From Paramacrobiotus metropolitanus (Eukaryota > Tardigrada > Eutardigrada > Parachela > Macrobiotidae), in contig NW_026570264.1 in assembly GCF_019649055.1 (NCBI RefSeq), positions 62,001 through 126,000 on the forward strand: a DNA stretch of 64,000 nt. The letters are read 5' to 3'. The notes under the pieces were generated by a model, which saw only the letters and a list, made by a program, of their open reading frames with translations, had not been told where the DNA came from and ran no database searches. The position numbers and the translations under genes are program-made. Below, in pieces: positions 1 to 64,000 of this stretch (its first letter is position 1; each line of letters begins with the position of its first letter).

Positions 1-74
1 GTTAACGGCAAAATTATTTTTAACGGGAGAGTGATATTTTCCGGATAACCACCGTTGACTGCCACACTATTCCA

Positions 75-559
75 ATGCGTATTGTCTGGCTAGTTGTCAT
101 TGCCGGCATATTCAGTGAGTCCGTGGTACGTGCTCCATCATTCTATAATTAACTTTCACTTTACATCACCTTACTTACATCCGCATTAACGTAACCTTGA
201 CATTGTTTACAATGCAAGGAATGCGTTTTATTTCGCCACTTCTTTAGAGCGCCGATATCGGAACGCTCGACGCATCGCCGGGCATTCGGCATAGTCTGTC
301 GCTGACGCCGGCTCGCCGCTATAAACGCAATATGTCTGCGGTCACTGCGGTAACTACGGTACCGGCGGTACCGTCGTCGGCAGAAATTTTATCCGTAATA
401 TGGAGTGAGCCGCCTGTCGCAGCTACTGAAAATCCGACTGTCGCAACTACGGAAGAAACGACTATCGCAACTACGGAACAGCCAACAACAGTGGATATTT
501 TGACGCACATTCACCAGATGTTACCCCCTGACGCTCAGTTCACAGGCCCATTCGTATAG
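75..559 (+). CDS. Secreted peptide precursor, family A copy 1 (exons 75-125, 248-559)
   Basis: Two-exon gene of about 120 residues. Exon 1 encodes a signal peptide (MRIVWLVVIAGIFSESV) ending at a GTACGT donor at 126; the acceptor TTTAG ends at 247 and both sides are phase 0. Exon 2 starts SADIGTLDASPGI, carries SLTPARRYKR, a dibasic KR site of the furin/PC type, then a Thr/Glu-rich stretch with repeated VATTE/IATTE units, and ends HQMLPPDAQFTGPFV. The same exon layout recurs at 3066, 5953, 44557 and 47060, which supports the model. The upstream promoter lies at or beyond the window edge. Function is unknown; a secreted propeptide cleaved after KR is an inference from the motif. No database family is recognised. 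Confidence 0.72.
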
Positions 560-1212
560 ACTACAGATATGTTATTAGTATGATATACTGTACTGGGAAT
601 CATAAAATTTTAATAGAATTACGTAAAACTGCGGACAGAGGTAAATGAGATGTTGCTTTTGGGTTTATCGGCGTAGCTCATTAGACAGATGCGTTTTTAT
701 TTTCTTTTAAAAAAACACCTGAGCCTGATGCTGGATTTTGGTCGTATATGTTTACTGGCTTGCTTCGTTAATAAGCTACAAATATTCCATTTTTTTAACG
801 CGGCTCGCGAGTATAACCGGCGTGTATATTGGTTACAGCGTAGGGCATATTAAAAGCGGAAATCAACCAGTCGGCCCGCTGATCGAAACACAGTAAAACA
901 CAATGTGCAACAGGAGTGCATTGATCATATTATGCATGTAAATCACCAGAAGTAGGTTTGAAACGGAACGCCCTTGTTGGCGAATTATGCGCAGTTTCAG
1001 TATTACAAAAACTGCACACTTTTAATTTCAACGCGTATAAAAAAATTGCGTTCGCTTGGTTGTACGACACGATGACGGTAAGCACCGTGGGCAAGATTTA
1101 CAGCCGACGTTCTTTTGAATAGGCGGACCGTTTTGACGTACCGTGTGCGACCGTATATCTCAAGCACGCAATACACTGTGCAATTTACGCCATACAAAAT
1201 AATCTTCGTGCC
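560..1212. other. Intergenic, no gene seen
   Basis: AT-rich sequence between family A units. Only short, unsupported open frames are present and I see no repeat or RNA motif. Confidence 0.5.
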
Positions 1213-1640
1213 GCGAAAGCTGGAACCATTGACAGTCTCTTCTTGGCTGTACTTTTGAAGTAAGTGGCTTCGTCAACGATTGGATTCGGCAAAATTACTT
1301 CGTGGCGTAAAATATTATGTTGGCCAGAATCTTCTTGTTAGTTAACAATATTTCAGGTTACAAAAAGCCCTTTTTTTTAAATTAACGATTGCTAAGATCA
1401 GCACGTCCTTTTGTTCCATACCCGTGGGCGCGGAAACCTAAGGTTCACAAACAGCAGTTGATGGCGTTGCCGTCCGAATATTCAAGCCTAATCGAGCCAG
1501 CGGAAAAGCCAACAGCAGCGAAATACGCGGTACTGCTTAGTCAATTAATTTTCCTAGACGAATTCGCTTTGAGCTGTTCTATCCGACTCCGCATGATAGG
1601 TTACGGTCTAGATCCTACAATAGGTTTCTTGTCTAGGTAG
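1213..1640 (+). pseudogene. Family A relic: promoter plus decayed second exon
   Basis: The conserved family A promoter box (GCGAAAGCTGGAACC) is at 1213-1227, followed by a GTGGCTTCGTC/ATTCGGCAAAA block at about 1260-1295, as in the intact copies. No credible signal-peptide exon follows. From about 1397 an open frame reads RPFVPYPWARKPKV and later AAKYAVLLS, matching the VPYP exon near 48205 that ends NCAVLFP-stop. Here the normal stop is lost and the frame runs on to 1640. Best read as a dead family A gene of the VPYP subtype. Confidence 0.4.
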
Positions 1641-2096
1641 CAAAATCCTTTCGTATTTGGATAGTTTGCGTACACACTATAACTCATACAATCATGATGG
1701 ACAAACACACACAAACGACACTTTTGGAAGTCTGAATACACGTATGGACGAATAAAAGTGCACTCAGTTTATATTGTTTCGCAATATAAAAGATATGGGA
1801 TGCGAGACATTCATGACAAAAAAGCTCTACAGTGTCCCTTGAAATGGTTCTCTCAAAGGTCTGATCAACTTCACCATAAAATTTGTAAACACTGGCCAGA
1901 AAGTGCTATCTGTACTGTATGATCAACTCGAATAAAACAAAAGAAGGGCGGAAGTTATAACGACTTCCGCTAACAGCGGAAACGTCATTAAATCCATGAA
2001 AGGTAAATCCACAATGAAAAACTGTGCATGCTAGTAGCCATCGATTCACCATCACTGGTTTCACAAAACATAATTGTTTTAGGACTGGCTCAATCC

Positions 2097-2256
2097 GTAC
2101 CAAGATCCTGTTGTTGCGCCGCAACAACAGGGCTTATAAGCCGCAACACGCAGCAACGGGCCACAACCAGTGCCAGCATGTGTGCTGGACTGGGCTGCTG
2201 CAACGCCGCAACAGCCGCAACACGGCTTATAAGCCGCAACACGCAGCAACGGGTGT
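2097..2256. repeat. GC-rich direct/inverted repeat block
   Basis: About 160 bp, much richer in GC than its surroundings. A 30-bp unit containing the palindrome GGCTTATAAGCC followed by GCAACACGCAGCAACGGG occurs at 2132-2161 and 2223-2252, separated by GCC/GCAACA-rich sequence that can form hairpins. It looks like a small insertion or MITE-like block; no target duplication was identified. Confidence 0.5.
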
Positions 2257-2786
2257 GTGTAGGACATATATCCTAAAAGCTTAATTTATTACTTATGATG
2301 CGTGCTTGTTGCTCGCCAGCACATTTTTTGCAAGTTCACTAATTGCATTAACCGCTATCCGAGTGCATCTAAATGCTGCTCTTCCTTCTCTAAATGTAGG
2401 CATGTACTGCTTTCTCCGATTTTATACGCAAAATAATTTTTTTGGCAAAAACGTAAAACAAGAGGAAAATAACTGGCTTCGAAAAACTGTTTACAAATTA
2501 ATACGTATTCGGTAATACCAAATACAACACTTGGTGTTACAGTGATTTTCCCCAACCGAAAGAGGACCCAAATATTGCACGCTGGACGCTGGATATGCCG
2601 CCGGCAGTCACTGCTCGCGTCTCGCCAGTTTTAAGCTTTTTTTTCTTACCAGCTTCCGTAATCCGGCTAGTAGTTCTGGACCGAGTGATCCGAGTAGCAA
2701 AACGTTTACAGTCTTCTCCGACAGTTCAACTGACGAGAATGAACATGCGCTTCCGACTGAATTAAGCGCCTCCTGCCATTTGTACT

Positions 2787-2944
2787 GCGAAAAGCTGGAA
2801 CAACAATTTACCGCGAATTTCTGTCCCGGCAGTTTTCAAGTGAAGTGGCTTGGTCAGCAACCACTCTGGATTCGGCAAAACTACTTCGCTGCTTAGAATA
2901 CCAGCCGACATTGTGCCACACATAGTAGTCACCATAATATAAAG
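2787..2944 (+). promoter_or_regulatory. Promoter of family A copy 2
   Basis: Contains the shared box GCGAAAAGCTGGAAC at 2787-2801, the shared block GAAGTGGCTTGGTCAGC at about 2840 with GATTCGGCAAAA after it, and a TATA box TATAAAG at 2938-2944, about 128 bp before the start codon. The same three blocks in the same order precede copies at 5953, 44557 and 47060. Confidence 0.6.
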
Positions 2945-3065
2945 CACTTTCATGCAGATTTTGTTAGTTTCCAGTCTTGAATTATAATAAGTGTTGTTAA
3001 TTGACAAAGTCTGCCAAGGATATTTTGCGGACTATTACGATTGATTGTCCCACCTCTGTGATCCA

Positions 3066-3414
3066 ATGCATATCTTCTGGCTAGTTATTATCCCGTGTGT
3101 TATGATAACTGCGGTACGTCCTCCCTCGCTCTATGATCCTGCAATACGTTGTATTCGCCATAACGAAAGCTTTATGACAAAATAAACGTGATAATTATTT
3201 GTTGACCCTTTTATAGAGCGTCGATACGAGACCGGACACCATACCTTCAGGCATTCGTGAGAATCCGTCACTAACGCCAGCTGACCGCTTTAAACGCCAG
3301 ATACCGTATTTATCAAAAGAAGCATGGGCGTTGTGGAATCAGTTGGCGACCGCAACAACGACAGAACCACCAAGACCGACGTGCCCGGTAATCTTTCCTC
3401 AACAAAATCTTTGA
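3066..3414 (+). CDS. Secreted peptide precursor, family A copy 2 (exons 3066-3113, 3217-3414)
   Basis: About 81 residues. Exon 1 gives the signal peptide MHIFWLVIIPCVMITA, with donor GTACGT at 3114. The acceptor TATAG ends at 3216; both sides are phase 0. Exon 2 begins SVDTRPDTIPSGIR, has NPSLTPADRFKR with the dibasic KR site, then QIPYLSKEAWALW and a short Thr-rich tail ending PVIFPQQNL. It is shorter than copy 1 and lacks the long ATTE repeat. Start chosen by alignment of the signal exon with the other copies and by the TATA box 128 bp upstream. Mature product and receptor unknown. Confidence 0.65.
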
Positions 3415-3587
3415 GTTGTATTACCAAACTCCATACATAGGGACTGTACAGTCACCAAGTTTAATGTATATTCTATAATCCGGGGTAAACAAGTTGCTTT
3501 AACTTTTGGGTTACTGGCACAGTGCACTAAACATTCCTCTTCGTCATTCTCCTACGTATCTATTTGCGACAGTCGTGTTTTGATCAT

Positions 3588-4056
3588 ATGAACATTTGGG
3601 TAATAATAATTGTAGGAATAAAAGCAATACAGCTGTGGGTGCAACGAAAGGTGCCCTGTGGCTGCATTGACCTTTAACGGCACCGGCACAGCCAACTAGC
3701 ACACTCTGCATGGTTAAGCTTGACAACGACGTCATTCTGTGAAGACTTCGTAACAGGCTTTTAAACATTATAACTTGTTTCTCCTAGATGTTTACCCCGA
3801 AGCCGGAAGGCATGTCATTTGACTGGACTCCATTGTTCGGGCGGTACAAGTGTTGCGTCAAAGACGACAGTAAGCATCTGATCAGCACAGGCGTGTGGTG
3901 TTACTAACGGGTTTCCAGCGTATTGTGTTTGCAGAAAAATACATGCTTTACGTGGACAAAGAAAATGAGGTAACGTGGGGTGACCTAATTAACCCGGGTC
4001 CCCAACATTACAATGACTATCGCAAGGTTTGTCTTGACCGCTGGATGAAAGTTTAA
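3588..4056 (+). CDS. Secreted protein, family B copy 1 (exons 3788-3869, 3935-4056; exon 1 tentative at 3588)
   Basis: Exons 2 and 3 are well supported by homology with the copy at 49119. Exon 2 (MFTPKPEGMSFDWTPLFG RYKCCVKDD) ends phase 1 at a GTAAGC donor; exon 3 after TTTGCAG joins to give KKYMLYVDKENEV and later HYNDYRKVCLDRWMKV before TAA. The 49-kb copy reads YQCVLKDG, then KMYLRYTDKN and NYRYDC at the same places. A hydrophobic start MNIWVIIIVGIKAIQLW at 3588 could be the signal-peptide exon, but its donor (GTGCAA) is weak and uncertain. Three Cys in the mature part. Function unknown. Confidence 0.5.
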
Positions 4057-5683
4057 GCCAACGGCAGATGATATGGACGGTGTTTCCGTGATTCCCTGTT
4101 CAACGTTGTCCAATCGACTGGAAGAGAATGAATCGGTTGATATGCTCACACTTGTACGATTAAAATGGTTTTTCCTTACAAGGTGGCGTCGAAATTCCAT
4201 TTTGCGTGATGCTCCTTAACGTAACCAATATACAGTAATGTCGTTTAACCCGCTTCAAAACTGACAAAAATAAATTCAGCTGACGAGTCTTGTTCAACGC
4301 CTTGTATCTGTAGTGAAAAATATTATGTCAAAATCATAATAATGCTCAGAAGTCAAAAGCTGTTCATGAATGCTTATAAAGCAAATGAATTTTGATTTTG
4401 TATCTGTAGCTAGATTCCGCCACACACTTAGATACATTAATGCAACTTTATTATTCAGCTAAGATTGGTGCGCTTGTACAATTTCTATACGTTCCTTTAG
4501 ATCTTCAAACGAATTACAAAAGTACATTTAGTTTGCTCACAAAATTCAGGCCTGCGTTCAGTTTTTACACTAGAAACAAGTGACAAATAGAAAAGTAAAT
4601 CAGTAGATACACTATTACACCGTATGTGACAATGCAAAATACATACAAATACAATTAGCCGCGTACGCCATCCATTCGATATTTATGTTGTAATTTGCAT
4701 ATTATCCTTCGTGGCAAACTATCTGCTGTTTAGGAAATAAATATAAATTCGCCTGAAATTATTTGTTTTCCGCCTTTTCCTTTGAAATAAGTAATTTCAA
4801 AGACAAAATCACATGCTGCACTTATAACCAAAACAGAAAGATATGGAAATTCCGCGTAAAATGCTGAATTAGCGTTTGCGTGGCTGGCTTTTCCGTATCC
4901 CTGTCGTTCGTGATGGCGGAGACAAAAGGCGCAAGTTCTCGCGCTGGTGAAAGGATTGAAGCCGTTTTGCCATTTTTAAAGTTTTTCTGGCTATTTTCCT
5001 TATACCTTTTCTTGAGCTTAATAATGGAGTTGTGTACGATGCCCTCGTATTTGTAGCCCTTTTGGTTTAACATGCTGTGACGGCTTGCTGACCATTTATC
5101 CTTACCGGGATAACACTGCAAATTTTTCTACCGTATATTGTAAATTTCGGCTATGGTTCTCCGCCTTACGAAGACGATCATTTACTGCAAATAACTAAAT
5201 TAATATGTGAGACTAATTAATTTTAGCGTGTGATATTGACCTTTGTAATGCTCGGTGTTCCGTCTTACATTTATTTGTCAACAGCCCATAAGAAAAAGCC
5301 GACGCTGTCGATGTACGTAATTAAACTGATTTTAAATTTCGACAATGGAAGAAATGTCAAAATATTTAGCGTTATCTAAAATATAAGTATGCGAATTTAT
5401 TGTTCCAAAAAGTGTACCTCGTGGTAAAGTTGGCCTACAGAATATCCATACACAGCATCTCTCGTGAAACCCGCTTATTCCTTGATACTCTGACTCTCGA
5501 TATTCTTAAAGAAAAAATGTGGATAAAGACAGTAAAAGGTGTTCTAAAAAAAGTTTAATGCAGCAAAACTGAGCACAGCTGTCTGGTAAGGCACCCGGAC
5601 GACTGGACGGTGTCCGATGCAATTGTATAGTCTTGAAACATTTTCTTGATGTGAATTACGTGGTGACTCATTTTTGGGTTTAC
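4057..5683. other. Intergenic, no supported gene
   Basis: AT-rich. A 99-codon minus-strand open frame (4822-5121, Lys-rich) is the only long one. It has no recognisable domain and no splice context, so I do not call it a gene. Confidence 0.4.
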
Positions 5684-5831
5684 CGCGAAAAGCTGGAACC
5701 GCGGTATCTTACCGGAAAATTCACGGCCATACTTCATGCTAGCTACCATGTGAAGTGGCTTAGTCAGCTAGTTGTTTGAATTCGGCAAAATTTTCTCTTT
5801 TCTTGTAAAACATGACCATGGCGTATAAAAG
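5684..5831 (+). promoter_or_regulatory. Promoter of family A copy 3
   Basis: ACCGCGAAAAGCTGGAACC at about 5682-5700, GTGAAGTGGCTTAGTCAGC at about 5751 with GAATTCGGCAAAA after it, and TATAAAAG at 5824-5831, 129 bp before the start codon. Confidence 0.6.
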
Positions 5832-5952
5832 CCCACCTAGTAATCATAATATGAAGCACTTTCATGCAAAGTACGTGCCTGTAGGTCGGCAGCCTATAAT
5901 GATTAACGGGCGAATAATATTATACGGACAATTACCATTGATTACAACTACA

Positions 5953-6525
5953 ATGCATATCGTCCGGCTAGCTGTCATCGCGGGCATGATCGGTGTGTCT
6001 GCGGTACGTGCTCCGTCATTCTATAATTAATTTTTACTTTATATCCGCATTAAAGTATCCTTGACATCGTATACAAGTGCACAGGAAATGCGCTTTCATT
6101 TGTTCACATCTTAGGGAACGCTTGACGCATCACCAGGCATTCAATACGATCCGTCACTGACGCCGGATAGCCGCAGCGTGATGGTAAATGTGCCGATTGA
6201 TGTTGAACTTCTATCCGTAATATGGAGTGAGTCCACTGTCGCAATTACGGAAAAACCGACTGTCGCAACTACGGAAGAAACGACTATCGCAACCACGGAA
6301 CAGCCGACAACAGTGGATGCTTTGACGCACATTCACCAGATGTTACCCCTGGCGCTCAGTTCACAGGCCCATTCGTATAGACTATATCACGATAATTATA
6401 CTCGTAATCGTCAAATTCTAACAACATGTTATGCGAAAGTGCGGACAGAGGAAAATGGTTTTGCTTGTAGGTTTAAAAAAATACAAAAAAACAACAATAA
6501 AGTTATAAAATATAAACCTAGTTAA
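5953..6525 (+). CDS. Secreted peptide precursor, family A copy 3, frameshifted C-terminus (exons 5953-6003, 6115-6525)
   Basis: About 153 residues. Exon 1 is MHIVRLAVIAGMIGVSA with donor GTACGT. The acceptor ATCTTAG leads straight into GTLDASPGIQYDPSLTP: the SVDM-type first residues seen in other copies are missing. The dibasic KR is also lost (DSRSV instead of xRxKR). The Thr/Glu tail (VATTEETTIATTEQPTTVD) is nearly identical to copy 1. At the HQMLP position the run of five C in copy 1 is four C here, which shifts the frame and replaces the short end by a Lys/Asn-rich extension. It may therefore be a non-functional copy. Confidence 0.6.
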
Positions 6526-7217
6526 AAGCCTAGTGTTGGGCAAATATACGTAGAAGACAAACCTGAAGTTATTTGCCGTTTTATTCGCAGTTCACAATAT
6601 TTTGGTGACCCTTCTGTATTTGTTGTACGCAAAAATAGTTTATAGGACGGATTTTGTTTTACACATGTTTTCTAAAATCACCGGCTGCTCTTAATCAAGA
6701 AACTACAGCCTGTATGTATATTTCGAGAAGCGTGTTGGTTTAGCGTTTGCGTAGCTGGCATTCTCAGAAGCCCTTCAGAAAACGTCGTTTATGCTAGTGG
6801 AATCAAGAGTAGGCTAAGGCTGAGCAGCTGGCTAACCTGCCGTGATTCGTGACAGACATTATTACCGCGGATTTCTTCCCCCACTGCCGAAAAGCTGTGC
6901 AACAATGTGTGAACTGCTTTATTCAATAAAACTGAACCGCGAAAGCGTTTTTAATGTAAAATCGGAGTGCATTCTGTACAAAGATAACGTACGTGTGCTT
7001 TGCTTTGCCATCAAAATAAGCACTGCGACTTGCGGATTTTTTTGTAACTGTTATGTTTGGTTCTTGCCGCCCACGCGCACAACCAGAGTCTCGGCAGTGA
7101 TAACTCGCGGATTCAGTTATTTACTCTACGGTAGACAAGCTTTTTCATTAAATCGCGCTGTGAGGATAAAGCGGCTCACGTACAGCAATAAAGTCTTTCA
7201 AATGATTTCATCGTATT
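6526..7217. other. Intergenic
   Basis: A plus-strand open frame at 6842-7333 (163 codons) has no recognisable domain and overlaps the tRNA-like element. A partial family A-like box (CGAAAAGCTGTGCAAC) occurs near 6888. No gene is supported. Confidence 0.35.
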
Positions 7218-7289
7218 GCGCCGTGGTGGCATGGTACTGCCTACGCGGATCTAACGACGTAGCCGGGGTTCGATTCCCCCATTGGTGCG
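7218..7289 (+). tRNA. tRNA-like sequence (possible tRNA pseudogene or SINE head)
   Basis: A 72-nt stretch with a canonical B box/T-loop (GGTTCGATTCC), a D-arm GGC/GCC stem whose loop holds GG, an acceptor pairing GCGCC/GGTGC with G-U pairs and mismatches, and a T run (TTTTT) right after it, as in RNA polymerase III terminators. The anticodon arm is poor: the clean CTACG/CGTAG stem leaves a 12-nt loop. A 7-nt loop is possible only with a bulge, and position 33 would be A rather than U. It is more likely a decayed tRNA or tRNA-derived SINE head than a working tRNA; if real, the anticodon would read TCT. Confidence 0.3.
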
Positions 7290-7610
7290 TTTTTCAGCCG
7301 TTTCTCGGTTTCCCTCGGATTGCGCCCTGCTGATAGCGCTAAAGCAATATCGACTAAGTCCCAGCGCACGTCTCAGCAATAGACTGCCGCATGAAAATCT
7401 ATAATACACAAAATGCATATGAAAATCTATAATACACAAAATGCATATGTGCATCTCTTTGATATTTTTTATCCATCCAAGATATCTTCTCTCTTAAAAT
7501 CTCAAGAATCTGCAGCCGTTTTATATGGTGAGTAATAATATTTCGAGCGTACCATATACGCGTAATGCCAAAAGCTCCAAGTGGTAACAAAAATATGCGA
7601 AGCAACATTT

Positions 7611-7614
7611 GCGT
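7611..7614. repeat. Target-site duplication GCGT (left)
   Basis: GCGT directly flanks the giant LTR element here and at 32387-32390. The paralogous empty site near 38555-38558 carries a single GCGT. Confidence 0.8.
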
Positions 7615-8005
7615 TGTCAGATATGACACAGAAGCAGATGGAAAATGGGGCTAATAGCCTTTATTGTGAGAACAATAAAGCAACAACAAAACAAAAACCA
7701 ACAGAAAACCCGATGTGGGAAAAAGCTGTGGAAAAAAGTGCCTGCAGTGCGCTAGCTAGGAATCGTGATAATGATTCCGCGTGCTGCCGGTGTGCAACAG
7801 CTGATGCTGCAAAGCACGGAATCGCCCGTAGGCGCTGGGCTCCACCCCCAAGAGTGCAAGGAAATGCGCTGATTGGTCAGCGTAGACAAAGTGTACGCTG
7901 AGTAAGCAGCGTAATGTAGCGGCACGAATGGCGTTGCCATGTGCGGGCGGGCGACAGAGAAAGCCACGAGAGGTGTCTACCGCCTCGAGTGAGCGGTCTC
8001 TGACA
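7615..8005 (-). repeat. 3' LTR of giant element
   Basis: 391 bp; the same length as the copy at 31996-32386, with 4 substitutions and no indels. On the minus strand it holds a CCAAT-box-like GACCAATCAGCG, a G-rich GGGGGTGGAG, and ACAATAAAGG near its 3' part, a likely polyadenylation signal. Confidence 0.92.
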
Positions 8006-10078
8006 TGCCTCTGGGCGGGAGTGGGAGCTCCTGCGAGCACCTTCCGACTCTGCCCCTGGCCAACCCGGTAGGGTGCCAGGATCCGATACCCGGTAGGGCC
8101 GGATGCCACTTTGTCTCTAAACCCGGTAGGGTCGCTTCCTCCAGACCCGCGGTGCAGTGCACCGAACGGCCGAAATCTGGAGTGCACTCTGGTTGCAGGG
8201 GGTTCCAGTGGGGTTTGAAGGCTTGGTTGGTCGAACAAGTAAAAAAATAAAGTTTATAAGGCTCGTAGGTTAAACATCGAAACAAAAAGATCACAATTCC
8301 GGTGAGAATTAAAGAAAGATCAAAGTTAGAGATCCCACAGCCAATTCCTTTGGTTAATGGCTAAATAAAAACATCATCTTTGGTTAATAAAGTCTAGAAA
8401 AACCAGGTTTGGTTAAAAAAAACTAGACAAAACAAAAGGCTTATTCCGACTAGGTATACCACAGGGCCGCATTTGTCCACGGGGGTCCTAGTCAACGGTC
8501 CGCTTTATCCGATAGGATATGTCTGATCCTGTGAATCCGGGGCGACGGTTCCCAGAGATGTCCACAGGGGTCCAGTAAAGTAAATCCAGCGGTGCGGTGT
8601 ATGGAAGGCACGGTTGCATGCGCAAGGACCGGTTGTCCCCTTCCTGATTATGGTGGACCAAGCCCGGTTGGGCGGTCCATGGTGGGCCAGAGTGATGTCT
8701 CTGGACAGGAGAGGTACTCCTGTGACCGAATTAGTATGCTTGGACCGATTCCGTTTGGATGGCCCATATGGGTCTCTAACTTGGACCGGTTTTGGCCTTG
8801 CATGCCGGTTTGGTCATGCGCCTAGGTCCAAAAATCTTCTAAGTCCAGGAGGGCCATAATGGAAAAATTTCTAAGTCCGAGGACCAAGTGGTGTAATGGA
8901 CCAAACCCGTTGGGGCGGTCCAAACTCGGTCTCTGACATGCTCTGGACCGGGATACAGGGTTCCGGAATGGTATGGCCTTGCTTCCAGCCTTTGGAGGGG
9001 AGTGGGTCCTGTATAACCGGTTTTGGCTCTCCGATGTGGACTTAGTCGCTTTTTGATGAGCCACGTCATTGGACGGGCCAAAAGACTTAGTCGATTTTCC
9101 GACTGTCCGCGGTTGATGGCGGGCCAAATGGACTTAGTCGTTTTTTCGACGGTCCAAGGTGTATGGCGGGCCAAAAGGACTTAGTCGTTTTTTCGACGGT
9201 CCAAGGTGTATGGCGAGCCAAAAGGACTTAGTCGTTTTTTCGACGGTCCAAAGTTGATGGCGGGCCAAAGTTGGTCCGTCTCATTGGCCGTGGGCCATGA
9301 GTTGGCTACCATGTCCGATGAGTCAGGTAGGTTTCCCTGAGACCGTGGCCATAACAAAATTAAGTGGCGTCTGACGAAAACATCAGGTTGGCCGGGCCAA
9401 ACTACGAAAAATTAAGTTGTGGGCGCCGGTAGGCGTTTTCCACAAAGGAGTCGGTCTGCTGACTAGAAGCATCCTCGTTTGGCCTCGGGGCGGTGCATCT
9501 TTTAGATGGGCCTCTGGGCGGTCCGTGGTGAGGATGTTGGACATGGCATGCAAAATGGGCATACCACAACTTCTATGTGGCTCTCTTACTCACTTGTCCC
9601 AGTCGCCTGGTATGGCAGCTAAACTCGTGAGCCAGCTATGGTCGGTTAGACGCATAGTGGGCCTGGTCCAATTTCTATGGGCCAGGACTTGGCCTTGGCT
9701 TGTCGCAACTTGTATGCGGGCCAGGCTGATCCACGGCCTGTCGCAACTTCTATGCGGGCCGTCGCCGCCTTCTGGGCGCTGGATCCTTTCCTTGCCGGTG
9801 AACCAGGCGTTGTGCCAAGTTCGGTCCGGTGGACTCCGTCGGATGGTCTGGGATGGCCGAGCCAAATTCATGGTCCCAGCCGCTAAGCCAGAGCCTATCC
9901 GGGGAATCCGGTTAAGATTCAGGGATTTAGGTCCAGTGAGGTAGACATTACATGGCCGTAAGCCACGTTTGTTGGGCGAGGGTAACAACCGTTGGATTGC
10001 ACCCATCATGGTGTTCGAGTCCGGTTTCAGGGGATGTTGGTCCGTTTATAGGGCCAACATGAAGGAATGGCCGTTGGC
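8006..10078 (-). other. 3' noncoding region of giant element
   Basis: About 2 kb between the last accessory ORF and the 3' LTR. It has no convincing coding frame; the minus-strand frame at 9590-10009 (139 codons) shows no domain. It is dense in GGCC/GGTCC words. The sequence next to the 3' LTR (minus-strand CAGAGGCA) is a poor polypurine tract, unlike most LTR elements. A TTTGGTTAA word recurs at 8349-8420 and a 47-bp tandem repeat lies at 9083-9270. Confidence 0.6.
9083..9270. repeat. 47-bp tandem repeat, four units, each with a GTCG/CGAC hairpin
   Basis: Units start at about 9083, 9130, 9177 and 9224. Each holds GTCGTTTTTTCGAC (first unit slightly diverged), a perfect 4-bp stem around a T6 loop, then GGTCCAA and GGCGGGCC-type words. 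It lies in the presumed 3' untranslated region of the giant element. Confidence 0.8.
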
Positions 10079-12042
10079 CTATCCCTGCCCTCCTTGTCCG
10101 GTTTGGTCGCCGTCGCCCAACCCAGTGTTGAGTGGGTCGACGACGCTTTCCTCCATGGCCGCCAATTCCTGTTCTGTCAGGTTTTGTTGATGTTGGCTGG
10201 AGTTGCTGGCCGGCCGGACTTCTTGGTCTGGTTGGACGGCCTGGGTTTGGACATGTGCGGACGATTCTGTTGAGGACCGTTGGGTACGGAACTTCGTTGG
10301 AAGTTTCTTTGTCGCCGTCCGGTTAACGAACGCTTCCGCACCGTCGTCGAAGTCCGATGGCTGTTTATAGCGGTAATCTTTGGCGCGGCTCCTGTAAATG
10401 TTCAGGGCGCTTTGGATCTTGACTCCCGCTTCGATCTCGTGGATCTGGTTTCCCAGGAGGGCCACTTGGGTCAATAGCCGAGGGACGATTTTCACTTGCC
10501 GGTAGGCAACTTCCAGTTCCCAATGACAGTGTAGTGGCCAAGTCTGGCGGCAAAGATGCGTATCAGCGTGCCATTATAGGAATAGGTTTGTGTCGCGGGG
10601 TCGTCCTTATGATCGGCCGGCTTGCATGGGATTTCTATGGCCGCTCTGCAAGCTGCAATGATGAAACTGGCGTTCGCGTCCGGTAGGACAAACTGAGCCA
10701 GGTATTTGACGACTTCGAGTTGGTCGTCCTTAATGTGCAGTTGGCACAAGTCGTTCCAGTCTGGTCTGGTGATGGGCTGTCCAAGTAAGTTCACGTCCGT
10801 GATGCTCGATAGAGCATTTTCACGGACCATCGGGTAGCCCTCGCGGTTCTGTATGTGCTCCGTCATGTTAAAGTCACGGGGCCAATCTTTCCTCTGCATT
10901 TCCATTTCAAGTCCGGACCGGGTGACGAAGGTTTGTAAATTCTGGACCATGGCATCGACTTGGGCCCATCGATCCCTGGGGTATGGGATGGCCCTCATAA
11001 TGTAATCCGTCACCTCCCGTTGGGGAAGTGGTCGGATGTTAATGCCTTGGTCCTCAGCATACTTATATGGATCGAAGTCCGTGGCACTAACGCTTGCGCT
11101 TTGTCGGGCCGGTGGGTCCGACGACGGCGGTGCGGGCTCCGTTTCCATCGGTATCTGAATACTGATGTTGTGGGCCACCGAGCTGACACTTCGTTCGGGT
11201 CGCTTGGTGGACTGAGCGACTACCAGGTTGGACTCCGTCTCGTTTCGCTTCCCGGGTGATGTGCGCGGTTGGCGCTCGGGCTGGCTACGGCTTTGGCGTC
11301 CACTTTGGTCCTGGTTACGGCTCTGGATCTGGTGACGTAAGTCGTCTGGGTTCCGCGGTAGCGGTGCCAGTGGCGTGCGCTGTTCAGTGCGCGCTGGCTG
11401 GTATTGGCCTTTCAAGGCGTCCAGCAATCCACCTTCCATCAGCTGTCGGGCCACCTGGTCAACCATAGCTTTGTTGATGTTTTCCAGGATCGTTTTTTCG
11501 AACCCCTGGTTGTATTCCATGGGTATGAGCAACTCGTATCCGTAGGATCGAGAGCCTGATGATGGCCGCTGATGGTCGTAATTTCTCGGGGCGGCCGTTA
11601 GGCCACGCCCTGAGGACTGGTCAGATCCTGAGTTGCGGGATCGACGGTCCCGGTCCCGCTCGTCCTTCCGTTCTCGAGCCGATTGGCTGAGTGGAAGAAT
11701 CGGGGTTCCAGTACTGCACCAGCCAGGTTGTCGGGCGCCACTACGTTGCATGTAGAGATCGTAGATTTCTATTTGCTCATGGTCCCTCAGTAGGGGAATC
11801 AGGTGGCTTCCGTCGCGGCTGGTCATGTGTATATATGCGTCGAAATTGCCTCTCACCACTTCCAGGTAGAAGCAGTAGGCTCGTTCGATCTCGTCGCAGA
11901 AGCCCGGCCGCAGGTGGTATGCGCAGGGGAACAGCTCCCGTGAGGAGTTGTCCCGGCGATGAGGGTGTGTCATATTATCGCCGCTGTTGCGTCTGCAGTC
12001 CGAGCATCGCGGTTCATATTTCTGCTGCGGTGTAAGTCCCAT
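10079..12042 (-). CDS. Accessory ORF 3 of giant element (10492-12042 continued, after a shift, by 10079-10495)
   Basis: A 516-codon ORF followed, with a 4-bp overlap in another frame, by a 138-codon ORF. The switch falls at the end of a well-conserved-looking segment, so one ORF of about 650 residues broken by a one-base indel is likely. The N-terminus is Cys/His-rich (RCSDCRR, FPCAYHL, GFC, AYC), suggesting a zinc-binding module. A charged Arg/Ser linker and a Gln/Arg-rich part follow. A folded C-terminal region spans about residues 350-516, and the tail is acidic and Gln-rich. No signal peptide or membrane segment. No known family recognised; not env-like. Confidence 0.6.
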
Positions 12043-12232
12043 TCTCCGTGGTAACAGAAATGAAACTTGCAGAATGAGGTTAAGTCCACTTTCTATGACG
12101 GGTCCCTGTGATAATTACGCCCTATATTTTACGTCCCTATGATTTTACTTGTGATTTGTTAACTAGGCTTTTCTTGCCCGGTGAATTATATCGGGATCAC
12201 CCCCTAGACCCTATGCGAATTCTACGCCTAGG
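12043..12232 (-). other. Short spacer between accessory ORFs
   Basis: 190 bp, AT-richer than the ORFs on either side. No motif recognised. Confidence 0.4.
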
Positions 12233-15066
12233 TCACTGATGGTGAGTACGCCGCTTCTTCTTGGACTTGGTTGAGGCCAAGGAGTCGGATTCGGTGGGAC
12301 GAGGGCCGTAACGATCCGGTGGGATGTTATGTTGTCTGTACCACTGCTGGGCCTCGGGCTCGTCGACAGTTTGCTCGAGCCATCCTTCGTTTAACATCTT
12401 CCGTACGACGTATCTGACGTCCTCGCAAATAGGGTACAACCCGCTAGGGCGGCCCTGGTTCGGCATATATGCTATCCCATCGATAAGTTGTGGATGGTGC
12501 GAGATGACGTTCAGATCGTATCGGCCCAGGAGCTGGTTGGCTATTTCGCCTCGTGTAAGGCCTAATGGGTGCTGAGTGGTGGTCAGCACTGTGAGGACGG
12601 CGTTACGCCATTCCCAGTAGCCTTGAGGAGCCTTATCCACTTTTTCCGGTGGGAAAGTGTAGAAGATCTGCGTATTGGGCAGATGGGTCCGTAATATAGC
12701 TCCTTCATGGTAGGCCATCTGTATGTACTTCATCACTTTGGTCTTGGTCAGCGGTGGGCCATTCCATTTCTTAATGAGTTGGAAGGCCAAGCCCCTGTAG
12801 CAAGGGTTGTACCCGTTTGGGACAACGCCTTTAAGGCCGCCTTAATATATGCCCATCGCTTATCGGAGTTGGAGATCCGCGGCTTTTTGGAAGGATCTCC
12901 GCCGGGCCATTTCCTGGCTACCTTTGGTGTTGGTGGCGAGACATAGTCGATCCGTGGTATGGCCGGGCATGGGTCAGGTAAAGTCCATGGAATCTCACCG
13001 TCATCTGATTCCGGTGAGGTCGAGTCGCGCGTCCTTTCCCGTTCGGGCGATGCAGCGCTTCCACTTGGCTCAGCGTTGTCCACGCTGGCTGGGCTTTCTT
13101 GGCTAGCGCTCTCTGCGCTGCCTTGTTCCTGGTTGGCGCCTTCTGCGCCACCCTGGTCCTCCATGTCCTGGTCACCGTTAGGTGGCTGATTCTCGTCACC
13201 GGGTGGGGTTTCCATGTCATGGTCCGGTGGGAGGTCCATGGTAAGTTTACCAGGGCTTTGGTCATCATCATCATCAGAGTCGGACTTTTGGGACTCCATG
13301 GTTTGGTCCTGGTCCGGCTCTTCTTGTTCTTCGTCCTCTGAGTCCTCCGGTTGTGAGTCCTCAGAGTCCGAATCGCTTGGCTGCGGTGAGGGATCTTTTT
13401 TCCCTCTTTTCTTTGTAGCCGTGGCCTTTCGGCTCTTTGTGGATGTGGCCGATAAGGCTGGCGAAGGAGGTCTGGACCGGCCAGCTGTGTTAGGCAGTGA
13501 CACTGTGTCCCTGGGCACAGGCCGAATTCCGGCTGCGCGCATCTCGTCCTCCGCTTCTTGGCGTGCAGCCAATTCTCTTCTTGTGACGGATGGTCGAGGA
13601 GGCTTTTCTACCGGCAAGTTCTTTGGACCAGGCAGTTTGGCCACTTGGGAGATCAAGTATGCCTCCTTGGCTCTGCCGGTCAACTTGTCTTTCGGCGGTC
13701 CAACAGCTTTCTTTCTATCCGGGTCCCATTTTGTGCCCACGTCGTGTGACACGTACAGAGACCGTTGGGTCTTCTGCGGGATGAACCCGGGGATGGTGAA
13801 GCGGATTGCTTCCGCCCGGTAGGCGTTGGTCGTCTCCAAGGTTCCGTCCTTAACCAGCGCTAACAACTCGTCGAGTATGATGCGCTCCAGTTCTTCCAGG
13901 TCACCCTCTCCTTTATAATAGAGAGCATTAAGGGTCCTGACGATGTCAACTAAATTGGAGCCTTTTGGGTTATGCAGGTAAGCGATGGTCCTGCATATCT
14001 GGTGGAAGGGGTAATCCCGGCTACGGGAAAGCCCTGCTGGCCGATGAGGCACGTGAAGCTCCATCATGCTGGTCCAGTCACGGTGTGTGCGGACCAGAAG
14101 TCCCATGTCCAAAATAAGAGTTACTACCCGCCGCATAAAGGGTGCCGTTAGTACACGGTCCGCTGGCGGTAGCCCCCTGAATTCTTCTCCATGTACCATT
14201 CTGGCTCGGAGAACTCGGACGAGACACTGGTACATGTCTCTTCCTGTTGTGCGTCTCATGATCCTGGCCGCTGCCACCCATTGGCGCACATATGGACCCG
14301 TTGGGATCTCAATGTGCGTGGCCTCCGGTCCAGGGTCCGGGAGCTCAGCTTCGTCGTCCCCAGGCGAGGGGAGCATTGTCTCCTCCGAAGGCGGTTCGCC
14401 TTCGGGGACTGGCTCGTATTCCTCTTCTTGCCATGGACGATATGTTGCTGGCCCTTTAGACTTGTCCTTACTGTCCGATAGGACTTGGACATCTTCATCG
14501 CCTGATAGCCGTTTCTCGAGCTGGGCGATCTTGGCCTCGTGAGTTTTCTTGTCCTTAGCCGCTTGTTTCTTCTGGCGGTTCCTTTCGGCCTCTGGGTTTG
14601 ATGTTGGCGGAGGTGTGGTCGCCTGGCTCCCACTCGGTTGAGGGGAGTTTGGACGAGAGGCCGGTTTGGCCCTCTCTGGGTTTTTTGCTTTTCTCGGCTG
14701 CTTACTCCGTTGGGAGTTTGCTGAGTGAATTACACCCATGCCAAGCGCAAAGTTCTCCATTGTCCCTGTTGCGGGGAAGGTTATTGGACGGCCAAAAGGT
14801 ATGTCGTCGATACTAGCAGGCATGTTCGTCAGTATTATCGGAGCGGCAGCCGTTGGCCCTGTTCCGGACTGACTTTGGCCTGCCGATTCTTGTGCCGACA
14901 AAGTGGCCTTCGGTGGCTCCTCCGGTTGAACTAGTTTTGGCTGTGGCTCTGTGGCCACAGGTCCAGACGGAGAAGTATCCATTGGCTCTGAGGCCGCTGG
15001 TGGTTGTGCCTGCGTCTTTGGCGGTACCACAGTTGGTGGCTCATTTGACGACAGGGTTTCAGCCAT
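12233..15066 (-). CDS. Accessory ORF 2 of giant element, winged-helix-like (12748-15066 plus 12233-12790)
   Basis: A 772-codon ORF overlaps a 185-codon ORF by 43 bp in another frame. The last residues of the first (GAWPSNSLRNGMAHR) look out of frame, while the second frame continues a helical domain (FQLIKKWNGPPLTKTKVMKY), so one protein of about 945 residues with a one-base indel near 12780 is likely. N-terminal third is Pro/Ser-rich with a Lys-rich helix. Then come segments resembling winged-helix folds: about residues 245-330 (MYQCLVRVLRARMVHGEEF), 340-420 (ICRTIAYLHNPKGSNLVDIV), and two in the last 185 residues (LTTTQHPLGLTRGEIANQLL). Between them lies an acidic Ser/Asp/Glu stretch. It ends with a basic KSKKKRR. 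The winged-helix call is inference from helix pattern only. Confidence 0.6.
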
Positions 15067-18000
15067 TCTTGAAGTCTTCCTCCGGTGGGGGAAAGGCTTT
15101 CTGGTTACGGCGGCGCCGGTAATCAGCTATCATCCGTAAGACCAAGTATCGGAGCATTTCGGTTATCATATCGTACTCTTCGGTACGATCCTGCTCGTTG
15201 GCCTCCTGTCTCTTTGTGAGCAGGAAAGGATATTGCCGGCGCTCGTTATGGTCAGCATGGATCAGTAAGTGTCTCTGCTCGATAGGAGTGAGAGCACTCA
15301 TGGGCATCAAGGCCGCGTCGGCTTCCACTTGTTGGTCCGAGACAGCCGGTTTTATCTGCACCTTCATTCGGGCCGACTCTGCGACTACTGGTGCTGGGGC
15401 TCTAACCGTGACCGTTACTGGCTCAAGTGTTGAATCTGCAGAAACCGTAGGTGCTGCGATTCGTTCCACAGTAATGGTCATCGTTGGCTCTGGAGGAGGT
15501 GTTGTATCCATCCTCTCTTTGGTCGGGGACTTGCCTGGCCGGCTCGGTGTGAACCTGGCAGGCGCCGGTTCAATGGCCGGCATACTGGGCATTCGCGCCG
15601 GAGTTGATGTGGCGCGTCCAGGAGAAGTCCTTTTTGATGGAGATCGGCTTCGGCGTGGCGATTCCTTCGTTGAAGGTAGCCGGACCTGACTGGTCTCATA
15701 TAACGCCCTTTGGACATTTTCGTCCAAGTCTTCCTTGATCTCCGACTCCTCGCTAGAGGAGACGCCCCAGAAGGCCGCTGGCAGTTGAGGATGTTCGTCC
15801 TCACTTTCTGCCTCTTCTGGTGGAAGTTCGTCTTCCACTGGCTGGCCTGGTCGCGGGCGCGGTTCGACTGTCCATGCCCTTGGGTTAATGTGAGGGCCGC
15901 GGATGTAGATGGCATGCTCGATAATTTCGCTAGGCAACTTGCGTTGGCGAAGTGCCTGGCTCTTGCTCCGCATAGCCATCAGTTTTCTGATGAGAATTGT
16001 GCGTCCTTGGACCATCTGTTGACAACCGCGGTTGATGCGGTCAATCTCACGGTCCGTTAGTGTTGGATCGCCGGCGCGTAGTCGCTGGCGCATATCCTCC
16101 TCAGTAAGGTTTAAGCGTAGATGAAGTTCTATGATCTCGCTTACAGCCCGGTTGTGCGGGTCGTCCCATGACTCCGTTTGAGTCAATCGGATACGATGCC
16201 TCGTTGGAGGTTCGTCCCGCAACGGCTCAGTTGTTCCTGACGGAATCTTTGGTGCTTCCGGTGGTGAAAGCACATGTCCCTTGCCGGGAAAATTCTTTGG
16301 CGGCGACTTCTTCTTCTTGGTCGGTAGGCCGCGAAGCGTCAAAGTCGGTGGTTCCGCCTTCTTTGGCTTGAGTATGGACCGGCCTGGCCTGGTAGGGCCA
16401 GGAACATCTAAGTCCGTCGGTGGGCCGCTCCACGCTGGTAGAGTGGGCCTGGTTGGGCGGTTCAGCTCCAAGTTTTCTCTTGGCCCTCGCCAAGGTGGGA
16501 GTGACCGTTGTGAAGGAGGCTCCTCTGCTTCTGGGGGAGTCCTCTTCTTCTTCTTGAACCTGGGCGACTGTGGGCCGCTGGTTGTGGCAGGAGTGGCTGG
16601 TTCTGGCCGTCCTCCTGTCGATTTCCTGGTTGTTGTCCGTACAACAAGGGTTCCACTTGATGTGTCGCCCCCGATTGGCTTCGGTGTGGGCTGTGATGCC
16701 ACCGTTGGCGCATCTACAGCCATTGGGCTTGTCGGTTCACCAGCCGGTTGGACTGGTGTCGACTCTGCTTCGGCTGGTTTCTCCGAACAGAGTTCAAGGG
16801 TATTATCGGGCAGGCTCACGTCCATTTCGACGTCCTGCGATGGGACTTCTTTGCTGCTGTCCGCTGTGGCGGGTCCAGCAGTGTCCGTTGTTTGGCTTGA
16901 TGTTGGACCAGGCACCGGTAGGGCCTGGGCCAACTCAGTTGGGATTGGCTGTCCAACTGATATTGAGGCGGCCGGTTCGTATGTCAGGGCCAAAGGTGTT
17001 GGCGCAGACACTGGTGATGGTCGCCATTCGTTTACTGGGTCGAAGTCGCTGGAACGTGCCGTCGTTGGCGGACGTGGGACCTTCCAGTAATCTTCGATAA
17101 ATTCTCGGATCCATTTTGTGGTGTAGTCCATAACCGTTAACGATGGACCGGTAGGCATCGTGTGGTTAGGAGTGAGGTCCTTAAGCAGAGCCACCCGTTG
17201 GGCCAAGCTCTGTTGCTGTTCTGTCAGCCTGACCGCTTCTGGGTCAAATGGACTGAGTTCTTGGATCCGGTTGGTTATGCGGCGCTCGACATCTCCAGCG
17301 TCGCTGATGAGGTGCCGAATGCTCAGTGCTTGGACAACCGTCATTTGCATGGGCCCAGTGTCAGCCTCGCGCAACCGTTGGTTCGCTGCTGCCTGTTCAT
17401 CGTCCCATTGTTGACGTAAAGTCCGAGGGGCCGGTCGATTGTCGTCGTCCGGTTGGTTTAATACCGGAAAATCGTCCGCATAAGCCGGTCTGCCTTGCGT
17501 GACGTTGCCCCGCATAATCGATCCAAGGCGTTCCGCTATGGCTGGTGGCGGCGCCAATGAAGTTGGCCTCGGGTGGACCTGTCGTTCTGGCGCGACCAGG
17601 TGATCAGGCGGAGCTGTAAGTCCTGGTACGGGGATCGAATCGGGCATGTCGAACCATTCAATGTCGCTGTCGGTTTCTGTGTCCGACGCGCTGGCTGGTC
17701 GACTAAGTGCCGGTCCGGCTGCAAATCTTTCAGCCGAGATCCGCATAATTCTCGAGACTCGCATCCTCAATTCTTCCGCCGGTTGGCGTGTTGAGGACCG
17801 TGTCGGTACGAGAAGTCCAGTTTGTCCGACGCGTGTTGGCTGCCCCGGTCGGGGTTTAGGCAACACACGGCGAAGTGCTTCGTCGATCAGGCCGAGCTGG
17901 TATTGTCGGTTACGGAAGTCGCGCAGCGCTGGTGCGTCGTTGGCCGTATCTAATGGCTTATCCATGAACCGCAGCATGGCCCGTCGAATCCTGGTAATGT

Positions 18001-18247
18001 ATTCCAGGACGCGTTGAAATTCTAAGTCCAACGCGACTTTTCTCCGTAAGGTGGCGATGTCCACCCCCTTCAGGCTGGTGATAGCCTTGCGGATTTCCTC
18101 TTCAAGGAGTTCCGCGGCGTGTAGTTCACGCTCCAAGGGCGGTATGTCTGGGTAAGCCCTCAGATCATACGGAGAAGATGCTGGTTCGCGCAATTCCAAA
18201 CCAGTGGCTGTCAACATTGCCTCGTCGGTAGACGTAGGCTGGGCCAC
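15059..18247 (-). CDS. Accessory ORF 1b of giant element (1062 codons)
   Basis: Starts with helical sequence (ERELHAAELLEEEIRKAITS) and continues through Pro/Thr-rich linkers, Lys-rich patches (KKKKRTPPEAEEPP, TKKKKSPPKNF), a helical middle (RQRLRAGDPTLTDREIDRIN) and an Arg/Ser-rich segment to a helical C-terminus (EMLRYLVLRMIADYRRRR). It overlaps the upstream ORF (18165-19811) by 83 bp and the next ORF start by 8 bp. The frame upstream of its first ATG stays open and Pro/Thr-rich, which suggests it is the continuation of the preceding ORF. No catalytic motif, signal peptide or transmembrane segment seen. Function unknown. Confidence 0.6.
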   Translation of the reverse strand: MAQPTSTDEAMLTATGLELREPASSPYDLRAYPDIPPLERELHAAELLEEEIRKAITSLKGVDIATLRRKVALDLEFQRVLEYITRIRRAMLRFMDKPLDTANDAPALRDFRNRQYQLGLIDEALRRVLPKPRPGQPTRVGQTGLLVPTRSSTRQPAEELRMRVSRIMRISAERFAAGPALSRPASASDTETDSDIEWFDMPDSIPVPGLTAPPDHLVAPERQVHPRPTSLAPPPAIAERLGSIMRGNVTQGRPAYADDFPVLNQPDDDNRPAPRTLRQQWDDEQAAANQRLREADTGPMQMTVVQALSIRHLISDAGDVERRITNRIQELSPFDPEAVRLTEQQQSLAQRVALLKDLTPNHTMPTGPSLTVMDYTTKWIREFIEDYWKVPRPPTTARSSDFDPVNEWRPSPVSAPTPLALTYEPAASISVGQPIPTELAQALPVPGPTSSQTTDTAGPATADSSKEVPSQDVEMDVSLPDNTLELCSEKPAEAESTPVQPAGEPTSPMAVDAPTVASQPTPKPIGGDTSSGTLVVRTTTRKSTGGRPEPATPATTSGPQSPRFKKKKRTPPEAEEPPSQRSLPPWRGPRENLELNRPTRPTLPAWSGPPTDLDVPGPTRPGRSILKPKKAEPPTLTLRGLPTKKKKSPPKNFPGKGHVLSPPEAPKIPSGTTEPLRDEPPTRHRIRLTQTESWDDPHNRAVSEIIELHLRLNLTEEDMRQRLRAGDPTLTDREIDRINRGCQQMVQGRTILIRKLMAMRSKSQALRQRKLPSEIIEHAIYIRGPHINPRAWTVEPRPRPGQPVEDELPPEEAESEDEHPQLPAAFWGVSSSEESEIKEDLDENVQRALYETSQVRLPSTKESPRRSRSPSKRTSPGRATSTPARMPSMPAIEPAPARFTPSRPGKSPTKERMDTTPPPEPTMTITVERIAAPTVSADSTLEPVTVTVRAPAPVVAESARMKVQIKPAVSDQQVEADAALMPMSALTPIEQRHLLIHADHNERRQYPFLLTKRQEANEQDRTEEYDMITEMLRYLVLRMIADYRRRRNQKAFPPPEEDFKNG

Positions 18248-19811
18248 TGGTGGCGCGGAAGATTCCCCTGTCGTAGCGGTAACTACGACTGTTGGGTTCA
18301 GTGGGGGCGGGCGGTGCTGATGGTGCTGGTGGCGGACGCGTTGGTGCTGCGGAACCTTCGGTCCTCAGCTGTCTTTCCGTCCGGTATTGTTCCAGCTGGT
18401 CCCTCAGCTTGCGAGATGCCGCCAGCAATGCCTGACCGGTTTGGTCATGCAAAGGGAATATCTCATTTTGAGCCTGGCGGGTCGCAATTTCCTCGCTAAA
18501 TTCATGAGCGAGGCGCCGGAATTGATCTTGATCGAGAATGATGCGCTGAGCCATCCCACGGTAAAGAGGGCTGCGTCTGTCCAGTTCTCGAATCATGGCC
18601 ACCAGCTCTTGGATGGCGTTCTCTACTTCCTTCAGATTGTCCTGAAGTTGGTATAGTGGAGTCCGGCCGTCGGCAAAAGGTTCGATAGGGGATTCGATCC
18701 TCATTGGCGGTGTAGTTGGATCCAACTGGACGTCCCCTTCGTCTTCTGGCTCTGGCGATGACACAGGTTCTGTCGGTGGGACAGTCTGGTCACGCCTGAT
18801 TACACACACTGGGTTCTGTGGTGGCCGTGCCGCTGGTTCCGGTTCGGCTAAGCCAAGTTCGGCCGCCAATTCTGGTGGAACCTCCTCTGGCCGGTTATAT
18901 ATTGTGAGCCGTCCATTCATAAATACCCGTAGTGGGTAATCACTTGGCTCGTTGAGCTGTGATGTGCTTGGCTGGGTTTCCCGCGGCACTGGAGTTCTGT
19001 ACGCTTTCGGTCCCGCTCGTGGAGGCTCAATAGATGAGTCGGACGGCGCCTGGCCCGTAGGGTCAGGTTGTGCCGCCGAAGGTGGGCTATACGGCGGTTG
19101 GCCGTATGCTCCATATCCGCCGTAAGGCGGTGGATATCCGTAAGGTCCTGGCGGATACATCCACGGTGGTGGGTATCGCCATGGGTTTATGTCCGGCTGC
19201 GGCTGGTTTGAAGGTCCAGGCGCCGGATACGGTGGATATCCATAATGTGGACTGTAGTATGGCGGCGGAATGTACTGTGGCCGCGGTCCGGTATGGACCG
19301 GCGTAGTCGTAATCGTTGGCCCGACTGCCGCAGTTGTGAAGACTGGCTGATTTGCCGAAGTGGTCGGTAGGCCACCATACAAAATTGGTTGAGGTGGGCC
19401 GGTACGGCCATGAGGGTAATGTCGGATCGTTTGGTCTGACGTTGAGCTTGGCTGGCTGCCGGCTACTGCTGCATTCACCAGGAGTCCAGTATCGTCAGAG
19501 AATGTTCCTGGCGGCCAAAGTTGTGGCGGAATGGCTCGAGGTGGCAGAGGCTGAGACCGCGGTAGCGGTGTGTCGGACCGTGAACTGGGGCCGACTGACA
19601 TAGTTGCCAGCTGCTCAGCAGTTAGGTTAGCTCTGATGTTCGGTACCTGTACACTCGGAGTCCGGTTAGACGACCGAGTGGAAGATCCGCCCGACCGGGA
19701 TTCCGGTCGTGAATATGGATGTGTGCGGTTACTGCGGTCGGAGTCATCTGAGCGATCAGTACGTCGGCGTCCTTCCATCGTTGAATGGGGCGCTGTCACG
19801 AGACGAATCAC
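18165..19811 (-). CDS. Accessory ORF 1a of giant element, Pro/Tyr-rich (548 codons)
   Basis: First ORF after pol. The N-terminus is Arg/Ser-rich. The centre (about residues 175-260) is extremely Pro/Tyr/Gly-rich with PPPY motifs (IPPPYYSPHYGYPPYP, GYPPPYGGYGAYGQPPYSPP), and a PSAP occurs near the end. A helical segment (about residues 385-480) precedes the end. The last 35-40 residues (from SRSYRYDRGIF) differ in composition, whereas the neighbouring frame reads on as Pro/Thr-rich into the 1062-codon ORF. A one-base indel near 18280-18300 therefore probably split a single protein of about 1,600 residues. PPxY and P(S/T)AP are late-domain motifs in retroviruses, but Pro-rich sequence can hold them by chance. 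Confidence 0.6.
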   Translation of the reverse strand: MIRLVTAPHSTMEGRRRTDRSDDSDRSNRTHPYSRPESRSGGSSTRSSNRTPSVQVPNIRANLTAEQLATMSVGPSSRSDTPLPRSQPLPPRAIPPQLWPPGTFSDDTGLLVNAAVAGSQPSSTSDQTIRHYPHGRTGPPQPILYGGLPTTSANQPVFTTAAVGPTITTTPVHTGPRPQYIPPPYYSPHYGYPPYPAPGPSNQPQPDINPWRYPPPWMYPPGPYGYPPPYGGYGAYGQPPYSPPSAAQPDPTGQAPSDSSIEPPRAGPKAYRTPVPRETQPSTSQLNEPSDYPLRVFMNGRLTIYNRPEEVPPELAAELGLAEPEPAARPPQNPVCVIRRDQTVPPTEPVSSPEPEDEGDVQLDPTTPPMRIESPIEPFADGRTPLYQLQDNLKEVENAIQELVAMIRELDRRSPLYRGMAQRIILDQDQFRRLAHEFSEEIATRQAQNEIFPLHDQTGQALLAASRKLRDQLEQYRTERQLRTEGSAAPTRPPPAPSAPPAPTEPNSRSYRYDRGIFRATSGPAYVYRRGNVDSHWFGIARTSIFSV

Positions 19812-20083
19812 GCGGTGTTAGACTCCTACCTACTTTTTCTTGAACTAACCAGTAGGTAATTTATAGTTTTACGCTACTCCTAGGCTATCATGTCGGATAA
19901 GGTTAGATATGGTTAAACCATGTCAGATATGGTTGTCAGGTATTGGACCAAGTTAAGCTACTTCTAAGCTACTGGTCGTTTAAAGTTAGGTTAGTTAAAT
20001 TTAGGTTAGTTGATTTCAGTAGCAGCTCAGTTAATTGAGCTTGGGTCACCGTGAGACTGATTCTAAGTCTACCATGTCGGATA
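19812..20083 (-). other. Spacer between pol and accessory ORFs
   Basis: 272 bp with repeated GTTAG/GGTTA words on the plus strand (for example AGGTTAGTT near 19990-20010). No coding frame. It could carry a control signal for the downstream ORFs, but nothing specific is recognised. Confidence 0.4.
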
Positions 20084-21016
20084 TTATTTTAGAGCGTCAT
20101 TCTGTCCAGCCTTATCAACCGCCTTGTCCTGTACGTCCGGTGGGACGGTACTGGACTTGTCCGATACGTCCGGTGGGACCGTATTGGACTTCTGCTTTCT
20201 GCCCTTTGAGACTTTCTCAGATTTTTCCCGTCCTGTGGTTATGCGGGTGAGCAAGTCTTTATCCGCCTCATCTTCAGCAACTACGTCCTCTTCCAGGACT
20301 TGCTGGGCCGTAAGGGTTGCTTTCGGCTTCTTGGGCGTCTTTGGTCTTTTATGCTTTTCCTTGGGCAGCGGGGCCACTTTTGGCTCTTCGGTCACCGCTG
20401 GCTTGTCCGTGACGGACGTCCCTTTTTCCGGTTCCGCCGGGGCCAAAGTTAGGTCGATAGCGGCTAATGGCTGGTTTTGAAGTTTTGTCAGCGCCGGTGT
20501 CTCGAAATCCGGTTTGGCCTTTCGAGGTCGGCCGGGGCCACGCTTCACTGGTGGCTCTAGGTCTGATGTCTTTGGGTCAGGTGGGCCATAGCCAGGGATT
20601 CGCAAAGTCTTTTGCTGCTCCGCCACAAGTTTCTTGGACGGGCCCTTTCCGGGCTTCTGCTTCTTCGGCAGCGTCTCAAGTTTGCTCTGGGCGTGTGGAA
20701 GCTCTGCATCTTGTCCCGGCTCTGCCTTATTGTTGCACCTTTCCGACTCTGTGGGTTCAGGTTCCGCGTCGCCGCTCTTCTTGGATGAGCGTGTTATTCT
20801 GCGACTCGGGCCGTTTGGGTTAAGGTACGGCTTTAGGCGGTCAACACATACGGTGTGTTCCACACCGGTGTCCCGCTCTCGAATCCAGTAAGTGTTCGGC
20901 TTAGGTATGCCGATGACGATGTAGACGCCTTCGAACTTGTTTGGATTAGTCGGGTCGTCCACCATGTTCTTCAGGGTGACCAAGTCCCGACTTCTTTTTG
21001 TTATAGATGGCCGCAT
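20084..21016 (-). CDS. Integrase C-terminal domain and long tail with AT-hook
   Basis: Continues the integrase in a shifted frame. Residues 12-70 match the Ty3 integrase C-terminal domain (RDLVTLKN, KFEGVYIVIGIPKPNTYWI, VCVDRLKPYLNPNG). A tail of about 240 residues follows, rich in Lys/Pro/Glu. It includes KRGPGRPRKAK, a good AT-hook (core GRP), and two tandem TVPPDV-DK units near the end. Tails with chromatin-binding modules (chromodomain, AT-hook) are known in Ty3/gypsy integrases and can steer target choice; here that role is inference. The break from the preceding frame falls in an A-rich run near 20995-21000. Confidence 0.75.
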   Translation of the reverse strand: MRPSITKRSRDLVTLKNMVDDPTNPNKFEGVYIVIGIPKPNTYWIRERDTGVEHTVCVDRLKPYLNPNGPSRRITRSSKKSGDAEPEPTESERCNNKAEPGQDAELPHAQSKLETLPKKQKPGKGPSKKLVAEQQKTLRIPGYGPPDPKTSDLEPPVKRGPGRPRKAKPDFETPALTKLQNQPLAAIDLTLAPAEPEKGTSVTDKPAVTEEPKVAPLPKEKHKRPKTPKKPKATLTAQQVLEEDVVAEDEADKDLLTRITTGREKSEKVSKGRKQKSNTVPPDVSDKSSTVPPDVQDKAVDKAGQNDALK

Positions 21017-21739
21017 CCCTTAGGAACCCTTCTTCGATCCGCGTTTTGGCAATTTCATGCGCCCGGTTCAGGCGCTGCTGCATCCTCTTGACATAACGTT
21101 CGTTAGTCGTAAAAGTTTCTGGGACGTTGGTCCCAGCGAGGACGTCTTGTGGTATGGTCATTTCTCGTCCAAACAGCATATGGTATGGCGAGAATCCAGT
21201 GGTTGCGTGAACGGCACGGTTCATGCCGGAGATCACGTAAGGTAGGGCCCTGTGCCAACGATGTTCGTCGCCGGCGCCGCCAAAGTTTCGAATTCCGTCC
21301 CAGATGGTCTGCATCTGGCGTTCGACTTGGCCTTGGCCCTCTGGATGATATGCGGATCCGAAGGTCTGCTCGATGCCGAAGATTTTCGCCACTTTGGCGA
21401 AAGATTTTGCCGTAAAATGCGTGCCCCGGTCGGAGTGCATTGTATGTGGCATGCCGTACTTTAGTACGACTTCTTCGACAACTTCTCAAATTCCTTGGCC
21501 GAATTTGTCTTGGTCGGCCGGGCTATGGTGAACTTCGTCATTTGGTCGACCACCACAGTGATGTACCGGTATTTCTTGGTTTGGGTCACCGGTAGAGGTC
21601 GTTTGAAGTCGGCGAAGACGCGGTACCAAGGCGCAACAGCTTCAGTCGGCTGCAGCTTACCGTAGGTAGCTCGCCGCGGTACTTTGCCGAAGATACACGT
21701 CTGACATCGGTCGATGTAGTCGTGTATGTCGCAGCTCAT
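20946..21739 (-). CDS. Integrase catalytic core (two frames joined near 21488)
   Basis: 21461-21739 begins MSCDIHDYIDRCQTC, the CC half of the HHCC zinc finger, then holds the first catalytic Asp region (FADFKRPLPV). 20946-21452, in another frame, holds HSDRGTHFT with the second Asp and the QGQVERQ glutamate, i.e. a complete DDE triad across the two. The switch lies in KLSKKSY just before KYGMPHT and fits a one-base deletion. The core catalyses 3' processing and strand transfer of element cDNA. As found, the reading frame is broken. Confidence 0.8.
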
Positions 21740-22534
21740 GCGGTCCCAGTAGTACCGAAGTTTGGCTGCTTCAATGGTTTTGCGGTATCCAAAGTGGTTT
21801 TTCCATCGTGGAGGGACTGGATAATATTCTTCCGCATGAACAGAGGGACAACGAATCTCCTTTCGAGTTTCGCATTGATGTCTGTGAGTCGGTAGAGCAC
21901 ACCTTTGTCCATCTGATAATGTTCGGGTAGTTTGGACCTCTTGTTCATTTCGCTTTGGTGTTCCAACTCATGGATTTTCTTGGCCAGAGTTGGATCGCGG
22001 TGTTGCATCCGTCGCAATTCTTGCGCGGTGCGGTCTGTGACTTTTTCTGGACACGGTGGGACTTCGGGCTCTGGCTCTCCCGATGTGGGCGCCGGTACAT
22101 TGATCACCCTTATGTCCGCCGTGCTGAACTGGTCCCAATTTGTGATTGCGTTGCAATGAGGCAGGAGAGGCTTGTCCCATTCATTTGCGGGGTCCTCGTC
22201 CGTAACTTGCAGCCTGCGCACCTTTATGATGCGTGCTGGGATCTCGTCCTTATAATCCTCGAAGTTGGGGACTTGGTCCAATTCTTCGTGTGGGCCTTTG
22301 TCATCGTCCCGTTCGAGTGGCCATCTGGACGGTGCGTCGGCATTGTCACAGAATGTGCCTGGTTTGTACTCAATGGTGATGTCCCGTCCCTGTAAGTCAA
22401 GGGCCCATCGAGTAAGACGAGGATTGATGCCGGGCCGGTTAGACTCGCATCTGAGCAGATTCGTTAAGGCTCTGTGGTCCGTCCTTACTGTGAAAGGTCC
22501 ATGGTCAATGTAGTGCTTAAACTTTTGGACGGCC
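21736..22534 (-). CDS. RNase H remainder and integrase N-terminal zinc region, downstream of a stop
   Basis: In the same frame as the protease-RT ORF but after an in-frame TAG at 22534-22536. The text AVQKFKHYIDHGPFTVRTDH is a standard RNase H segment, followed by the tether region (DNADAPSRW) and the integrase N-terminal HH region (SLHDGK). The conserved Trp of the AVVWA motif is where the TAG stands, so a TGG to TAG change is likely. A one-base loss in an A run at about 21798-21802 (plus strand T5) then moves the zinc-finger Cys pair to another frame. Confidence 0.75.
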
Positions 22535-25500
22535 TACACTACGGCTAAGCATTCCCATTCGGTCACGCCGTAGTTCTTCTCAGCTCCATGTGGGACACGA
22601 CTTGCGTAGGCAATTGGCCTCGAGTCCTGGCTGAGTATGGCTCCGATGCCAGCGCCACTTGCATCGCATTCGATGGTGGTCTGTTTGGTCGCATCGAATT
22701 TGGCCAATATTGGGGCTTCCGTTAGGGCCTTTTTAATTTCATTGAACTCTGCGGTGTGGGCGTCGGTCCAGTCGTTCTTCACTGAACTTTCCTTCCGCAG
22801 GAGTTCATACATCTTGGAAGTCTTCTGGGCGTAGCCCAGAATGAACTTCCGGTAGTAGTTAGCGAGTCCAAGAAACGAGCGAAGTTGACGCTCGGTCTTG
22901 GGCGGTAGCTTCTCGGCGATGGCCGCTACCTTCTCGGGATCAGTATGGACACCGTCCTTGCTGAGGATGTGTCTAAGGAATTGGAGTTTTTCCATTCCAA
23001 ATTCGCATTTCGACGGTTTTATTGTGAATCCGGCGTCTCTGAGGCAAAGGAGCGTGTTTCTAAACGCTTTCCTGAATTCCTCGAATGTCTTGCCGAAGAA
23101 TATCACGTCGTCGATGTATGCGAAGACGCCGCCTTGTTTGCGGGCCGGCGCCATAATCTTGTCCATTGTCATTTGGAATGTGGCTGGCCCGTTGCAGACG
23201 CCAAACGGCATTCGTTTGAACCGGAACATCCCTTCTGGAGTCACGAAGGTAGTGTAGTCCATGGACGCTGGGTCCATAAGGATTTGCCAGAATCCGGACT
23301 GACAATCTACCTTGCCGTAATAGGCGTTGCCTGCACATTGATCCAGAAGTTCGTCTGGATTGGGCAATGGGTAATTATTCTTCTTGGTCACCGAGTTCAG
23401 CTTTATGTAATTTATGCAGAACCGGGTGCCCATGGTCCCGTCGCCGTTTTTCTTCGAAGCGAGGACCACTGGGAAACTCCACGCTGCCATGGACGATTCA
23501 ATTACGCCTTGGTCCAACATTTCTTGGACGTGCTTGTTTATGAACTCTCGTCCCTTCCAACTCGTTCGGGTTGGGTTCATTTTAATTGGTGCAGCGTCGC
23601 CAACTTCTATGACGTGAGTCACTCCTTTGACGTCACCGTAAGGCTTTTTGGACGTCGGGAATATGGCCCGGAGTTCCCATAAGTCCTGACGGAGTAGAGC
23701 GGTCTGCTCTTCGGTCAGGTGATCGCCGAAGTGTGCATTAGCGATCTGAGCGCGGATTTCGCGCTCCACTTCAGGATCTTCCTCTCCGGTTTGGAGGGAA
23801 TTGATCTTGGCATAATCTTCCTCCGAGATTTTCTCGTATGGCTCCACTTGGCCCATGTTAACTCCTTTCCGGAGTATATGGGGCTCTTTGGAGTAGTTTG
23901 ACACCAGTCTGGTGAAACTGTTGCCATCATGCTGGACTGGTCCGTCGAGCATGGCCAGACTCCGTTTGGTGTCTTGGCTTCCGAGGTATATGAATTTCTG
24001 TCTCGGGTCGACGGGAAAGTCAATGCTGACTTGGACCGGGGTGATGGACTCCGGTGGGAGCTCCACTTTTACAGTTGCCCGGACCATAGCATGGTCGTTA
24101 ATAGCGCGGTACCGATTTGGATTATTCCCTGCCGCTTTTGGCCATGGTAAGGCGTCGGCATTGGGAATTGACCAATCTACGCCGTCCTCCTTGATGTCTG
24201 GCTCATATATGTCGCTGTAGTACATGTGGCCAACTTTTGCACCTTTGCGGAGGATTTGGTCGCGTCGGGACTTATTTTGGACCTGAATCCACGCGTGTTC
24301 GCTGTTTCGAGTTTGGACCTCTGCTTCGATCGGTATGACCAAGCGGTGTGGTCTTCTCAGCGATTTAAAGTGGATTGGCCGTCCCGGGTCCATAGTCCGA
24401 TAGGACCGGACCTTAATCCAGCAAGTTGAGTAGGCTGGTAAGGTGTACCGCTGATGAACGAAGACGACCTTTCTCTCTTCCTTGAGGCAGTCCGTTGGAC
24501 GTTCGGTCCGCAATTTGCGGATTACCGGTGCTTCGGCTCGGAGTTGGAGAATTTCTGTGTCCTCTTCGTCATCACTTGACTCCTCCGATGATTGGTTATC
24601 GGAGTCCGTGTCCGGTGAGTCACTAGAGCTCTGGACGTCCGAATCGGTAGACTCGGGTTTGTCGTCTTGCTCGGGTTTTGGCTTGCCATTGTCCTCGTTA
24701 GAGGTTGGCGCGCCGCCGGCCACTGTTGGTGCCGGTTTGGTCACGAGATCCACTTCTTGGATCTCTGGCGCTCCGGTTGCGATTTCCTGTTTTTCAGGTT
24801 CGTCCGGTCCCGCCAAAGTGGTTGGACGGCTCCCGTTGGGGAGTGGCGAGGCTGGTCGGCCTTTTGCCCAACGTTGAGATGAACGGGTTTGTATGGCCCG
24901 TATCACCGCTTCAACGCCGTCTCCACATAGAGGACAAGTCAATTGGACTTCCTCTGGTGAAGGGTCCTGCTCATTCTGGCTGGTGTCCCTTCGATGGCCC
25001 CCCTGTTCTCGGTGTGGGCCATCCTTGAAGCGCACTCTTGTCGCTATATGCGGTGCAGCTTCCGGCAATGGTTCCGGTATAGTCCTGACGTTAGTCAGGC
25101 TCAAGTCATATTTTGGCCATATGCTGACGGTTAAGCCAGGGTGTTGGGCCATTTGTCTTCGAAGCGTTATAATGTCATCGAAGAGATCCGTGCACATCTT
25201 TTGGAGTGCTTTCGGCATTTCCATGTGGTACTCTCTGTATTCCCACACTAGGGCTAGACGTTCGTCCTCCCATAATGCTCCTTCTTGAACCAAATCGTCC
25301 AATTCTTGGGCGAATGGTCCGTATTGTGCGGCAATTTGCGGCCACGTTAGTGGTTCGCCTTTTTCTTCAAGCCAGCCCTCTTCTAGGGCAAGGATCCGGC
25401 CAGCGCGGTATTCGAGGAAATTTCTAACCCCAGTAAACCAAGTTTTGTAGCGCTGGACCAGTTTCTCCTTAATTTCTCTGTCAGGCACCGGCCGTTGGCC

Positions 25501-26727
25501 CGGTGCCTCTGGTATCGGGATAGTCTTTACTATCCCGTGATTTGGTTTGGGTATGCCTGCGCGGAATTGGGTCATGTAACGCTCGATTGCGTTATGGACG
25601 CGCAGCTCCCATATGAGGCTTTCAATGGTGTCCAGGCATTCCCAACAGGTAGAAGGAGAACTTTTCGGGTGATCAAGCCGATTAACTCTCACTTCATCAT
25701 CGGGTCCCGGTGCCCCTGGTATCGGGATAGACTTTACCGCGTCCCAAACGATTTCTTTGTTTGGCTTGAGGATGAACGTAAACTTGGAGTGGAGGTAGTC
25801 ACAGCCAAGCAGTACGTGCACGTCCGTTAACGTCGGTTGGACGAAGAACGTGTGGTGGCTCTTGTATCCCTGCAGTGTCACCGGTACGGTGCAGCAGTGG
25901 GAGACCACGAAGGCGGTTTGTCCGCCGACACCAAGGATTTTGGTGTTCCGTCCTAATGGCTCTGTTTTGATACCATTGGCGGTGCAGAATTGCTGGCAGA
26001 TGAGGGATGTCTCCGCTCCAGTGTCCAGCATGGCGAGCGTGTGGACTGGTCCAATTTGGACTTTGTGTGTCCATGCTCTGACGGTCTTCGGTTTTCGATT
26101 TTCGTCGAGGCCAACTGTCACTTCCCGCATCACCGGTACTATGGGGATTAGCGACACTGGTCCTGGATCGTCAGGAGCGTAGTGAGGTGAAGGTGGCTCC
26201 TGTTGGACAGACTCTTCCTGTGGTGATTTTTCCGATACCCGTAGGGTCGAAAACATACTTTTGGTGTTACGGAAGGTCCGTGAGCTATTTATGGTTCGCA
26301 CCGTTGGTGTGGTGCCGAGGGGTTGTCCACGGTTCTGGAGCTCACAGATCCGAGGAGTAGACGCCTCGAGAGGTTCGGTTGTCCAGTCTTTTAGGGATCC
26401 GACCTCGCTGTCCGTATCTTGTACGGACCATCCTTCCGGTGCGCTGTCGGAGGATGTGTCTGACGCCAATTGTGGATACGTCATATTCGTGGTGCGACGT
26501 CTCGCTTTGCCACGTGTTCGGTTGGCCTTTAGGTTGGTTGAGGCTCCGAGTTTTGGGGATCGGTTGGCCTTGGGGTTAGTTGAGGCTCCGAAAATCGACT
26601 TGGTCGCCTGCAGTGCGACTGTCGGCCTGGCATCACTTTTAGAGCCAGGTGGCTTAGGCGCAGGTTTGGCGCAAAGCCTGGATCCGCTGGTAGGCTGTTG
26701 AGCCATATGGGTTAGTTTGGGATCCAT
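22534..26727 (-). CDS. pol: Pol: aspartic protease, reverse transcriptase, start of RNase H
   Basis: A 1397-codon ORF. Aspartic protease at about residues 215-320 (AMLDTGAETSLIC, then VLLGCDYL). A long spacer of about 700 residues follows, with an acidic Ser/Asp/Glu patch and two similar segments (NKSRRDQILRKGAKVGH and NYSKEPHILRKGVNMGQ) of the type that often precedes RT. RT at about 1045-1300 shows TRFCINYIKLN, the KVDCQSGFWQI motif, MPFGVCNGPATFQ and the YIDD active site (residue about 1204). RNase H starts at TIECDASGAGIGA (about 1355) and stops at WECLAVV. Gag is in a different frame. The sequence is Ty3/gypsy type. The spacer makes this much longer than a usual Ty3 protease-RT. Confidence 0.9.
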   Translation of the reverse strand: MDPKLTHMAQQPTSGSRLCAKPAPKPPGSKSDARPTVALQATKSIFGASTNPKANRSPKLGASTNLKANRTRGKARRRTTNMTYPQLASDTSSDSAPEGWSVQDTDSEVGSLKDWTTEPLEASTPRICELQNRGQPLGTTPTVRTINSSRTFRNTKSMFSTLRVSEKSPQEESVQQEPPSPHYAPDDPGPVSLIPIVPVMREVTVGLDENRKPKTVRAWTHKVQIGPVHTLAMLDTGAETSLICQQFCTANGIKTEPLGRNTKILGVGGQTAFVVSHCCTVPVTLQGYKSHHTFFVQPTLTDVHVLLGCDYLHSKFTFILKPNKEIVWDAVKSIPIPGAPGPDDEVRVNRLDHPKSSPSTCWECLDTIESLIWELRVHNAIERYMTQFRAGIPKPNHGIVKTIPIPEAPGQRPVPDREIKEKLVQRYKTWFTGVRNFLEYRAGRILALEEGWLEEKGEPLTWPQIAAQYGPFAQELDDLVQEGALWEDERLALVWEYREYHMEMPKALQKMCTDLFDDIITLRRQMAQHPGLTVSIWPKYDLSLTNVRTIPEPLPEAAPHIATRVRFKDGPHREQGGHRRDTSQNEQDPSPEEVQLTCPLCGDGVEAVIRAIQTRSSQRWAKGRPASPLPNGSRPTTLAGPDEPEKQEIATGAPEIQEVDLVTKPAPTVAGGAPTSNEDNGKPKPEQDDKPESTDSDVQSSSDSPDTDSDNQSSEESSDDEEDTEILQLRAEAPVIRKLRTERPTDCLKEERKVVFVHQRYTLPAYSTCWIKVRSYRTMDPGRPIHFKSLRRPHRLVIPIEAEVQTRNSEHAWIQVQNKSRRDQILRKGAKVGHMYYSDIYEPDIKEDGVDWSIPNADALPWPKAAGNNPNRYRAINDHAMVRATVKVELPPESITPVQVSIDFPVDPRQKFIYLGSQDTKRSLAMLDGPVQHDGNSFTRLVSNYSKEPHILRKGVNMGQVEPYEKISEEDYAKINSLQTGEEDPEVEREIRAQIANAHFGDHLTEEQTALLRQDLWELRAIFPTSKKPYGDVKGVTHVIEVGDAAPIKMNPTRTSWKGREFINKHVQEMLDQGVIESSMAAWSFPVVLASKKNGDGTMGTRFCINYIKLNSVTKKNNYPLPNPDELLDQCAGNAYYGKVDCQSGFWQILMDPASMDYTTFVTPEGMFRFKRMPFGVCNGPATFQMTMDKIMAPARKQGGVFAYIDDVIFFGKTFEEFRKAFRNTLLCLRDAGFTIKPSKCEFGMEKLQFLRHILSKDGVHTDPEKVAAIAEKLPPKTERQLRSFLGLANYYRKFILGYAQKTSKMYELLRKESSVKNDWTDAHTAEFNEIKKALTEAPILAKFDATKQTTIECDASGAGIGAILSQDSRPIAYASRVPHGAEKNYGVTEWECLAVV

Positions 26728-26810
26728 TGGGGTTAGTAACTGTACAGAAGTTATGTCCGGCGGTTTAGGTTCCGGTCTTAGGTCAGGTGAGTTGCCGATA
26801 CTCCCCGACC

Positions 26811-27881
26811 TTAGGCGTTTCCCGCGGTTGGGCTGGCCCGGCTAGGGCCACCGCCGCTGTTGCCATTTGGCTTTACCAGCTGGTCCGGTATGGGTGGTAG
26901 CGCTGCCCTTTCATTGGCTGGCGTCTGGTATCCCTGTTTTGGACCATTCTGCCGGTTGCCGCCACCGGACCCACTTCCTGAGCCAATGGACTGCCTTCGT
27001 CTGCCTGTCCCCCCATTACCACGTGGTGGTCTGGGTTGTTTGGGTGGCACTAAGCCGAGGCGGTTAGGATTGGCTGACCCGGTAGGGTAGCCTTTCTGAT
27101 AGCGATTTCGCCAATCCAAATACCATTTCCGGTTTGGATTTTCGCATAATGGCCTGTTTGCATAGCCACAGCCGTCGGTTGCGTGGTTTCCTCACAGGCA
27201 GTGGTTGCAAGTGATAATCCCATCTTTGGCCCATCGCTCGAACATGCGCTCGACTCGGTCGATGTACATGTCCTCTTGTCTGCGGGCCTCTTCGGGGCTC
27301 AGAGTCTGGCGTTGGCCACTCTGGCCTCCCGGGCTTCGGTTTTGTCCTCCAGGGCTGTTGCCGCTTTGGTTTCCGCTAAAGCTGGCATTTTGGCCTTTGG
27401 AGAACTTGCCCTTTGGTCCTCCGCCGCTGTTGCCCTGGCTGTAGCCATAGTTGCCCTGGTTTCGGACCTGGCCATAGCCGCCACTACCGCCGTTGGGCGG
27501 TGTAGACCCACGTTGTGGGGAGGCTAAGTTCAAGGCCGCGATGGCGGCGTATGTTGCCTCAATTCGGGCTTGTGTAGCTTGCGGGGGATAGAGTGCCGGT
27601 TGTTGTGGTACGACTTGGGCTGGTGGCGTTTGTATGGCCGTTCGGATTGTTGGGTATCCGCGGCTTGCCTTCCCTTCGTACTCCGGTTTTCCCATTGTGT
27701 ACTGCCGGACATAGCCCCGGAATTCTGCTGGTGACTTTAGTATCCGGATGTCCAGAGCGCGGCGCAGTTCTGGCTCATTCACATTCTCTCTCAAGAAGTG
27801 AAGTGTCATGGTGTCGTCCAAGCCAGCGCGCGTCTGGAGAGTCAGCATGGCGTCGTAATACTGCTCAGGGGTTTCGGTCAA
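26811..27881 (-). CDS. gag: Gag continuation: capsid C-terminus and zinc knuckle (27192-27881, 26811-27191)
   Basis: In the same frame as the large gag ORF but separated from it by TAA (27891-27893), and itself split by TGA at about 27192-27194. The first part (TPEQYYDAMLTLQTRAG, then TMTLHFLREN) is capsid C-terminal-like. A Gly/Gln/Asn-rich linker follows, then a CCHC knuckle (C-x2-C-x4-H-x4-C) whose fifth residue from the second Cys side is the TGA codon, probably CGA originally. After the knuckle comes a basic, Pro/Gly-rich tail ending at 26811. Zinc knuckles bind element RNA during packaging. Confidence 0.75.
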
Positions 27882-27890
27882 GTGTTGGTA

Positions 27891-30800
27891 TTACCGATGG
27901 GCGATTTCTCCCATGGCAGTGGCCTGCTGATTATCATCGCCATATCGAGTGGCAAACTTCTGGAGCCACTCTTCCACTGTCCAGCCGTCCTCGTCTTCTC
28001 GATTGGCTTGGCCAGTGTACCATTCTTTTACAGGGTCCGATAGGGCCATGTAAATGCGGCTCATGAAGTCCGGATCTGGTTTGTTCAGATCGGATGACTG
28101 CTTACAGATCCGTCGGACCTGTGCAAGCCATCCTTTCACCATTGTTTTGTTGCCGTCAAATTTTGGCAACTCGGTGCGGACTTGAGCTCTCGCGTTAGCT
28201 TTTCCCATCTCTTGGGCCATTTCCTTGATTTGCTCTCTGGTTGAGAGAGCTGGACTGACCGGTGGTGATGGGGCCGGTGTTGGCTGCTGTGGTATTAGCG
28301 GCACTTGCTGAGGTTGGGCCCACACTGGTTGGCCCGGTACGATCTGGATAGCCCCGTTGGACGCCATCCATGCGTATGCTCCATTCGGGAGCTGGACCAA
28401 CATGGGCGCATTTTGGCCTTGACCTGGTTGAGCCGCTGGTCCTGGTGGCATGGCCGCTGTTGGCGGTATGCCTGGTGGTTGGGGCACATTTTGGCCCGTG
28501 GGCGTCGTTTGGCCCATCTGTGGCTGAGCTTGGCCCGTTGGGGCTGCCGCCGTGATAGGAGGGCCAAATAGTTGGCCTACTAGTGGTTGTTGCACCGTTG
28601 GTGTACCACTTTGGCCTCCCATCTGTCCTTGCATGGCCGATGGCCCGAACATTGGGCTCAGCGGGTTGGTCCGGTTTGGATCAGCGCCGCTGGTCTGAGC
28701 CTGGCTTGTGGCCGGATGTGGACTAAAGTTGAAGTCCATGTTCGGGAATATCGTTGGGTACAAGGACGGATACGATGGCTTTGATCCAAAGTAGCTGTGG
28801 CTGGGTATCGCCTGACTTGGATCGAAGCCTAGCCCACTTAACGTAGACGGATGAGTCTGCGTTGTGGGCGTCACTATCGTCGTTGGACTGATAGTGGCGG
28901 TTGTAGTGACCGGGACTGGTGGTGGCGGCAGTGTTATTGTCGCCGTTGATGTTCCGCGGTCCACCGGGCTGGGAGGCGCAGGTATGGTTGGCCCCTTTGG
29001 GGGATCTCCAACCAGTGGTCCTTCCACAGCCATGTTCACTTGATAGTTCTGCTGGTGATACACTGGCTCTCGGTAGAAGCGTTGGCCCTGCCGCAGAGCC
29101 TCGTCGACTTTTTCTTGTCGACGTTGTGTATCCGAGTCTGGAAAGGTATGGTAGGACGGTGGTTCTGCGGACAACTCGGAGTTGATATCTGCGAGATGTG
29201 ATTTCTCCGCATCTAAGCAGGCGTTTTCCGTGCTTAGCCTTTCCAGTTCCTCGTTCATTTCGGTTATGCGTTGTGTGGCCGCCTGGTAGTCTTTGACCAG
29301 GCCGGCATTATTGGCCTCCAAAACGATGATCCGGTCTTGTTGGCCCTGGATCACCTGTTTGGCTTGATTGAAGGCCTGCTCCAATTGGACGAAGTTTTGA
29401 TGCCCAATGGCGCTGTTCTGCTCAAGTTGGACCCGAATGGTTGCTTCGGTGTTGAGCTGGCTCTGGAGGGCAACGATCTGTTGCTGGAGTTGCACGTTCT
29501 GTGCCTCCTTCTGCTGAACCGTTTGGCTCATCAGTCCTCCTTGCTGGATGGTCTTCATGAGATTCTGGTGGCTCTCATAAAGAAGGTTGTATCCATTCCG
29601 CAGACGGTTGATTTCGTCCTGCAGATTGGACAAGTCTTCGGTGAGACGTTTGTTTTCCCTCTGTAGGCGGTCCGCCTCAGAGTCGGTGTCGTCAATGGTG
29701 GTCCGGGCCGCAGCCAAGTCGTCCCTGGCTTTGGCCAGCTCGGTCCTCGTAGAGGTGAGCAGGGCTTCAAGGCCCGCCACAGCCGTTTCTAGGCTGTGGA
29801 TTGTCCTATTGAGCTGGTCTCGCTCAGCATTAGGACATGGTGACAACTTGAGCTGGGTTAGCTCAAGTTGGGTCTGGGCCAGTATGGCCGAGACACGTTT
29901 AACCTCTGCGTCCGATTGGAACGCAAGGTCTTTGTGTCTGCAGATCTCGTCCTGCATCCATCGTTCAGATAGCAGGGAAGCTTCTGCGATGTCCGCCAGC
30001 TGTTTGGTCAGGTCCCGTACTGTGGTCCGAAGTTGGTCGACTTCGTCGAGTTCCTCGGGCCGGGTTGCCTGGATCAGCTTTGGCGGGCTGACGTTGGCGC
30101 GGCCTGTGTCCCAGGAGGGCTGGTTAAGGTCCATCCTGGCTGTGGCCCTGTTAAGTTGGGCCAGATCCACAATTGGCTCTCCGTCCGGTCTGGACGGGCC
30201 GAGCGCGCCGATGACGTCATTGGTCGGCGATGGCGTTGTGTAAGTTGGGCCATCGTCCTCAAACATGAGTGGCGACTGACTTGCGGGCTGTTGGCCCTGG
30301 TCTTGTGCCTTTGGACCAGCCTTTTTGGCTTGGCCCTTTGCCTTGCGTCCACCTTTGGCCACCGTTGGTGCCTCAGGTTGGATCTGGTCCGAGCCCGGTA
30401 GGGTTGGACGTGCTGTCAGATCCTGGACATCAAGGTTGGACCGGGCCAGGTTGTTTGGCTCTGGTCCATCGGTGCGTGTCTTGTCCTCACCTGTGGCTGC
30501 CGTTGGCGCCGCAGGTTGGACTTGGCCCGGACCAGGTATGGCCGGTTGGTGCGCCAAGTCCCGAGGGACACTGTTGGCCTGGGCCGTCCTATCGGCGCCA
30601 GGTTGGTTGTCCAGAGGCTGGTTGGCCTCGGACAGTTCGTCGGATGCCTCCTGGAATGTGTCGTCCCGGGTGGCGTCCAGACTTTCGTCGCTGGTTTCCA
30701 AATCGGCCGGCAGGATTTGTCTGTCCCGCCTGGCTTTGGCCTCGACTGAACTCGTTGAGCCGGCCGAGTTTGGCTCGTCTGGTTCAGAACCGCTCTGTTT

Positions 30801-30974
30801 GGCCCTGCGGAAACCGTAAGTTCCCGGTGGGTCGCGTGTGGCATAGTTCTTCCCCAGTTGCTTCTTGTATTCGTTAGGTTGGCGCCCGTCCATAGGACTG
30901 AGCAATCTCCGTTGGAGTTGCTCATGGCTGGTGTATGGCATCACCTTGGCCAAGGCGCTTTCGATTTGGCCCAT
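27891..30974 (-). CDS. gag: Gag, N-terminal 1027 codons with long coiled coil
   Basis: Starts MGQIESALAKVMPYT; Gly2 in an MGQ context could be myristoylated as in retroviral matrix proteins, which is inference. A disordered Ala/Gln/Pro segment spans about residues 50-300. A coiled coil follows at about residues 305-595 (LQRENKRLTEDLSNLQDEIN and similar heptads), ending at EPPSYHTF, which contains a PPxY. A Pro/Gln-rich region comes next, then a capsid-like segment from about residue 930 (ELPKFDGNKTMVKGWLAQVR, then YMALSDPVKEWYTG). Usual Ty3 gags are 250-450 residues, so this is several times longer. An in-frame TAA ends it inside the capsid. Confidence 0.85.
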   Translation of the reverse strand: MGQIESALAKVMPYTSHEQLQRRLLSPMDGRQPNEYKKQLGKNYATRDPPGTYGFRRAKQSGSEPDEPNSAGSTSSVEAKARRDRQILPADLETSDESLDATRDDTFQEASDELSEANQPLDNQPGADRTAQANSVPRDLAHQPAIPGPGQVQPAAPTAATGEDKTRTDGPEPNNLARSNLDVQDLTARPTLPGSDQIQPEAPTVAKGGRKAKGQAKKAGPKAQDQGQQPASQSPLMFEDDGPTYTTPSPTNDVIGALGPSRPDGEPIVDLAQLNRATARMDLNQPSWDTGRANVSPPKLIQATRPEELDEVDQLRTTVRDLTKQLADIAEASLLSERWMQDEICRHKDLAFQSDAEVKRVSAILAQTQLELTQLKLSPCPNAERDQLNRTIHSLETAVAGLEALLTSTRTELAKARDDLAAARTTIDDTDSEADRLQRENKRLTEDLSNLQDEINRLRNGYNLLYESHQNLMKTIQQGGLMSQTVQQKEAQNVQLQQQIVALQSQLNTEATIRVQLEQNSAIGHQNFVQLEQAFNQAKQVIQGQQDRIIVLEANNAGLVKDYQAATQRITEMNEELERLSTENACLDAEKSHLADINSELSAEPPSYHTFPDSDTQRRQEKVDEALRQGQRFYREPVYHQQNYQVNMAVEGPLVGDPPKGPTIPAPPSPVDRGTSTATITLPPPPVPVTTTATISPTTIVTPTTQTHPSTLSGLGFDPSQAIPSHSYFGSKPSYPSLYPTIFPNMDFNFSPHPATSQAQTSGADPNRTNPLSPMFGPSAMQGQMGGQSGTPTVQQPLVGQLFGPPITAAAPTGQAQPQMGQTTPTGQNVPQPPGIPPTAAMPPGPAAQPGQGQNAPMLVQLPNGAYAWMASNGAIQIVPGQPVWAQPQQVPLIPQQPTPAPSPPVSPALSTREQIKEMAQEMGKANARAQVRTELPKFDGNKTMVKGWLAQVRRICKQSSDLNKPDPDFMSRIYMALSDPVKEWYTGQANREDEDGWTVEEWLQKFATRYGDDNQQATAMGEIAHR

Positions 30975-31985
30975 GGTATTGGGACTTGAAAAATTTCTTT
31001 GGTCTTGGTCCGGACCGGAACGGTGGGTTGGCTGTCGCTGGTTAGTGCTGGTCAGGTGTGCTAGAGCTTAGGATTAGCGTTAGCTCCCTATGGCCCTAGT
31101 TTACGTTACTGACCAGTGTGATGTCACGTACGAAATGGTCTTGCAAAAGCTCTACGTCACGAGTAGCGTGCCGTGAGCAAAATTCAAAAAACAATATGAC
31201 TCACTACGAGTCTTATAACATGGGGAAGTTTCCCACGTGTTCTGATTGGTCAAATTTTTATGGAAAGTTACCACAGTGACGTCACGCGACTTTTTCGCAA
31301 AAATTCCGGCTGGACAAAATGGCGGTTGTTTTTCGCCGATAATTCGTCAAAAATTAGGTAAAAATTTTTCGAGAGTTCTGTTACACTTTTCTAGTGCAGA
31401 ATTTCTCAAGAAATCCGAAAATGCTAGTTTTACGCAAATCGGATAAGCGGTTCAAAAGTTATAGAATTTCAAAATTAGGTTCTACGCGGAAACCTCCAAA
31501 TTGTGAAAGTTCTACGAAAACCTACGACGCCACAGCAGGTCTTACCGGCGGTTTGTTCGCTCCAAACTGCTGCTCCGTCGTTCCTCTTCACCCTCTTCTA
31601 CCGTGAGGGCCGCAGCGCACCCGATAGGGCGTAATGGTGTGTCAGGACCGTACCGAACGCAGTTTTTGCGCCGGGAGCCAAAGCTGCGGGAGGTCTACTT
31701 ATAGACGCTGACCCGTATCAACGCAACCCGGTAGGGTGCTTATTTGGTCAACTGGATCGTACCCAACTCAGTTTTTGAGCGGGGAGCCAAAGCTGCGAGG
31801 GACCTACTTATAGGCGCCGACCCGTATAAATAATCCGTCGCGCAGCAGGCTTCCAATGAAGCCTGTATGATGCAGGAGATGGTGGTCGCGGGATTGCTGG
31901 CCTACTTATAGGCGATCAGCGTAGTTCGACCGATTGTTGCCTTCACTGGGAATCAGAGGTCTCGCAGGAAAGAAAACCGAGCGAG
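30975..31985 (-). other. Leader (5' untranslated region) of giant element
   Basis: About 1 kb between primer-binding site and gag. It holds a degenerate direct repeat of about 76 bp at 31646-31721 and 31755-31830 and three CCTACTTATAGGCG-like words (about 31695, 31803 and 31902). No conserved coding frame. It probably includes the packaging signal. Confidence 0.6.
31646..31830. repeat. Two-copy direct repeat in the leader
   Basis: Copies at 31646-31721 and 31755-31830, roughly four-fifths identical by eye, sharing GGGAGCCAAAGCTGCG and GACCCGTAT. A third partial match (CTACTTATAGGCG) lies near 31903. Confidence 0.7.
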
Positions 31986-31995
31986 TCTGCTACCA
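31986..31995 (-). promoter_or_regulatory. Primer-binding site, initiator tRNA-Met
   Basis: Immediately after the 5' LTR on the minus strand: TGGTAGCAGA, complementary to the last ten bases (TCTGCTACCA) of eukaryotic initiator tRNA-Met. The match stops there, which is short but typical of several yeast and insect elements using the same primer. Confidence 0.85.
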
Positions 31996-32386
31996 TGTCA
32001 GATATGACACAGAAGCAGATGGAAAATGGGGCAAATAGCCTTTATTGTGAGAACAATAAAGCAACAACAACACAAAAACCAACAGAAAACCCGATGTGGG
32101 GAAAAGCTGTGGAAAAAAGTGCCTGCAGTGCGCTAGCTAGGAATCGTGATAATGATTCCGCGTGCTGCCGGTGTGCAACAGCTGATGCTGCAAAGCACGG
32201 AATCGCCCGTAGGCGCTGGGCTCCACCCCCAAGAGTGCAAGGAAATGCGCTGATTGGTCAGCGTAGACAAAGTGTACGCTGAGTAAGCAGCGTAATGTAG
32301 CGGCACGAATGGCGTTGCCATGTGCGGGCGGGCGACAGAGAAAGCCACGAGAGGTGTCTACCGCCTCGAGTGAGCGGTCTTTGACA
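31996..32386 (-). repeat. 5' LTR of giant element
   Basis: 391 bp, partner of 7615-8005. On the minus strand it begins TGTCAAAGACC and ends ATATCTGACA; it carries the same CCAAT-like and AATAAA signals. Confidence 0.92.
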
Positions 32387-32390
32387 GCGT
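32387..32390. repeat. Target-site duplication GCGT (right)
   Basis: Matches 7611-7614. Beyond it, sequence resumes the family B duplicon (CTAAATGTGCTCTCC), as at 38559 onward. Confidence 0.8.
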
Positions 32391-32720
32391 CGACCTAAAT
32401 GTGCTCTCCATAAAATAATTTCCGTTTGAAAACCAAATTTCCGCTTACATTTGCGGGCTACATTTTTTGAAGCGTTTTCGGATAAAAACCGCAGCAGCCG
32501 GCTTCATTTCATTAGAAAAAGCAAAGAACTCCTGGGAATATTTCTGCTGATTTGGCAATGTCGTGGATTCGTGTCAAGCGCAGTTACGGCAAATTTCTTC
32601 GCTCAGTTCGCAACGCAAAAGTCATGCTACTCGGAATAGCTGTTGAGTGAAGTACCACGCTGAGGTTTCTAACCAAGATTACGCATCACATTCTAATTAT
32701 CTTATCAATTATATAAACCA
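32391..32720 (+). promoter_or_regulatory. Conserved upstream module of family B, copy 2
   Basis: About 330 bp aligned by eye with 38559-38890 and about 48690-49000. Shared words are TTTCGGATAA, GCTGATTTGGCAA, CGTGTCAAGCG, TTCTTCGCTCA and GAGTGAAGTACCACGCT. A TATA-like TATAAAC is at 32712-32718, about 124 bp before the start codon. Confidence 0.6.
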
Positions 32721-32835
32721 GTTCCCTGTTCCGTAAGTTTTAACTCCACTTCGTCCATTTCAGAAAACCATCCATTGTAACAGGGACCGGTCACCAAATT
32801 TTTTCGTGCCCTTTTCTTGACTACTTGACCGCAAA

Positions 32836-33060
32836 ATGTACCTTATTATTACTGTTACCTGGCTTATCTTGATTGCGGAGATTACTCGTACGGTATGTAC
32901 AGTATTTCGTTTATATTACGCATTTAACGCAAAAGTGTGCAGGAAGATCCATACGTTCAGCAGGGTTAAGATTGCGCATGGTTACTGCGCATTACTGATA
33001 GGTTTCGGTACTGGCCTGCACTCAGTGCACTGTATTGGCTTGATTTTAATAACCCTTGGA
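32836..33060 (+). pseudogene. Family B copy 2: orphan signal-peptide exon
   Basis: 32836-32892 encodes MYLIITVTWLILIAEITRT with donor GTATGT, matching exon 1 at 49119. Exons 2 and 3 are absent. The text jumps to sequence (CTTGGATAATCTCCTGAATG, near 33055) that in other copies lies beyond exon 3, for example near 39790. An internal deletion of the coding exons is the simplest reading. Confidence 0.5.
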
Positions 33061-33080
33061 TAATCTCCTGAATGCACTCG

Positions 33081-34790
33081 AGATGATATCAACACTGTAT
33101 CCGGTTATTTCGCTTAGGTTACAAAACTGTCCAGCTGATTGTAAAACAATTTCCTGAATGTTATAATTATGCTTATACTTGTAGTTGTATGACTTATATT
33201 CATATTTTCTCACAACGCGACGTCCTGTATTCGTCATTGTTCTTGTGCATAACTCTCCTTAATGAAGTCACATTATTATAAGTTTGAAAACTGATGAAGA
33301 AATGCAGTCAGTGGACGAGTCTTTTGTTAGGTCATAAAATTAAGAATATTATTTAAAACCCAAAGCAACAGCTGCTCGTGTGAACTGATAACAGCAATGG
33401 AAGTTTGACTTCCGTGTTCGATATCAGTCTTTCGCCACCATCTTTCTAACTCTATCCCCAACGAGAACTGAATTCTCGAGATAAGTTTCATCGCTTTTAT
33501 TTGTTACTTTATAGAAAGTACTAAGTAGTTTTGCAATAAAGTCCGAATTACTCACAAATTAAATAAATGGACACATGTACGTATAAAACGAGCGAGTTAA
33601 ACCTGCTATTGCATAAAAATTATACATGAGAAACTCGTTTTTCCCAACAACACAATTATTTCGTATTATAGTTTATAAGAACCGCCAAACCGATATAAGT
33701 ATATTGCGAGTGATTATTTCCAGTCACAGTGCTAACAACTGTCGCGTATAAGCGTTCACGCTGGTTAGAGCTCCAAGAACTATCTTTACTCTTCCACGCC
33801 TGTAAATGTCAGTCGGTAGGCAACTCTCATCTCAAACTGTAACAGATCAGCTATGGTGGAATAAGACGAACGACTCAGGAACACGAATCAGGAATCCCTA
33901 AGCGAAAAGACTAACCACAATCTCCGGTCGTAGGTTCTGTGAGGATCGGCCAGAGCAAGGTCGATTGTGACGCGAGCAAACCTGTGCACTCAGCGATAAT
34001 CCGGGAACGACTATGCACTTCCGTAGGAACAAGTATTGCTGCCTCTTTAATCCAATACACAACACAGTCCACAACACAAGGAAATCGTAATCAGGAAGCA
34101 GTCTGAGAAGTAAATCCAAGACTACTGATGGCGATATTAGTGACAACCAGAACTTATATAGACTTGCGTTATGACATCACATACACCGCTAGTAAAAGAG
34201 AACAGCAAATCACAGCATTGATTGACTAGATTATCTGTTATGTTGCAGGTGGAAGGCGGACAGTCAGCATCCGTACGTACATCCAGGCGTGTGATTCTAC
34301 TCCCACACGTCACAACTACAAATCCGCATACTACAAATCCGTATAATAAGAACGAAAAACGATATAAAAACGCTCCTCTACTTTCATAATCAACGATTTG
34401 TGGACAGTAGGAAGAAAACACACTTCCGTCTTTTACGCCGGCTAACCGTGATGAACGCCTTCGGAACTGGTACAATCCGGTGTGGTTCCCCTCGTACCCG
34501 AGTAAGCGTAAGAGAAAGGTTCGTTTTCCTTAACCGATTCCTTCCGAAATATCTTTTAAAGCCTTATACGATGTCGTAAATTTAATTATCCTGAAATACG
34601 CTAAGCTAGAAAAATGTTGTACCGCTGCATGAACAGGGCTGTAAAACAGCATAACACATTTAAAAGAGCATCCATTTGTCTATTTCGTTATGTCCATTTC
34701 ATACAGTAAAAATCGTTTTTCTGCGCAGAAATGTAGGAAAAAGCTAGCACTTAAACACGACTGCCTTGATGTGCTGCCTGCAGTTGCTAA
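33081..34790. other. Intergenic, no gene seen
   Basis: AT-rich. Minus-strand open frames at 33898-34146 and 34137-34475 lack recognisable domains and conserved neighbours. Confidence 0.4.
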
Positions 34791-34990
34791 TGTAACATTT
34801 GATACACTAAAATGGTTTGGTCGGCGATTTATCTGAACCGGGAAAACAACTTATGTACATGGCATAGAATACTATATACGTCAGCACGAGCATACTAGTC
34901 TTTTGCCATAGCATTAGGCACGTTTCAGTAACTATTAACGGTATTATCTCCAAAATCTCTTAAGTGTTAGTTGCTCCAGCTTGATAAGTA

Positions 34991-36960
34991 CTGTAGCCGC
35001 GCGATGAAGTGGCTCCACTGTTAGATCCGGGCGCTGCCTTTCCCTCGTCGGGCACTGAGCACGGTGCTTACCGCCAACGGGCAGCGCACACGTAAAGCTT
35101 ATTTTTATTAATTTTATTTTAGTACTCTTTTACTCTGGTAGACCGTTTTCTATCTCACAGGTATTATCACTCTCTAAAATACTATCACTGAATAAACTAA
35201 TCTCCATTTCAGAATCGCTTTCATCAAGTACTAGTAAATTTTCCTTATCCATTCCAGAGCTCTCATACTCATTTTCAGAGCTCTCATGATCACGTTCTCG
35301 GTCATCATTCTTAAGCACCTGAGCAGCGAAAAACGATTTACGGACAAGATCTGGGGTTACGCTTTGCCATGCACGAGAGATCATATCCAGGAAGTCTTGG
35401 CGCCCTGGCTTCTTCAGATATCCCGATTTTGTTACTTCATGATGAGTTGCTCGCCAAAGCTGATATTCGCTACGAAAAGAGGCCTTCATTGCTTTGTTAA
35501 CGCTGACATCAAGCGGCTGATAATCGCCTGTGCGACCAGCAGGCACGAAGATTTGCTCGACATTTCGTTCTCTAAGTAGGAGCTCCGATGGTTCTTTTTT
35601 GTGGACAGGTGCTTGGTCTCGAACTAAAACACGCTTTTGCGTATCTTCTGGAAATGTATACTTTATCCAGTCCAGATCCATCTCCTCCGTCCACCAAGTA
35701 GAATAAGAGCTCTCAACAAAAATATTAGAAGGAACTTTCAGCTTGTTCATTATCCCTTCTGACAGCTTCCCATTCTTTCCCGCCCTTTAGCACCACTACA
35801 GCGGGATATTTTCCACCATCCGCACGAATCGTTAAAGACACAGTTATTCCTTCTTTTCGCCAGGAGGCTGTTTAACAGTTACCTACAAAGCCGTCCACAG
35901 TCAGCTTTCTAGAGGAACCACCCCCGCTGGTTCCCAGGGGCACCCCAAAACCACAACAAACCAGACTCGTAAAATTAATAAAAATATCAGAGCTCTCACA
36001 ATTATCATAGCTTTTGTTATAAATATTTGCAATGAAGTGAATAAAAGCTATACAATTACTTCTTTCACTCCAATGGGAGAAAGTGTTTTCGGTTTCGGCG
36101 CTACAAGGCGAATCATCGTCTGATCGAAATTGAATACGCGGTCAGCGGGAGTTTCATCCAGAACGATGGAATTGTGCAAGCGGAGAAAATACTCCAGCTC
36201 TTCTTCCTGTTTTTTAGAAAATGGTCAGAGCTCTGATTTCTAATGTTAAAAAAATTCAGCTTACCAGATCTTCTTCTGTAAATTCAGACTTGCGAGCATG
36301 TTGAGTTGGGACACGGTATCGCAGGCACTTTCTCTTCAAAAGCTAGTAAGCCAACCGTCTGAAGCCTTGAAGGTTGGAGCTCCTTCCACCTGGGCTAACT
36401 CTAGCGCTCTTTTTTTCAGCTCCAGACGCGTCACAATCAGACCCTTCTTCCGCTCGGCCAGGAGAAATTCGTACAAAGCGTCCTCTATGTCAGAGTGGTC
36501 CGGCTTTCGCTTGTGTTTCTGCTTCCGAAGAGGCTCGTTCTTCCTCAACCTGCTGCAGGTAGACTGGCTGCTTTCAAGAACACGCAAGTAGATAATTAAT
36601 TAAAAATTTAATTGTACCTTTTCCAGCGTGTGAAAGTTCTCCACGGAACTCCGATATTATTTGCGTAACTCCGTGCGCTCACATCAGCGGCAGCAAAACC
36701 GATCAGAAATGCTCGAATCTGTTCCTCTGTATAACTACGCTGCTTTCGGCCCATTACGACAAATTAGAGCTCTGATTTAAATGCTATCCACAGCCGAAAT
36801 GCAATTATTCACTTTAAAATGGAAAAAAAACCCGTTAAATTGATTGAAAATCAAAAATGCAGCAGAAATTCAATTTTTTATTCAAATCAGCGTATGTATA
36901 TACGTCGTGCCTTTTCTCGTACACCAGACTCTGTGGAGCCACTTCATCCCGCGGCTACAG
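34991..36960 (-). mobile_element. pogo-like DNA transposon, 1,970 bp
   Basis: Terminal inverted repeats of 28 bp at 34991-35018 and 36933-36960 start CTGTAGCCGCG and differ at one base. TA lies immediately outside each end (34989-34990 and 36961-36962), the usual pogo/Tc1 target duplication. A paralogous copy of the flanking DNA around 45650-45680 lacks the insertion. AGAGCTCTGAT-type words occur repeatedly inside (about 36228, 36764, 35988). Confidence 0.85.
35130..36754 (-). pseudogene. pogo/Tigger-type DDE transposase, broken
   Basis: Exon 1 (36754-36618) encodes MGRKQRSYTEEQIRAFLIGF and ends TFTRWK, an N-terminal helix-turn-helix, with donor GTACAA. The next exon (about 36587-36280) holds a CENP-B-type DNA-binding segment (DIEDALYEFLLAERKKGLIV). 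The catalytic domain shows NFDQTMIRL, VLVRDQAPVHK and TGDYQPLDVSV, giving a DDD-type triad as in pogo relatives. The main ORF is 35130-35750. At least two one-base shifts interrupt it: after WLTSF near 36338, and in the GGGCGGG run near 35790. The C-terminus is acidic. Likely inactive copy. Confidence 0.75.
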
Positions 36961-37164
36961 TAATCTTTCGTCGTTCTTTGACAATATTTGTTGTTAGGCC
37001 TAATCCTCCGCTTCCATGCCTATGACTCTATAAGTATTGTCAGGCTATCATTTTGCCCTAGCCATAAGCAGCGCGGTACTTGTCTATCATTAGTATTCAC
37101 TACAGAGTACATACAATGAAGCTGCTGTAGTGAAGTTAATACAGGATGTTAATGAACCTGAGTA

Positions 37165-37260
37165 TATCAACTGCAAAGATTGTTTGTTTGTTTGTTTGTT
37201 TAATCAGCTTAACGTCTACAACAATCAGGAGCAACCTGCACGAGGTTGTAGACAAACGTA
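37165..37260. repeat. TTGT microsatellite and dispersed-repeat fragment
   Basis: TTGT repeats at about 37179-37200, followed by AATCAGCTTAACGTCTACAACAATCAGGA. A weaker copy (TTTGTTTGTTCGTTTAAC, then ACAACGATCAGGA) lies near 46420-46460, suggesting a shared dispersed repeat. Confidence 0.45.
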
Positions 37261-38339
37261 GAAGATCAGCTGCCACAATAACGGGCAGCCACTTTTAACA
37301 GTTCTTGAGATATCGCAATATCTTAACAAGTAATAATAATACTCATTTACAGCATTTAAATAAGAAAACAAAAGTGATCACAATTCGTCGTCATAGTGAT
37401 TATTTTATTATTACTAGGCTACGCGCGATCCTTCCGCCCCGTCCCCATTTCACCGGACGACAAAGGCTCAAGTGCAGCAGACGACAGAAACCCCTACAAC
37501 AACAACGGAAGAGCCTAGAACCATAATTTCTCTCTTTCCGTAGGCGATGCGTTCTCAACTGCCTTCCCATTCTTCGTCCGATACCCTGAACGTTTTTAGC
37601 AATAAGTAAAAGAGCGAACGGAGCTAGATGCTTTGCTTTTGTCTGCATGCGGAGTTGGGGCTATTTTGTCTTCTGTATTTCTTCTTCTGTATTTTCATTC
37701 TAATCTGAAGCTGTGTAAACTGTAAAGGGTCTGGTCAACCGCGTTAACAGCGTTGTGGCTAGTCAACGTCAATAATACGCATACGCATAGGCCACGTGGA
37801 TGCATAATTATTACATTACATTGGCATATGAGTGCTTAGTTATTAAAATATTTAGTTCGGTTGCTTAGTTTAAAATTTTATTGCGCAAGTCTGCACGAAT
37901 ATACAACTTTCATCGTTGTCTAACTATGAAAAAATGCTTATCAGTTTAATAACGAAATAAAGAATAATTCAATGGAGATAATAGAGTGGAAACTGAAAAC
38001 TGTAGCACATCAAAGCAAAATAGCTTTGGTTTCGAAGATCGGTGGAGTGGATGATCTTCCTTAACAGATTTGTCCCTTTTGTCTGCTTGTGGACGATCTA
38101 CTGTATGTGTATGAAACAATTATGACAGAGATTGCAGTGCATGACGAAAACGTGAAATCACTCAGTTGGCCTTTTAAAAAATAAATAATAAAATAGACCA
38201 AACATTGGGTAACGTAGCATTGGCTTCGACAGAAGCGCTTGGAGGGGCAGTACATATGCGTTGAAATGAAACATCTACTTAGATTTTTAAGCCATAATTA
38301 TTTGTAATTACTCGTATAATGTATATCTATATCAATACC

Positions 38340-38890
38340 AACTAAGTCTCCAGCGATAGACTGCCGCATGAAAATCTTTGATACACGAAATGCATACGCG
38401 CAACTGTTTGATATTTTTTATCCTTCCGGGATATCGTCTGTTAAAATCTCAAGAATCTGCAGCCGTTTTGTATCGTGAATAATATCATGAGCGCACTGCA
38501 TATGCGTAATGCCAAAAGCTCCAACTGGAAACAAAAATATGTGAAGAAACATCAGCGTCTGCCTAAATCTGCTCTCCATAAAATAACTCTTTCGAAAACA
38601 AAATTTCCACTTATATGTATTAGCGCGCTTAAATTTTTGAAGTGTTTTCGGATAACAACCGCAACTGCCGGCTTTATTTTATCAGAAAAGCAATGAACCT
38701 CTTGGGAAAATTTTGCTGATTTGGCAACGTCGTGGTTTCGTGTCAAGCGTAGTTACCGCGAATTCTTCGCTCAATTTGCAACGCAAAAGCCATGCTACTC
38801 TGAATAGCATTTTGAGTGAAGTACCACGCTCAGCTTTCTAGCCAGAATTACACATTACATTTCTAGTTTCTTCTCGATTATGTATTTAAA
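38340..38890 (+). promoter_or_regulatory. Family B duplicon upstream region, copy 3 (empty site of giant element)
   Basis: 38340-38558 matches 7365-7614 and 38559-38890 matches 32391-32720, so this is the uninterrupted form of the locus hit by the giant element. The GCGT target is at 38555-38558. The TATA region is diverged (TGTATTTAAAC). Confidence 0.65.
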
Positions 38891-38994
38891 CTAGTTCCTT
38901 GTTTCCGTTCCTTCGTCTATTTCAGAAAACCTTCCACTGCAACAAGGACGAATAACTAAATCCTTTTGTATTATTCTTAGTTTATTGTCCCAAA

Positions 38995-39603
38995 ACGTAC
39001 TGCACTATCACTGTCACCTTATTCATCTTGATTCCGGCCGTAATTCGGACGGTTCGTATTTTTTATATTATGCATATTACGAACATGTGGTGAAACGATC
39101 CAGGATTGTTAAGTGAAAATGCTTGCCACGTCAAAGTGCTAAACGTTCAGCACAGTTAAACACAAACTACTTTATTCGACAGGCTTCGGTGATGACCTGA
39201 AGATAGGTATTTCAAATCGTTGTTATTTTTCCAGATGTCTGTCCCGTTCTTCGAGCCAGCTAGTAACACAGGGCTGACTCAAGAAACAGATGCCGACGGC
39301 GCTACCCATCATCGTCAAGCAAGATATACTGTGCAGTTAGCTGGTCCCGCTGAGTACCAATGTTTGCTCAAAGAGGGCAGTAAGCGCCCGACTAGCACAT
39401 CTCTGTAGTGTGAAGCAATGCGTTTCTAGGAAATATTGTTTATAGAAATGTACCTTAATTTCACCGCCGATGATCCGCCGTACGAAATTGTGATCCAGGA
39501 GTTCGACGCCACGACGTTTTCCAACTACCGCTACATGTGTGGTACGTCTACGTCTCAGTATTATTTTCATATACACGCCTCTTACTCACTGCCTACGCAG
39601 TAG
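38995..39603 (+). pseudogene. Family B copy 3, start codon and first donor lost (exons 38995-39051, 39235-39379, 39446-39603)
   Basis: The exon 1 equivalent begins ACG instead of ATG and its donor is GTTCGT, so initiation and splicing are both impaired. Exon 2 (MSVPFFEPASNTGLTQETD, ending EYQCLLKEG) keeps a GTAAGC donor in phase 1. Exon 3 reads KMYLNFTADDPPYEIV, NYRYMCG and then stays open to TAG at 39601-39603. Exons 2-3 align well with the 49-kb copy. Probably a recent pseudogene. Confidence 0.55.
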
Positions 39604-40491
39604 GACACTGTAAGACCTTTTAAAAAATAACCATATTTACTTTTTTTAATTGGATCCCTAAGAACTGGTTCCCTGAAACTGCCCGTTGGCTCTGCGCTTC
39701 GCGCGAAGCAAGAAGGGCTGGCAAGTCCGGCCTCTGTAAAGTTCGCCATTGAAGTTTTTGTTATTTCAAGCCCTGAATCTAATCACTCTTGGATCTCCTG
39801 AATTAACAAGAGACAGTATCAACGCTACTTCCGCGACTTCCAGTAGATGTTAAGAAACGCTAATCCAGTCGAACGTAAAAGGATTTGTCAAAAGTTGTAA
39901 TGCGTTCGCTCGAATAATATTTATGTTTGCCCACAAGATGGTGTTCTGAACTCGTTATTGCCTCTGTGCATAGTTCCCCTTTAAAAATGTAATCATATTT
40001 AATGCCCGCTTGAGAACAAATATAACAAATGCAGTCAGATGACGAATCTTTTGCTATGCCTCGAAATTGGGAATATTATTGAAAACTCAAAACAATGCGC
40101 AACAGCTAAACTGATAAAGCATAGAAAGTTTGATTCCATGTTTGATATCTTTCGTCACTTCTTTCAAAATAAAATTTGTGAAAGATCCCCGTCGTCGTCA
40201 TAATGTGTAGCCAAATGTGATGCCAAATCGGGAGCCCATGATGTAAAACCCCTTTGCGATGTAATCTGCGCCTGAAACGAACCTCGCAATCTGCATCACT
40301 ATAGGATATGCTGTTCACTATACGTATGGTATGCTGTGGCTACGATTACAATTACCTTCTTAAACTACTTTTGTATAATAAGTTTCCTCGCCTCTACTTG
40401 TTACTTGATCGTCAAGAGTTTTCAAATAGATCCCGGTTTATTTACGAACGAAATAAGACCAGTTCCTTGAACAATGGACACATGTACGACA
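39604..40491. other. Intergenic, no gene seen
   Basis: Downstream part of the family B duplicon: CTTGGATCTCCTGAATTAAC near 39790 matches 33053 and 50183. No coding frame is supported. Confidence 0.4.
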
Positions 40492-40626
40492 GTACGAGTT
40501 TTTTTTTTTTTTTTTAGAAGATCAGAATTTCGCTAACCATTCTAGACTGGACTACTGTTTGAACAAAATAAAAAAAATCGCTTAAAAGTTCCACATAATA
40601 ACACACTCAATAAAATAGACAATCCG

Positions 40627-41310
40627 CTACAACAAGAAAATTTCTTCTAATTTCTCCTGTTCCTTTATTGTGCCCATCACACACAGAGCGTTCCCTCTTT
40701 GAATTTGTATGGAGATCCGTTGCCGTAAGAATTCTTTCGCGCGCGATTGCCCGGTAGCGGCCGCTATAAGGTATCCGACTTTATCGACCAGCTTCTTAGC
40801 TCCGTCGCCCAATGGTCCGTATATTTCAAAGCCAGCGGCAACAAAATTGTACCTTGGCTGAAGCCACGCATGTTTTGCGAGCTTTTTTGTTTCGGCCAGT
40901 TCCGCTGCGGCACCGACATTGACGGATGTACGGTCAATATAGGAGGTGGCCAGAGTGTCCACACATGTCACGTCTATTGCGAGTGGTTTGCCACGTTCCC
41001 ATGGAATAAGCGTGATAACATCCGGTCTTTTATTGCCTGTTATGGCCAGTCCCTTCGGTTCCATTCTGGCAGGGAAACCGCTCGTCGTTAGCGCGCGGGC
41101 GAACTCCCTGCTGATGCCATCGTGTCTAGGTAGACGTCCGGCTGATTGTTTGCATCGCAGTCCATGTCTCCCGAGTTCGTCCACCCATTCGCCGCACTTA
41201 CATTCGTGGGGAGTGACGATTGGAGCTCCTAATCGTAGAGCGACGCTGGTTTGGAAATCAATGTTTTCGAGTAAATTACCCAAACATGCAGCGGGTAATG
41301 CGTGGATTCA
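40627..41310 (-). CDS. C-terminal restriction-like endonuclease part of the non-LTR ORF
   Basis: In the same frame as the RT ORF, after the in-frame TGA at 41308-41310. It shows a zinc-type C-x-C...H-x3-C (HECKCGEWVDELGRHGLRCK), then RLPRHDG, a Glu in RMEPKGL, KRPDV and AIDVTCVD. These match the CCHC / RHD / E / PD / DxT order of the restriction-like endonuclease of R2-type elements, which nicks target DNA to prime reverse transcription. The tail is helical. The TGA stands where related proteins have Trp (SGH-stop-IHALP), so TGG to TGA is likely. Confidence 0.75.
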
Positions 41311-43512
41311 GTGACCTGATTCTGGGGTCGATACAGCCTTCAAGTGTGCCACTTCTGTAGCAGACACACGGAGAGCTGAAAGGTCTGAAAACGCACGTAA
41401 GGTCGCGGGAGTATCCCAGGCCTTTTGGATGCTCTGGACGGGTTCGGCCGGCACATCGTTCAAGCAGGTGACCAACTTCCATGACAGTGTTGCGGTGGTT
41501 ATATCCGTCGGTGGTAGGATCGGGCATAGTTTAGAGATAAGCGGACGCAATGAGGAAGCCGATGCCAAGTAGGCGGAGGGAGCTAGCTCCTCTGTGCGTC
41601 GTATCCCTAAACCACCCAATCGAACAGGTAGGGATGCCTGTAACCACGTCGGATGGTCCATTCTGACGTTGGTGATGCTCTCTACTGCGCCGCGGAAAGT
41701 TTGGTCTAAGGCGTATAATTCTTTTGAGAACTGCCACGCCACAGAGGTTCGAAGCAGGTGCACAATTTTTGGCACACCAAGACAATTTTTCAGCAAAAAC
41801 AGCGCTTGGTGTTTAGGAATAAGCGCAAGTCGGTCGCACATGTTCTTAACTTCTTCAACCTTTTTTCTGATCACGGGAGTTACTCCTGTCGGCAATAGAG
41901 GTGATCCCAGGAGGCTCAGTTTGTCCTTGGACACCACCGACAAACTGGGAAATTGTGCCTTGAAATTCGCGGCCACAACTTCACGTTGTGTCTCCGATCC
42001 ACCGCAGATAAACAGTTCGCATTTTGAAAGGTTCACAGATAAACCGACTTTTTCTGCTTCCGTAACGAGTACTTTAAAATTGCTTAGGACTTCTCCTGGG
42101 CGGCCTCCTAGTGTTCCATCGTCCATAAACCACGCGTTCAGTTCGGTGATCAGCATGTCCACGATAAACTGCAAAACTAAACAAAACAGAATTGGTCCTA
42201 GTGGATCTCCCTGTTGCACGCCGGACTGTGAAGAAATAACTGTATCACCAAGGAACAGTGAAGAATGAAAGCCATAGCACAGCTTTACGAAAGGATAGTA
42301 ATCCGGTATGATCTCGGCGGCTATCTCCAGAATTTTCTCTCGCGATACACAGTTGAACGCATTTGCGAAGTCTATTTTCAGTAAGACTTTAACCTCTTCG
42401 GAGTAGCGCAGAAGAAAGACTCTTGACGCATGGATAACTCCTTCTACGCCTTTCTTTGTGCCACAGCCAAGTTGGTGAGGATGGAAAATGGGTGTGGTAA
42501 TCGAACGGATGCGTGAGTCTACCAGTTTTGCGGCGAGTCTACGATAGGTATTGCCAACTGCAATTGGACGTAAACCTCCATCCTTTTTCCGAAGTGCGAT
42601 GAGACGGGCGCCGCACAGAACAGGCCGAACGTCTTCAGGGATATCGCCAGTCAGAATGCGGTTAAGCAGGTCCGTAATAGCGTCACACAGTTCTTTTGAC
42701 GTGTCGTCTGTTCGTCCGCCAAGTAGATCCAAGATGTGCTGCGGGCGTAATCCGTCTGCTCCGCCTGCGCTACCCTTTGGCATGGATTCTAGTGCTCTGA
42801 AAACCTCGTCCGGGGTAAGTGGGACAAATGATCCATTTGGGTCTTCAGGCAAATCTGGAACAGGGGACTCGGGATGTTTGTGCAGCATCGAGTCAACAAC
42901 TTCAGGTGTGATTTCGGCCACGGAATCTGACGAGAACAGTGTGCGTACAGCACCACTAATGTTAAAATCATCGATCTGGATTCCCACTCGACGGGCCAAG
43001 TCTTCGTCAGGCGTAACGCGCCGAGGTTTAGGGTTCTTTGTCGTTTCTGTCTCTTCCAGTTTTCCCTCTTCGAACTGGACGATACGATTCTTTATGTGAG
43101 TAGCCAGGGAAACTTTACGGGCATTTTTTGAATCGGCAGGAAGGGACAGCACTGCAGATGGCGCTGACAGCAGAAGGAGCCATGAAGACGAAGAGTTTTC
43201 CGTCGCTGCACGTCGCATCAGCTTTGTTAGTAGTATAGCGACTGAAGGCCTGGCTGCTTTCGGTATTCTCCGCATAATTCTTCGCTTAGTCCAGGACGAT
43301 ACAGCAGCGGAGATTGATGTGCGTGCTTGCGGACCGGAGGGTTGAGAGACAGAGCCAGTGGTATGAGAAGTAGGAGCGCCAGGAGCCGATGAAGGGTTGA
43401 CAGGCACAAGCTTGGGGTCCCCACTCAGACTTCTTGGGCAGATGGGCCTGTGCGTCCCCCAACGTCGCAACTCCTTTCCGCAACCGGAGCAGGTGAAGAG
43501 ACCAGATGACAT
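41308..43512 (-). CDS. Non-LTR reverse transcriptase with N-terminal zinc finger
   Basis: 734 codons. An N-terminal zinc-finger candidate is at residues 7-27 (CSGCGKELRRWGTHRPIC). RT motifs are in order: RLIALRKKDGGLRPIAVGNT, LLKIDFANAFN (motif A), SQSGVQQGDPLGPILFC (motif B), AWFMDDGTL (motif C, FMDD in place of YADD) and VGLSVNLSKCE (motif D). Thumb and linker follow up to SGH-stop. Start chosen as the first ATG ahead of the zinc finger. The 5' untranslated region is about 280 bp. Confidence 0.85.
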   Translation of the reverse strand: MSSGLFTCSGCGKELRRWGTHRPICPRSLSGDPKLVPVNPSSAPGAPTSHTTGSVSQPSGPQARTSISAAVSSWTKRRIMRRIPKAARPSVAILLTKLMRRAATENSSSSWLLLLSAPSAVLSLPADSKNARKVSLATHIKNRIVQFEEGKLEETETTKNPKPRRVTPDEDLARRVGIQIDDFNISGAVRTLFSSDSVAEITPEVVDSMLHKHPESPVPDLPEDPNGSFVPLTPDEVFRALESMPKGSAGGADGLRPQHILDLLGGRTDDTSKELCDAITDLLNRILTGDIPEDVRPVLCGARLIALRKKDGGLRPIAVGNTYRRLAAKLVDSRIRSITTPIFHPHQLGCGTKKGVEGVIHASRVFLLRYSEEVKVLLKIDFANAFNCVSREKILEIAAEIIPDYYPFVKLCYGFHSSLFLGDTVISSQSGVQQGDPLGPILFCLVLQFIVDMLITELNAWFMDDGTLGGRPGEVLSNFKVLVTEAEKVGLSVNLSKCELFICGGSETQREVVAANFKAQFPSLSVVSKDKLSLLGSPLLPTGVTPVIRKKVEEVKNMCDRLALIPKHQALFLLKNCLGVPKIVHLLRTSVAWQFSKELYALDQTFRGAVESITNVRMDHPTWLQASLPVRLGGLGIRRTEELAPSAYLASASSLRPLISKLCPILPPTDITTATLSWKLVTCLNDVPAEPVQSIQKAWDTPATLRAFSDLSALRVSATEVAHLKAVSTPESGH

Positions 43513-43829
43513 TGTCGATTGTTTCGGTGGCTACAAAAGAATGTGGGAAGCCAGACACAAGTTCTTCCGAAAATCGACGTCGACCGCCAAAGAAGAAACG
43601 ACCTACCCGGTTACCTGAGGTTCACACAGAGTGTTCCCCTCAAGTAATTTCGGTAGATGCCCAAAAGTCATCCAGCTCGCACTCCATTCTCTTCGCAGGT
43701 GTCAGTCGACAAATTTTGTCTTAGAAACTTCTTTCATAAAAAATTAATCATAAAATGAATATAAAAAAAAAAGCCTTGAGTGAGTTATACTGTACGAGTG
43801 AGTTATACTTAGTTAAAGATGGATAAACA

Positions 43830-44000
43830 CACACAGATAAAAACGCTTCGAGTCTACGAAACTCGAATCTGCTTCATATCCCGAAAACTGACCACTTCGC
43901 GCTTTTTACAAGTGTTTGCTAGAGCCTTCGCTGCTGTGTCGCCACATCAAACCACTCAAATACTGCGGATAGTCCATGCAGTCACGTTTGACAGAAATTC
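43830..44000 (+). promoter_or_regulatory. Family C-type upstream block
   Basis: GAATCTGCTTCATATCCCGA, CTTCGCGCTTTTTACAAGTG and TCGCCACATCAAACCACT match blocks upstream of family C at about 58095-58170 and 58905-59005. No family C exon follows here; a family A gene comes next. Confidence 0.4.
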
Positions 44001-44340
44001 TTTCCAATGATAAACGACAAGTGTTCACAAAACACCCATCTGCTACAGTATATTTCGTAATATGAGAGATTTACACACTTTGGAGTCAGAGACCGTTGTT
44101 TTAGCTTCCTGAGTAGGCAATTCTGCGTATTCGAGTTATGGAACCATTTGGTTTACATGTCGTAATTGCGTGACCATACGACAACCGTAACCAGTTTACT
44201 ATAACAGTAATACGATTTTTGATTTTTGGGGTCTGACTGCGTGTTGTTTCTAAACGAAAGCCTTACGAACACGGGTAAGTGCTATAAATTATTTCAATGT
44301 AGTGTACCTAGTGATCCAATTTTGAGTGCTATTTGTACCG

Positions 44341-44464
44341 CGAAAAGCTGGAACCGCAGTAGTTTAGCGGAAAATTGCGACTGCAGTACAGATACATACG
44401 AAGTGAAGTGGCTCAGTCAGCTACTTCCGTGGATTTCGAAACGCAAGCTCGTTGCCTATAAAAG
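44341..44464 (+). promoter_or_regulatory. Promoter of family A copy 4
   Basis: CGAAAAGCTGGAACCGCAGT at 44341, GTGAAGTGGCTCAGTCAGC at about 44403, and TATAAAAG at 44457-44464, 100 bp before the start codon. Confidence 0.6.
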
Positions 44465-44556
44465 AAGTCAGCAACTTTCCTATATGTGTTTACTGATGCT
44501 TGCTGATATTTTATTAACGAGAATATTTTCATTGACTTTCAAACCAATCCGCTCCC

Positions 44557-44911
44557 ATGGATATCCTCTTGATGGCTGTCATCGCGGGCATCATCAGTGC
44601 GGTAAGTGCTCCACCATTCGATAAATGTGTTGTACTTCATATTTCACCTTAAAGAAAACTTGATGTGTACAGGTACGACTGCATTATGCATAACATGCAT
44701 TTTTCATTGCTCACTTCTATAGAGTGTCGATATGGGAACTCTCGCCAAATCACCCGGCATTCAAAGGAGTCCGTCCTTAACGCCAGCTAACCGTTCTAAG
44801 CGCCAGGGGATGTACGTACTGCCTGGGAGTATATGGACATACTGGATTCAGCCGAGGCTAGAGGCGCTACAGCAACCTACTACAGCTAATTATGCGGTTC
44901 TTTTTCCTTAG
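44557..44911 (+). CDS. Secreted peptide precursor, family A copy 4 (exons 44557-44601, 44723-44911)
   Basis: About 77 residues. Signal exon MDILLMAVIAGIISA with donor GTAAGT; acceptor TCTATAG; phase 0. Exon 2 begins SVDMGTLAKSPGIQRS, has SLTPANRSKR with an intact dibasic site, then QGMYVLPGSIWTYWIQPR and ends NYAVLFP-stop. Promoter and splice signals are intact, so this looks functional. The peptide after KR is about 33 residues, without Cys. Confidence 0.7.
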
Positions 44912-45418
44912 CCGAGTCGTTTCGAATGGTCTTCCCAAACCTTATGCGGCGGCGTAAATTTTTCAATATCCAAAAATATGTAAAGTGAGCAAAGCGATGC
45001 ACCGCTAAATGAACATGGTTAATGAACAGAATGACATAATTTATAACAGCGAAACGGTGTCTTGTAACTGATTTGTTAATTTCACCCGCTAATAAAACCA
45101 TGTTTCTTGGCAGAAATGTTCGAAAGAGACGAGCACATATAGACGGCTACATTGATGTGCTGTCGACAATTGGTAGTGTACTTCATACAGTCCGATTGGA
45201 TGGTCAGATAGTGGTTTATACAGATACACAGCGTTACAGAGAATGAGACTGCTGCGGCTATGTGCATTCACATAAATAAATTAATGTAACTTAGAAATCC
45301 GTGTGTACCGGTAATACAGAACGTACAACGCGCATACAAACACGCTCACTACAGTAAGTTTGGGCTAAAAACTTCCGATGGGACTGTACATTATTCAGAG
45401 TATACAAATACGTTTTAC

Positions 45419-46060
45419 CGCGAATTACTGGAGCCTCAGTAAGTTATCGGATATTACCATCATTATAATTTTTGGAGTGAAGTGGTTTTCAGCGATTTAC
45501 ACTAAATTCGGCAAAATTACTACTTAGTGTAAAAAAACAATTAAATCAGTACACTGTATTGCATTATGCACCATATAACAACATTGACAGTTAATACCAT
45601 TGACAGCAGTTACAGTGTTGTTTCCAAAATCTTTTTGGTGCTTGCTGCTAGCCTGATTGGTAGTACCCTTTCGCCGTTCTTTGACAATATTCATTGTTGG
45701 TCACTCCTCTGCGCTGAGTCCGCTTCCATGAATATTGTCTGGCTAATTTTCGCCCTGGCAATGATAGCCGCGGTACTAGTCCCGAAGTTCATCACTAGTT
45801 TTCACTACATTAGTACAATGAAGCTGCCCTAAATACGTTAGCACGTGATGCTAACGAAATCTGGGTTTGTTAAATGTGATTTCCCTAAGTTGTTACTAGC
45901 ACCAGCACTACCCTATCGTTCCGTACCCGTCGGTGCGGAAGACAAAGTCTTACATATAACAGATGACGGAGTTGCTGTCGGAAGATCGAAACTGCATGCA
46001 GCGAAGCCGCGAAAAAGGATCTCTGCCCAACGGCGAATTATGCTGTTCTCTTCCATAATC
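45419..46060 (+). pseudogene. Family A relic, VPYP subtype
   Basis: A weak promoter box is at about 45419-45445 and GTGAAGTGGTTTTCAGCGAT at about 45477. Signal exon 45728-45772 (MNIVWLIFALAMIAA) is intact but the donor is GTACTA. The exon after TTACTAG near 45898 can read HYPIVPYPSVRKTK but then stops, while the other copy (48205) continues; downstream similarity (TTATGCTGTTCTCTTCC) shows the frame is broken. Its flanks give the empty site of the pogo insertion at 34991. Confidence 0.45.
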
Positions 46061-46835
46061 AATTCGTTCTCAACTGCCTTCCCCAGCTGCGTCCGATGTC
46101 AAGAACTTTTTTACCACCACGCAAAGATGTTGGAGGGTGCTTTCGAAATGCATGCAGAAACGAAGAAATTCTTCTGTACAGATATTTTCTCTGTCATATA
46201 AAAATGTTTTAGTGTATGCTCATACGCGCTACAGTGTAAGAAGATAAACTGGAAATCGACCAGTGTCATTAGGCGGTTTAAAATTTAAACAGTGATAAGT
46301 TCAAGAGACAGTGTGCAACGCAGCATTGGGGTTGAGCTGAAGCGCCTGCATGCGAGGCATGCGCTAAAAGAAGCATCCTACTGAGCTTTAAAATTGTGTA
46401 TTTAATCGCCATTTAATGTTTGTTTGTTCGTTTAACACAAAGAACAACGATCAGGAAAGTCCTGCAAGAGGTGGCATGAAATCAAAAATGACACCATTTT
46501 ACCATGTATATGATGTGATACTCTTCTTTATGGTAATGCTAATTCGGGGTTAGCATTACGAGAATGACTTTAGCAAATTCTTGTAATGCCTTGAATCAGG
46601 GGCAGCTGACAAACTTCCGCGGTTCCTGGCGGACAGTTTAAACCGTGCATGCCTTCGAACAGTTTGCAGCCTACCACTCTGAAGAGCTCACCAGAACATT
46701 GCTGCACTCAGCTTTCTTAGCATACGCATTTAAGAGTATTTATTGAAGTGGTTTTCAGAAATGGCCGACAATGCCGGCTACCTTAACAGGAAAATCAGTG
46801 CCCCTAGTAATCCAATTTCGAGTGTTATTCGTACT
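46061..46835. other. Intergenic, no gene seen
   Basis: Contains the weak TTTG-repeat fragment near 46420 also seen at 37179. No coding frame. Confidence 0.4.
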
Positions 46836-46964
46836 GAGAATAGCTGGAACCGCAGTAGCTTACGGGAAATTTGCGACTGCAGTTTCCTGTGCTAGGTATC
46901 TGTAGATGAAGCTTGGTCAGCCACTTGCTTGGACGCTGAAAATCTAGTTCGTTTCATATAAAAG
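46836..46964 (+). promoter_or_regulatory. Promoter of family A copy 5
   Basis: GAGAATAGCTGGAACCGCAG at about 46835-46855, GCTTGGTCAGCCACTT at about 46911, and TATAAAAG at 46957-46964, 103 bp before the start codon. Confidence 0.6.
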
Positions 46965-47059
46965 AAGTTAGCAGCGTCCTAATTCGTGTTTATTAATGCT
47001 CGCACTGTTATTATTGATATTTTCGATATTTTTGTTGATTGCACCACCTTTCCGATCCC

Positions 47060-47476
47060 ATGCATATCTTCTTGTTAGCTGTCATCGCTGGCATCTTCAG
47101 CGCGGTACGTGCTCTACCATTCTATAATTCTGCTTTTATTTTATTACTGTATAATTATATCACATCAACAAAAACTTAATGTATACAGGTAAAATTAATA
47201 AAATATAACATGACATACAGAATTTTTTGTTGATCGTTTCTATAGAGTGTCGATATGGGAACGCTCGCAATGCCACCCGGCAGTCGAGGGGATCCAGCCT
47301 TAACGCCGGCTAACCGTTCTAAACGCCAGGCGAGTCTTATGATGCCGTATGGCAGTGGTCCATGGTGGACATTATCGCCTCAGCCGCAGCAGGCCACGAC
47401 AGAAGCGCAGCAGCAGACTACAGCAGAAGCGCAGCAGCGGACTACAACAGATGCTTATGTGTTTTTTTTTCCTTAG
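47060..47476 (+). CDS. Secreted peptide precursor, family A copy 5 (exons 47060-47104, 47246-47476)
   Basis: About 91 residues. Signal exon MHIFLLAVIAGIFSA with donor GTACGT; acceptor TCTATAG; phase 0. Exon 2 starts SVDMGTLAMPPGSRG, has ALTPANRSKR with the dibasic site, then QASLMMPYGSGPWWTLSP and a Gln/Ala/Thr repeat (three units close to TTEAQQQ), ending YVFFFP-stop. The unit repeat is a rapidly varying tail compared with copy 4. All signals intact. Confidence 0.7.
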
Positions 47477-47802
47477 CCGATTCGTTCCGCGCTATCCGCT
47501 CCGAAAGCCCTATACAGCGTCGTAAATTTTTAACAATTATAAACGATGCTGAAAGAGCAAAATGTTACCCCGCTACATTACCGTGGTTATTGAACACGAT
47601 GGGAAGATTTACAAAATAACAACGAAACGGTTTCCCTGGTAACTGATTTGCTAATTTCACCCATAAATAAAATCGCGTATCTTGGCAGAAATGTACGAAA
47701 CAAACCGGCACATAAAAACGGCTGCCTTGACCTGCTGTCTACAGCTGCTAGTGTCTCGAAATTGTAGTACTTCATAAATAATTCAGAAAAAAAATGTTTT
47801 AC

Positions 47803-48348
47803 CGCGAAAAGCTGAAGCCACAGTAATTAACAGGATATTACCGTCACGGCTCTTCCTTAGAGAAATGGTTTGGTCAGAGATTTACCTTAACTTGGCAGAA
47901 CAAACACGTGGCATAGAATAAATATAAATCAGTGCATTGTAGGCACTTTTCTATTGCTCATGTATTGCAAAATTTATAGGGATATTTAATACAACGTGAA
48001 CGCTGGCCAGCCAGTATGAGAACTGAGCATAAACAGCCATCAGTACAACCAACAATCACCGCATTGTTAAGTGCAGCAAAGCAGATACACGGGAACACCA
48101 CAACATACAATGAACCTGTTAATGTATTTACATACATTTAATCTTGAACCTAATAAAATCTGGGTATATAAAATGCATAAAGTGAATTTCATTACTGGAA
48201 CAAGTACGACTTTTTCGTTCCGTACCCGTGGACGCAAAAGATTACGGTTAATACACAGCTGATAACGAAATCGCCATCAGAAGATTCAAGCCAGATCGAA
48301 GCAGTGGAGAAGCACACGACTGCGAACTGTGCGGTTCTCTTTCCTTAG
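47803..48348 (+). pseudogene. Family A copy, VPYP subtype, last exon 48205-48348 open
   Basis: Promoter-like CCGCGAAAAGCTGAAGCC at 47803 and GGTTTGGTCAGAGATTTACC at about 47867. The last exon reads YDFFVPYPWTQKITVNTQ and ends TTANCAVLFP-stop. No convincing signal-peptide exon lies between them, so either exon 1 is degraded or I have missed a short exon. Homologous to 1397 and 45898. Confidence 0.4.
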
Positions 48349-49118
48349 ACGAGTGGGTTCCATGCTGTCTTTTCAGCTCCGTATGATGACAAAATTTTTT
48401 GAATAATTTGTGTTCTCGTAGAGGACCAAACTTCTTGTGCTCTTGGGTTGTTTGTATATTCAGTAAAGTCATAACGCTCAAGTACAGACGGTTCTTTTTA
48501 CAGTCTGCACAGTGCAGACGCGCAAATGCTATGATATGACGAGATCGGTTTTTATTGTCTTCTAGGTGTCGACCTGTTCCGAAGAGCCAGCTAGCCATGC
48601 TATGATTAAGGGAATGGCCACAAACGGCGCTAGTCCTCTCGTGAAGCTGAACAACATTAACGTCTCCCGGCATCTGCACTCTGCTAACTTTCCTTTCAAA
48701 ACAGAATTTCCGCCAACATTAACGCGCTTAAGTTTAACTGGTTTCTGGTGACGGCCGCACTTGCCGGCTGCACTTTACCAGAGCATCAAGTACTGTACAT
48801 CCTGCATGATCCTGGGAATCTTTTTGCTGATTGACAGCAACGTGGAATCGTATCCGGCAAAATTACCGCGAATGTCTTCGCTCAGTTCTGAGCGCAAAAG
48901 TCATGCTACTCTGAATAGCTCTTGAGTGAAGTACCACACTCAGCGTTTTCGCCAAAATTTAACATAATGTTTTTCAGTTTCTACTCGAATATATATGCCA
49001 GTTCCCTGCTTCCGTGTGCTTAAACACCACTTCGCCTATTAGAAAAGGTTTGACTGAAGCAAGTACCGGTAACTGAGTTCTTTTGTACCATCTTGATAAT
49101 TGTGTGACAACAATAATT

Positions 49119-49784
49119 ATGTACTACACTATCATGGTCACCATGTTTATCTTGATGCCGGTCATCACTCGCACGGTAAGTATCCTTTATATATTATGCA
49201 TTAATTGCAAATGTGTGGAGGAAAAATCCAGAATTGTTTAGGGGACACGGTTGCCATGGCAGAGCGCTAAGCGTTCGGCTAAGCGTTCGGTAGCTTTCTG
49301 CACAATGCACGTTACTCGGCTCGGTACTGACCTGCACGGTATTTATTTTCCTTGTCTCACAGATGTCGGCCCCATCCTCAGAGCCGGCTAATAATGCAAG
49401 GCTGAACCAAGAAATGCGTGTTGACGGCGTTACCCATCATCGTCAAGTTAGAAGCAGGGGTTTCTTTCGCTATCAATGTGTCCTTAAAGACGGCAGTAAG
49501 CGCACGATTAACACAGCTGTGTATTGTAAAGCAACGGGCTTCTAGGAAACCTGTCAGGCTACTGGGCTTATTTTGTAGAAATGTACCTTCGTTACACCGA
49601 CAAGAACCCGCCGTACGGAATTGTGAATCGGGAATTCAATGCCAGCACGTTTCCCAACTATCGCTACGACTGCGGTACGTCTAATTACTCGTATGTGCAA
49701 TTCTCCAAGGCTTTTTTTATGAATCCGTTTCTCACTGTCTGTCTGCCCAATAATACAGCACGAGAGGTTAAAAAAATACATTAG
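49119..49784 (+). CDS. Secreted protein, family B copy 4 (exons 49119-49175, 49363-49495, 49579-49784)
   Basis: About 131 residues. Exon 1 encodes the signal peptide MYYTIMVTMFILMPVITRT (phase 0, GTAAGT). Exon 2 runs MSAPSSEPANNARLNQEMR to RYQCVLKDG (phase 1, GTAAGC). Exon 3 reads KMYLRYTDKNPPYGIVN, NYRYDCG and on to LPNNTAREVKKIH-stop. A GTACGT right after DCG could be a further donor, in which case the C-terminus differs. Three Cys in the mature part. A 330-bp upstream module is conserved with 32391 and 38559. This is the only family B copy with all three exons and signals intact. Function unknown. Confidence 0.6.
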
Positions 49785-51032
49785 ATATCCTAACTGGATA
49801 TGTAGCAACTGTTTCACTTAACCTACCCGTTGACTTTGCGCTTTGCTCGAACGGCTTAGCGTGGGGAAGGAGAAGAGGAATCTAGAAGCTGTTACACAAG
49901 TTTCAACAAAAATAAGCTCTCAGTCGAACTTTTTAACTATTCAAAAACGCTACGAGTAGGGCAGCTACACAACTCACGATATGTCGACCATAGTCCATAC
50001 CAACATTATAACATAGTACAGTACTCGAAAATTTGATAAAATTTCTTTGAAAATACTTTGAAGGTCACCTATTGGGAAGTAGGTCACCTATTAGGAAGTT
50101 TTTCCACTGTCACCACCCTGGGTGGAAGACCGTCCGGGTTTAGTAGTTTACGAAACTGAATTTTCGTTGTTTTAGGCCCTGAATCTAATAAACCTTGGAT
50201 AGTTTCCTGACCCAGCAAGACCACAAAAGACGATACCTACGCTGCACTACCTTGTTGCGTGTGGTAGGAAACCCTGCCCAATCAGCTGAGAAATGATTGG
50301 CGAATGATAATATATAACTATGTTTGTATTATTGTTTGTATTATATTTCCCCCGTATGTGGCGTTTTCTACTCATCATTCATTGTTCTTATGCATAATCA
50401 ATCTTACAACTACAGTCCAGCACGGGATCTATGAATAAACACGGAAAAATACCGAAAACAGTAAAATTTTATGGTAGGTTACCCTACATCAGTGCCATTG
50501 AATGGCAATAACTTTTAGTAAAACTGGACATTTAAGCTTGTTTCAGTCTGCCAACTTAGGGACTTCGACATTAAATACTTTTGCAACAGCACAGCTACAT
50601 GTACAGTGCAGTGTGGCGAGCATTTCTGTTTTCGATACGCGTTTTGTAGCGTTTCTCGGTTATCCGGTTTTTCTTAGCATTTTCTTTGAGTGATCAACAC
50701 TCCAAAAACGCAGCTGACTCCAGGAAAAGCGTGACTGCGTGACCAATTCCGGATTGGGGAATTTTAGTACAGTATACAGTGGCTTCTTACATGGGAGAGC
50801 GAACAATGTATTTTAGCGACGTTACGTGTTTGCAACGTCCAAAACCAAAACCGATCGGTCAGCGCGATTACAATCCGCAGACATTTCGAGTGCTCAGTCT
50901 GGGAATAACCAGTCAAAACATTACCACGACTGTCACTTACTGTCACGATATCACGAGGGTTGTAAGCGAGGATGTACTTCCAAAGTATCCAAACACTGAT
51001 ACGTCATCACTTTCTTAATTTTTGAAGTGCCG
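49785..51032. other. Intergenic, no supported gene
   Basis: An open frame at 50779-51018 (79 codons) has no recognisable domain or family link. Short direct repeat CACCTATTGGGAAG/CACCTATTAGGAAG at about 50065-50100. Confidence 0.35.
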
Positions 51033-51198
51033 TATATAAATAACATTTTTGAACGATACATTCTTAAGCACATTTGTACAATTTGTATAGTATCGATGCT
51101 TTTAACTATGCATGCATAGTGCCATAGCGCATATTTTGCAGTAATTTGATAATCATCGGTAGTAATCACCTAACGGCATTTCTTCATCAAGTGCAAAA

Positions 51199-51790
51199 AT
51201 GCATTTCAGCATTGTGCTTTTAATGTTTCTCCCAATCATTATTCTGCATGCGGTAAGTAAACCTGAGTCTAGCGCGTTAACAACCAGTTTAGAAAAGAAG
51301 TACTTGAACTAACTGAAACATATTTTAATTAAATAATCACTTAATTAATTGCCTTTAAAATAAAATGATTACAAATATTTGACCGTTGATCGAATGGCCT
51401 GTTTACACTGTTTTCTTTCCTACATTAGAATATATACATTAGCATACGCTCTCAGACATGAAAATATAAATTTTGTCGACTATTTCTTCCATGTATTAGG
51501 CTACCTTAAGCGATCCGCGCGATGGCAGCGATCCCCGACAAAGCCTGTACGATCTGATTGGCGCTCTTGCCGGCAACGGTACTCAGTACGATAACAGCAA
51601 CAGTAAGTTTATTCTGAACACAGTACAGTATTTCCCCAATCGTAATTGGTGAACTAAGCTAGCATCAAATGAGTCGATCCCCATATCGGCATTTATTTCC
51701 GCAGATACTAGACGGATCATGGTTATTGACATTCTGGATAAGTTCATCTTCAAGAACCCAGACAAGGGCAAAGGCAGAGGTCAAGGCTAA
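51199..51790 (+). CDS. Secreted peptide precursor, family C copy 1 (exons 51199-51252, 51500-51602, 51705-51790)
   Basis: 80 residues from three exons with intact GT-AG borders (phases 0 and 1). Exon 1: signal peptide MHFSIVLLMFLPIIILHA. Exon 2: acidic propeptide ATLSDPRDGSDPRQSLYDLI to TQYDNSN. Exon 3: after the joined Asn, TRR (dibasic) then IMVIDILDKFIFKNPDKG and KGRGQG-stop. A TATATAAA is at 51033-51040. Exon 3 shares RRIMVIDILD with copy 2 but lacks its cysteines. Processing at RR to give a short peptide is inferred; GKGRG near the end could allow further trimming or amidation. No known neuropeptide recognised. Confidence 0.65.
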
Positions 51791-53800
51791 TAAGATTTGA
51801 CGTCGAGATCAGCTTTTGGTGGTGGCAGCGAGGAAGCCGGAACGAGCCGATTTTCGCAGACAGGGAAAACGACGTTGCGGTCATATTGATTCATTATATT
51901 TTGCAGCAACCGGCTTGCCACTAAATGCTCGCAATGTGGGCTTCAAACTAACATTAAAATCAACATCGTCCATATTCTGAAATTTACTAACGATGTACTA
52001 TCAATGCAAGCCAAACACAGAAACTGAATTTGCTGTCTTGGTCGTGGCAGTTTAGATTGTTTTATTTTTTCTATTTTAGCCGCACAATGACACAAAAAAT
52101 GTCAGGTCTTTAAAAGTGCCTCAGCGACAAAGCGAGGGCAAGACAACAACCCACTAACAGATGAAAAATATGATTAATTTATCAAGTATTTTACTACTCT
52201 AAGAATATGATCTACCTTTTTACATATAAAGGAAATCACCGCAAAACAATTCTGCGTTGTACGGTGATTGCAGAAAATGTACAAATAATAATCTTGAAAT
52301 GTGCTACTTTGCGCGCGAAACAGGAGGTCACGCCTATTATGCAAATCATTCGGCTACGCAATATCAAAAGCAATCCAAAAAAGTGTTTGGTGGTGCACGA
52401 GAGTGAACGTTCCGAATTTAGTGCTATGCGCCCGGTAACTTCCTTTTAAAATTTGGAAGAAATCAGTGAAACGTGGTTCCTACGTAAACGTTCTTCTAGG
52501 GTGATGCACGTTTGTGTTCGTAGTAGGAATTTAATAGCTGTTTCACTTCTTACTGTCAGACTTCAAGTTCAAGCGAAATTCACCGACTCGCTAGTAGAAG
52601 CCTTGAAGGTAAATTTATGGTAAACGAACATTTTACCAGCCTGATGGCGAATGTCCGAAAAAAATTCCTGATAGTAACCATAAGCTAACCATTGGGTACA
52701 TTTCTTGAACACACATTAATTATCAGCTACGTATCATTTGCGTGTAGAAATACTCTTCTTTTGGATCTAGTAAAATGGTTAATCCAGAGTAACATCATCT
52801 TTTACGTTCTCCGGCAATTTACTTTTGTTCTACGCAGTCAGTACCTACCGGTAAACAGACTCTGTATTTTTGATAATATTTCCGTAGATTTGTTGTAAGC
52901 TGAAATTAAGGGAATCGGTTGGGTACATGGTACTACTGTAATTTCGTACACATTGCACATTGTCGGTATCAGTTAAGTGAGTTGTTTACTTGCTTACTTT
53001 CACCTTTCAGTAAATTTGCTTACCACTTCTAGGGAAAACGTGTTTATCTTAGGCAATCAAACTGCCCAAGAGCGAAAAGTGCACAAGCAAAAAGAAATTG
53101 TACAATGATCAGAAAGACAGCTTTCGTGCAAACTGCGCTGCAATGCTCGGTAGACTTAGTGACCTTTTCCTGATATTTCTGTGATTACTTTATGTATGAA
53201 TTTTGACTAACAATTTTTTTTATCAACCCCAGAACAATGAATTATGTTTATTAAAATTAAATGCCGCTATGAAGCACTAAGAATTGCTGTGCTTATGGAC
53301 TTACAGAATGGGGATATGACAGCAATTTAGCACTGCAAGCCGGGCGCGCAGTTTGAGGAAAACACATTGCTGAATTCTGGGGCCTTATGACAATTGGAAA
53401 AAGAAACTTTGAAGCCAACCTTTGTCTGCTGATGATTTACTAGCAAATTTTGAACAGCACCAACTATCGAAAACGTGTGAAAAATACCGGCTGCATTCTA
53501 ACCACGAAGACAGTTTTAGCAAAGAAAAAAACAAGAAAAAAAGTACGTTATGCGACCACCAACTGTTAATGTAACGCACCACGTTGGGAGTTGTACCAGT
53601 GATCGGTGATCAAAATATGAGAAAAATCGAAGTGCACGTACGTACATTTATATTCCTTTTTCTGTTTTGAATATTATATCCAGCTTTTTATTGGAAATGT
53701 CGTAGGAGCTTAAACTTCTGGCGTTTATGCTTTGCCGGTTTTTCCATCTTTTCTAGCTACTGGACACTCAAGTGGCAAGTAACTGGCATGCTGACTTCAA
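51791..53800. other. Intergenic, no gene seen
   Basis: AT-rich with only short, unsupported frames (for example 52207-52449). Confidence 0.4.
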
Positions 53801-54060
53801 ACAGAAACTTGGAATTGTGTGCCTGGCCTGGTCGGGTCGAACAACTTAGCGTGGCTTCCGTGGATGATAAGCGCACGGCGAAAACTGCAGTACGTTTGTA
53901 GGTAAAATTTCATAACAGAAATTTACGAACTCTTAAATACTCCATTGCTGGAAATTTACTCCATTGCTGTTTAATTAAACTGCCAACTTCGAACTCTATT
54001 TACTGTTACGATATCGTCGTTTGGTTTAACGGTCGTCTACTGTGCAACGTGATTGACGAA

Positions 54061-55277
54061 ATGTACGGTTCCATTGGGTTCCTTTTCGTCATGCCATTTC
54101 TCCTACTACATGCTGTAAGCATACCCCGACACCCAGAATCCCCTTGGGTCCGTTATTCGGTACCGTCGTCTGTGACCTTTACGGTTTTAGGCTCCCTTCC
54201 ACGATTTTCCGGAACACAGCGATGATAATGCGACCTCTTCGGATCTGGCGAACACTACCACGTCAAACACCACCCATGTCCAACCTCGCCGTACGTTCAA
54301 GCTTTACAGGCATCGTGCAAAACAGTCGACCATAAGTAATGTAATGTAATGTAATGAAGTTTATTGTCCTTGCAACGAAGCGACTGCCCCCTCTAAGCTT
54401 CAGACAGCGGAGAACAAAGCAGAATGTTAAAATAACATCAAAATGCGATACCACGAAAACATGAAAGCCAGCGGAAACAAGTATAAACCAGAAAAAACAT
54501 CAACACATGCAAAAACAAACATCAGCACATGAAAAGCACTTAAAACTGCATGTTGTCGGTACGGTTGCGATAAGTTGCGTTTATTGTGGAAAAAGGGCGG
54601 GGAGGCGATCGCGCTGGGGTCGATGCATAAAACCAAACCCACACATATTAGTAAAATTACCATTTTCAAAAAATTTCCAAAACAAAACTGTGGGAAAAAG
54701 GAAAGCACCGACACTTACGCACGTAATCGCCTTTTTGGTAACTTCTGCAACTAACTCGCAACCGAAATTACTATGGTAGGCATAACACATGTATAACAAG
54801 ACAAAAACAATAAAGAGAACATTAAAATAACAACGGTAATTACACTGCACTTTTTTTGAAAGCTTTAACCGATGGTAGATCCTTCAAGCTCACTCTCTTC
54901 AGAGCTTCAGTGAACGCGTTCAAAGTAACGTAGGCAACGGGTTGGAAAGGAAGATCGTTCCAGACGGACACAAGGCGGTTCAGATACGAGTCATGGGAGG
55001 TGGTCACCGTTCTACCACAAATTGTTGTCGGAGCCGGCTTGATTGGACATGGATGCTTCATCAGACGTTCTGATATGTGTTCCAATTATTTTGCAGGCAA
55101 GCGTGTTCCAATTATTTTGCAGGCAAGTGTTCCAATTATTTTGCAGGCAAGCGACGGATAATGGTTATTGACATACTGGACGGCTGGGACGGTTATTGCA
55201 ATGGAGATTGGCTTGTTTGTGAAGGGTGCAACTCTCGCCAAGATTTTGGTGAAAGATGTCGCGCTCATATGGGTTAG
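54061..55277 (+). CDS. Four-Cys secreted peptide precursor, family C copy 2 (exons 54061-54114, 54191-54290, 55147-55277)
   Basis: 94 residues. Exon 1: signal peptide MYGSIGFLFVMPFLLLHA (GTAAGC). Exon 2: propeptide APFHDFPEHSDDNATSSDL to THVQPR (phase 1, GTACGT). Exon 3 gives RKRR then IMVIDILDGWDGYC, WLVCEGC and FGERCRAHMG-stop, with four Cys. Intron 2 is about 856 bp because a LINE fragment sits in it, and the acceptor segment (TCCAATTATTTTGCAG) is present three times at about 55080-55146; only the third keeps the frame open through the cysteines. Upstream block GGTCGGGTCGAACAACTTAG near 53840. Cys-stabilised secreted peptide is inferred; hormone, defence or other role unknown. Confidence 0.62.
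54333..55085 (-). mobile_element. 5'-truncated LINE fragment in intron 2 of family C copy 2
   Basis: The minus-strand frame 54840-55085 contains TSHDSYLNRLVSVWNDLPFQ and LNAFTEALKRV, the typical end of jockey/CR1-like RT ORFs (N-R-x-V-x-x-W-N-x-L-P). Downstream on the minus strand is about 500 bp of 3' untranslated sequence, ending in an ATTAC repeat (TAATG repeats at 54335-54357 on the plus strand), a LINE-type microsatellite tail. Confidence 0.65.
55080..55146 (+). repeat. Triplicated splice-acceptor segment
   Basis: TTCCAATTATTTTGCAGGC occurs three times in tandem (units of about 24-26 bp), each ending in a usable TTTTGCAG acceptor just before exon 3. Confidence 0.75.
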
Positions 55278-55504
55278 AAACTCAGGCGTACCATCATTTA
55301 CTATGTCGTTGCGGCTGGCGCGATAGTTATGCCACCTGCGCCGGGTGTAACATTTTTACGCTATTTTCCGTGATAAAGTTTGTTTAACGTTGTTTACATT
55401 TGGTACCGTATAACCTATATCAAAATTAACAATGGTATTGTGTAAAATTACAAGTTATTATAATTTGTGCTAACAGTAAAATACCGTAAACCCATAGAAC
55501 TTTT

Positions 55505-55693
55505 TTGTTAGCATCGGCCACATCGACCACATCGACCACATCGACTACATCGACCATACCAACTACAACGACCAGTGACTACAGCACCATGGACTACCAC
55601 GATTACATGGACTACCACGATCGCTACGACTACATAGACACCAGATTCTTGTCAACGGTATCCGCTATAAACCATGGAATCCATGGAAAATGA
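55505..55693 (+). other. ACATCGACC microsatellite with short open frame
   Basis: A 9-12-bp CATCGACCA repeat at about 55517-55560 yields TSTTSTTSTIPTTTTSD, followed by an Asp/Tyr/His-rich stretch (MDYHDYMDYHDRYDYID). The frame is open for 62 codons with no signal peptide in view. It could be a low-complexity exon or chance. Confidence 0.25.
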
Positions 55694-56260
55694 TATCGAT
55701 CGATAACCTTTTGAAGTGAGAATAAATACTTTTCCTTTTCGAGTTGTTATTATTTTCTGCGTTTCTGTTAAAACGCAGAAATAGGATTTTCTGCGTTAAA
55801 ATACGTTTTTCTGTTTACGTATTCTGTATGATCTGAGGCTTGTTTTATACATACACTAAATAAAAGCCTTGCTTAAATTTCTATGCACGATGCATGATGG
55901 TTACTACTCATTCAATTTTCTTTAGGGACAAACACACAAATTCAGCCGTTGTGTTGACGTTGCTTTACCATAAAAAAATGTTTCTCTGCATGAGCAATTA
56001 AGAACGAGCAGCGCATAAGGCAGCAGAAACAGTGCAAGGAACAGACATACAGTTTACACTGCTGTTTGTTGCTGCTGCTAGCTGTTGGGCGCACTGTAAG
56101 ACCGCCTAAACGCTTTAAGGGATTTGGTCCGGTACATAGCACTAAAAGCGTGTACATTGACGGGAATATTCGCTTTCGCGCACTTTCAAACATTTTTTTG
56201 GGTTGCTTTTTGATATTGTATGGCCAAATGATTGGTGTACATAGGCGTGAAATCCGTTTT

Positions 56261-56661
56261 CGCGCGCAACATCCGGTTGCGGAGTTATGAGGATAACAAA
56301 ATTCCAAAAAGTTTAAATGCATTCAGGTGTACCAAAGTCTCATTATGGACCGATCCCTTTCACAATTTTGCGCGTAAATGCACATAACCATGAAGATCGT
56401 TTTGACACTGACCCAGACTTCTACGATTTTTTTCGAATTTTAAAATGAATTTTAAAATTTTTGAAATTCATTTTAAAATTTGAAAAACATGCTGGAACAG
56501 TGGATCCATCATCCGTGTCAAAACGATCTTCATGGTTATGTGCATTTACGTGCAAAATTTGAAAGGGATCGGTCCATAATGAGACTTTGGTACACCTGAA
56601 TGCATTTAAACTTTTTGGAATTTTGATATTCTCATAACTTCGCAACCGGATGTTGCGCGCG
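56261..56661. repeat. Palindromic (foldback) element, about 400 bp
   Basis: GCGCGCAACATCCGGTTGCG at 56262 is inverted at 56641 (CGCAACCGGATGTTGCGCGC), and the arms stay complementary inward (AAATGCATTCAGGTGTACC against GGTACACCTGAATGCATTT) to a centre near 56463, where AATTTTAAAATGAATTTTAA runs lie. Related to the element at 62294. Confidence 0.75.
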
Positions 56662-56782
56662 CACACGTTTCTTCACCTAGGTATACAGTTCTTCTGGCTA
56701 CAAAATACCATAAAGCAATGCAAAAAAGTGTTTGGGAGCGCGCAACAGCGAAAGCTCCCATGGATGTAATAGTGTACCTCTA

Positions 56783-57675
56783 TTAGGGCTTCCCAAATTC
56801 CCATAGGATACACTAGCATTGTATCCAATGCATTAAAACGATTAGAACATTCTTGGATACTGCAGTGATATCCATAAACTACTGTACCCTATATGTAGCC
56901 ATTGCACCCAATCTGTATCCACTGTACCGACACTGTACCCAATCTGTATCCACAGTATCTGCATTGTACCCGCCGTACCGACACTGTACCCAGTCTGTAT
57001 CCGTTGTATCTGCCTTGTACCCGCTATACCGGCACTCCACTGTATCTGCCTTGTACCCGCTGTACCGGCACTGTACCCAATCTAAATCAATCCCGATGTT
57101 GCAAAGCTGATTTAATAAGAGACAAACATTTCCAAGGACGTTGATTAAATTTGTAACATGGCAAAGTTTCATTCATAACATAACGCCTATTCCAAGCCAG
57201 AAGTAGGCAAAAGTTTTCGTTTGAATGCGACCATGTCAATCGGTTAAAACGAAATACTAATCGATTCGAATTATATACTTTTAATCATGATGGCTGTTTA
57301 AAAGTTACGTTTTAAACACTGCATAATAGCAACAGCCACAAGTGTTCACTTTTTACGTGGGCCTCCGGTGTACTTCGCAGCACGTTTAGGCGAATTCCTT
57401 GCGCAAAATGGACACTTCCAGTCGCCGTCCGCAGGAACCTGCTGCTTCTTTCCATGCCGCGTGTTCATTGATACAGTGTCTCTCCGGTACAGTGGGTACG
57501 AATAGGATACAGTGTCGGTAGAGTGGATACAGTGCCGGTACAGTGGTTCCACTTAGGATACTGTGTCGGTACAGCGGATACAGTGTAGGTACAGTGGTTA
57601 CACTTAGGATACAGTACCGCTACAGTGGGTACGCATAGGATACAGTGTGGGTACGGTTGATTTGAGAAGCCCTAA
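56783..57675. mobile_element. Foldback/MITE-like element with inverted minisatellite arms, about 893 bp
   Basis: Ends TTAGGGCTTCCCAAAT at 56783 and ATTTGAGAAGCCCTAA ending 57675 are inverted repeats. Inside the left end (about 56880-57085) is an array of CTGTACC/CTGTATCC words. Inside the right end (about 57476-57655) is the same array inverted (GGTACAGTGG, GGATACAGTG). The centre has no transposase. No clear target duplication found. Confidence 0.6.
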
Positions 57676-57959
57676 CTCGTGCCATCTCTCTGGAGAGGAT
57701 GTACACGAACTTGGTGCTATGTAACGGGCCAAATCCAATGGTCATCGTTCGTTCGCACGAGGGATACAACAACTGAGAAATGGCCAACAACTGAGAATAT
57801 TGACCAAACTATTTCTGAGTTGCTTTCTCATGCCGATGATATTATTCTATGTACAAAGTACCTACCGCAGATAGTACGGTATATATACCAATTTAGTATT
57901 CTAAGTTCACATCAAGTGTTAATAATTCATAAAAAGTCCTGTCATTTACATATCAAGTT

Positions 57960-58365
57960 AAACCGGCAAGTTGATATTAAAAAAGAACTTCCAGTTGTGG
58001 GTCTGGTCGGTTCGATCAAATTAGCGCGAATTACATGAATGACAAAGCATGCAGAAAACTGCAGTAATTGTACGAAGCAAATCCACAAAAGTGGCTGCTT
58101 CGCGCTTCCAACCGAGCGTTTGCGATGGTAGCGCCGGTGCAGCTGAATCGGTGTCACCACATCAGGCCTCTTAAAAATCAGGAGGATCCCACGATATCAT
58201 CTGCGTCAGTAATTATTTCACTTGGCAAACTTATTTCAGATGCTCGTACAAAAGCTATGCATTCCATAATAAAAGAAATTCATAAAAACTACAGATAGTT
58301 GGCAGTGAACTAAATTGTCAATGTCGCTGTTTGTTTATTACTACGATGATATGTATGTATAAAAG
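57960..58365 (+). promoter_or_regulatory. Family C upstream region without a gene
   Basis: GGTCGGTTCGATCAAATTAG, GAAAACTGCAGTAATTGTAC, TTCGCGCTTCCAACC and GGTGCAGCTGAATCGGTGTC align with 58830-59000 upstream of family C copy 3. TATAAAAG at 58358-58365. No signal-peptide exon is recognisable downstream, so this is probably a promoter relic. Confidence 0.45.
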
Positions 58366-58814
58366 CGCGGAACAAGCAGATTTCAAAACACGGAGAAAGC
58401 GAAGAATAAGATTTTTGGTTCCCGGTTATACACATCGTTCAATAAGCATTCACTTCAGCTACTCTAGGTTTTTGGCTTCTTTTTATTTTTGAGAGGCTTG
58501 TTTTTGATCATATCCGCAGTCATTGTACTGCTGCCTTTATCCGGCTGACGTTTGCTAAACACGGTGCTTATTGTTTTCATTTTTCAGGCTTCTTATAAGC
58601 TGCACTCGTAGAATTGATGCATTTTAATTTTGTACTTCGATACATGTATAGACTATAGTTATAAAAACAAAACGAAAATTTGCAGCAGCAATTAGGAGTT
58701 TAGATAGGTGTTTGGTGTTTCTGCTCGGCCAATTTTTCCACTATTTCTCGTTACAGAGCAGTCGAAACTTGTGTATCAAGGAACGAGCAAGCTGACTTTA
58801 AACAAACACCTGGA

Positions 58815-59081
58815 ATTGTGCATCTCGTCCATTCGAACAGATTAGTACGAATTCGGTGCATGATAAACCGTAGAAAATGCAGTAATTATACCAAGAATCG
58901 AGTCTTGTGGACATCCAAAAAATTGGCTGATTCGCGTTTTTCACAAGTATTTCCGATGGTAACGCCGGCACAGCTGAATCAGTGTCACCACATCAGGCCA
59001 CTTAATAATCACGGGGCTTCCACGCTATCATGGGCGTCAGCAATTCTTTTGCATGGCACACTTACACGAACTCGTATAAAA
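58815..59081 (+). promoter_or_regulatory. Promoter region of family C copy 3
   Basis: Conserved with 57960-58300. TATAAAA at 59075-59081, about 166 bp before the start codon. Confidence 0.5.
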
Positions 59082-59246
59082 TGCTCGTATGTCGGAAGTC
59101 ATTTCATAATAACGGGGATTCATAAACTACGGGTTATTTAAAATAAACTGAATTGTAAACGTCGTTCTGATGATATAGCTTTGTGTATTACTACGATATC
59201 ACCTTTTTGTTTTATCGATCATTTACTGTGTGACGTGACTGACGAA

Positions 59247-59792
59247 ATGTATGGTTGCACTGTGTTCCTTGTTGTCCTGCCATTTCTTGTAGTGCAAGCT
59301 GTAAGCGTGCTCAAACCACCGCATCCCCCAGCGTCCATTAACTAGTGCCAACGCCTATGTGTTTCAGACTCCCATCCAGGAATTTCCGGAGCATAGCGCT
59401 GATAATGCAAGTTCTTCCAATGTGGCTAACACTAGCACTTCAAACGCCGTCCACATCAACACTCGGCGTACGTTAACAGTTTTGCCGGTATCGTGAAAGA
59501 GCACACTGTAGTCTGTAAGCGTTTCTTTTGTTTTGCAGATAAGCGAGATGATATAACGATCGGGGACGTGTTCGACGACAACTACTGTGCTCCGTGCAAT
59601 GAAGAATCGCTCTGCAGTCCCACTCGCCAAGAGTTTGAGAAGTATTGTCGCATTCGCAGAGGTAAAGGCTCAGGTCTTTGGCCAGGCTCGCTAACGTTAG
59701 GAAAGGGTCTTGCGGTTGCTGCGCGCGCCCCAGTTTTAACGCTCTACTGTAGTTTTAGCGCTTGCGCTAGTTTCCGTGATGATTTTTCGTAA
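59247..59792 (+). CDS. Four-Cys secreted peptide precursor, family C copy 3 (exons 59247-59300, 59368-59467, 59539-59792)
   Basis: Exon 1: signal peptide MYGCTVFLVVLPFLVVQA (GTAAGC). Exon 2: propeptide TPIQEFPEHSADNASSSN to VHINTR (phase 1, GTACGT), the same length as in copy 2. Exon 3: HKR dibasic, then DDITIGDVFDDNYCAPC, ESLC, RQEFEKYCRIRRGKG. Spacing of the four Cys and RQ(E/D)F match copy 2. The frame runs on to TAA at 59790-59792 (about 135 residues), but AGAG|GTAAAG after CRIRR could be a donor, in which case the peptide ends shortly after the fourth Cys. Inferred secreted, proteolytically released, disulfide-bonded peptide; role unknown. Confidence 0.62.
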
Positions 59793-61567
59793 CGTGGTCT
59801 TTGTTTTAACACCATGCTTCGACATTCTCATTATATTCACCAAGTCCGCGGTATGAAATCCATATATTACTCACTTGATCGAATTGACTCTCTTGTGGTG
59901 GGCGGCTACATGAGCAACCCCGGCTGACTGAAGTGCAGTTTACGCAGTGACTAAGTGCCGGTATTTCCGAATATTTTTGCACTGCACGTGGAAAGTTGAG
60001 TTGGGGGTGGTGAATACGTACGAGTATACGAGTATTGATTTGTATAGCAGACTTCATTAAAATATGAAAACGTCGAAGTATGTTTTTCTTCGTACAAATG
60101 TATTATTGCGCAATGTGCGAAAAAATTATAAACTATCACAAGTCACGCTGACAGCAAAAAATTCTTGCGCATTTATAGAGTTTTTAGCAAGGACCACGCC
60201 AAAGTCACGTCATACGGAACCTTGGACATACGCAACCTTTCCTCCTTGGGCGATTGGAATTCCATTTTAACAGATCCTTCATCAAAGACTTTCTTTAGTC
60301 CATAATAACTGCCCATTCAGATCATGCAAACAGTAATCAATTTTTAATCTTTTTCTGTAAAAATGTGCAGTGATTTATCTGCAACATTCGCTGAAACATT
60401 GCACGTTTTTCTGTAGAAGCAGATTCTGGAAGATTTGAGGTTGGCTGTTGACTGTTGTCATAAATTACACAAAAGTTTCATGGTGGATAACTTTGGTAAT
60501 ACGCTAACAAAGAACTAATACCCTAGATCACCATTTTGGTTAAAGGGTTCCCGCTATGATCGTGGTGCACCGATCGGGAACATAAACACCCGGAATCATT
60601 TGCAAGGCATGCGCGTAAGTGACCGCGGGCAAAATTTAGGTGAACGTATTGTAATGACTTCTCCTGACGTTCGGTTGGTTACACAGGTACCTCCACTTAA
60701 AGCCATCCCGCACAATGTCTTTGTTGCACTGCCTAACTTTCCAAAGCAGCCATTGCAGCAACCTTCCGTTTTTAACCCTATTAAGAGCGGTCTACCAATG
60801 CACAATTTGGTACATTTCCCTAGTTAAATAATTTTTCCTTAGTTGACCAGATTATACCAAAATGTTATACGTACGTATAGTACCATAGTGAAAGTCAAAA
60901 TGGTCCATAGTGTACCATTTTTTATAGTACCATAATACCATTTTACACGAGTACTGCCGTTCTTTAAGCCACTGCAGCACTACAAGAAACAGTCGTACGA
61001 TAAATCTGGGCAAACAGCCGCCCAAATAAAGCTCTAAAATTCAAACTTCGGTCCATGCGGGCCTGCGCGAAAAAGCAGTTCCTTGCTGTAATTAATCGCA
61101 GATGTCGTACGCCGCATAAAATGGCCAAAATTTCGTCGGTAATTAAAAGAATCTAAGTATTACTCCCTCTTTAATTTATTTGGTATTTAGACAACCGGCA
61201 AGAATTCTAAAAAATAATTCCGATTAAGTTTTTTATAAATTCATTTCTTAAAAAGTATTTCAGTGCGTTAAACATTTATACAAGAAACAGCCTCGGCTTC
61301 GCCTCCGCGTTTCTTGCGGTACCCAGTCTATGGCCGGTTTAGTCAAATGATTTCGATCAGCTATTTAGTTACCATCTTATTCCTTCAGCGAAACTAAGCT
61401 AAAATGCAGATAGGATAAAAAGTGAATTTATGGCTTTTGTGCACTTATGGTTAGACGCATTCACTTTCACACAGAAGGAATTTTGTAAACTTCTCCCTCC
61501 AGACCCCAAGTCTACCAGGTACTAAATTTGAAATTTCCACCGAAAGAATGCCTGCAATAGATTCTGG
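59793..61567. other. Intergenic, one weak open frame
   Basis: 60600-60827 (75 codons) reads like protein (TSPDVRLVTQVPPLKAIPHN and further Pro/Asn-rich text) but has no signal peptide, splice context or known domain. ACCAT/ATGGT words near 60855-60950 form short inverted repeats. Confidence 0.3.
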
Positions 61568-61935
61568 TGGTAGTTCGGTCACTCATTTTCCTAGCGGGCT
61601 TCTGGACAGTAATGGAAGTTCGGTCACCTGCTCACCCTGCGGGGATCCATGCTCTGTACAGCAGCGGTAGTTCGGTCACTCGTATACTTAGCGGACTGGG
61701 TGCTCTGGACAGCAGAGGTATTTGGGTCACTCGTTCACTTAGCAGGCTGTGTTCTGGACAGTAGTGGTACTTCGGTCACTCGTTCACCTAGCGGGCTGGG
61801 TGCTCTAGACAATAGTGGTACTTCGGTCACCCTTTCACCGAGCGGGCTGTGTGTTCTGGACAACAGCGGTAGTTCGGTCACTCGTTCACCTAGCGGGCTG
61901 TGTGCTCTAGACAGTAGTGGTAGTTCGGTCACAGC
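61568..61935. repeat. 51-bp minisatellite, about seven units
   Basis: Units such as AGCGGGCTGTGTGCTCTAGA followed by GTGGTAGTTCGGTCACTCG repeat every 51 bp (17 codons). The last four or five are regular, the first ones diverged and of uneven length. Because the period is a multiple of three, frames stay open on both strands, giving 17-residue peptide repeats (SGLCALDSSGSSVTRSP on the plus strand, ERVTELPLLSRAHSPLG on the minus). No start signals or introns support a gene. Confidence 0.8.
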
Positions 61936-61972
61936 GGGGGCTCTGTGAAACTAAGACCGTCTGGCCGGGTTT

Positions 61973-62053
61973 TGGAATATGAGCACTCAGGTTACGGAAA
62001 TGGTTTTTGCTGTTGGAATATGAGCACTCAGATTACGGAAATGGTTTTTGCTG
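61973..62053. repeat. Tandem duplication of about 40 bp
   Basis: GGAATATGAGCACTCAG followed by TTACGGAAATGGTTTTTGCTG occurs twice in a row. Confidence 0.8.
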
Positions 62054-62293
62054 ATTCTATACGGGAAAGCTGGGTTCGTGTATCCCTTTTTATTTTTTGT
62101 GGTAAAGATCTAGAATGTAGATACCGTATTATTCCGTATTATACGGAATAATTTAAGGACTGTATATGCTGATAATTAATCCCTGTCCTTAGTTTTGCTC
62201 GGACTGCAGTGAAAGGTCAGCCCGTTTAAACGATTACTATGGTCAGTTTGGTTTGCAGCTGCCTTCAAATGGCTTTAAACGAGAGTTCTTATT

Positions 62294-62876
62294 CTTAAGG
62301 GAAGTGGGCCGGTATATGGTACCAAATTCGTGTACATGCACGAAACCTTACACTTTCGCGCACTCCCAAACACATTTTTGTTTCGGTTTATGACTTTCTG
62401 TAGCCCGAAGATTTGTATACACTGGCGTGAAAACCGTTTGTGCGCGCAATATCCGGTTCGGGAGTTATGGCTTTTAGAAAATTCCAAAAAGTTTAAATGC
62501 ATTCAGGTGTACCAAAAGTCTCATTATGGACCGATCTCGCTCAAATTTTGCACGTAAATGCGCATGTCCAGGAAGTTCGTTTTTACACCGATCCAGGCTT
62601 CCATTATTTTTTTCAAATTTTAAAATGAATTTTAAACTTTTTGAAACTCATTTTAAAATTTGAAAAAATTGCTGGAACAATGGATCGGATCATCGGTGTA
62701 GAAAGGTGTAGAAATGCTCTTCGCGGTTATGTGCATTTACGTGCAAAATTTGAGGGAGATCGGTCGATAATGAGACTTTTGGTACACCTGAATGCATTTA
62801 AACTTTTTGGAATTTTCTTACAGCCATAACTCCCGAACCGGATGTTGGTACCATGTACCGGCCCACTTCCCTTAAG
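62294..62876. mobile_element. Inverted-repeat (MITE/foldback) element, about 583 bp
   Basis: 30-bp ends starting CTTAAGGGAAGTGGGCCGGT (62294-62323) and the inverse at 62847-62876 differ at one base. Further inside, CCGGTTCGGGAGTTATGGC (about 62452) is inverted at about 62823, and the arms meet near 62640. About 125 bp next to the left end has no partner on the right. Related in sequence to the palindrome at 56261. No coding capacity. Confidence 0.75.
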
Positions 62877-63448
62877 TCATGTTTTTGAGCGCTTTAAATT
62901 GTTAACGATTTATTTAAACAGAGTCATTCACTAGCAGCATCGTTTGTGTTACTGCTAATTGGCTTTTCTAGTTTTGTAGGAGAATAACCTTTATAATTTG
63001 TTGATCTAAAAAGGGTACCAGTTTAAATTTACTGGTGTCGTGCTCCATGCAACAGGACTTTGAAAATTGTTTTCAAGGTCACCTTGAGCTTTCAGCTCTA
63101 CCGGCACCGGTGTCTCTGCACGGAAGCCGGAGCGGATAATTACCAAAACAATGCATGTGACACAGTTTCCAGACATGCTGAATCGAATGGCGTTAGCAGT
63201 TTTTCGATTAATTTTTTGGTTTGTTCTGACCAGATCGTACGGGGTTTTCCGTTGTAATATAGATCTTTACCTTGATAAATGTTTTTCCTTATTTTTTATT
63301 AATTTTTCACGTTACACCACCGTCTTCAAAGACCGAGAAGCGCTTTTTCTAAGCCACTGTACTGCAACACACACAAACAACAGTAAAACCGAGCAATCAG
63401 CCGACACGGGTAAAACTGTAAGAATCAAACTTCAATTCTAAAAATCCA
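62877..63448. other. Intergenic, no gene seen
   Basis: AT-rich. A 96-codon plus-strand frame (63151-63441) lacks any recognisable feature. Confidence 0.4.
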
Positions 63449-63951
63449 TTAATCAATCGTAGACGTCCCGCAGCGCATATACTGCTTCCACGAATCACTC
63501 ATGATCTTCCGACCGCCGCTGGTGTGCTTCTTCCCCGCCGATCTCCGCGCCGGACGTCGACGCATTCACGTTGACGCTCCCGCAGTCCGATCCGCCGGTC
63601 GCCCAGCCACGCGTGCATCGTCCCGATGTTTTGCGTGAAAATGCTGGGGGAAAATCCCTGATCGACCTCGTTGGTCCAGGCGATGGCCTCCTCCAGGGTG
63701 CGGTATTTCAGGACGTATAAAATGGGGGCACAGGTCTCTTTCAGAATAATGACGGAATTGTGCTGTAGGTCGGGGATGACGGTCGGTTCGACGAAGTTGC
63801 CGCTCGCGGGATGTTAGATAGGTTTCCCGCCCACCAGGACGCAGCCGCCGGCCTACTGGGCGTCGGCGATGGTCTGCTGGTACAAAGAGACGCCCGCCGC
63901 CGTGTGCATTGGGCCATACAGCGTTTCCGGGTCCAGTGGATCGCCTTCCAT
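63449..63951 (-). pseudogene. ALDH7A1 (antiquitin)-like aldehyde dehydrogenase fragment
   Basis: The minus-strand translation matches the C-terminal third of antiquitin: GDPLDPETLYGPMHTAAGV, GNFVEPTVIPDLQHNSVIIL, KETCAPILYVLKYRTLEEAI, AWTNEVDQGFSPSIFTQN and, in shifted frames, SDCGSVNVNASTSGAEIGG and KHTSGGRKIMSDSWKQYM. Antiquitin oxidises alpha-aminoadipic semialdehyde in lysine breakdown. Two in-frame stops (TAG after IADAQ, TAA after GGKPI) and two frame breaks show decay. No intron interrupts about 500 bp, and GC content is much higher than the surroundings, fitting a processed or transferred pseudogene copy. It stops near the window edge; the upstream catalytic part is not present before 63951. 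Confidence 0.75.
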
Positions 63952-64000
63952 TAATTAGGATCTATTTAGCATTTAATTCAGCACTGGTTTATTTTTTGAT

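What the first reader, a model, noticed from the sequence alone, without database searches (positions are those of the whole stretch)
7615..32386. A 24.8-kb Ty3/gypsy-type retrotransposon with about 10 kb of unexplained accessory ORFs
Seen: two 391-bp LTRs, GCGT duplications, iMet primer site, giant gag, full protease-RT-RNase H-integrase, and after pol a block (10079-19811) of large ORFs on the same strand with no env-like signal peptide or membrane segment. Known: Ty3 elements are usually 5-10 kb; Ogre (plants) and Burro (planarians) are giant relatives. Inference: a distinct giant lineage whose extra proteins may act in particle assembly, nuclear entry or chromatin targeting.
Basis: partly seen in the sequence, partly recalled or inferred. 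Interest (0 to 1): 0.9.

Follow-up and report, generated by a model that had tools for sequence, protein, structure and literature searches.

The report
Giant tardigrade retrotransposon with chromatin-protein gene
A 24.8-kb virus-like jumping gene in a water bear carries, besides the usual genes, a huge third gene whose end part recurs at hundreds of places in that genome, and whose protein is predicted to grip DNA or chromatin and would likely help the element work inside the nucleus.

Summary
In detail: an LTR retrotransposon (7615-32386, minus strand; 391-bp LTRs, GCGT duplication, iMet-type primer site) of Ty3 gene order, in the tardigrade Paramacrobiotus metropolitanus. It is no nested insertion: composition is uniform, and five other LTR pairs 23-25 kb apart hold the block.

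The "accessory block" is two genes. In five other copies ORF3 is one open frame of about 2,540 codons; ORF4 follows. Both are under purifying selection (dN/dS 0.23; 0.19 from one pair; wrong frames 1.2-1.4). The end module of ORF3 or a relative follows pol in at least three more families: 38 of 74 and 19 of 28 pol hits, and 62 of 150 integrase hits, have it downstream on the same strand (controls 0-3); of 39 integrases taken as other lineages, none. Splice-site-like signals precede ORF3 and ORF4 in families A, B and a 13.3-kb non-autonomous partner, which lacks RT and the module.

The module best fits tandem winged-helix, linker-histone-like domains, but weakly: no pol-linked member passes a Pfam cut-off, and AlphaFold failed. 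Most likely role (inferred): a spliced, nuclear, chromatin-binding scaffold. Function is untested; the window copy is defective.

The parts
7615..32386 (-). whole LTR retrotransposon, family A, a defective copy
   Evidence: LTR pair, 4-bp duplication, composition, gene order
31996..32386 (-). 5' LTR
   Evidence: 387/391 identical to the other LTR
7615..8005 (-). 3' LTR
7611..7614 (.). target-site duplication GCGT, left
32387..32390 (.). target-site duplication GCGT, right
31986..31995 (-). primer-binding site TGGTAGCAGA (initiator-Met type)
   Evidence: families B and C have TGATAGCAGATCG and TGGTAAGCAGATCG at the like place
31540..31548 (-). predicted 5' splice site CCG|GTAAGA in the leader
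   Evidence: kept in 4 of 5 family-A/partner leaders; GGTAA 450, 433 and 453 nt after the LTR in A, B, C; the score alone is not significant (536 of 2000 shuffles) and C has a better-scoring site elsewhere
31086..31296 (-). conserved leader block, internal-promoter-like (CCAAT, TATA-like, TGACGTCA, TCAGT)
   Evidence: 79.6% over 113 nt to family B, 74.6% over 134 nt to C; motif names recalled
26811..30974 (-). gag, 1,387 codons with two premature stops in this copy; coiled-coil-like region, one CCHC knuckle
26817..26823 (-). GGGAAAC, predicted -1 frameshift site just before the gag stop
   Evidence: GGAAACGCCYAAGGTCG seen in families A, B, C; the first G is T in the C copy
25789..26064 (-). 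aspartic protease
   Evidence: PF00077 E 2.1e-5, over its cut-off
22975..23445 (-). reverse transcriptase
   Evidence: PF00078 E 1.7e-24
22390..22770 (-). RNase H, interrupted by one stop codon
   Evidence: PF17919 9.1e-24 and PF17917 on both sides of the stop
21342..21799 (-). integrase: H2C2 zinc-binding domain and core, with a frame change
   Evidence: PF17921 7e-11 over cut-off; PF00665 8.5e-7, below cut-off
20519..20542 (-). AT-hook-like RGPGRPRK in the integrase tail
   Evidence: RGRPRKK in family B; motif recalled
19793..19822 (-). predicted 3' splice site of ORF3 (CTAAC, pyrimidines, CAG)
   Evidence: same arrangement in family A copies, family B and the 13.3-kb partner; family C not examined
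12233..19778 (-). ORF3, about 2,530 aa where unbroken; four frame pieces here
   Evidence: dN/dS 0.227 over 435 pairs
13669..14313 (-). middle conserved module of ORF3, winged-helix-like
   Evidence: 37-94% identity to the first of 9 copies of families A, B, C; PF00538 sub-threshold in 3 of 9
12314..12867 (-). C-terminal conserved module of ORF3, tandem winged-helix-like
   Evidence: 151 genome matches; RPA_C 21.0 bits, cut-off 22.6, in 1 of 13; profile match to the D module
12046..12084 (-). predicted 3' splice site of ORF4; ACCACAG elsewhere, altered in this copy
10079..12042 (-). ORF4, Cys-rich N-terminus, two frame pieces here
   Evidence: dN/dS 0.19 against one other copy over 350 codons; relatives in family B and the partner by eye
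8006..10078 (-). 3' region without a recognised gene, with 47-bp tandem repeats (9074-9269)
   Evidence: 90-94% identical in the 13.3-kb partners

Best explanation
This is a Ty3-type LTR retrotransposon of the tardigrade Paramacrobiotus metropolitanus whose third gene, ORF3, encodes a protein of about 2,530 residues that is predicted to bind DNA or chromatin through winged-helix modules, and that would likely be made from a spliced RNA and act in the nucleus as a scaffold tying the element's copies to host chromatin. Shown: two LTRs, gag, pol, ORF3 and ORF4 in one element; ORF3 unbroken and under purifying selection among other copies; its C-terminal module, or a relative of it, downstream of pol in at least three further families and not found downstream of 39 other integrases of the same genome. 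Inferred: the winged-helix fold, the spliced messages for ORF3 and ORF4, the -1 frameshift between gag and pol, and the chromatin-scaffold role, in which the coiled-coil-like and disordered middle would join element complexes while the winged helices and the AT-hook-like integrase tail hold chromatin.
For: One unit: uniform composition; 6 of 10 same-strand LTR pairs within 40 kb, the window's among them, span 23.1-24.8 kb and hold the ORF3 module. One gene: 5 of 50 matched stretches lie in single frames of 2,540-2,559 codons. Selection: 30 loci, 435 pairs, median dN/dS 0.227; every fourth pair (109) gives 0.223 in frame, 1.24 and 1.43 in the other frames; 54% of changes at third positions. Lineage trait: 38 of 74 RT hits have the module 8.1-12.5 kb downstream (1 of 74 upstream, 0 of 74 opposite strand); 19 of 28 pol hits of the LOC129592891 type have the D module 4.9-6.4 kb downstream (0 and 0); 62 of 150 integrase hits have the D module downstream, mostly at 6.0-6.6 kb (3 and 0); of the 39 best-scoring integrases 0 have either module. 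Fold: Linker_histone is the hit in 3 of 9 middle modules of A-C (best E 0.082) and in both pol-linked D modules scanned (E 0.009, 0.067), all below cut-off; L071, a 35-37% identical relative of those D modules, passes the cut-off (25.7 bits against 22.4); the A-C C-terminal profile aligns with the D alignment at score 27.3, best of 100 column shuffles 18.3. Splicing: CTAAC + pyrimidines + CAG just before the ORF3 ATG and ACCACAG before ORF4 in families A, B and the partner; GGTAA at like distance in the leaders of A, B, C.
Against: No module that I could tie to pol passes a Pfam cut-off: A-C, D members L072 and L073 16.7 and 13.9 bits. The two sequences that do pass, L071 and L070, are not tied to pol: none of the 22 listed entries most like L071 lies downstream of the 28 pol hits, L070's place is not in either module list, and in the genome-wide scan L071's place scored 21.0, below cut-off. 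The profile match to D has a hhalign probability of only 17% (E 0.0015), to host H1 under 5%. PDB profile searches gave nothing credible; both single-sequence AlphaFold runs failed (pLDDT 37.5, 40.6). ORF3 of family A has net charge -20, unlike a histone. [ST]Px[KR] sites are not enriched. The leader donor is no better than chance by score, one of five leaders has lost it, and in family C another site scores better. In the family B copy the ORF4 start position reads ACG. One of the 39 other integrases has a sub-threshold linker-histone hit 2.6 kb downstream. No RNA, protein or location data. Winged helices also bind RNA or protein.
Confidence: 0.4

Rival explanations
1. ORF3 and/or ORF4 are nuclear RNA regulators, as CERV of the nematode Ty3-type element Cer1: they carry the unspliced genomic RNA out of the nucleus.
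For: Same position after pol and predicted splicing; CERV (517 aa, spliced mRNA) is required for genomic RNA export (PMC10309623, passages); a genome with conserved splice sites would need such a factor; a Cys-rich ORF4-like gene is kept even in the 13.3-kb partner.
Against: No sequence relation was tested; ORF3 is five times larger; the weak domain hits point to DNA/chromatin binding.
Confidence: 0.23
2. ORF3 is a structural scaffold of the particle or a condensate for an unusually long genome, with coiled coils and disordered repeats doing the work; the C-terminal modules only anchor RNA.
For: P-rich, weakly hydrophobic stretches make up much of ORF3; Gag is also giant with coiled-coil-like Pfam hits.
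Against: The parts that still align between families are the islands with the modules (27-44% identity); frames of about 1,630-1,850 codons suffice in the D families.
Confidence: 0.17
3. ORF3 works against host silencing by displacing the host's linker histone or mimicking it.
For: Weak linker-histone-like hits; one strong H1 match in the genome (104.9 bits).
Against: No direct evidence; acidic protein; sub-threshold in the pol-linked modules.
Confidence: 0.1
4. The block is a separate mobile element nested in an ordinary Ty3 element, or a captured host gene of one copy.
For: No Pfam match over a cut-off in the block of this copy.
Against: Uniform composition, present in other full-length copies, tied to pol across families, purifying selection.
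Confidence: 0.02

Closest known systems
Burro giant gypsy-type elements (planarians)
   Same: Ty3-type pol, internal region up to 25 kb, accessory coding capacity (PMC6431247, passages)
   Different: In Burro the extra domains sit mostly inside one 4,873-aa polyprotein with gag and pol (Smc, BIR, ankyrin, BCL2-like, Env-like), besides accessory ORFs; here the giant extra gene follows pol, has its own ATG and ends in winged-helix-like modules
Cer1 (C. elegans) with CERV
   Same: Ty3/gypsy element with a non-env gene after pol made from spliced RNA (PMC10309623, passages)
   Different: CERV is 517 aa and shares reading frame with gag in exons 1-3; ORF3 is about 2,530 aa; splicing here is only predicted
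Ogre / Retand elements (plants)
   Same: Large Ty3-type elements with additional ORFs; Retand ORFs with a putative DNA-binding domain (PMC11963269, passages incl. abstract)
   Different: Most Retand ORFs there are antisense; Ogre's size is mostly LTR; no winged-helix gene is named in the passages seen
Bdelloid rotifer LTR elements with diverse ORF3
   Same: ORF3 types that are not env (PMC5408684, abstract)
   Different: Those are esterase, exonuclease or env-like
Chromoviruses
   Same: Ty3-type elements that reach for chromatin by a domain of their own (recalled)
   Different: Their chromodomain is in integrase (recalled); Pfam finds none here

Membership tests
Ty3/gypsy (Metaviridae) | order protease-RT-RNase H-integrase between LTRs | tested here: met
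   on window pieces; family B read by eye in the same order
Ty3/gypsy (Metaviridae) | TG...CA LTRs, short target duplication, tRNA primer site | tested here: met
   4 of 4 copies with both flanks show a 4-bp duplication
Ty3/gypsy (Metaviridae) | polypurine tract before the 3' LTR | tested here: inconclusive
   only CAGAGGCA, also in a second copy
Ty3/gypsy (Metaviridae) | RT inside the Ty3 clade of named reference lineages | tested here: inconclusive
   the 117 non-host proteins listed (of 5,010 hits) are 32-45% identical, many named as Ty3-type Pols; no curated reference panel, so the place within Ty3 is open
Chromovirus | chromodomain in the integrase tail | tested here: not met
   no Pfam family up to E 1 in 20084-21019; AT-hook-like motif instead
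Errantivirus / env-bearing gypsy | env with signal peptide and membrane segment after pol | tested here: inconclusive
   ORF3 of family A has no membrane-grade window (max 1.31), but family C reaches 1.77 inside the middle module; signal peptides and ORF4 hydropathy not computed
Linker histone H1 (PF00538) | globular winged-helix domain over Pfam's cut-off | tested here: not met
   families A-C and pol-linked D modules below cut-off; two relatives not tied to pol above it
Linker histone H1 (PF00538) | short, strongly basic protein | tested here: not met
   about 2,530 aa, net -20 in family A
Burro / Ogre lineage | shared ancestry of pol | not tested
   no Burro or Ogre sequence was at hand; one search holds database neighbours only

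The most novel reading that the evidence does not exclude
A whole radiation of Ty3 retrotransposons in one tardigrade genome is built around its own linker-histone-like protein: a giant spliced ORF3 that packs or pins the element's DNA on host chromatin, the first retroelement lineage defined by a self-encoded H1-like chromatin protein.
Probability: 0.2. Interest if true: 0.85.

Novelty: new variant of a known kind. Interest (0 to 1): 0.6.

Why it matters
Here a giant accessory gene has stayed with one Ty3 lineage through several families, is kept by selection, and was not found behind 39 other integrases of the same genome. If the modules bind chromatin, it is a ready system for how retroelements without a chromodomain reach chromatin, and for how an element of nearly 25 kb expresses four genes. 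It also shows that RefSeq holds such a gene only as 'uncharacterized' (LOC129594469, 2,979 aa), so it may be misread as a host gene of an animal studied for stress tolerance.

Tried and rejected
Nested insertion or chimera: rejected. Env: no support in ORF3 of families A and B; one hydrophobic stretch in C. Myristoylated Gag (MGQIES) as a lineage trait: rejected, families B and C start MSGREN and MSKPRE. CDK-site cluster: not enriched. Telomere repeat GATGGGTTTT (recalled, as a tardigrade marker): 0 matches, neutral. Host named instead by a table in PMC8277472 (passages: 170.48 Mb, longest scaffold 4,484,941) and by RefSeq proteins of P. metropolitanus on contigs of exactly the length of C1 (4,484,719) and C68 (795,613). 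Protein search with ORF3 of family A (residues 1740-2530): 6,529 candidates, none at E 0.01; with the family C frame: 1 of 7,973 scored, the host's own LOC129594469. IMG/VR: 10 pattern matches, none confirmed. Phage collection, with 7615-12000 only: none. Rfam: none in the window at gathering scores. Structure searches were not run because both models were too poor. Literature, open PMC papers only: 'Paramacrobiotus' with 'retrotransposons' 0 papers; three of 'ltr retrotransposon', 'linker histone', 'winged helix', 'encoded by the retrotransposon' 0; 'gypsy', 'retrotransposon', 'histone H1', 'additional open reading frame' 0; 'LTR retrotransposon', 'winged helix', 'accessory' 1, by title unrelated; tardigrade with gypsy and retrotransposon terms 3 and 4, by title unrelated. 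Searches were seen as listings. PMC11071193 on tardigrade transposons (passages) names Gypsy once and never 'giant' or Paramacrobiotus.

Full report
WHAT IS THERE. The window is G000:C44:62001-126000 of a 169.8-Mb, 533-contig genome. RefSeq proteins of Paramacrobiotus metropolitanus lie on contigs of exactly the length of G000 contigs C1 (4,484,719) and C68 (795,613), and the TYO assembly paper gives 170.48 Mb and a longest scaffold of 4,484,941 (PMC8277472, passages). The host is this tardigrade. The element runs on the minus strand, 7615-32386: 391-bp LTRs with 387 identical positions, GCGT on both sides, a primer site TGGTAGCAGA at once after the 5' LTR. The four copies with both outer flanks in hand show a perfect 4-bp duplication.

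GENES. Gag is 1,387 codons (30974-26811) with two premature stops here; it has a coiled-coil-like region and one CCHC knuckle, itself cut by one of the stops. Pol follows in the -1 frame across GGGAAAC, a motif whose surroundings (GGAAACGCCYAAGGTCG) are kept in families A, B and C; frameshifting is inferred. Pfam finds protease, RT, RNase H and the integrase zinc-binding domain over cut-off, the split integrase core below it. The integrase tail carries an AT-hook-like RGPGRPRK (RGRPRKK in family B). The 'accessory block' is two genes. ORF3 starts at ATG 19778 and ends at 12233; in this copy it is split in four frame pieces, at five other places it is one frame of 2,540-2,559 codons. ORF4 starts at ATG 12042; it begins with a Cys-rich motif (CxxC ... 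C) that by eye is also seen in family B and in the partner element. The last 2 kb before the 3' LTR hold no gene that I recognise, and 47-bp repeats.

THE BLOCK BELONGS TO THE ELEMENT. GC is 0.52-0.58 with AT skew -0.18 to -0.33 from 10001 to 32000, against 0.38-0.48 and -0.11 to +0.05 outside. Among the 40 LTR matches scored (of 236 candidates) there are 10 same-strand pairs within 40 kb: 6, the window's among them, span 23.1-24.8 kb and hold the ORF3 module (5 also the RT), two span 13.3 kb, one 12.0 kb with the module but no RT, and one of 27.6 kb is empty and looks like the gap between neighbours.

SELECTION. Over the 1,101-codon piece 15059-18364, 30 of the 50 matched stretches were fetched; all 435 pairs gave a median dN/dS of 0.227 (5-95%: 0.165-0.306). 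In 109 of these pairs the other two frames gave 1.24 and 1.43, the true frame 0.223; third positions hold 54% of the changes. ORF4 between the window and one other copy: 0.19 over 350 codons, one pair only. The pairs include dead copies.

A LINEAGE TRAIT. Three families were read in part: A (window), B (C73) and C (C205, C68), with gag, pol and ORF3 in this order; ORF4 was seen in A and B. RT of A and B are about 80% identical while the ORF3 C-terminus is 38-39%. ORF3 has three islands shared by A, B and C (A residues 1208-1565, 1788-2088, 2267-2509; 27-44% identity over the pairs), with no other match to A at E 1e-3. With the pol of LOC129592891 (call these elements D): 19 of 28 have a related module 4.9-6.4 kb downstream, controls 0 and 0. 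With the integrase zinc-binding family: 62 of 150, controls 3 and 0. Split by score after seeing it: 60 of 89 at 77.0-78.3 bits, 2 of 21 at 78.4-79.9, 0 of 39 at 80 bits or more, 0 of 1 below; the 39, which I take for other lineages without a tree, have neither the A-C nor the D module within 16 kb. One of them has a sub-threshold linker-histone hit 2.6 kb downstream. Misses include contig ends and places beyond the capped lists. The two module lists come to 281 distinct places, a lower bound for module copies, not for whole elements.

THE FOLD. The signal is weak and I mended it on checking. Families A-C: Linker_histone in 3 of 9 members of the middle module (best E 0.082), RPA_C (a winged helix, recalled) in 1 of 13 of the C-terminal module (21.0 bits, cut-off 22.6). 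Pol-linked D modules L072 and L073: Linker_histone 16.7 and 13.9 bits, cut-off 22.4. Over the cut-off are only L071 (25.7; 21.0 in the genome-wide scan) and L070 (25.3). L071 was the query that found the D modules (35-37% identity, E about 1e-25 for the best), but none of the 22 entries most like it, and not L070, could be tied to pol. Of 54 linker-histone hits other than H1, 12 overlap the L071-found list, none the A-C list, and the seven over the cut-off are in neither. The A-C C-terminal profile matches the D alignment with score 27.3 (100 column shuffles: at most 18.3; hhalign probability 17%, E 0.0015), the middle module with 31.2 (36%, E 0.0004; no shuffles of its own). I therefore hold the winged-helix reading at about 0.65 and linker-histone kinship lower.

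EXPRESSION. Directly before the ORF3 ATG (AACGATG) stands CTAAC, a pyrimidine-rich stretch and CAG in family A copies, in family B and in the partner element; ACCACAG stands before ORF4 in the same three, though altered in the window copy. Family C was not examined for these. The leader has CCGGTAAGA in 4 of 5 A/partner leaders, with GGTAA 450, 433 and 453 nt after the LTR in A, B and C. A donor of this score is found in 536 of 2,000 shuffled leaders, the B and C sites score lower (7.2, 5.7), and C has a better one at 211 nt, so likeness of position and not score is the argument. A leader block with CCAAT, CRE-like and TCAGT motifs is kept at 75-80% between families and may be a second promoter for gag-pol; this is a guess.

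A PARTNER. The two 13.3-kb pairs share the LTRs, leader (85-86%) and 3' end (90-94%) with the giant, carry their own gag (43-48% identity over the matched parts), a scrap of pol from between protease and RT, a 449- or 592-codon ORF with an ORF3-like start and a 259-codon ORF4-like gene; I found no RT and no winged-helix module in them. They look like a non-autonomous partner moved by the giant. That it keeps an ORF4-like gene and only a stub of ORF3 fits a function that can be given in trans, or one not needed for it.

MECHANISM. Committed reading: ORF3 is a nuclear, DNA- or chromatin-binding scaffold made from spliced RNA, which with the integrase tail holds element complexes on chromatin. 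Steps shown: gene, selection, linkage. Steps inferred: fold, splicing, location, binding, role. The main rival is a CERV-like export factor (PMC10309623, passages).

NOVELTY. Giant Ty3 elements (Burro, Ogre) and accessory ORFs after pol (Cer1, rotifers, Retand) are known; a lineage-wide giant winged-helix-like ORF3 was not found in the searches listed under Tried and rejected. RefSeq holds one ORF3 as an uncharacterized 2,979-aa protein. I file it as a new variant of a known kind.

Noticed in passing
window 31086-31296: Leader block with CCAAT, TATA-like, TGACGTCA and arthropod-Inr-like TCAGT motifs, kept in families A, B, C and the partner: possible internal promoter for gag-pol.
   Followed up: partly
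L063-L066 (G000 C27:131075-144397 and C46:349878-363155): 13.3-kb non-autonomous partner with divergent gag, ORF3 stub and ORF4-like gene.
   Followed up: partly
L071 (G000 C56:338501-338977), L070 (C92:252560-252751) and six more places: Linker-histone-like domains in ORFs of 259-1,756 codons, over or near Pfam's cut-off, that I could not tie to any pol: another element lineage or host genes.
   Followed up: partly
G000 C32:1048901-1049065 and C32:1051634-1051807: Sub-threshold linker-histone hit 2.6 kb downstream of an integrase of another lineage.
   Followed up: no
L062 (G000 C205:52000-61999): Family C copy in which RT is cut off and runs in one open frame into ORF3, as if by an internal deletion that kept the frame (by eye).
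   Followed up: no
window 40627-43530: Two adjoining ORFs, the larger (740 aa) with an RVT_1 domain: possibly a non-LTR element.
   Followed up: no
window 35130-35786: ORF with a DDE_1 transposase domain (E 2.8e-17).
   Followed up: no
window 56115-56506 and 62295-62686: Two repeat pairs (77% and 87%) at the same spacing of 6,180 bp: a diverged duplication or unrecognised element.
   Followed up: no
window 23860-24420, within pol: Between protease and RT pol has two similar segments, each with LRKG (at 24252 and 23874); not identified.
   Followed up: no
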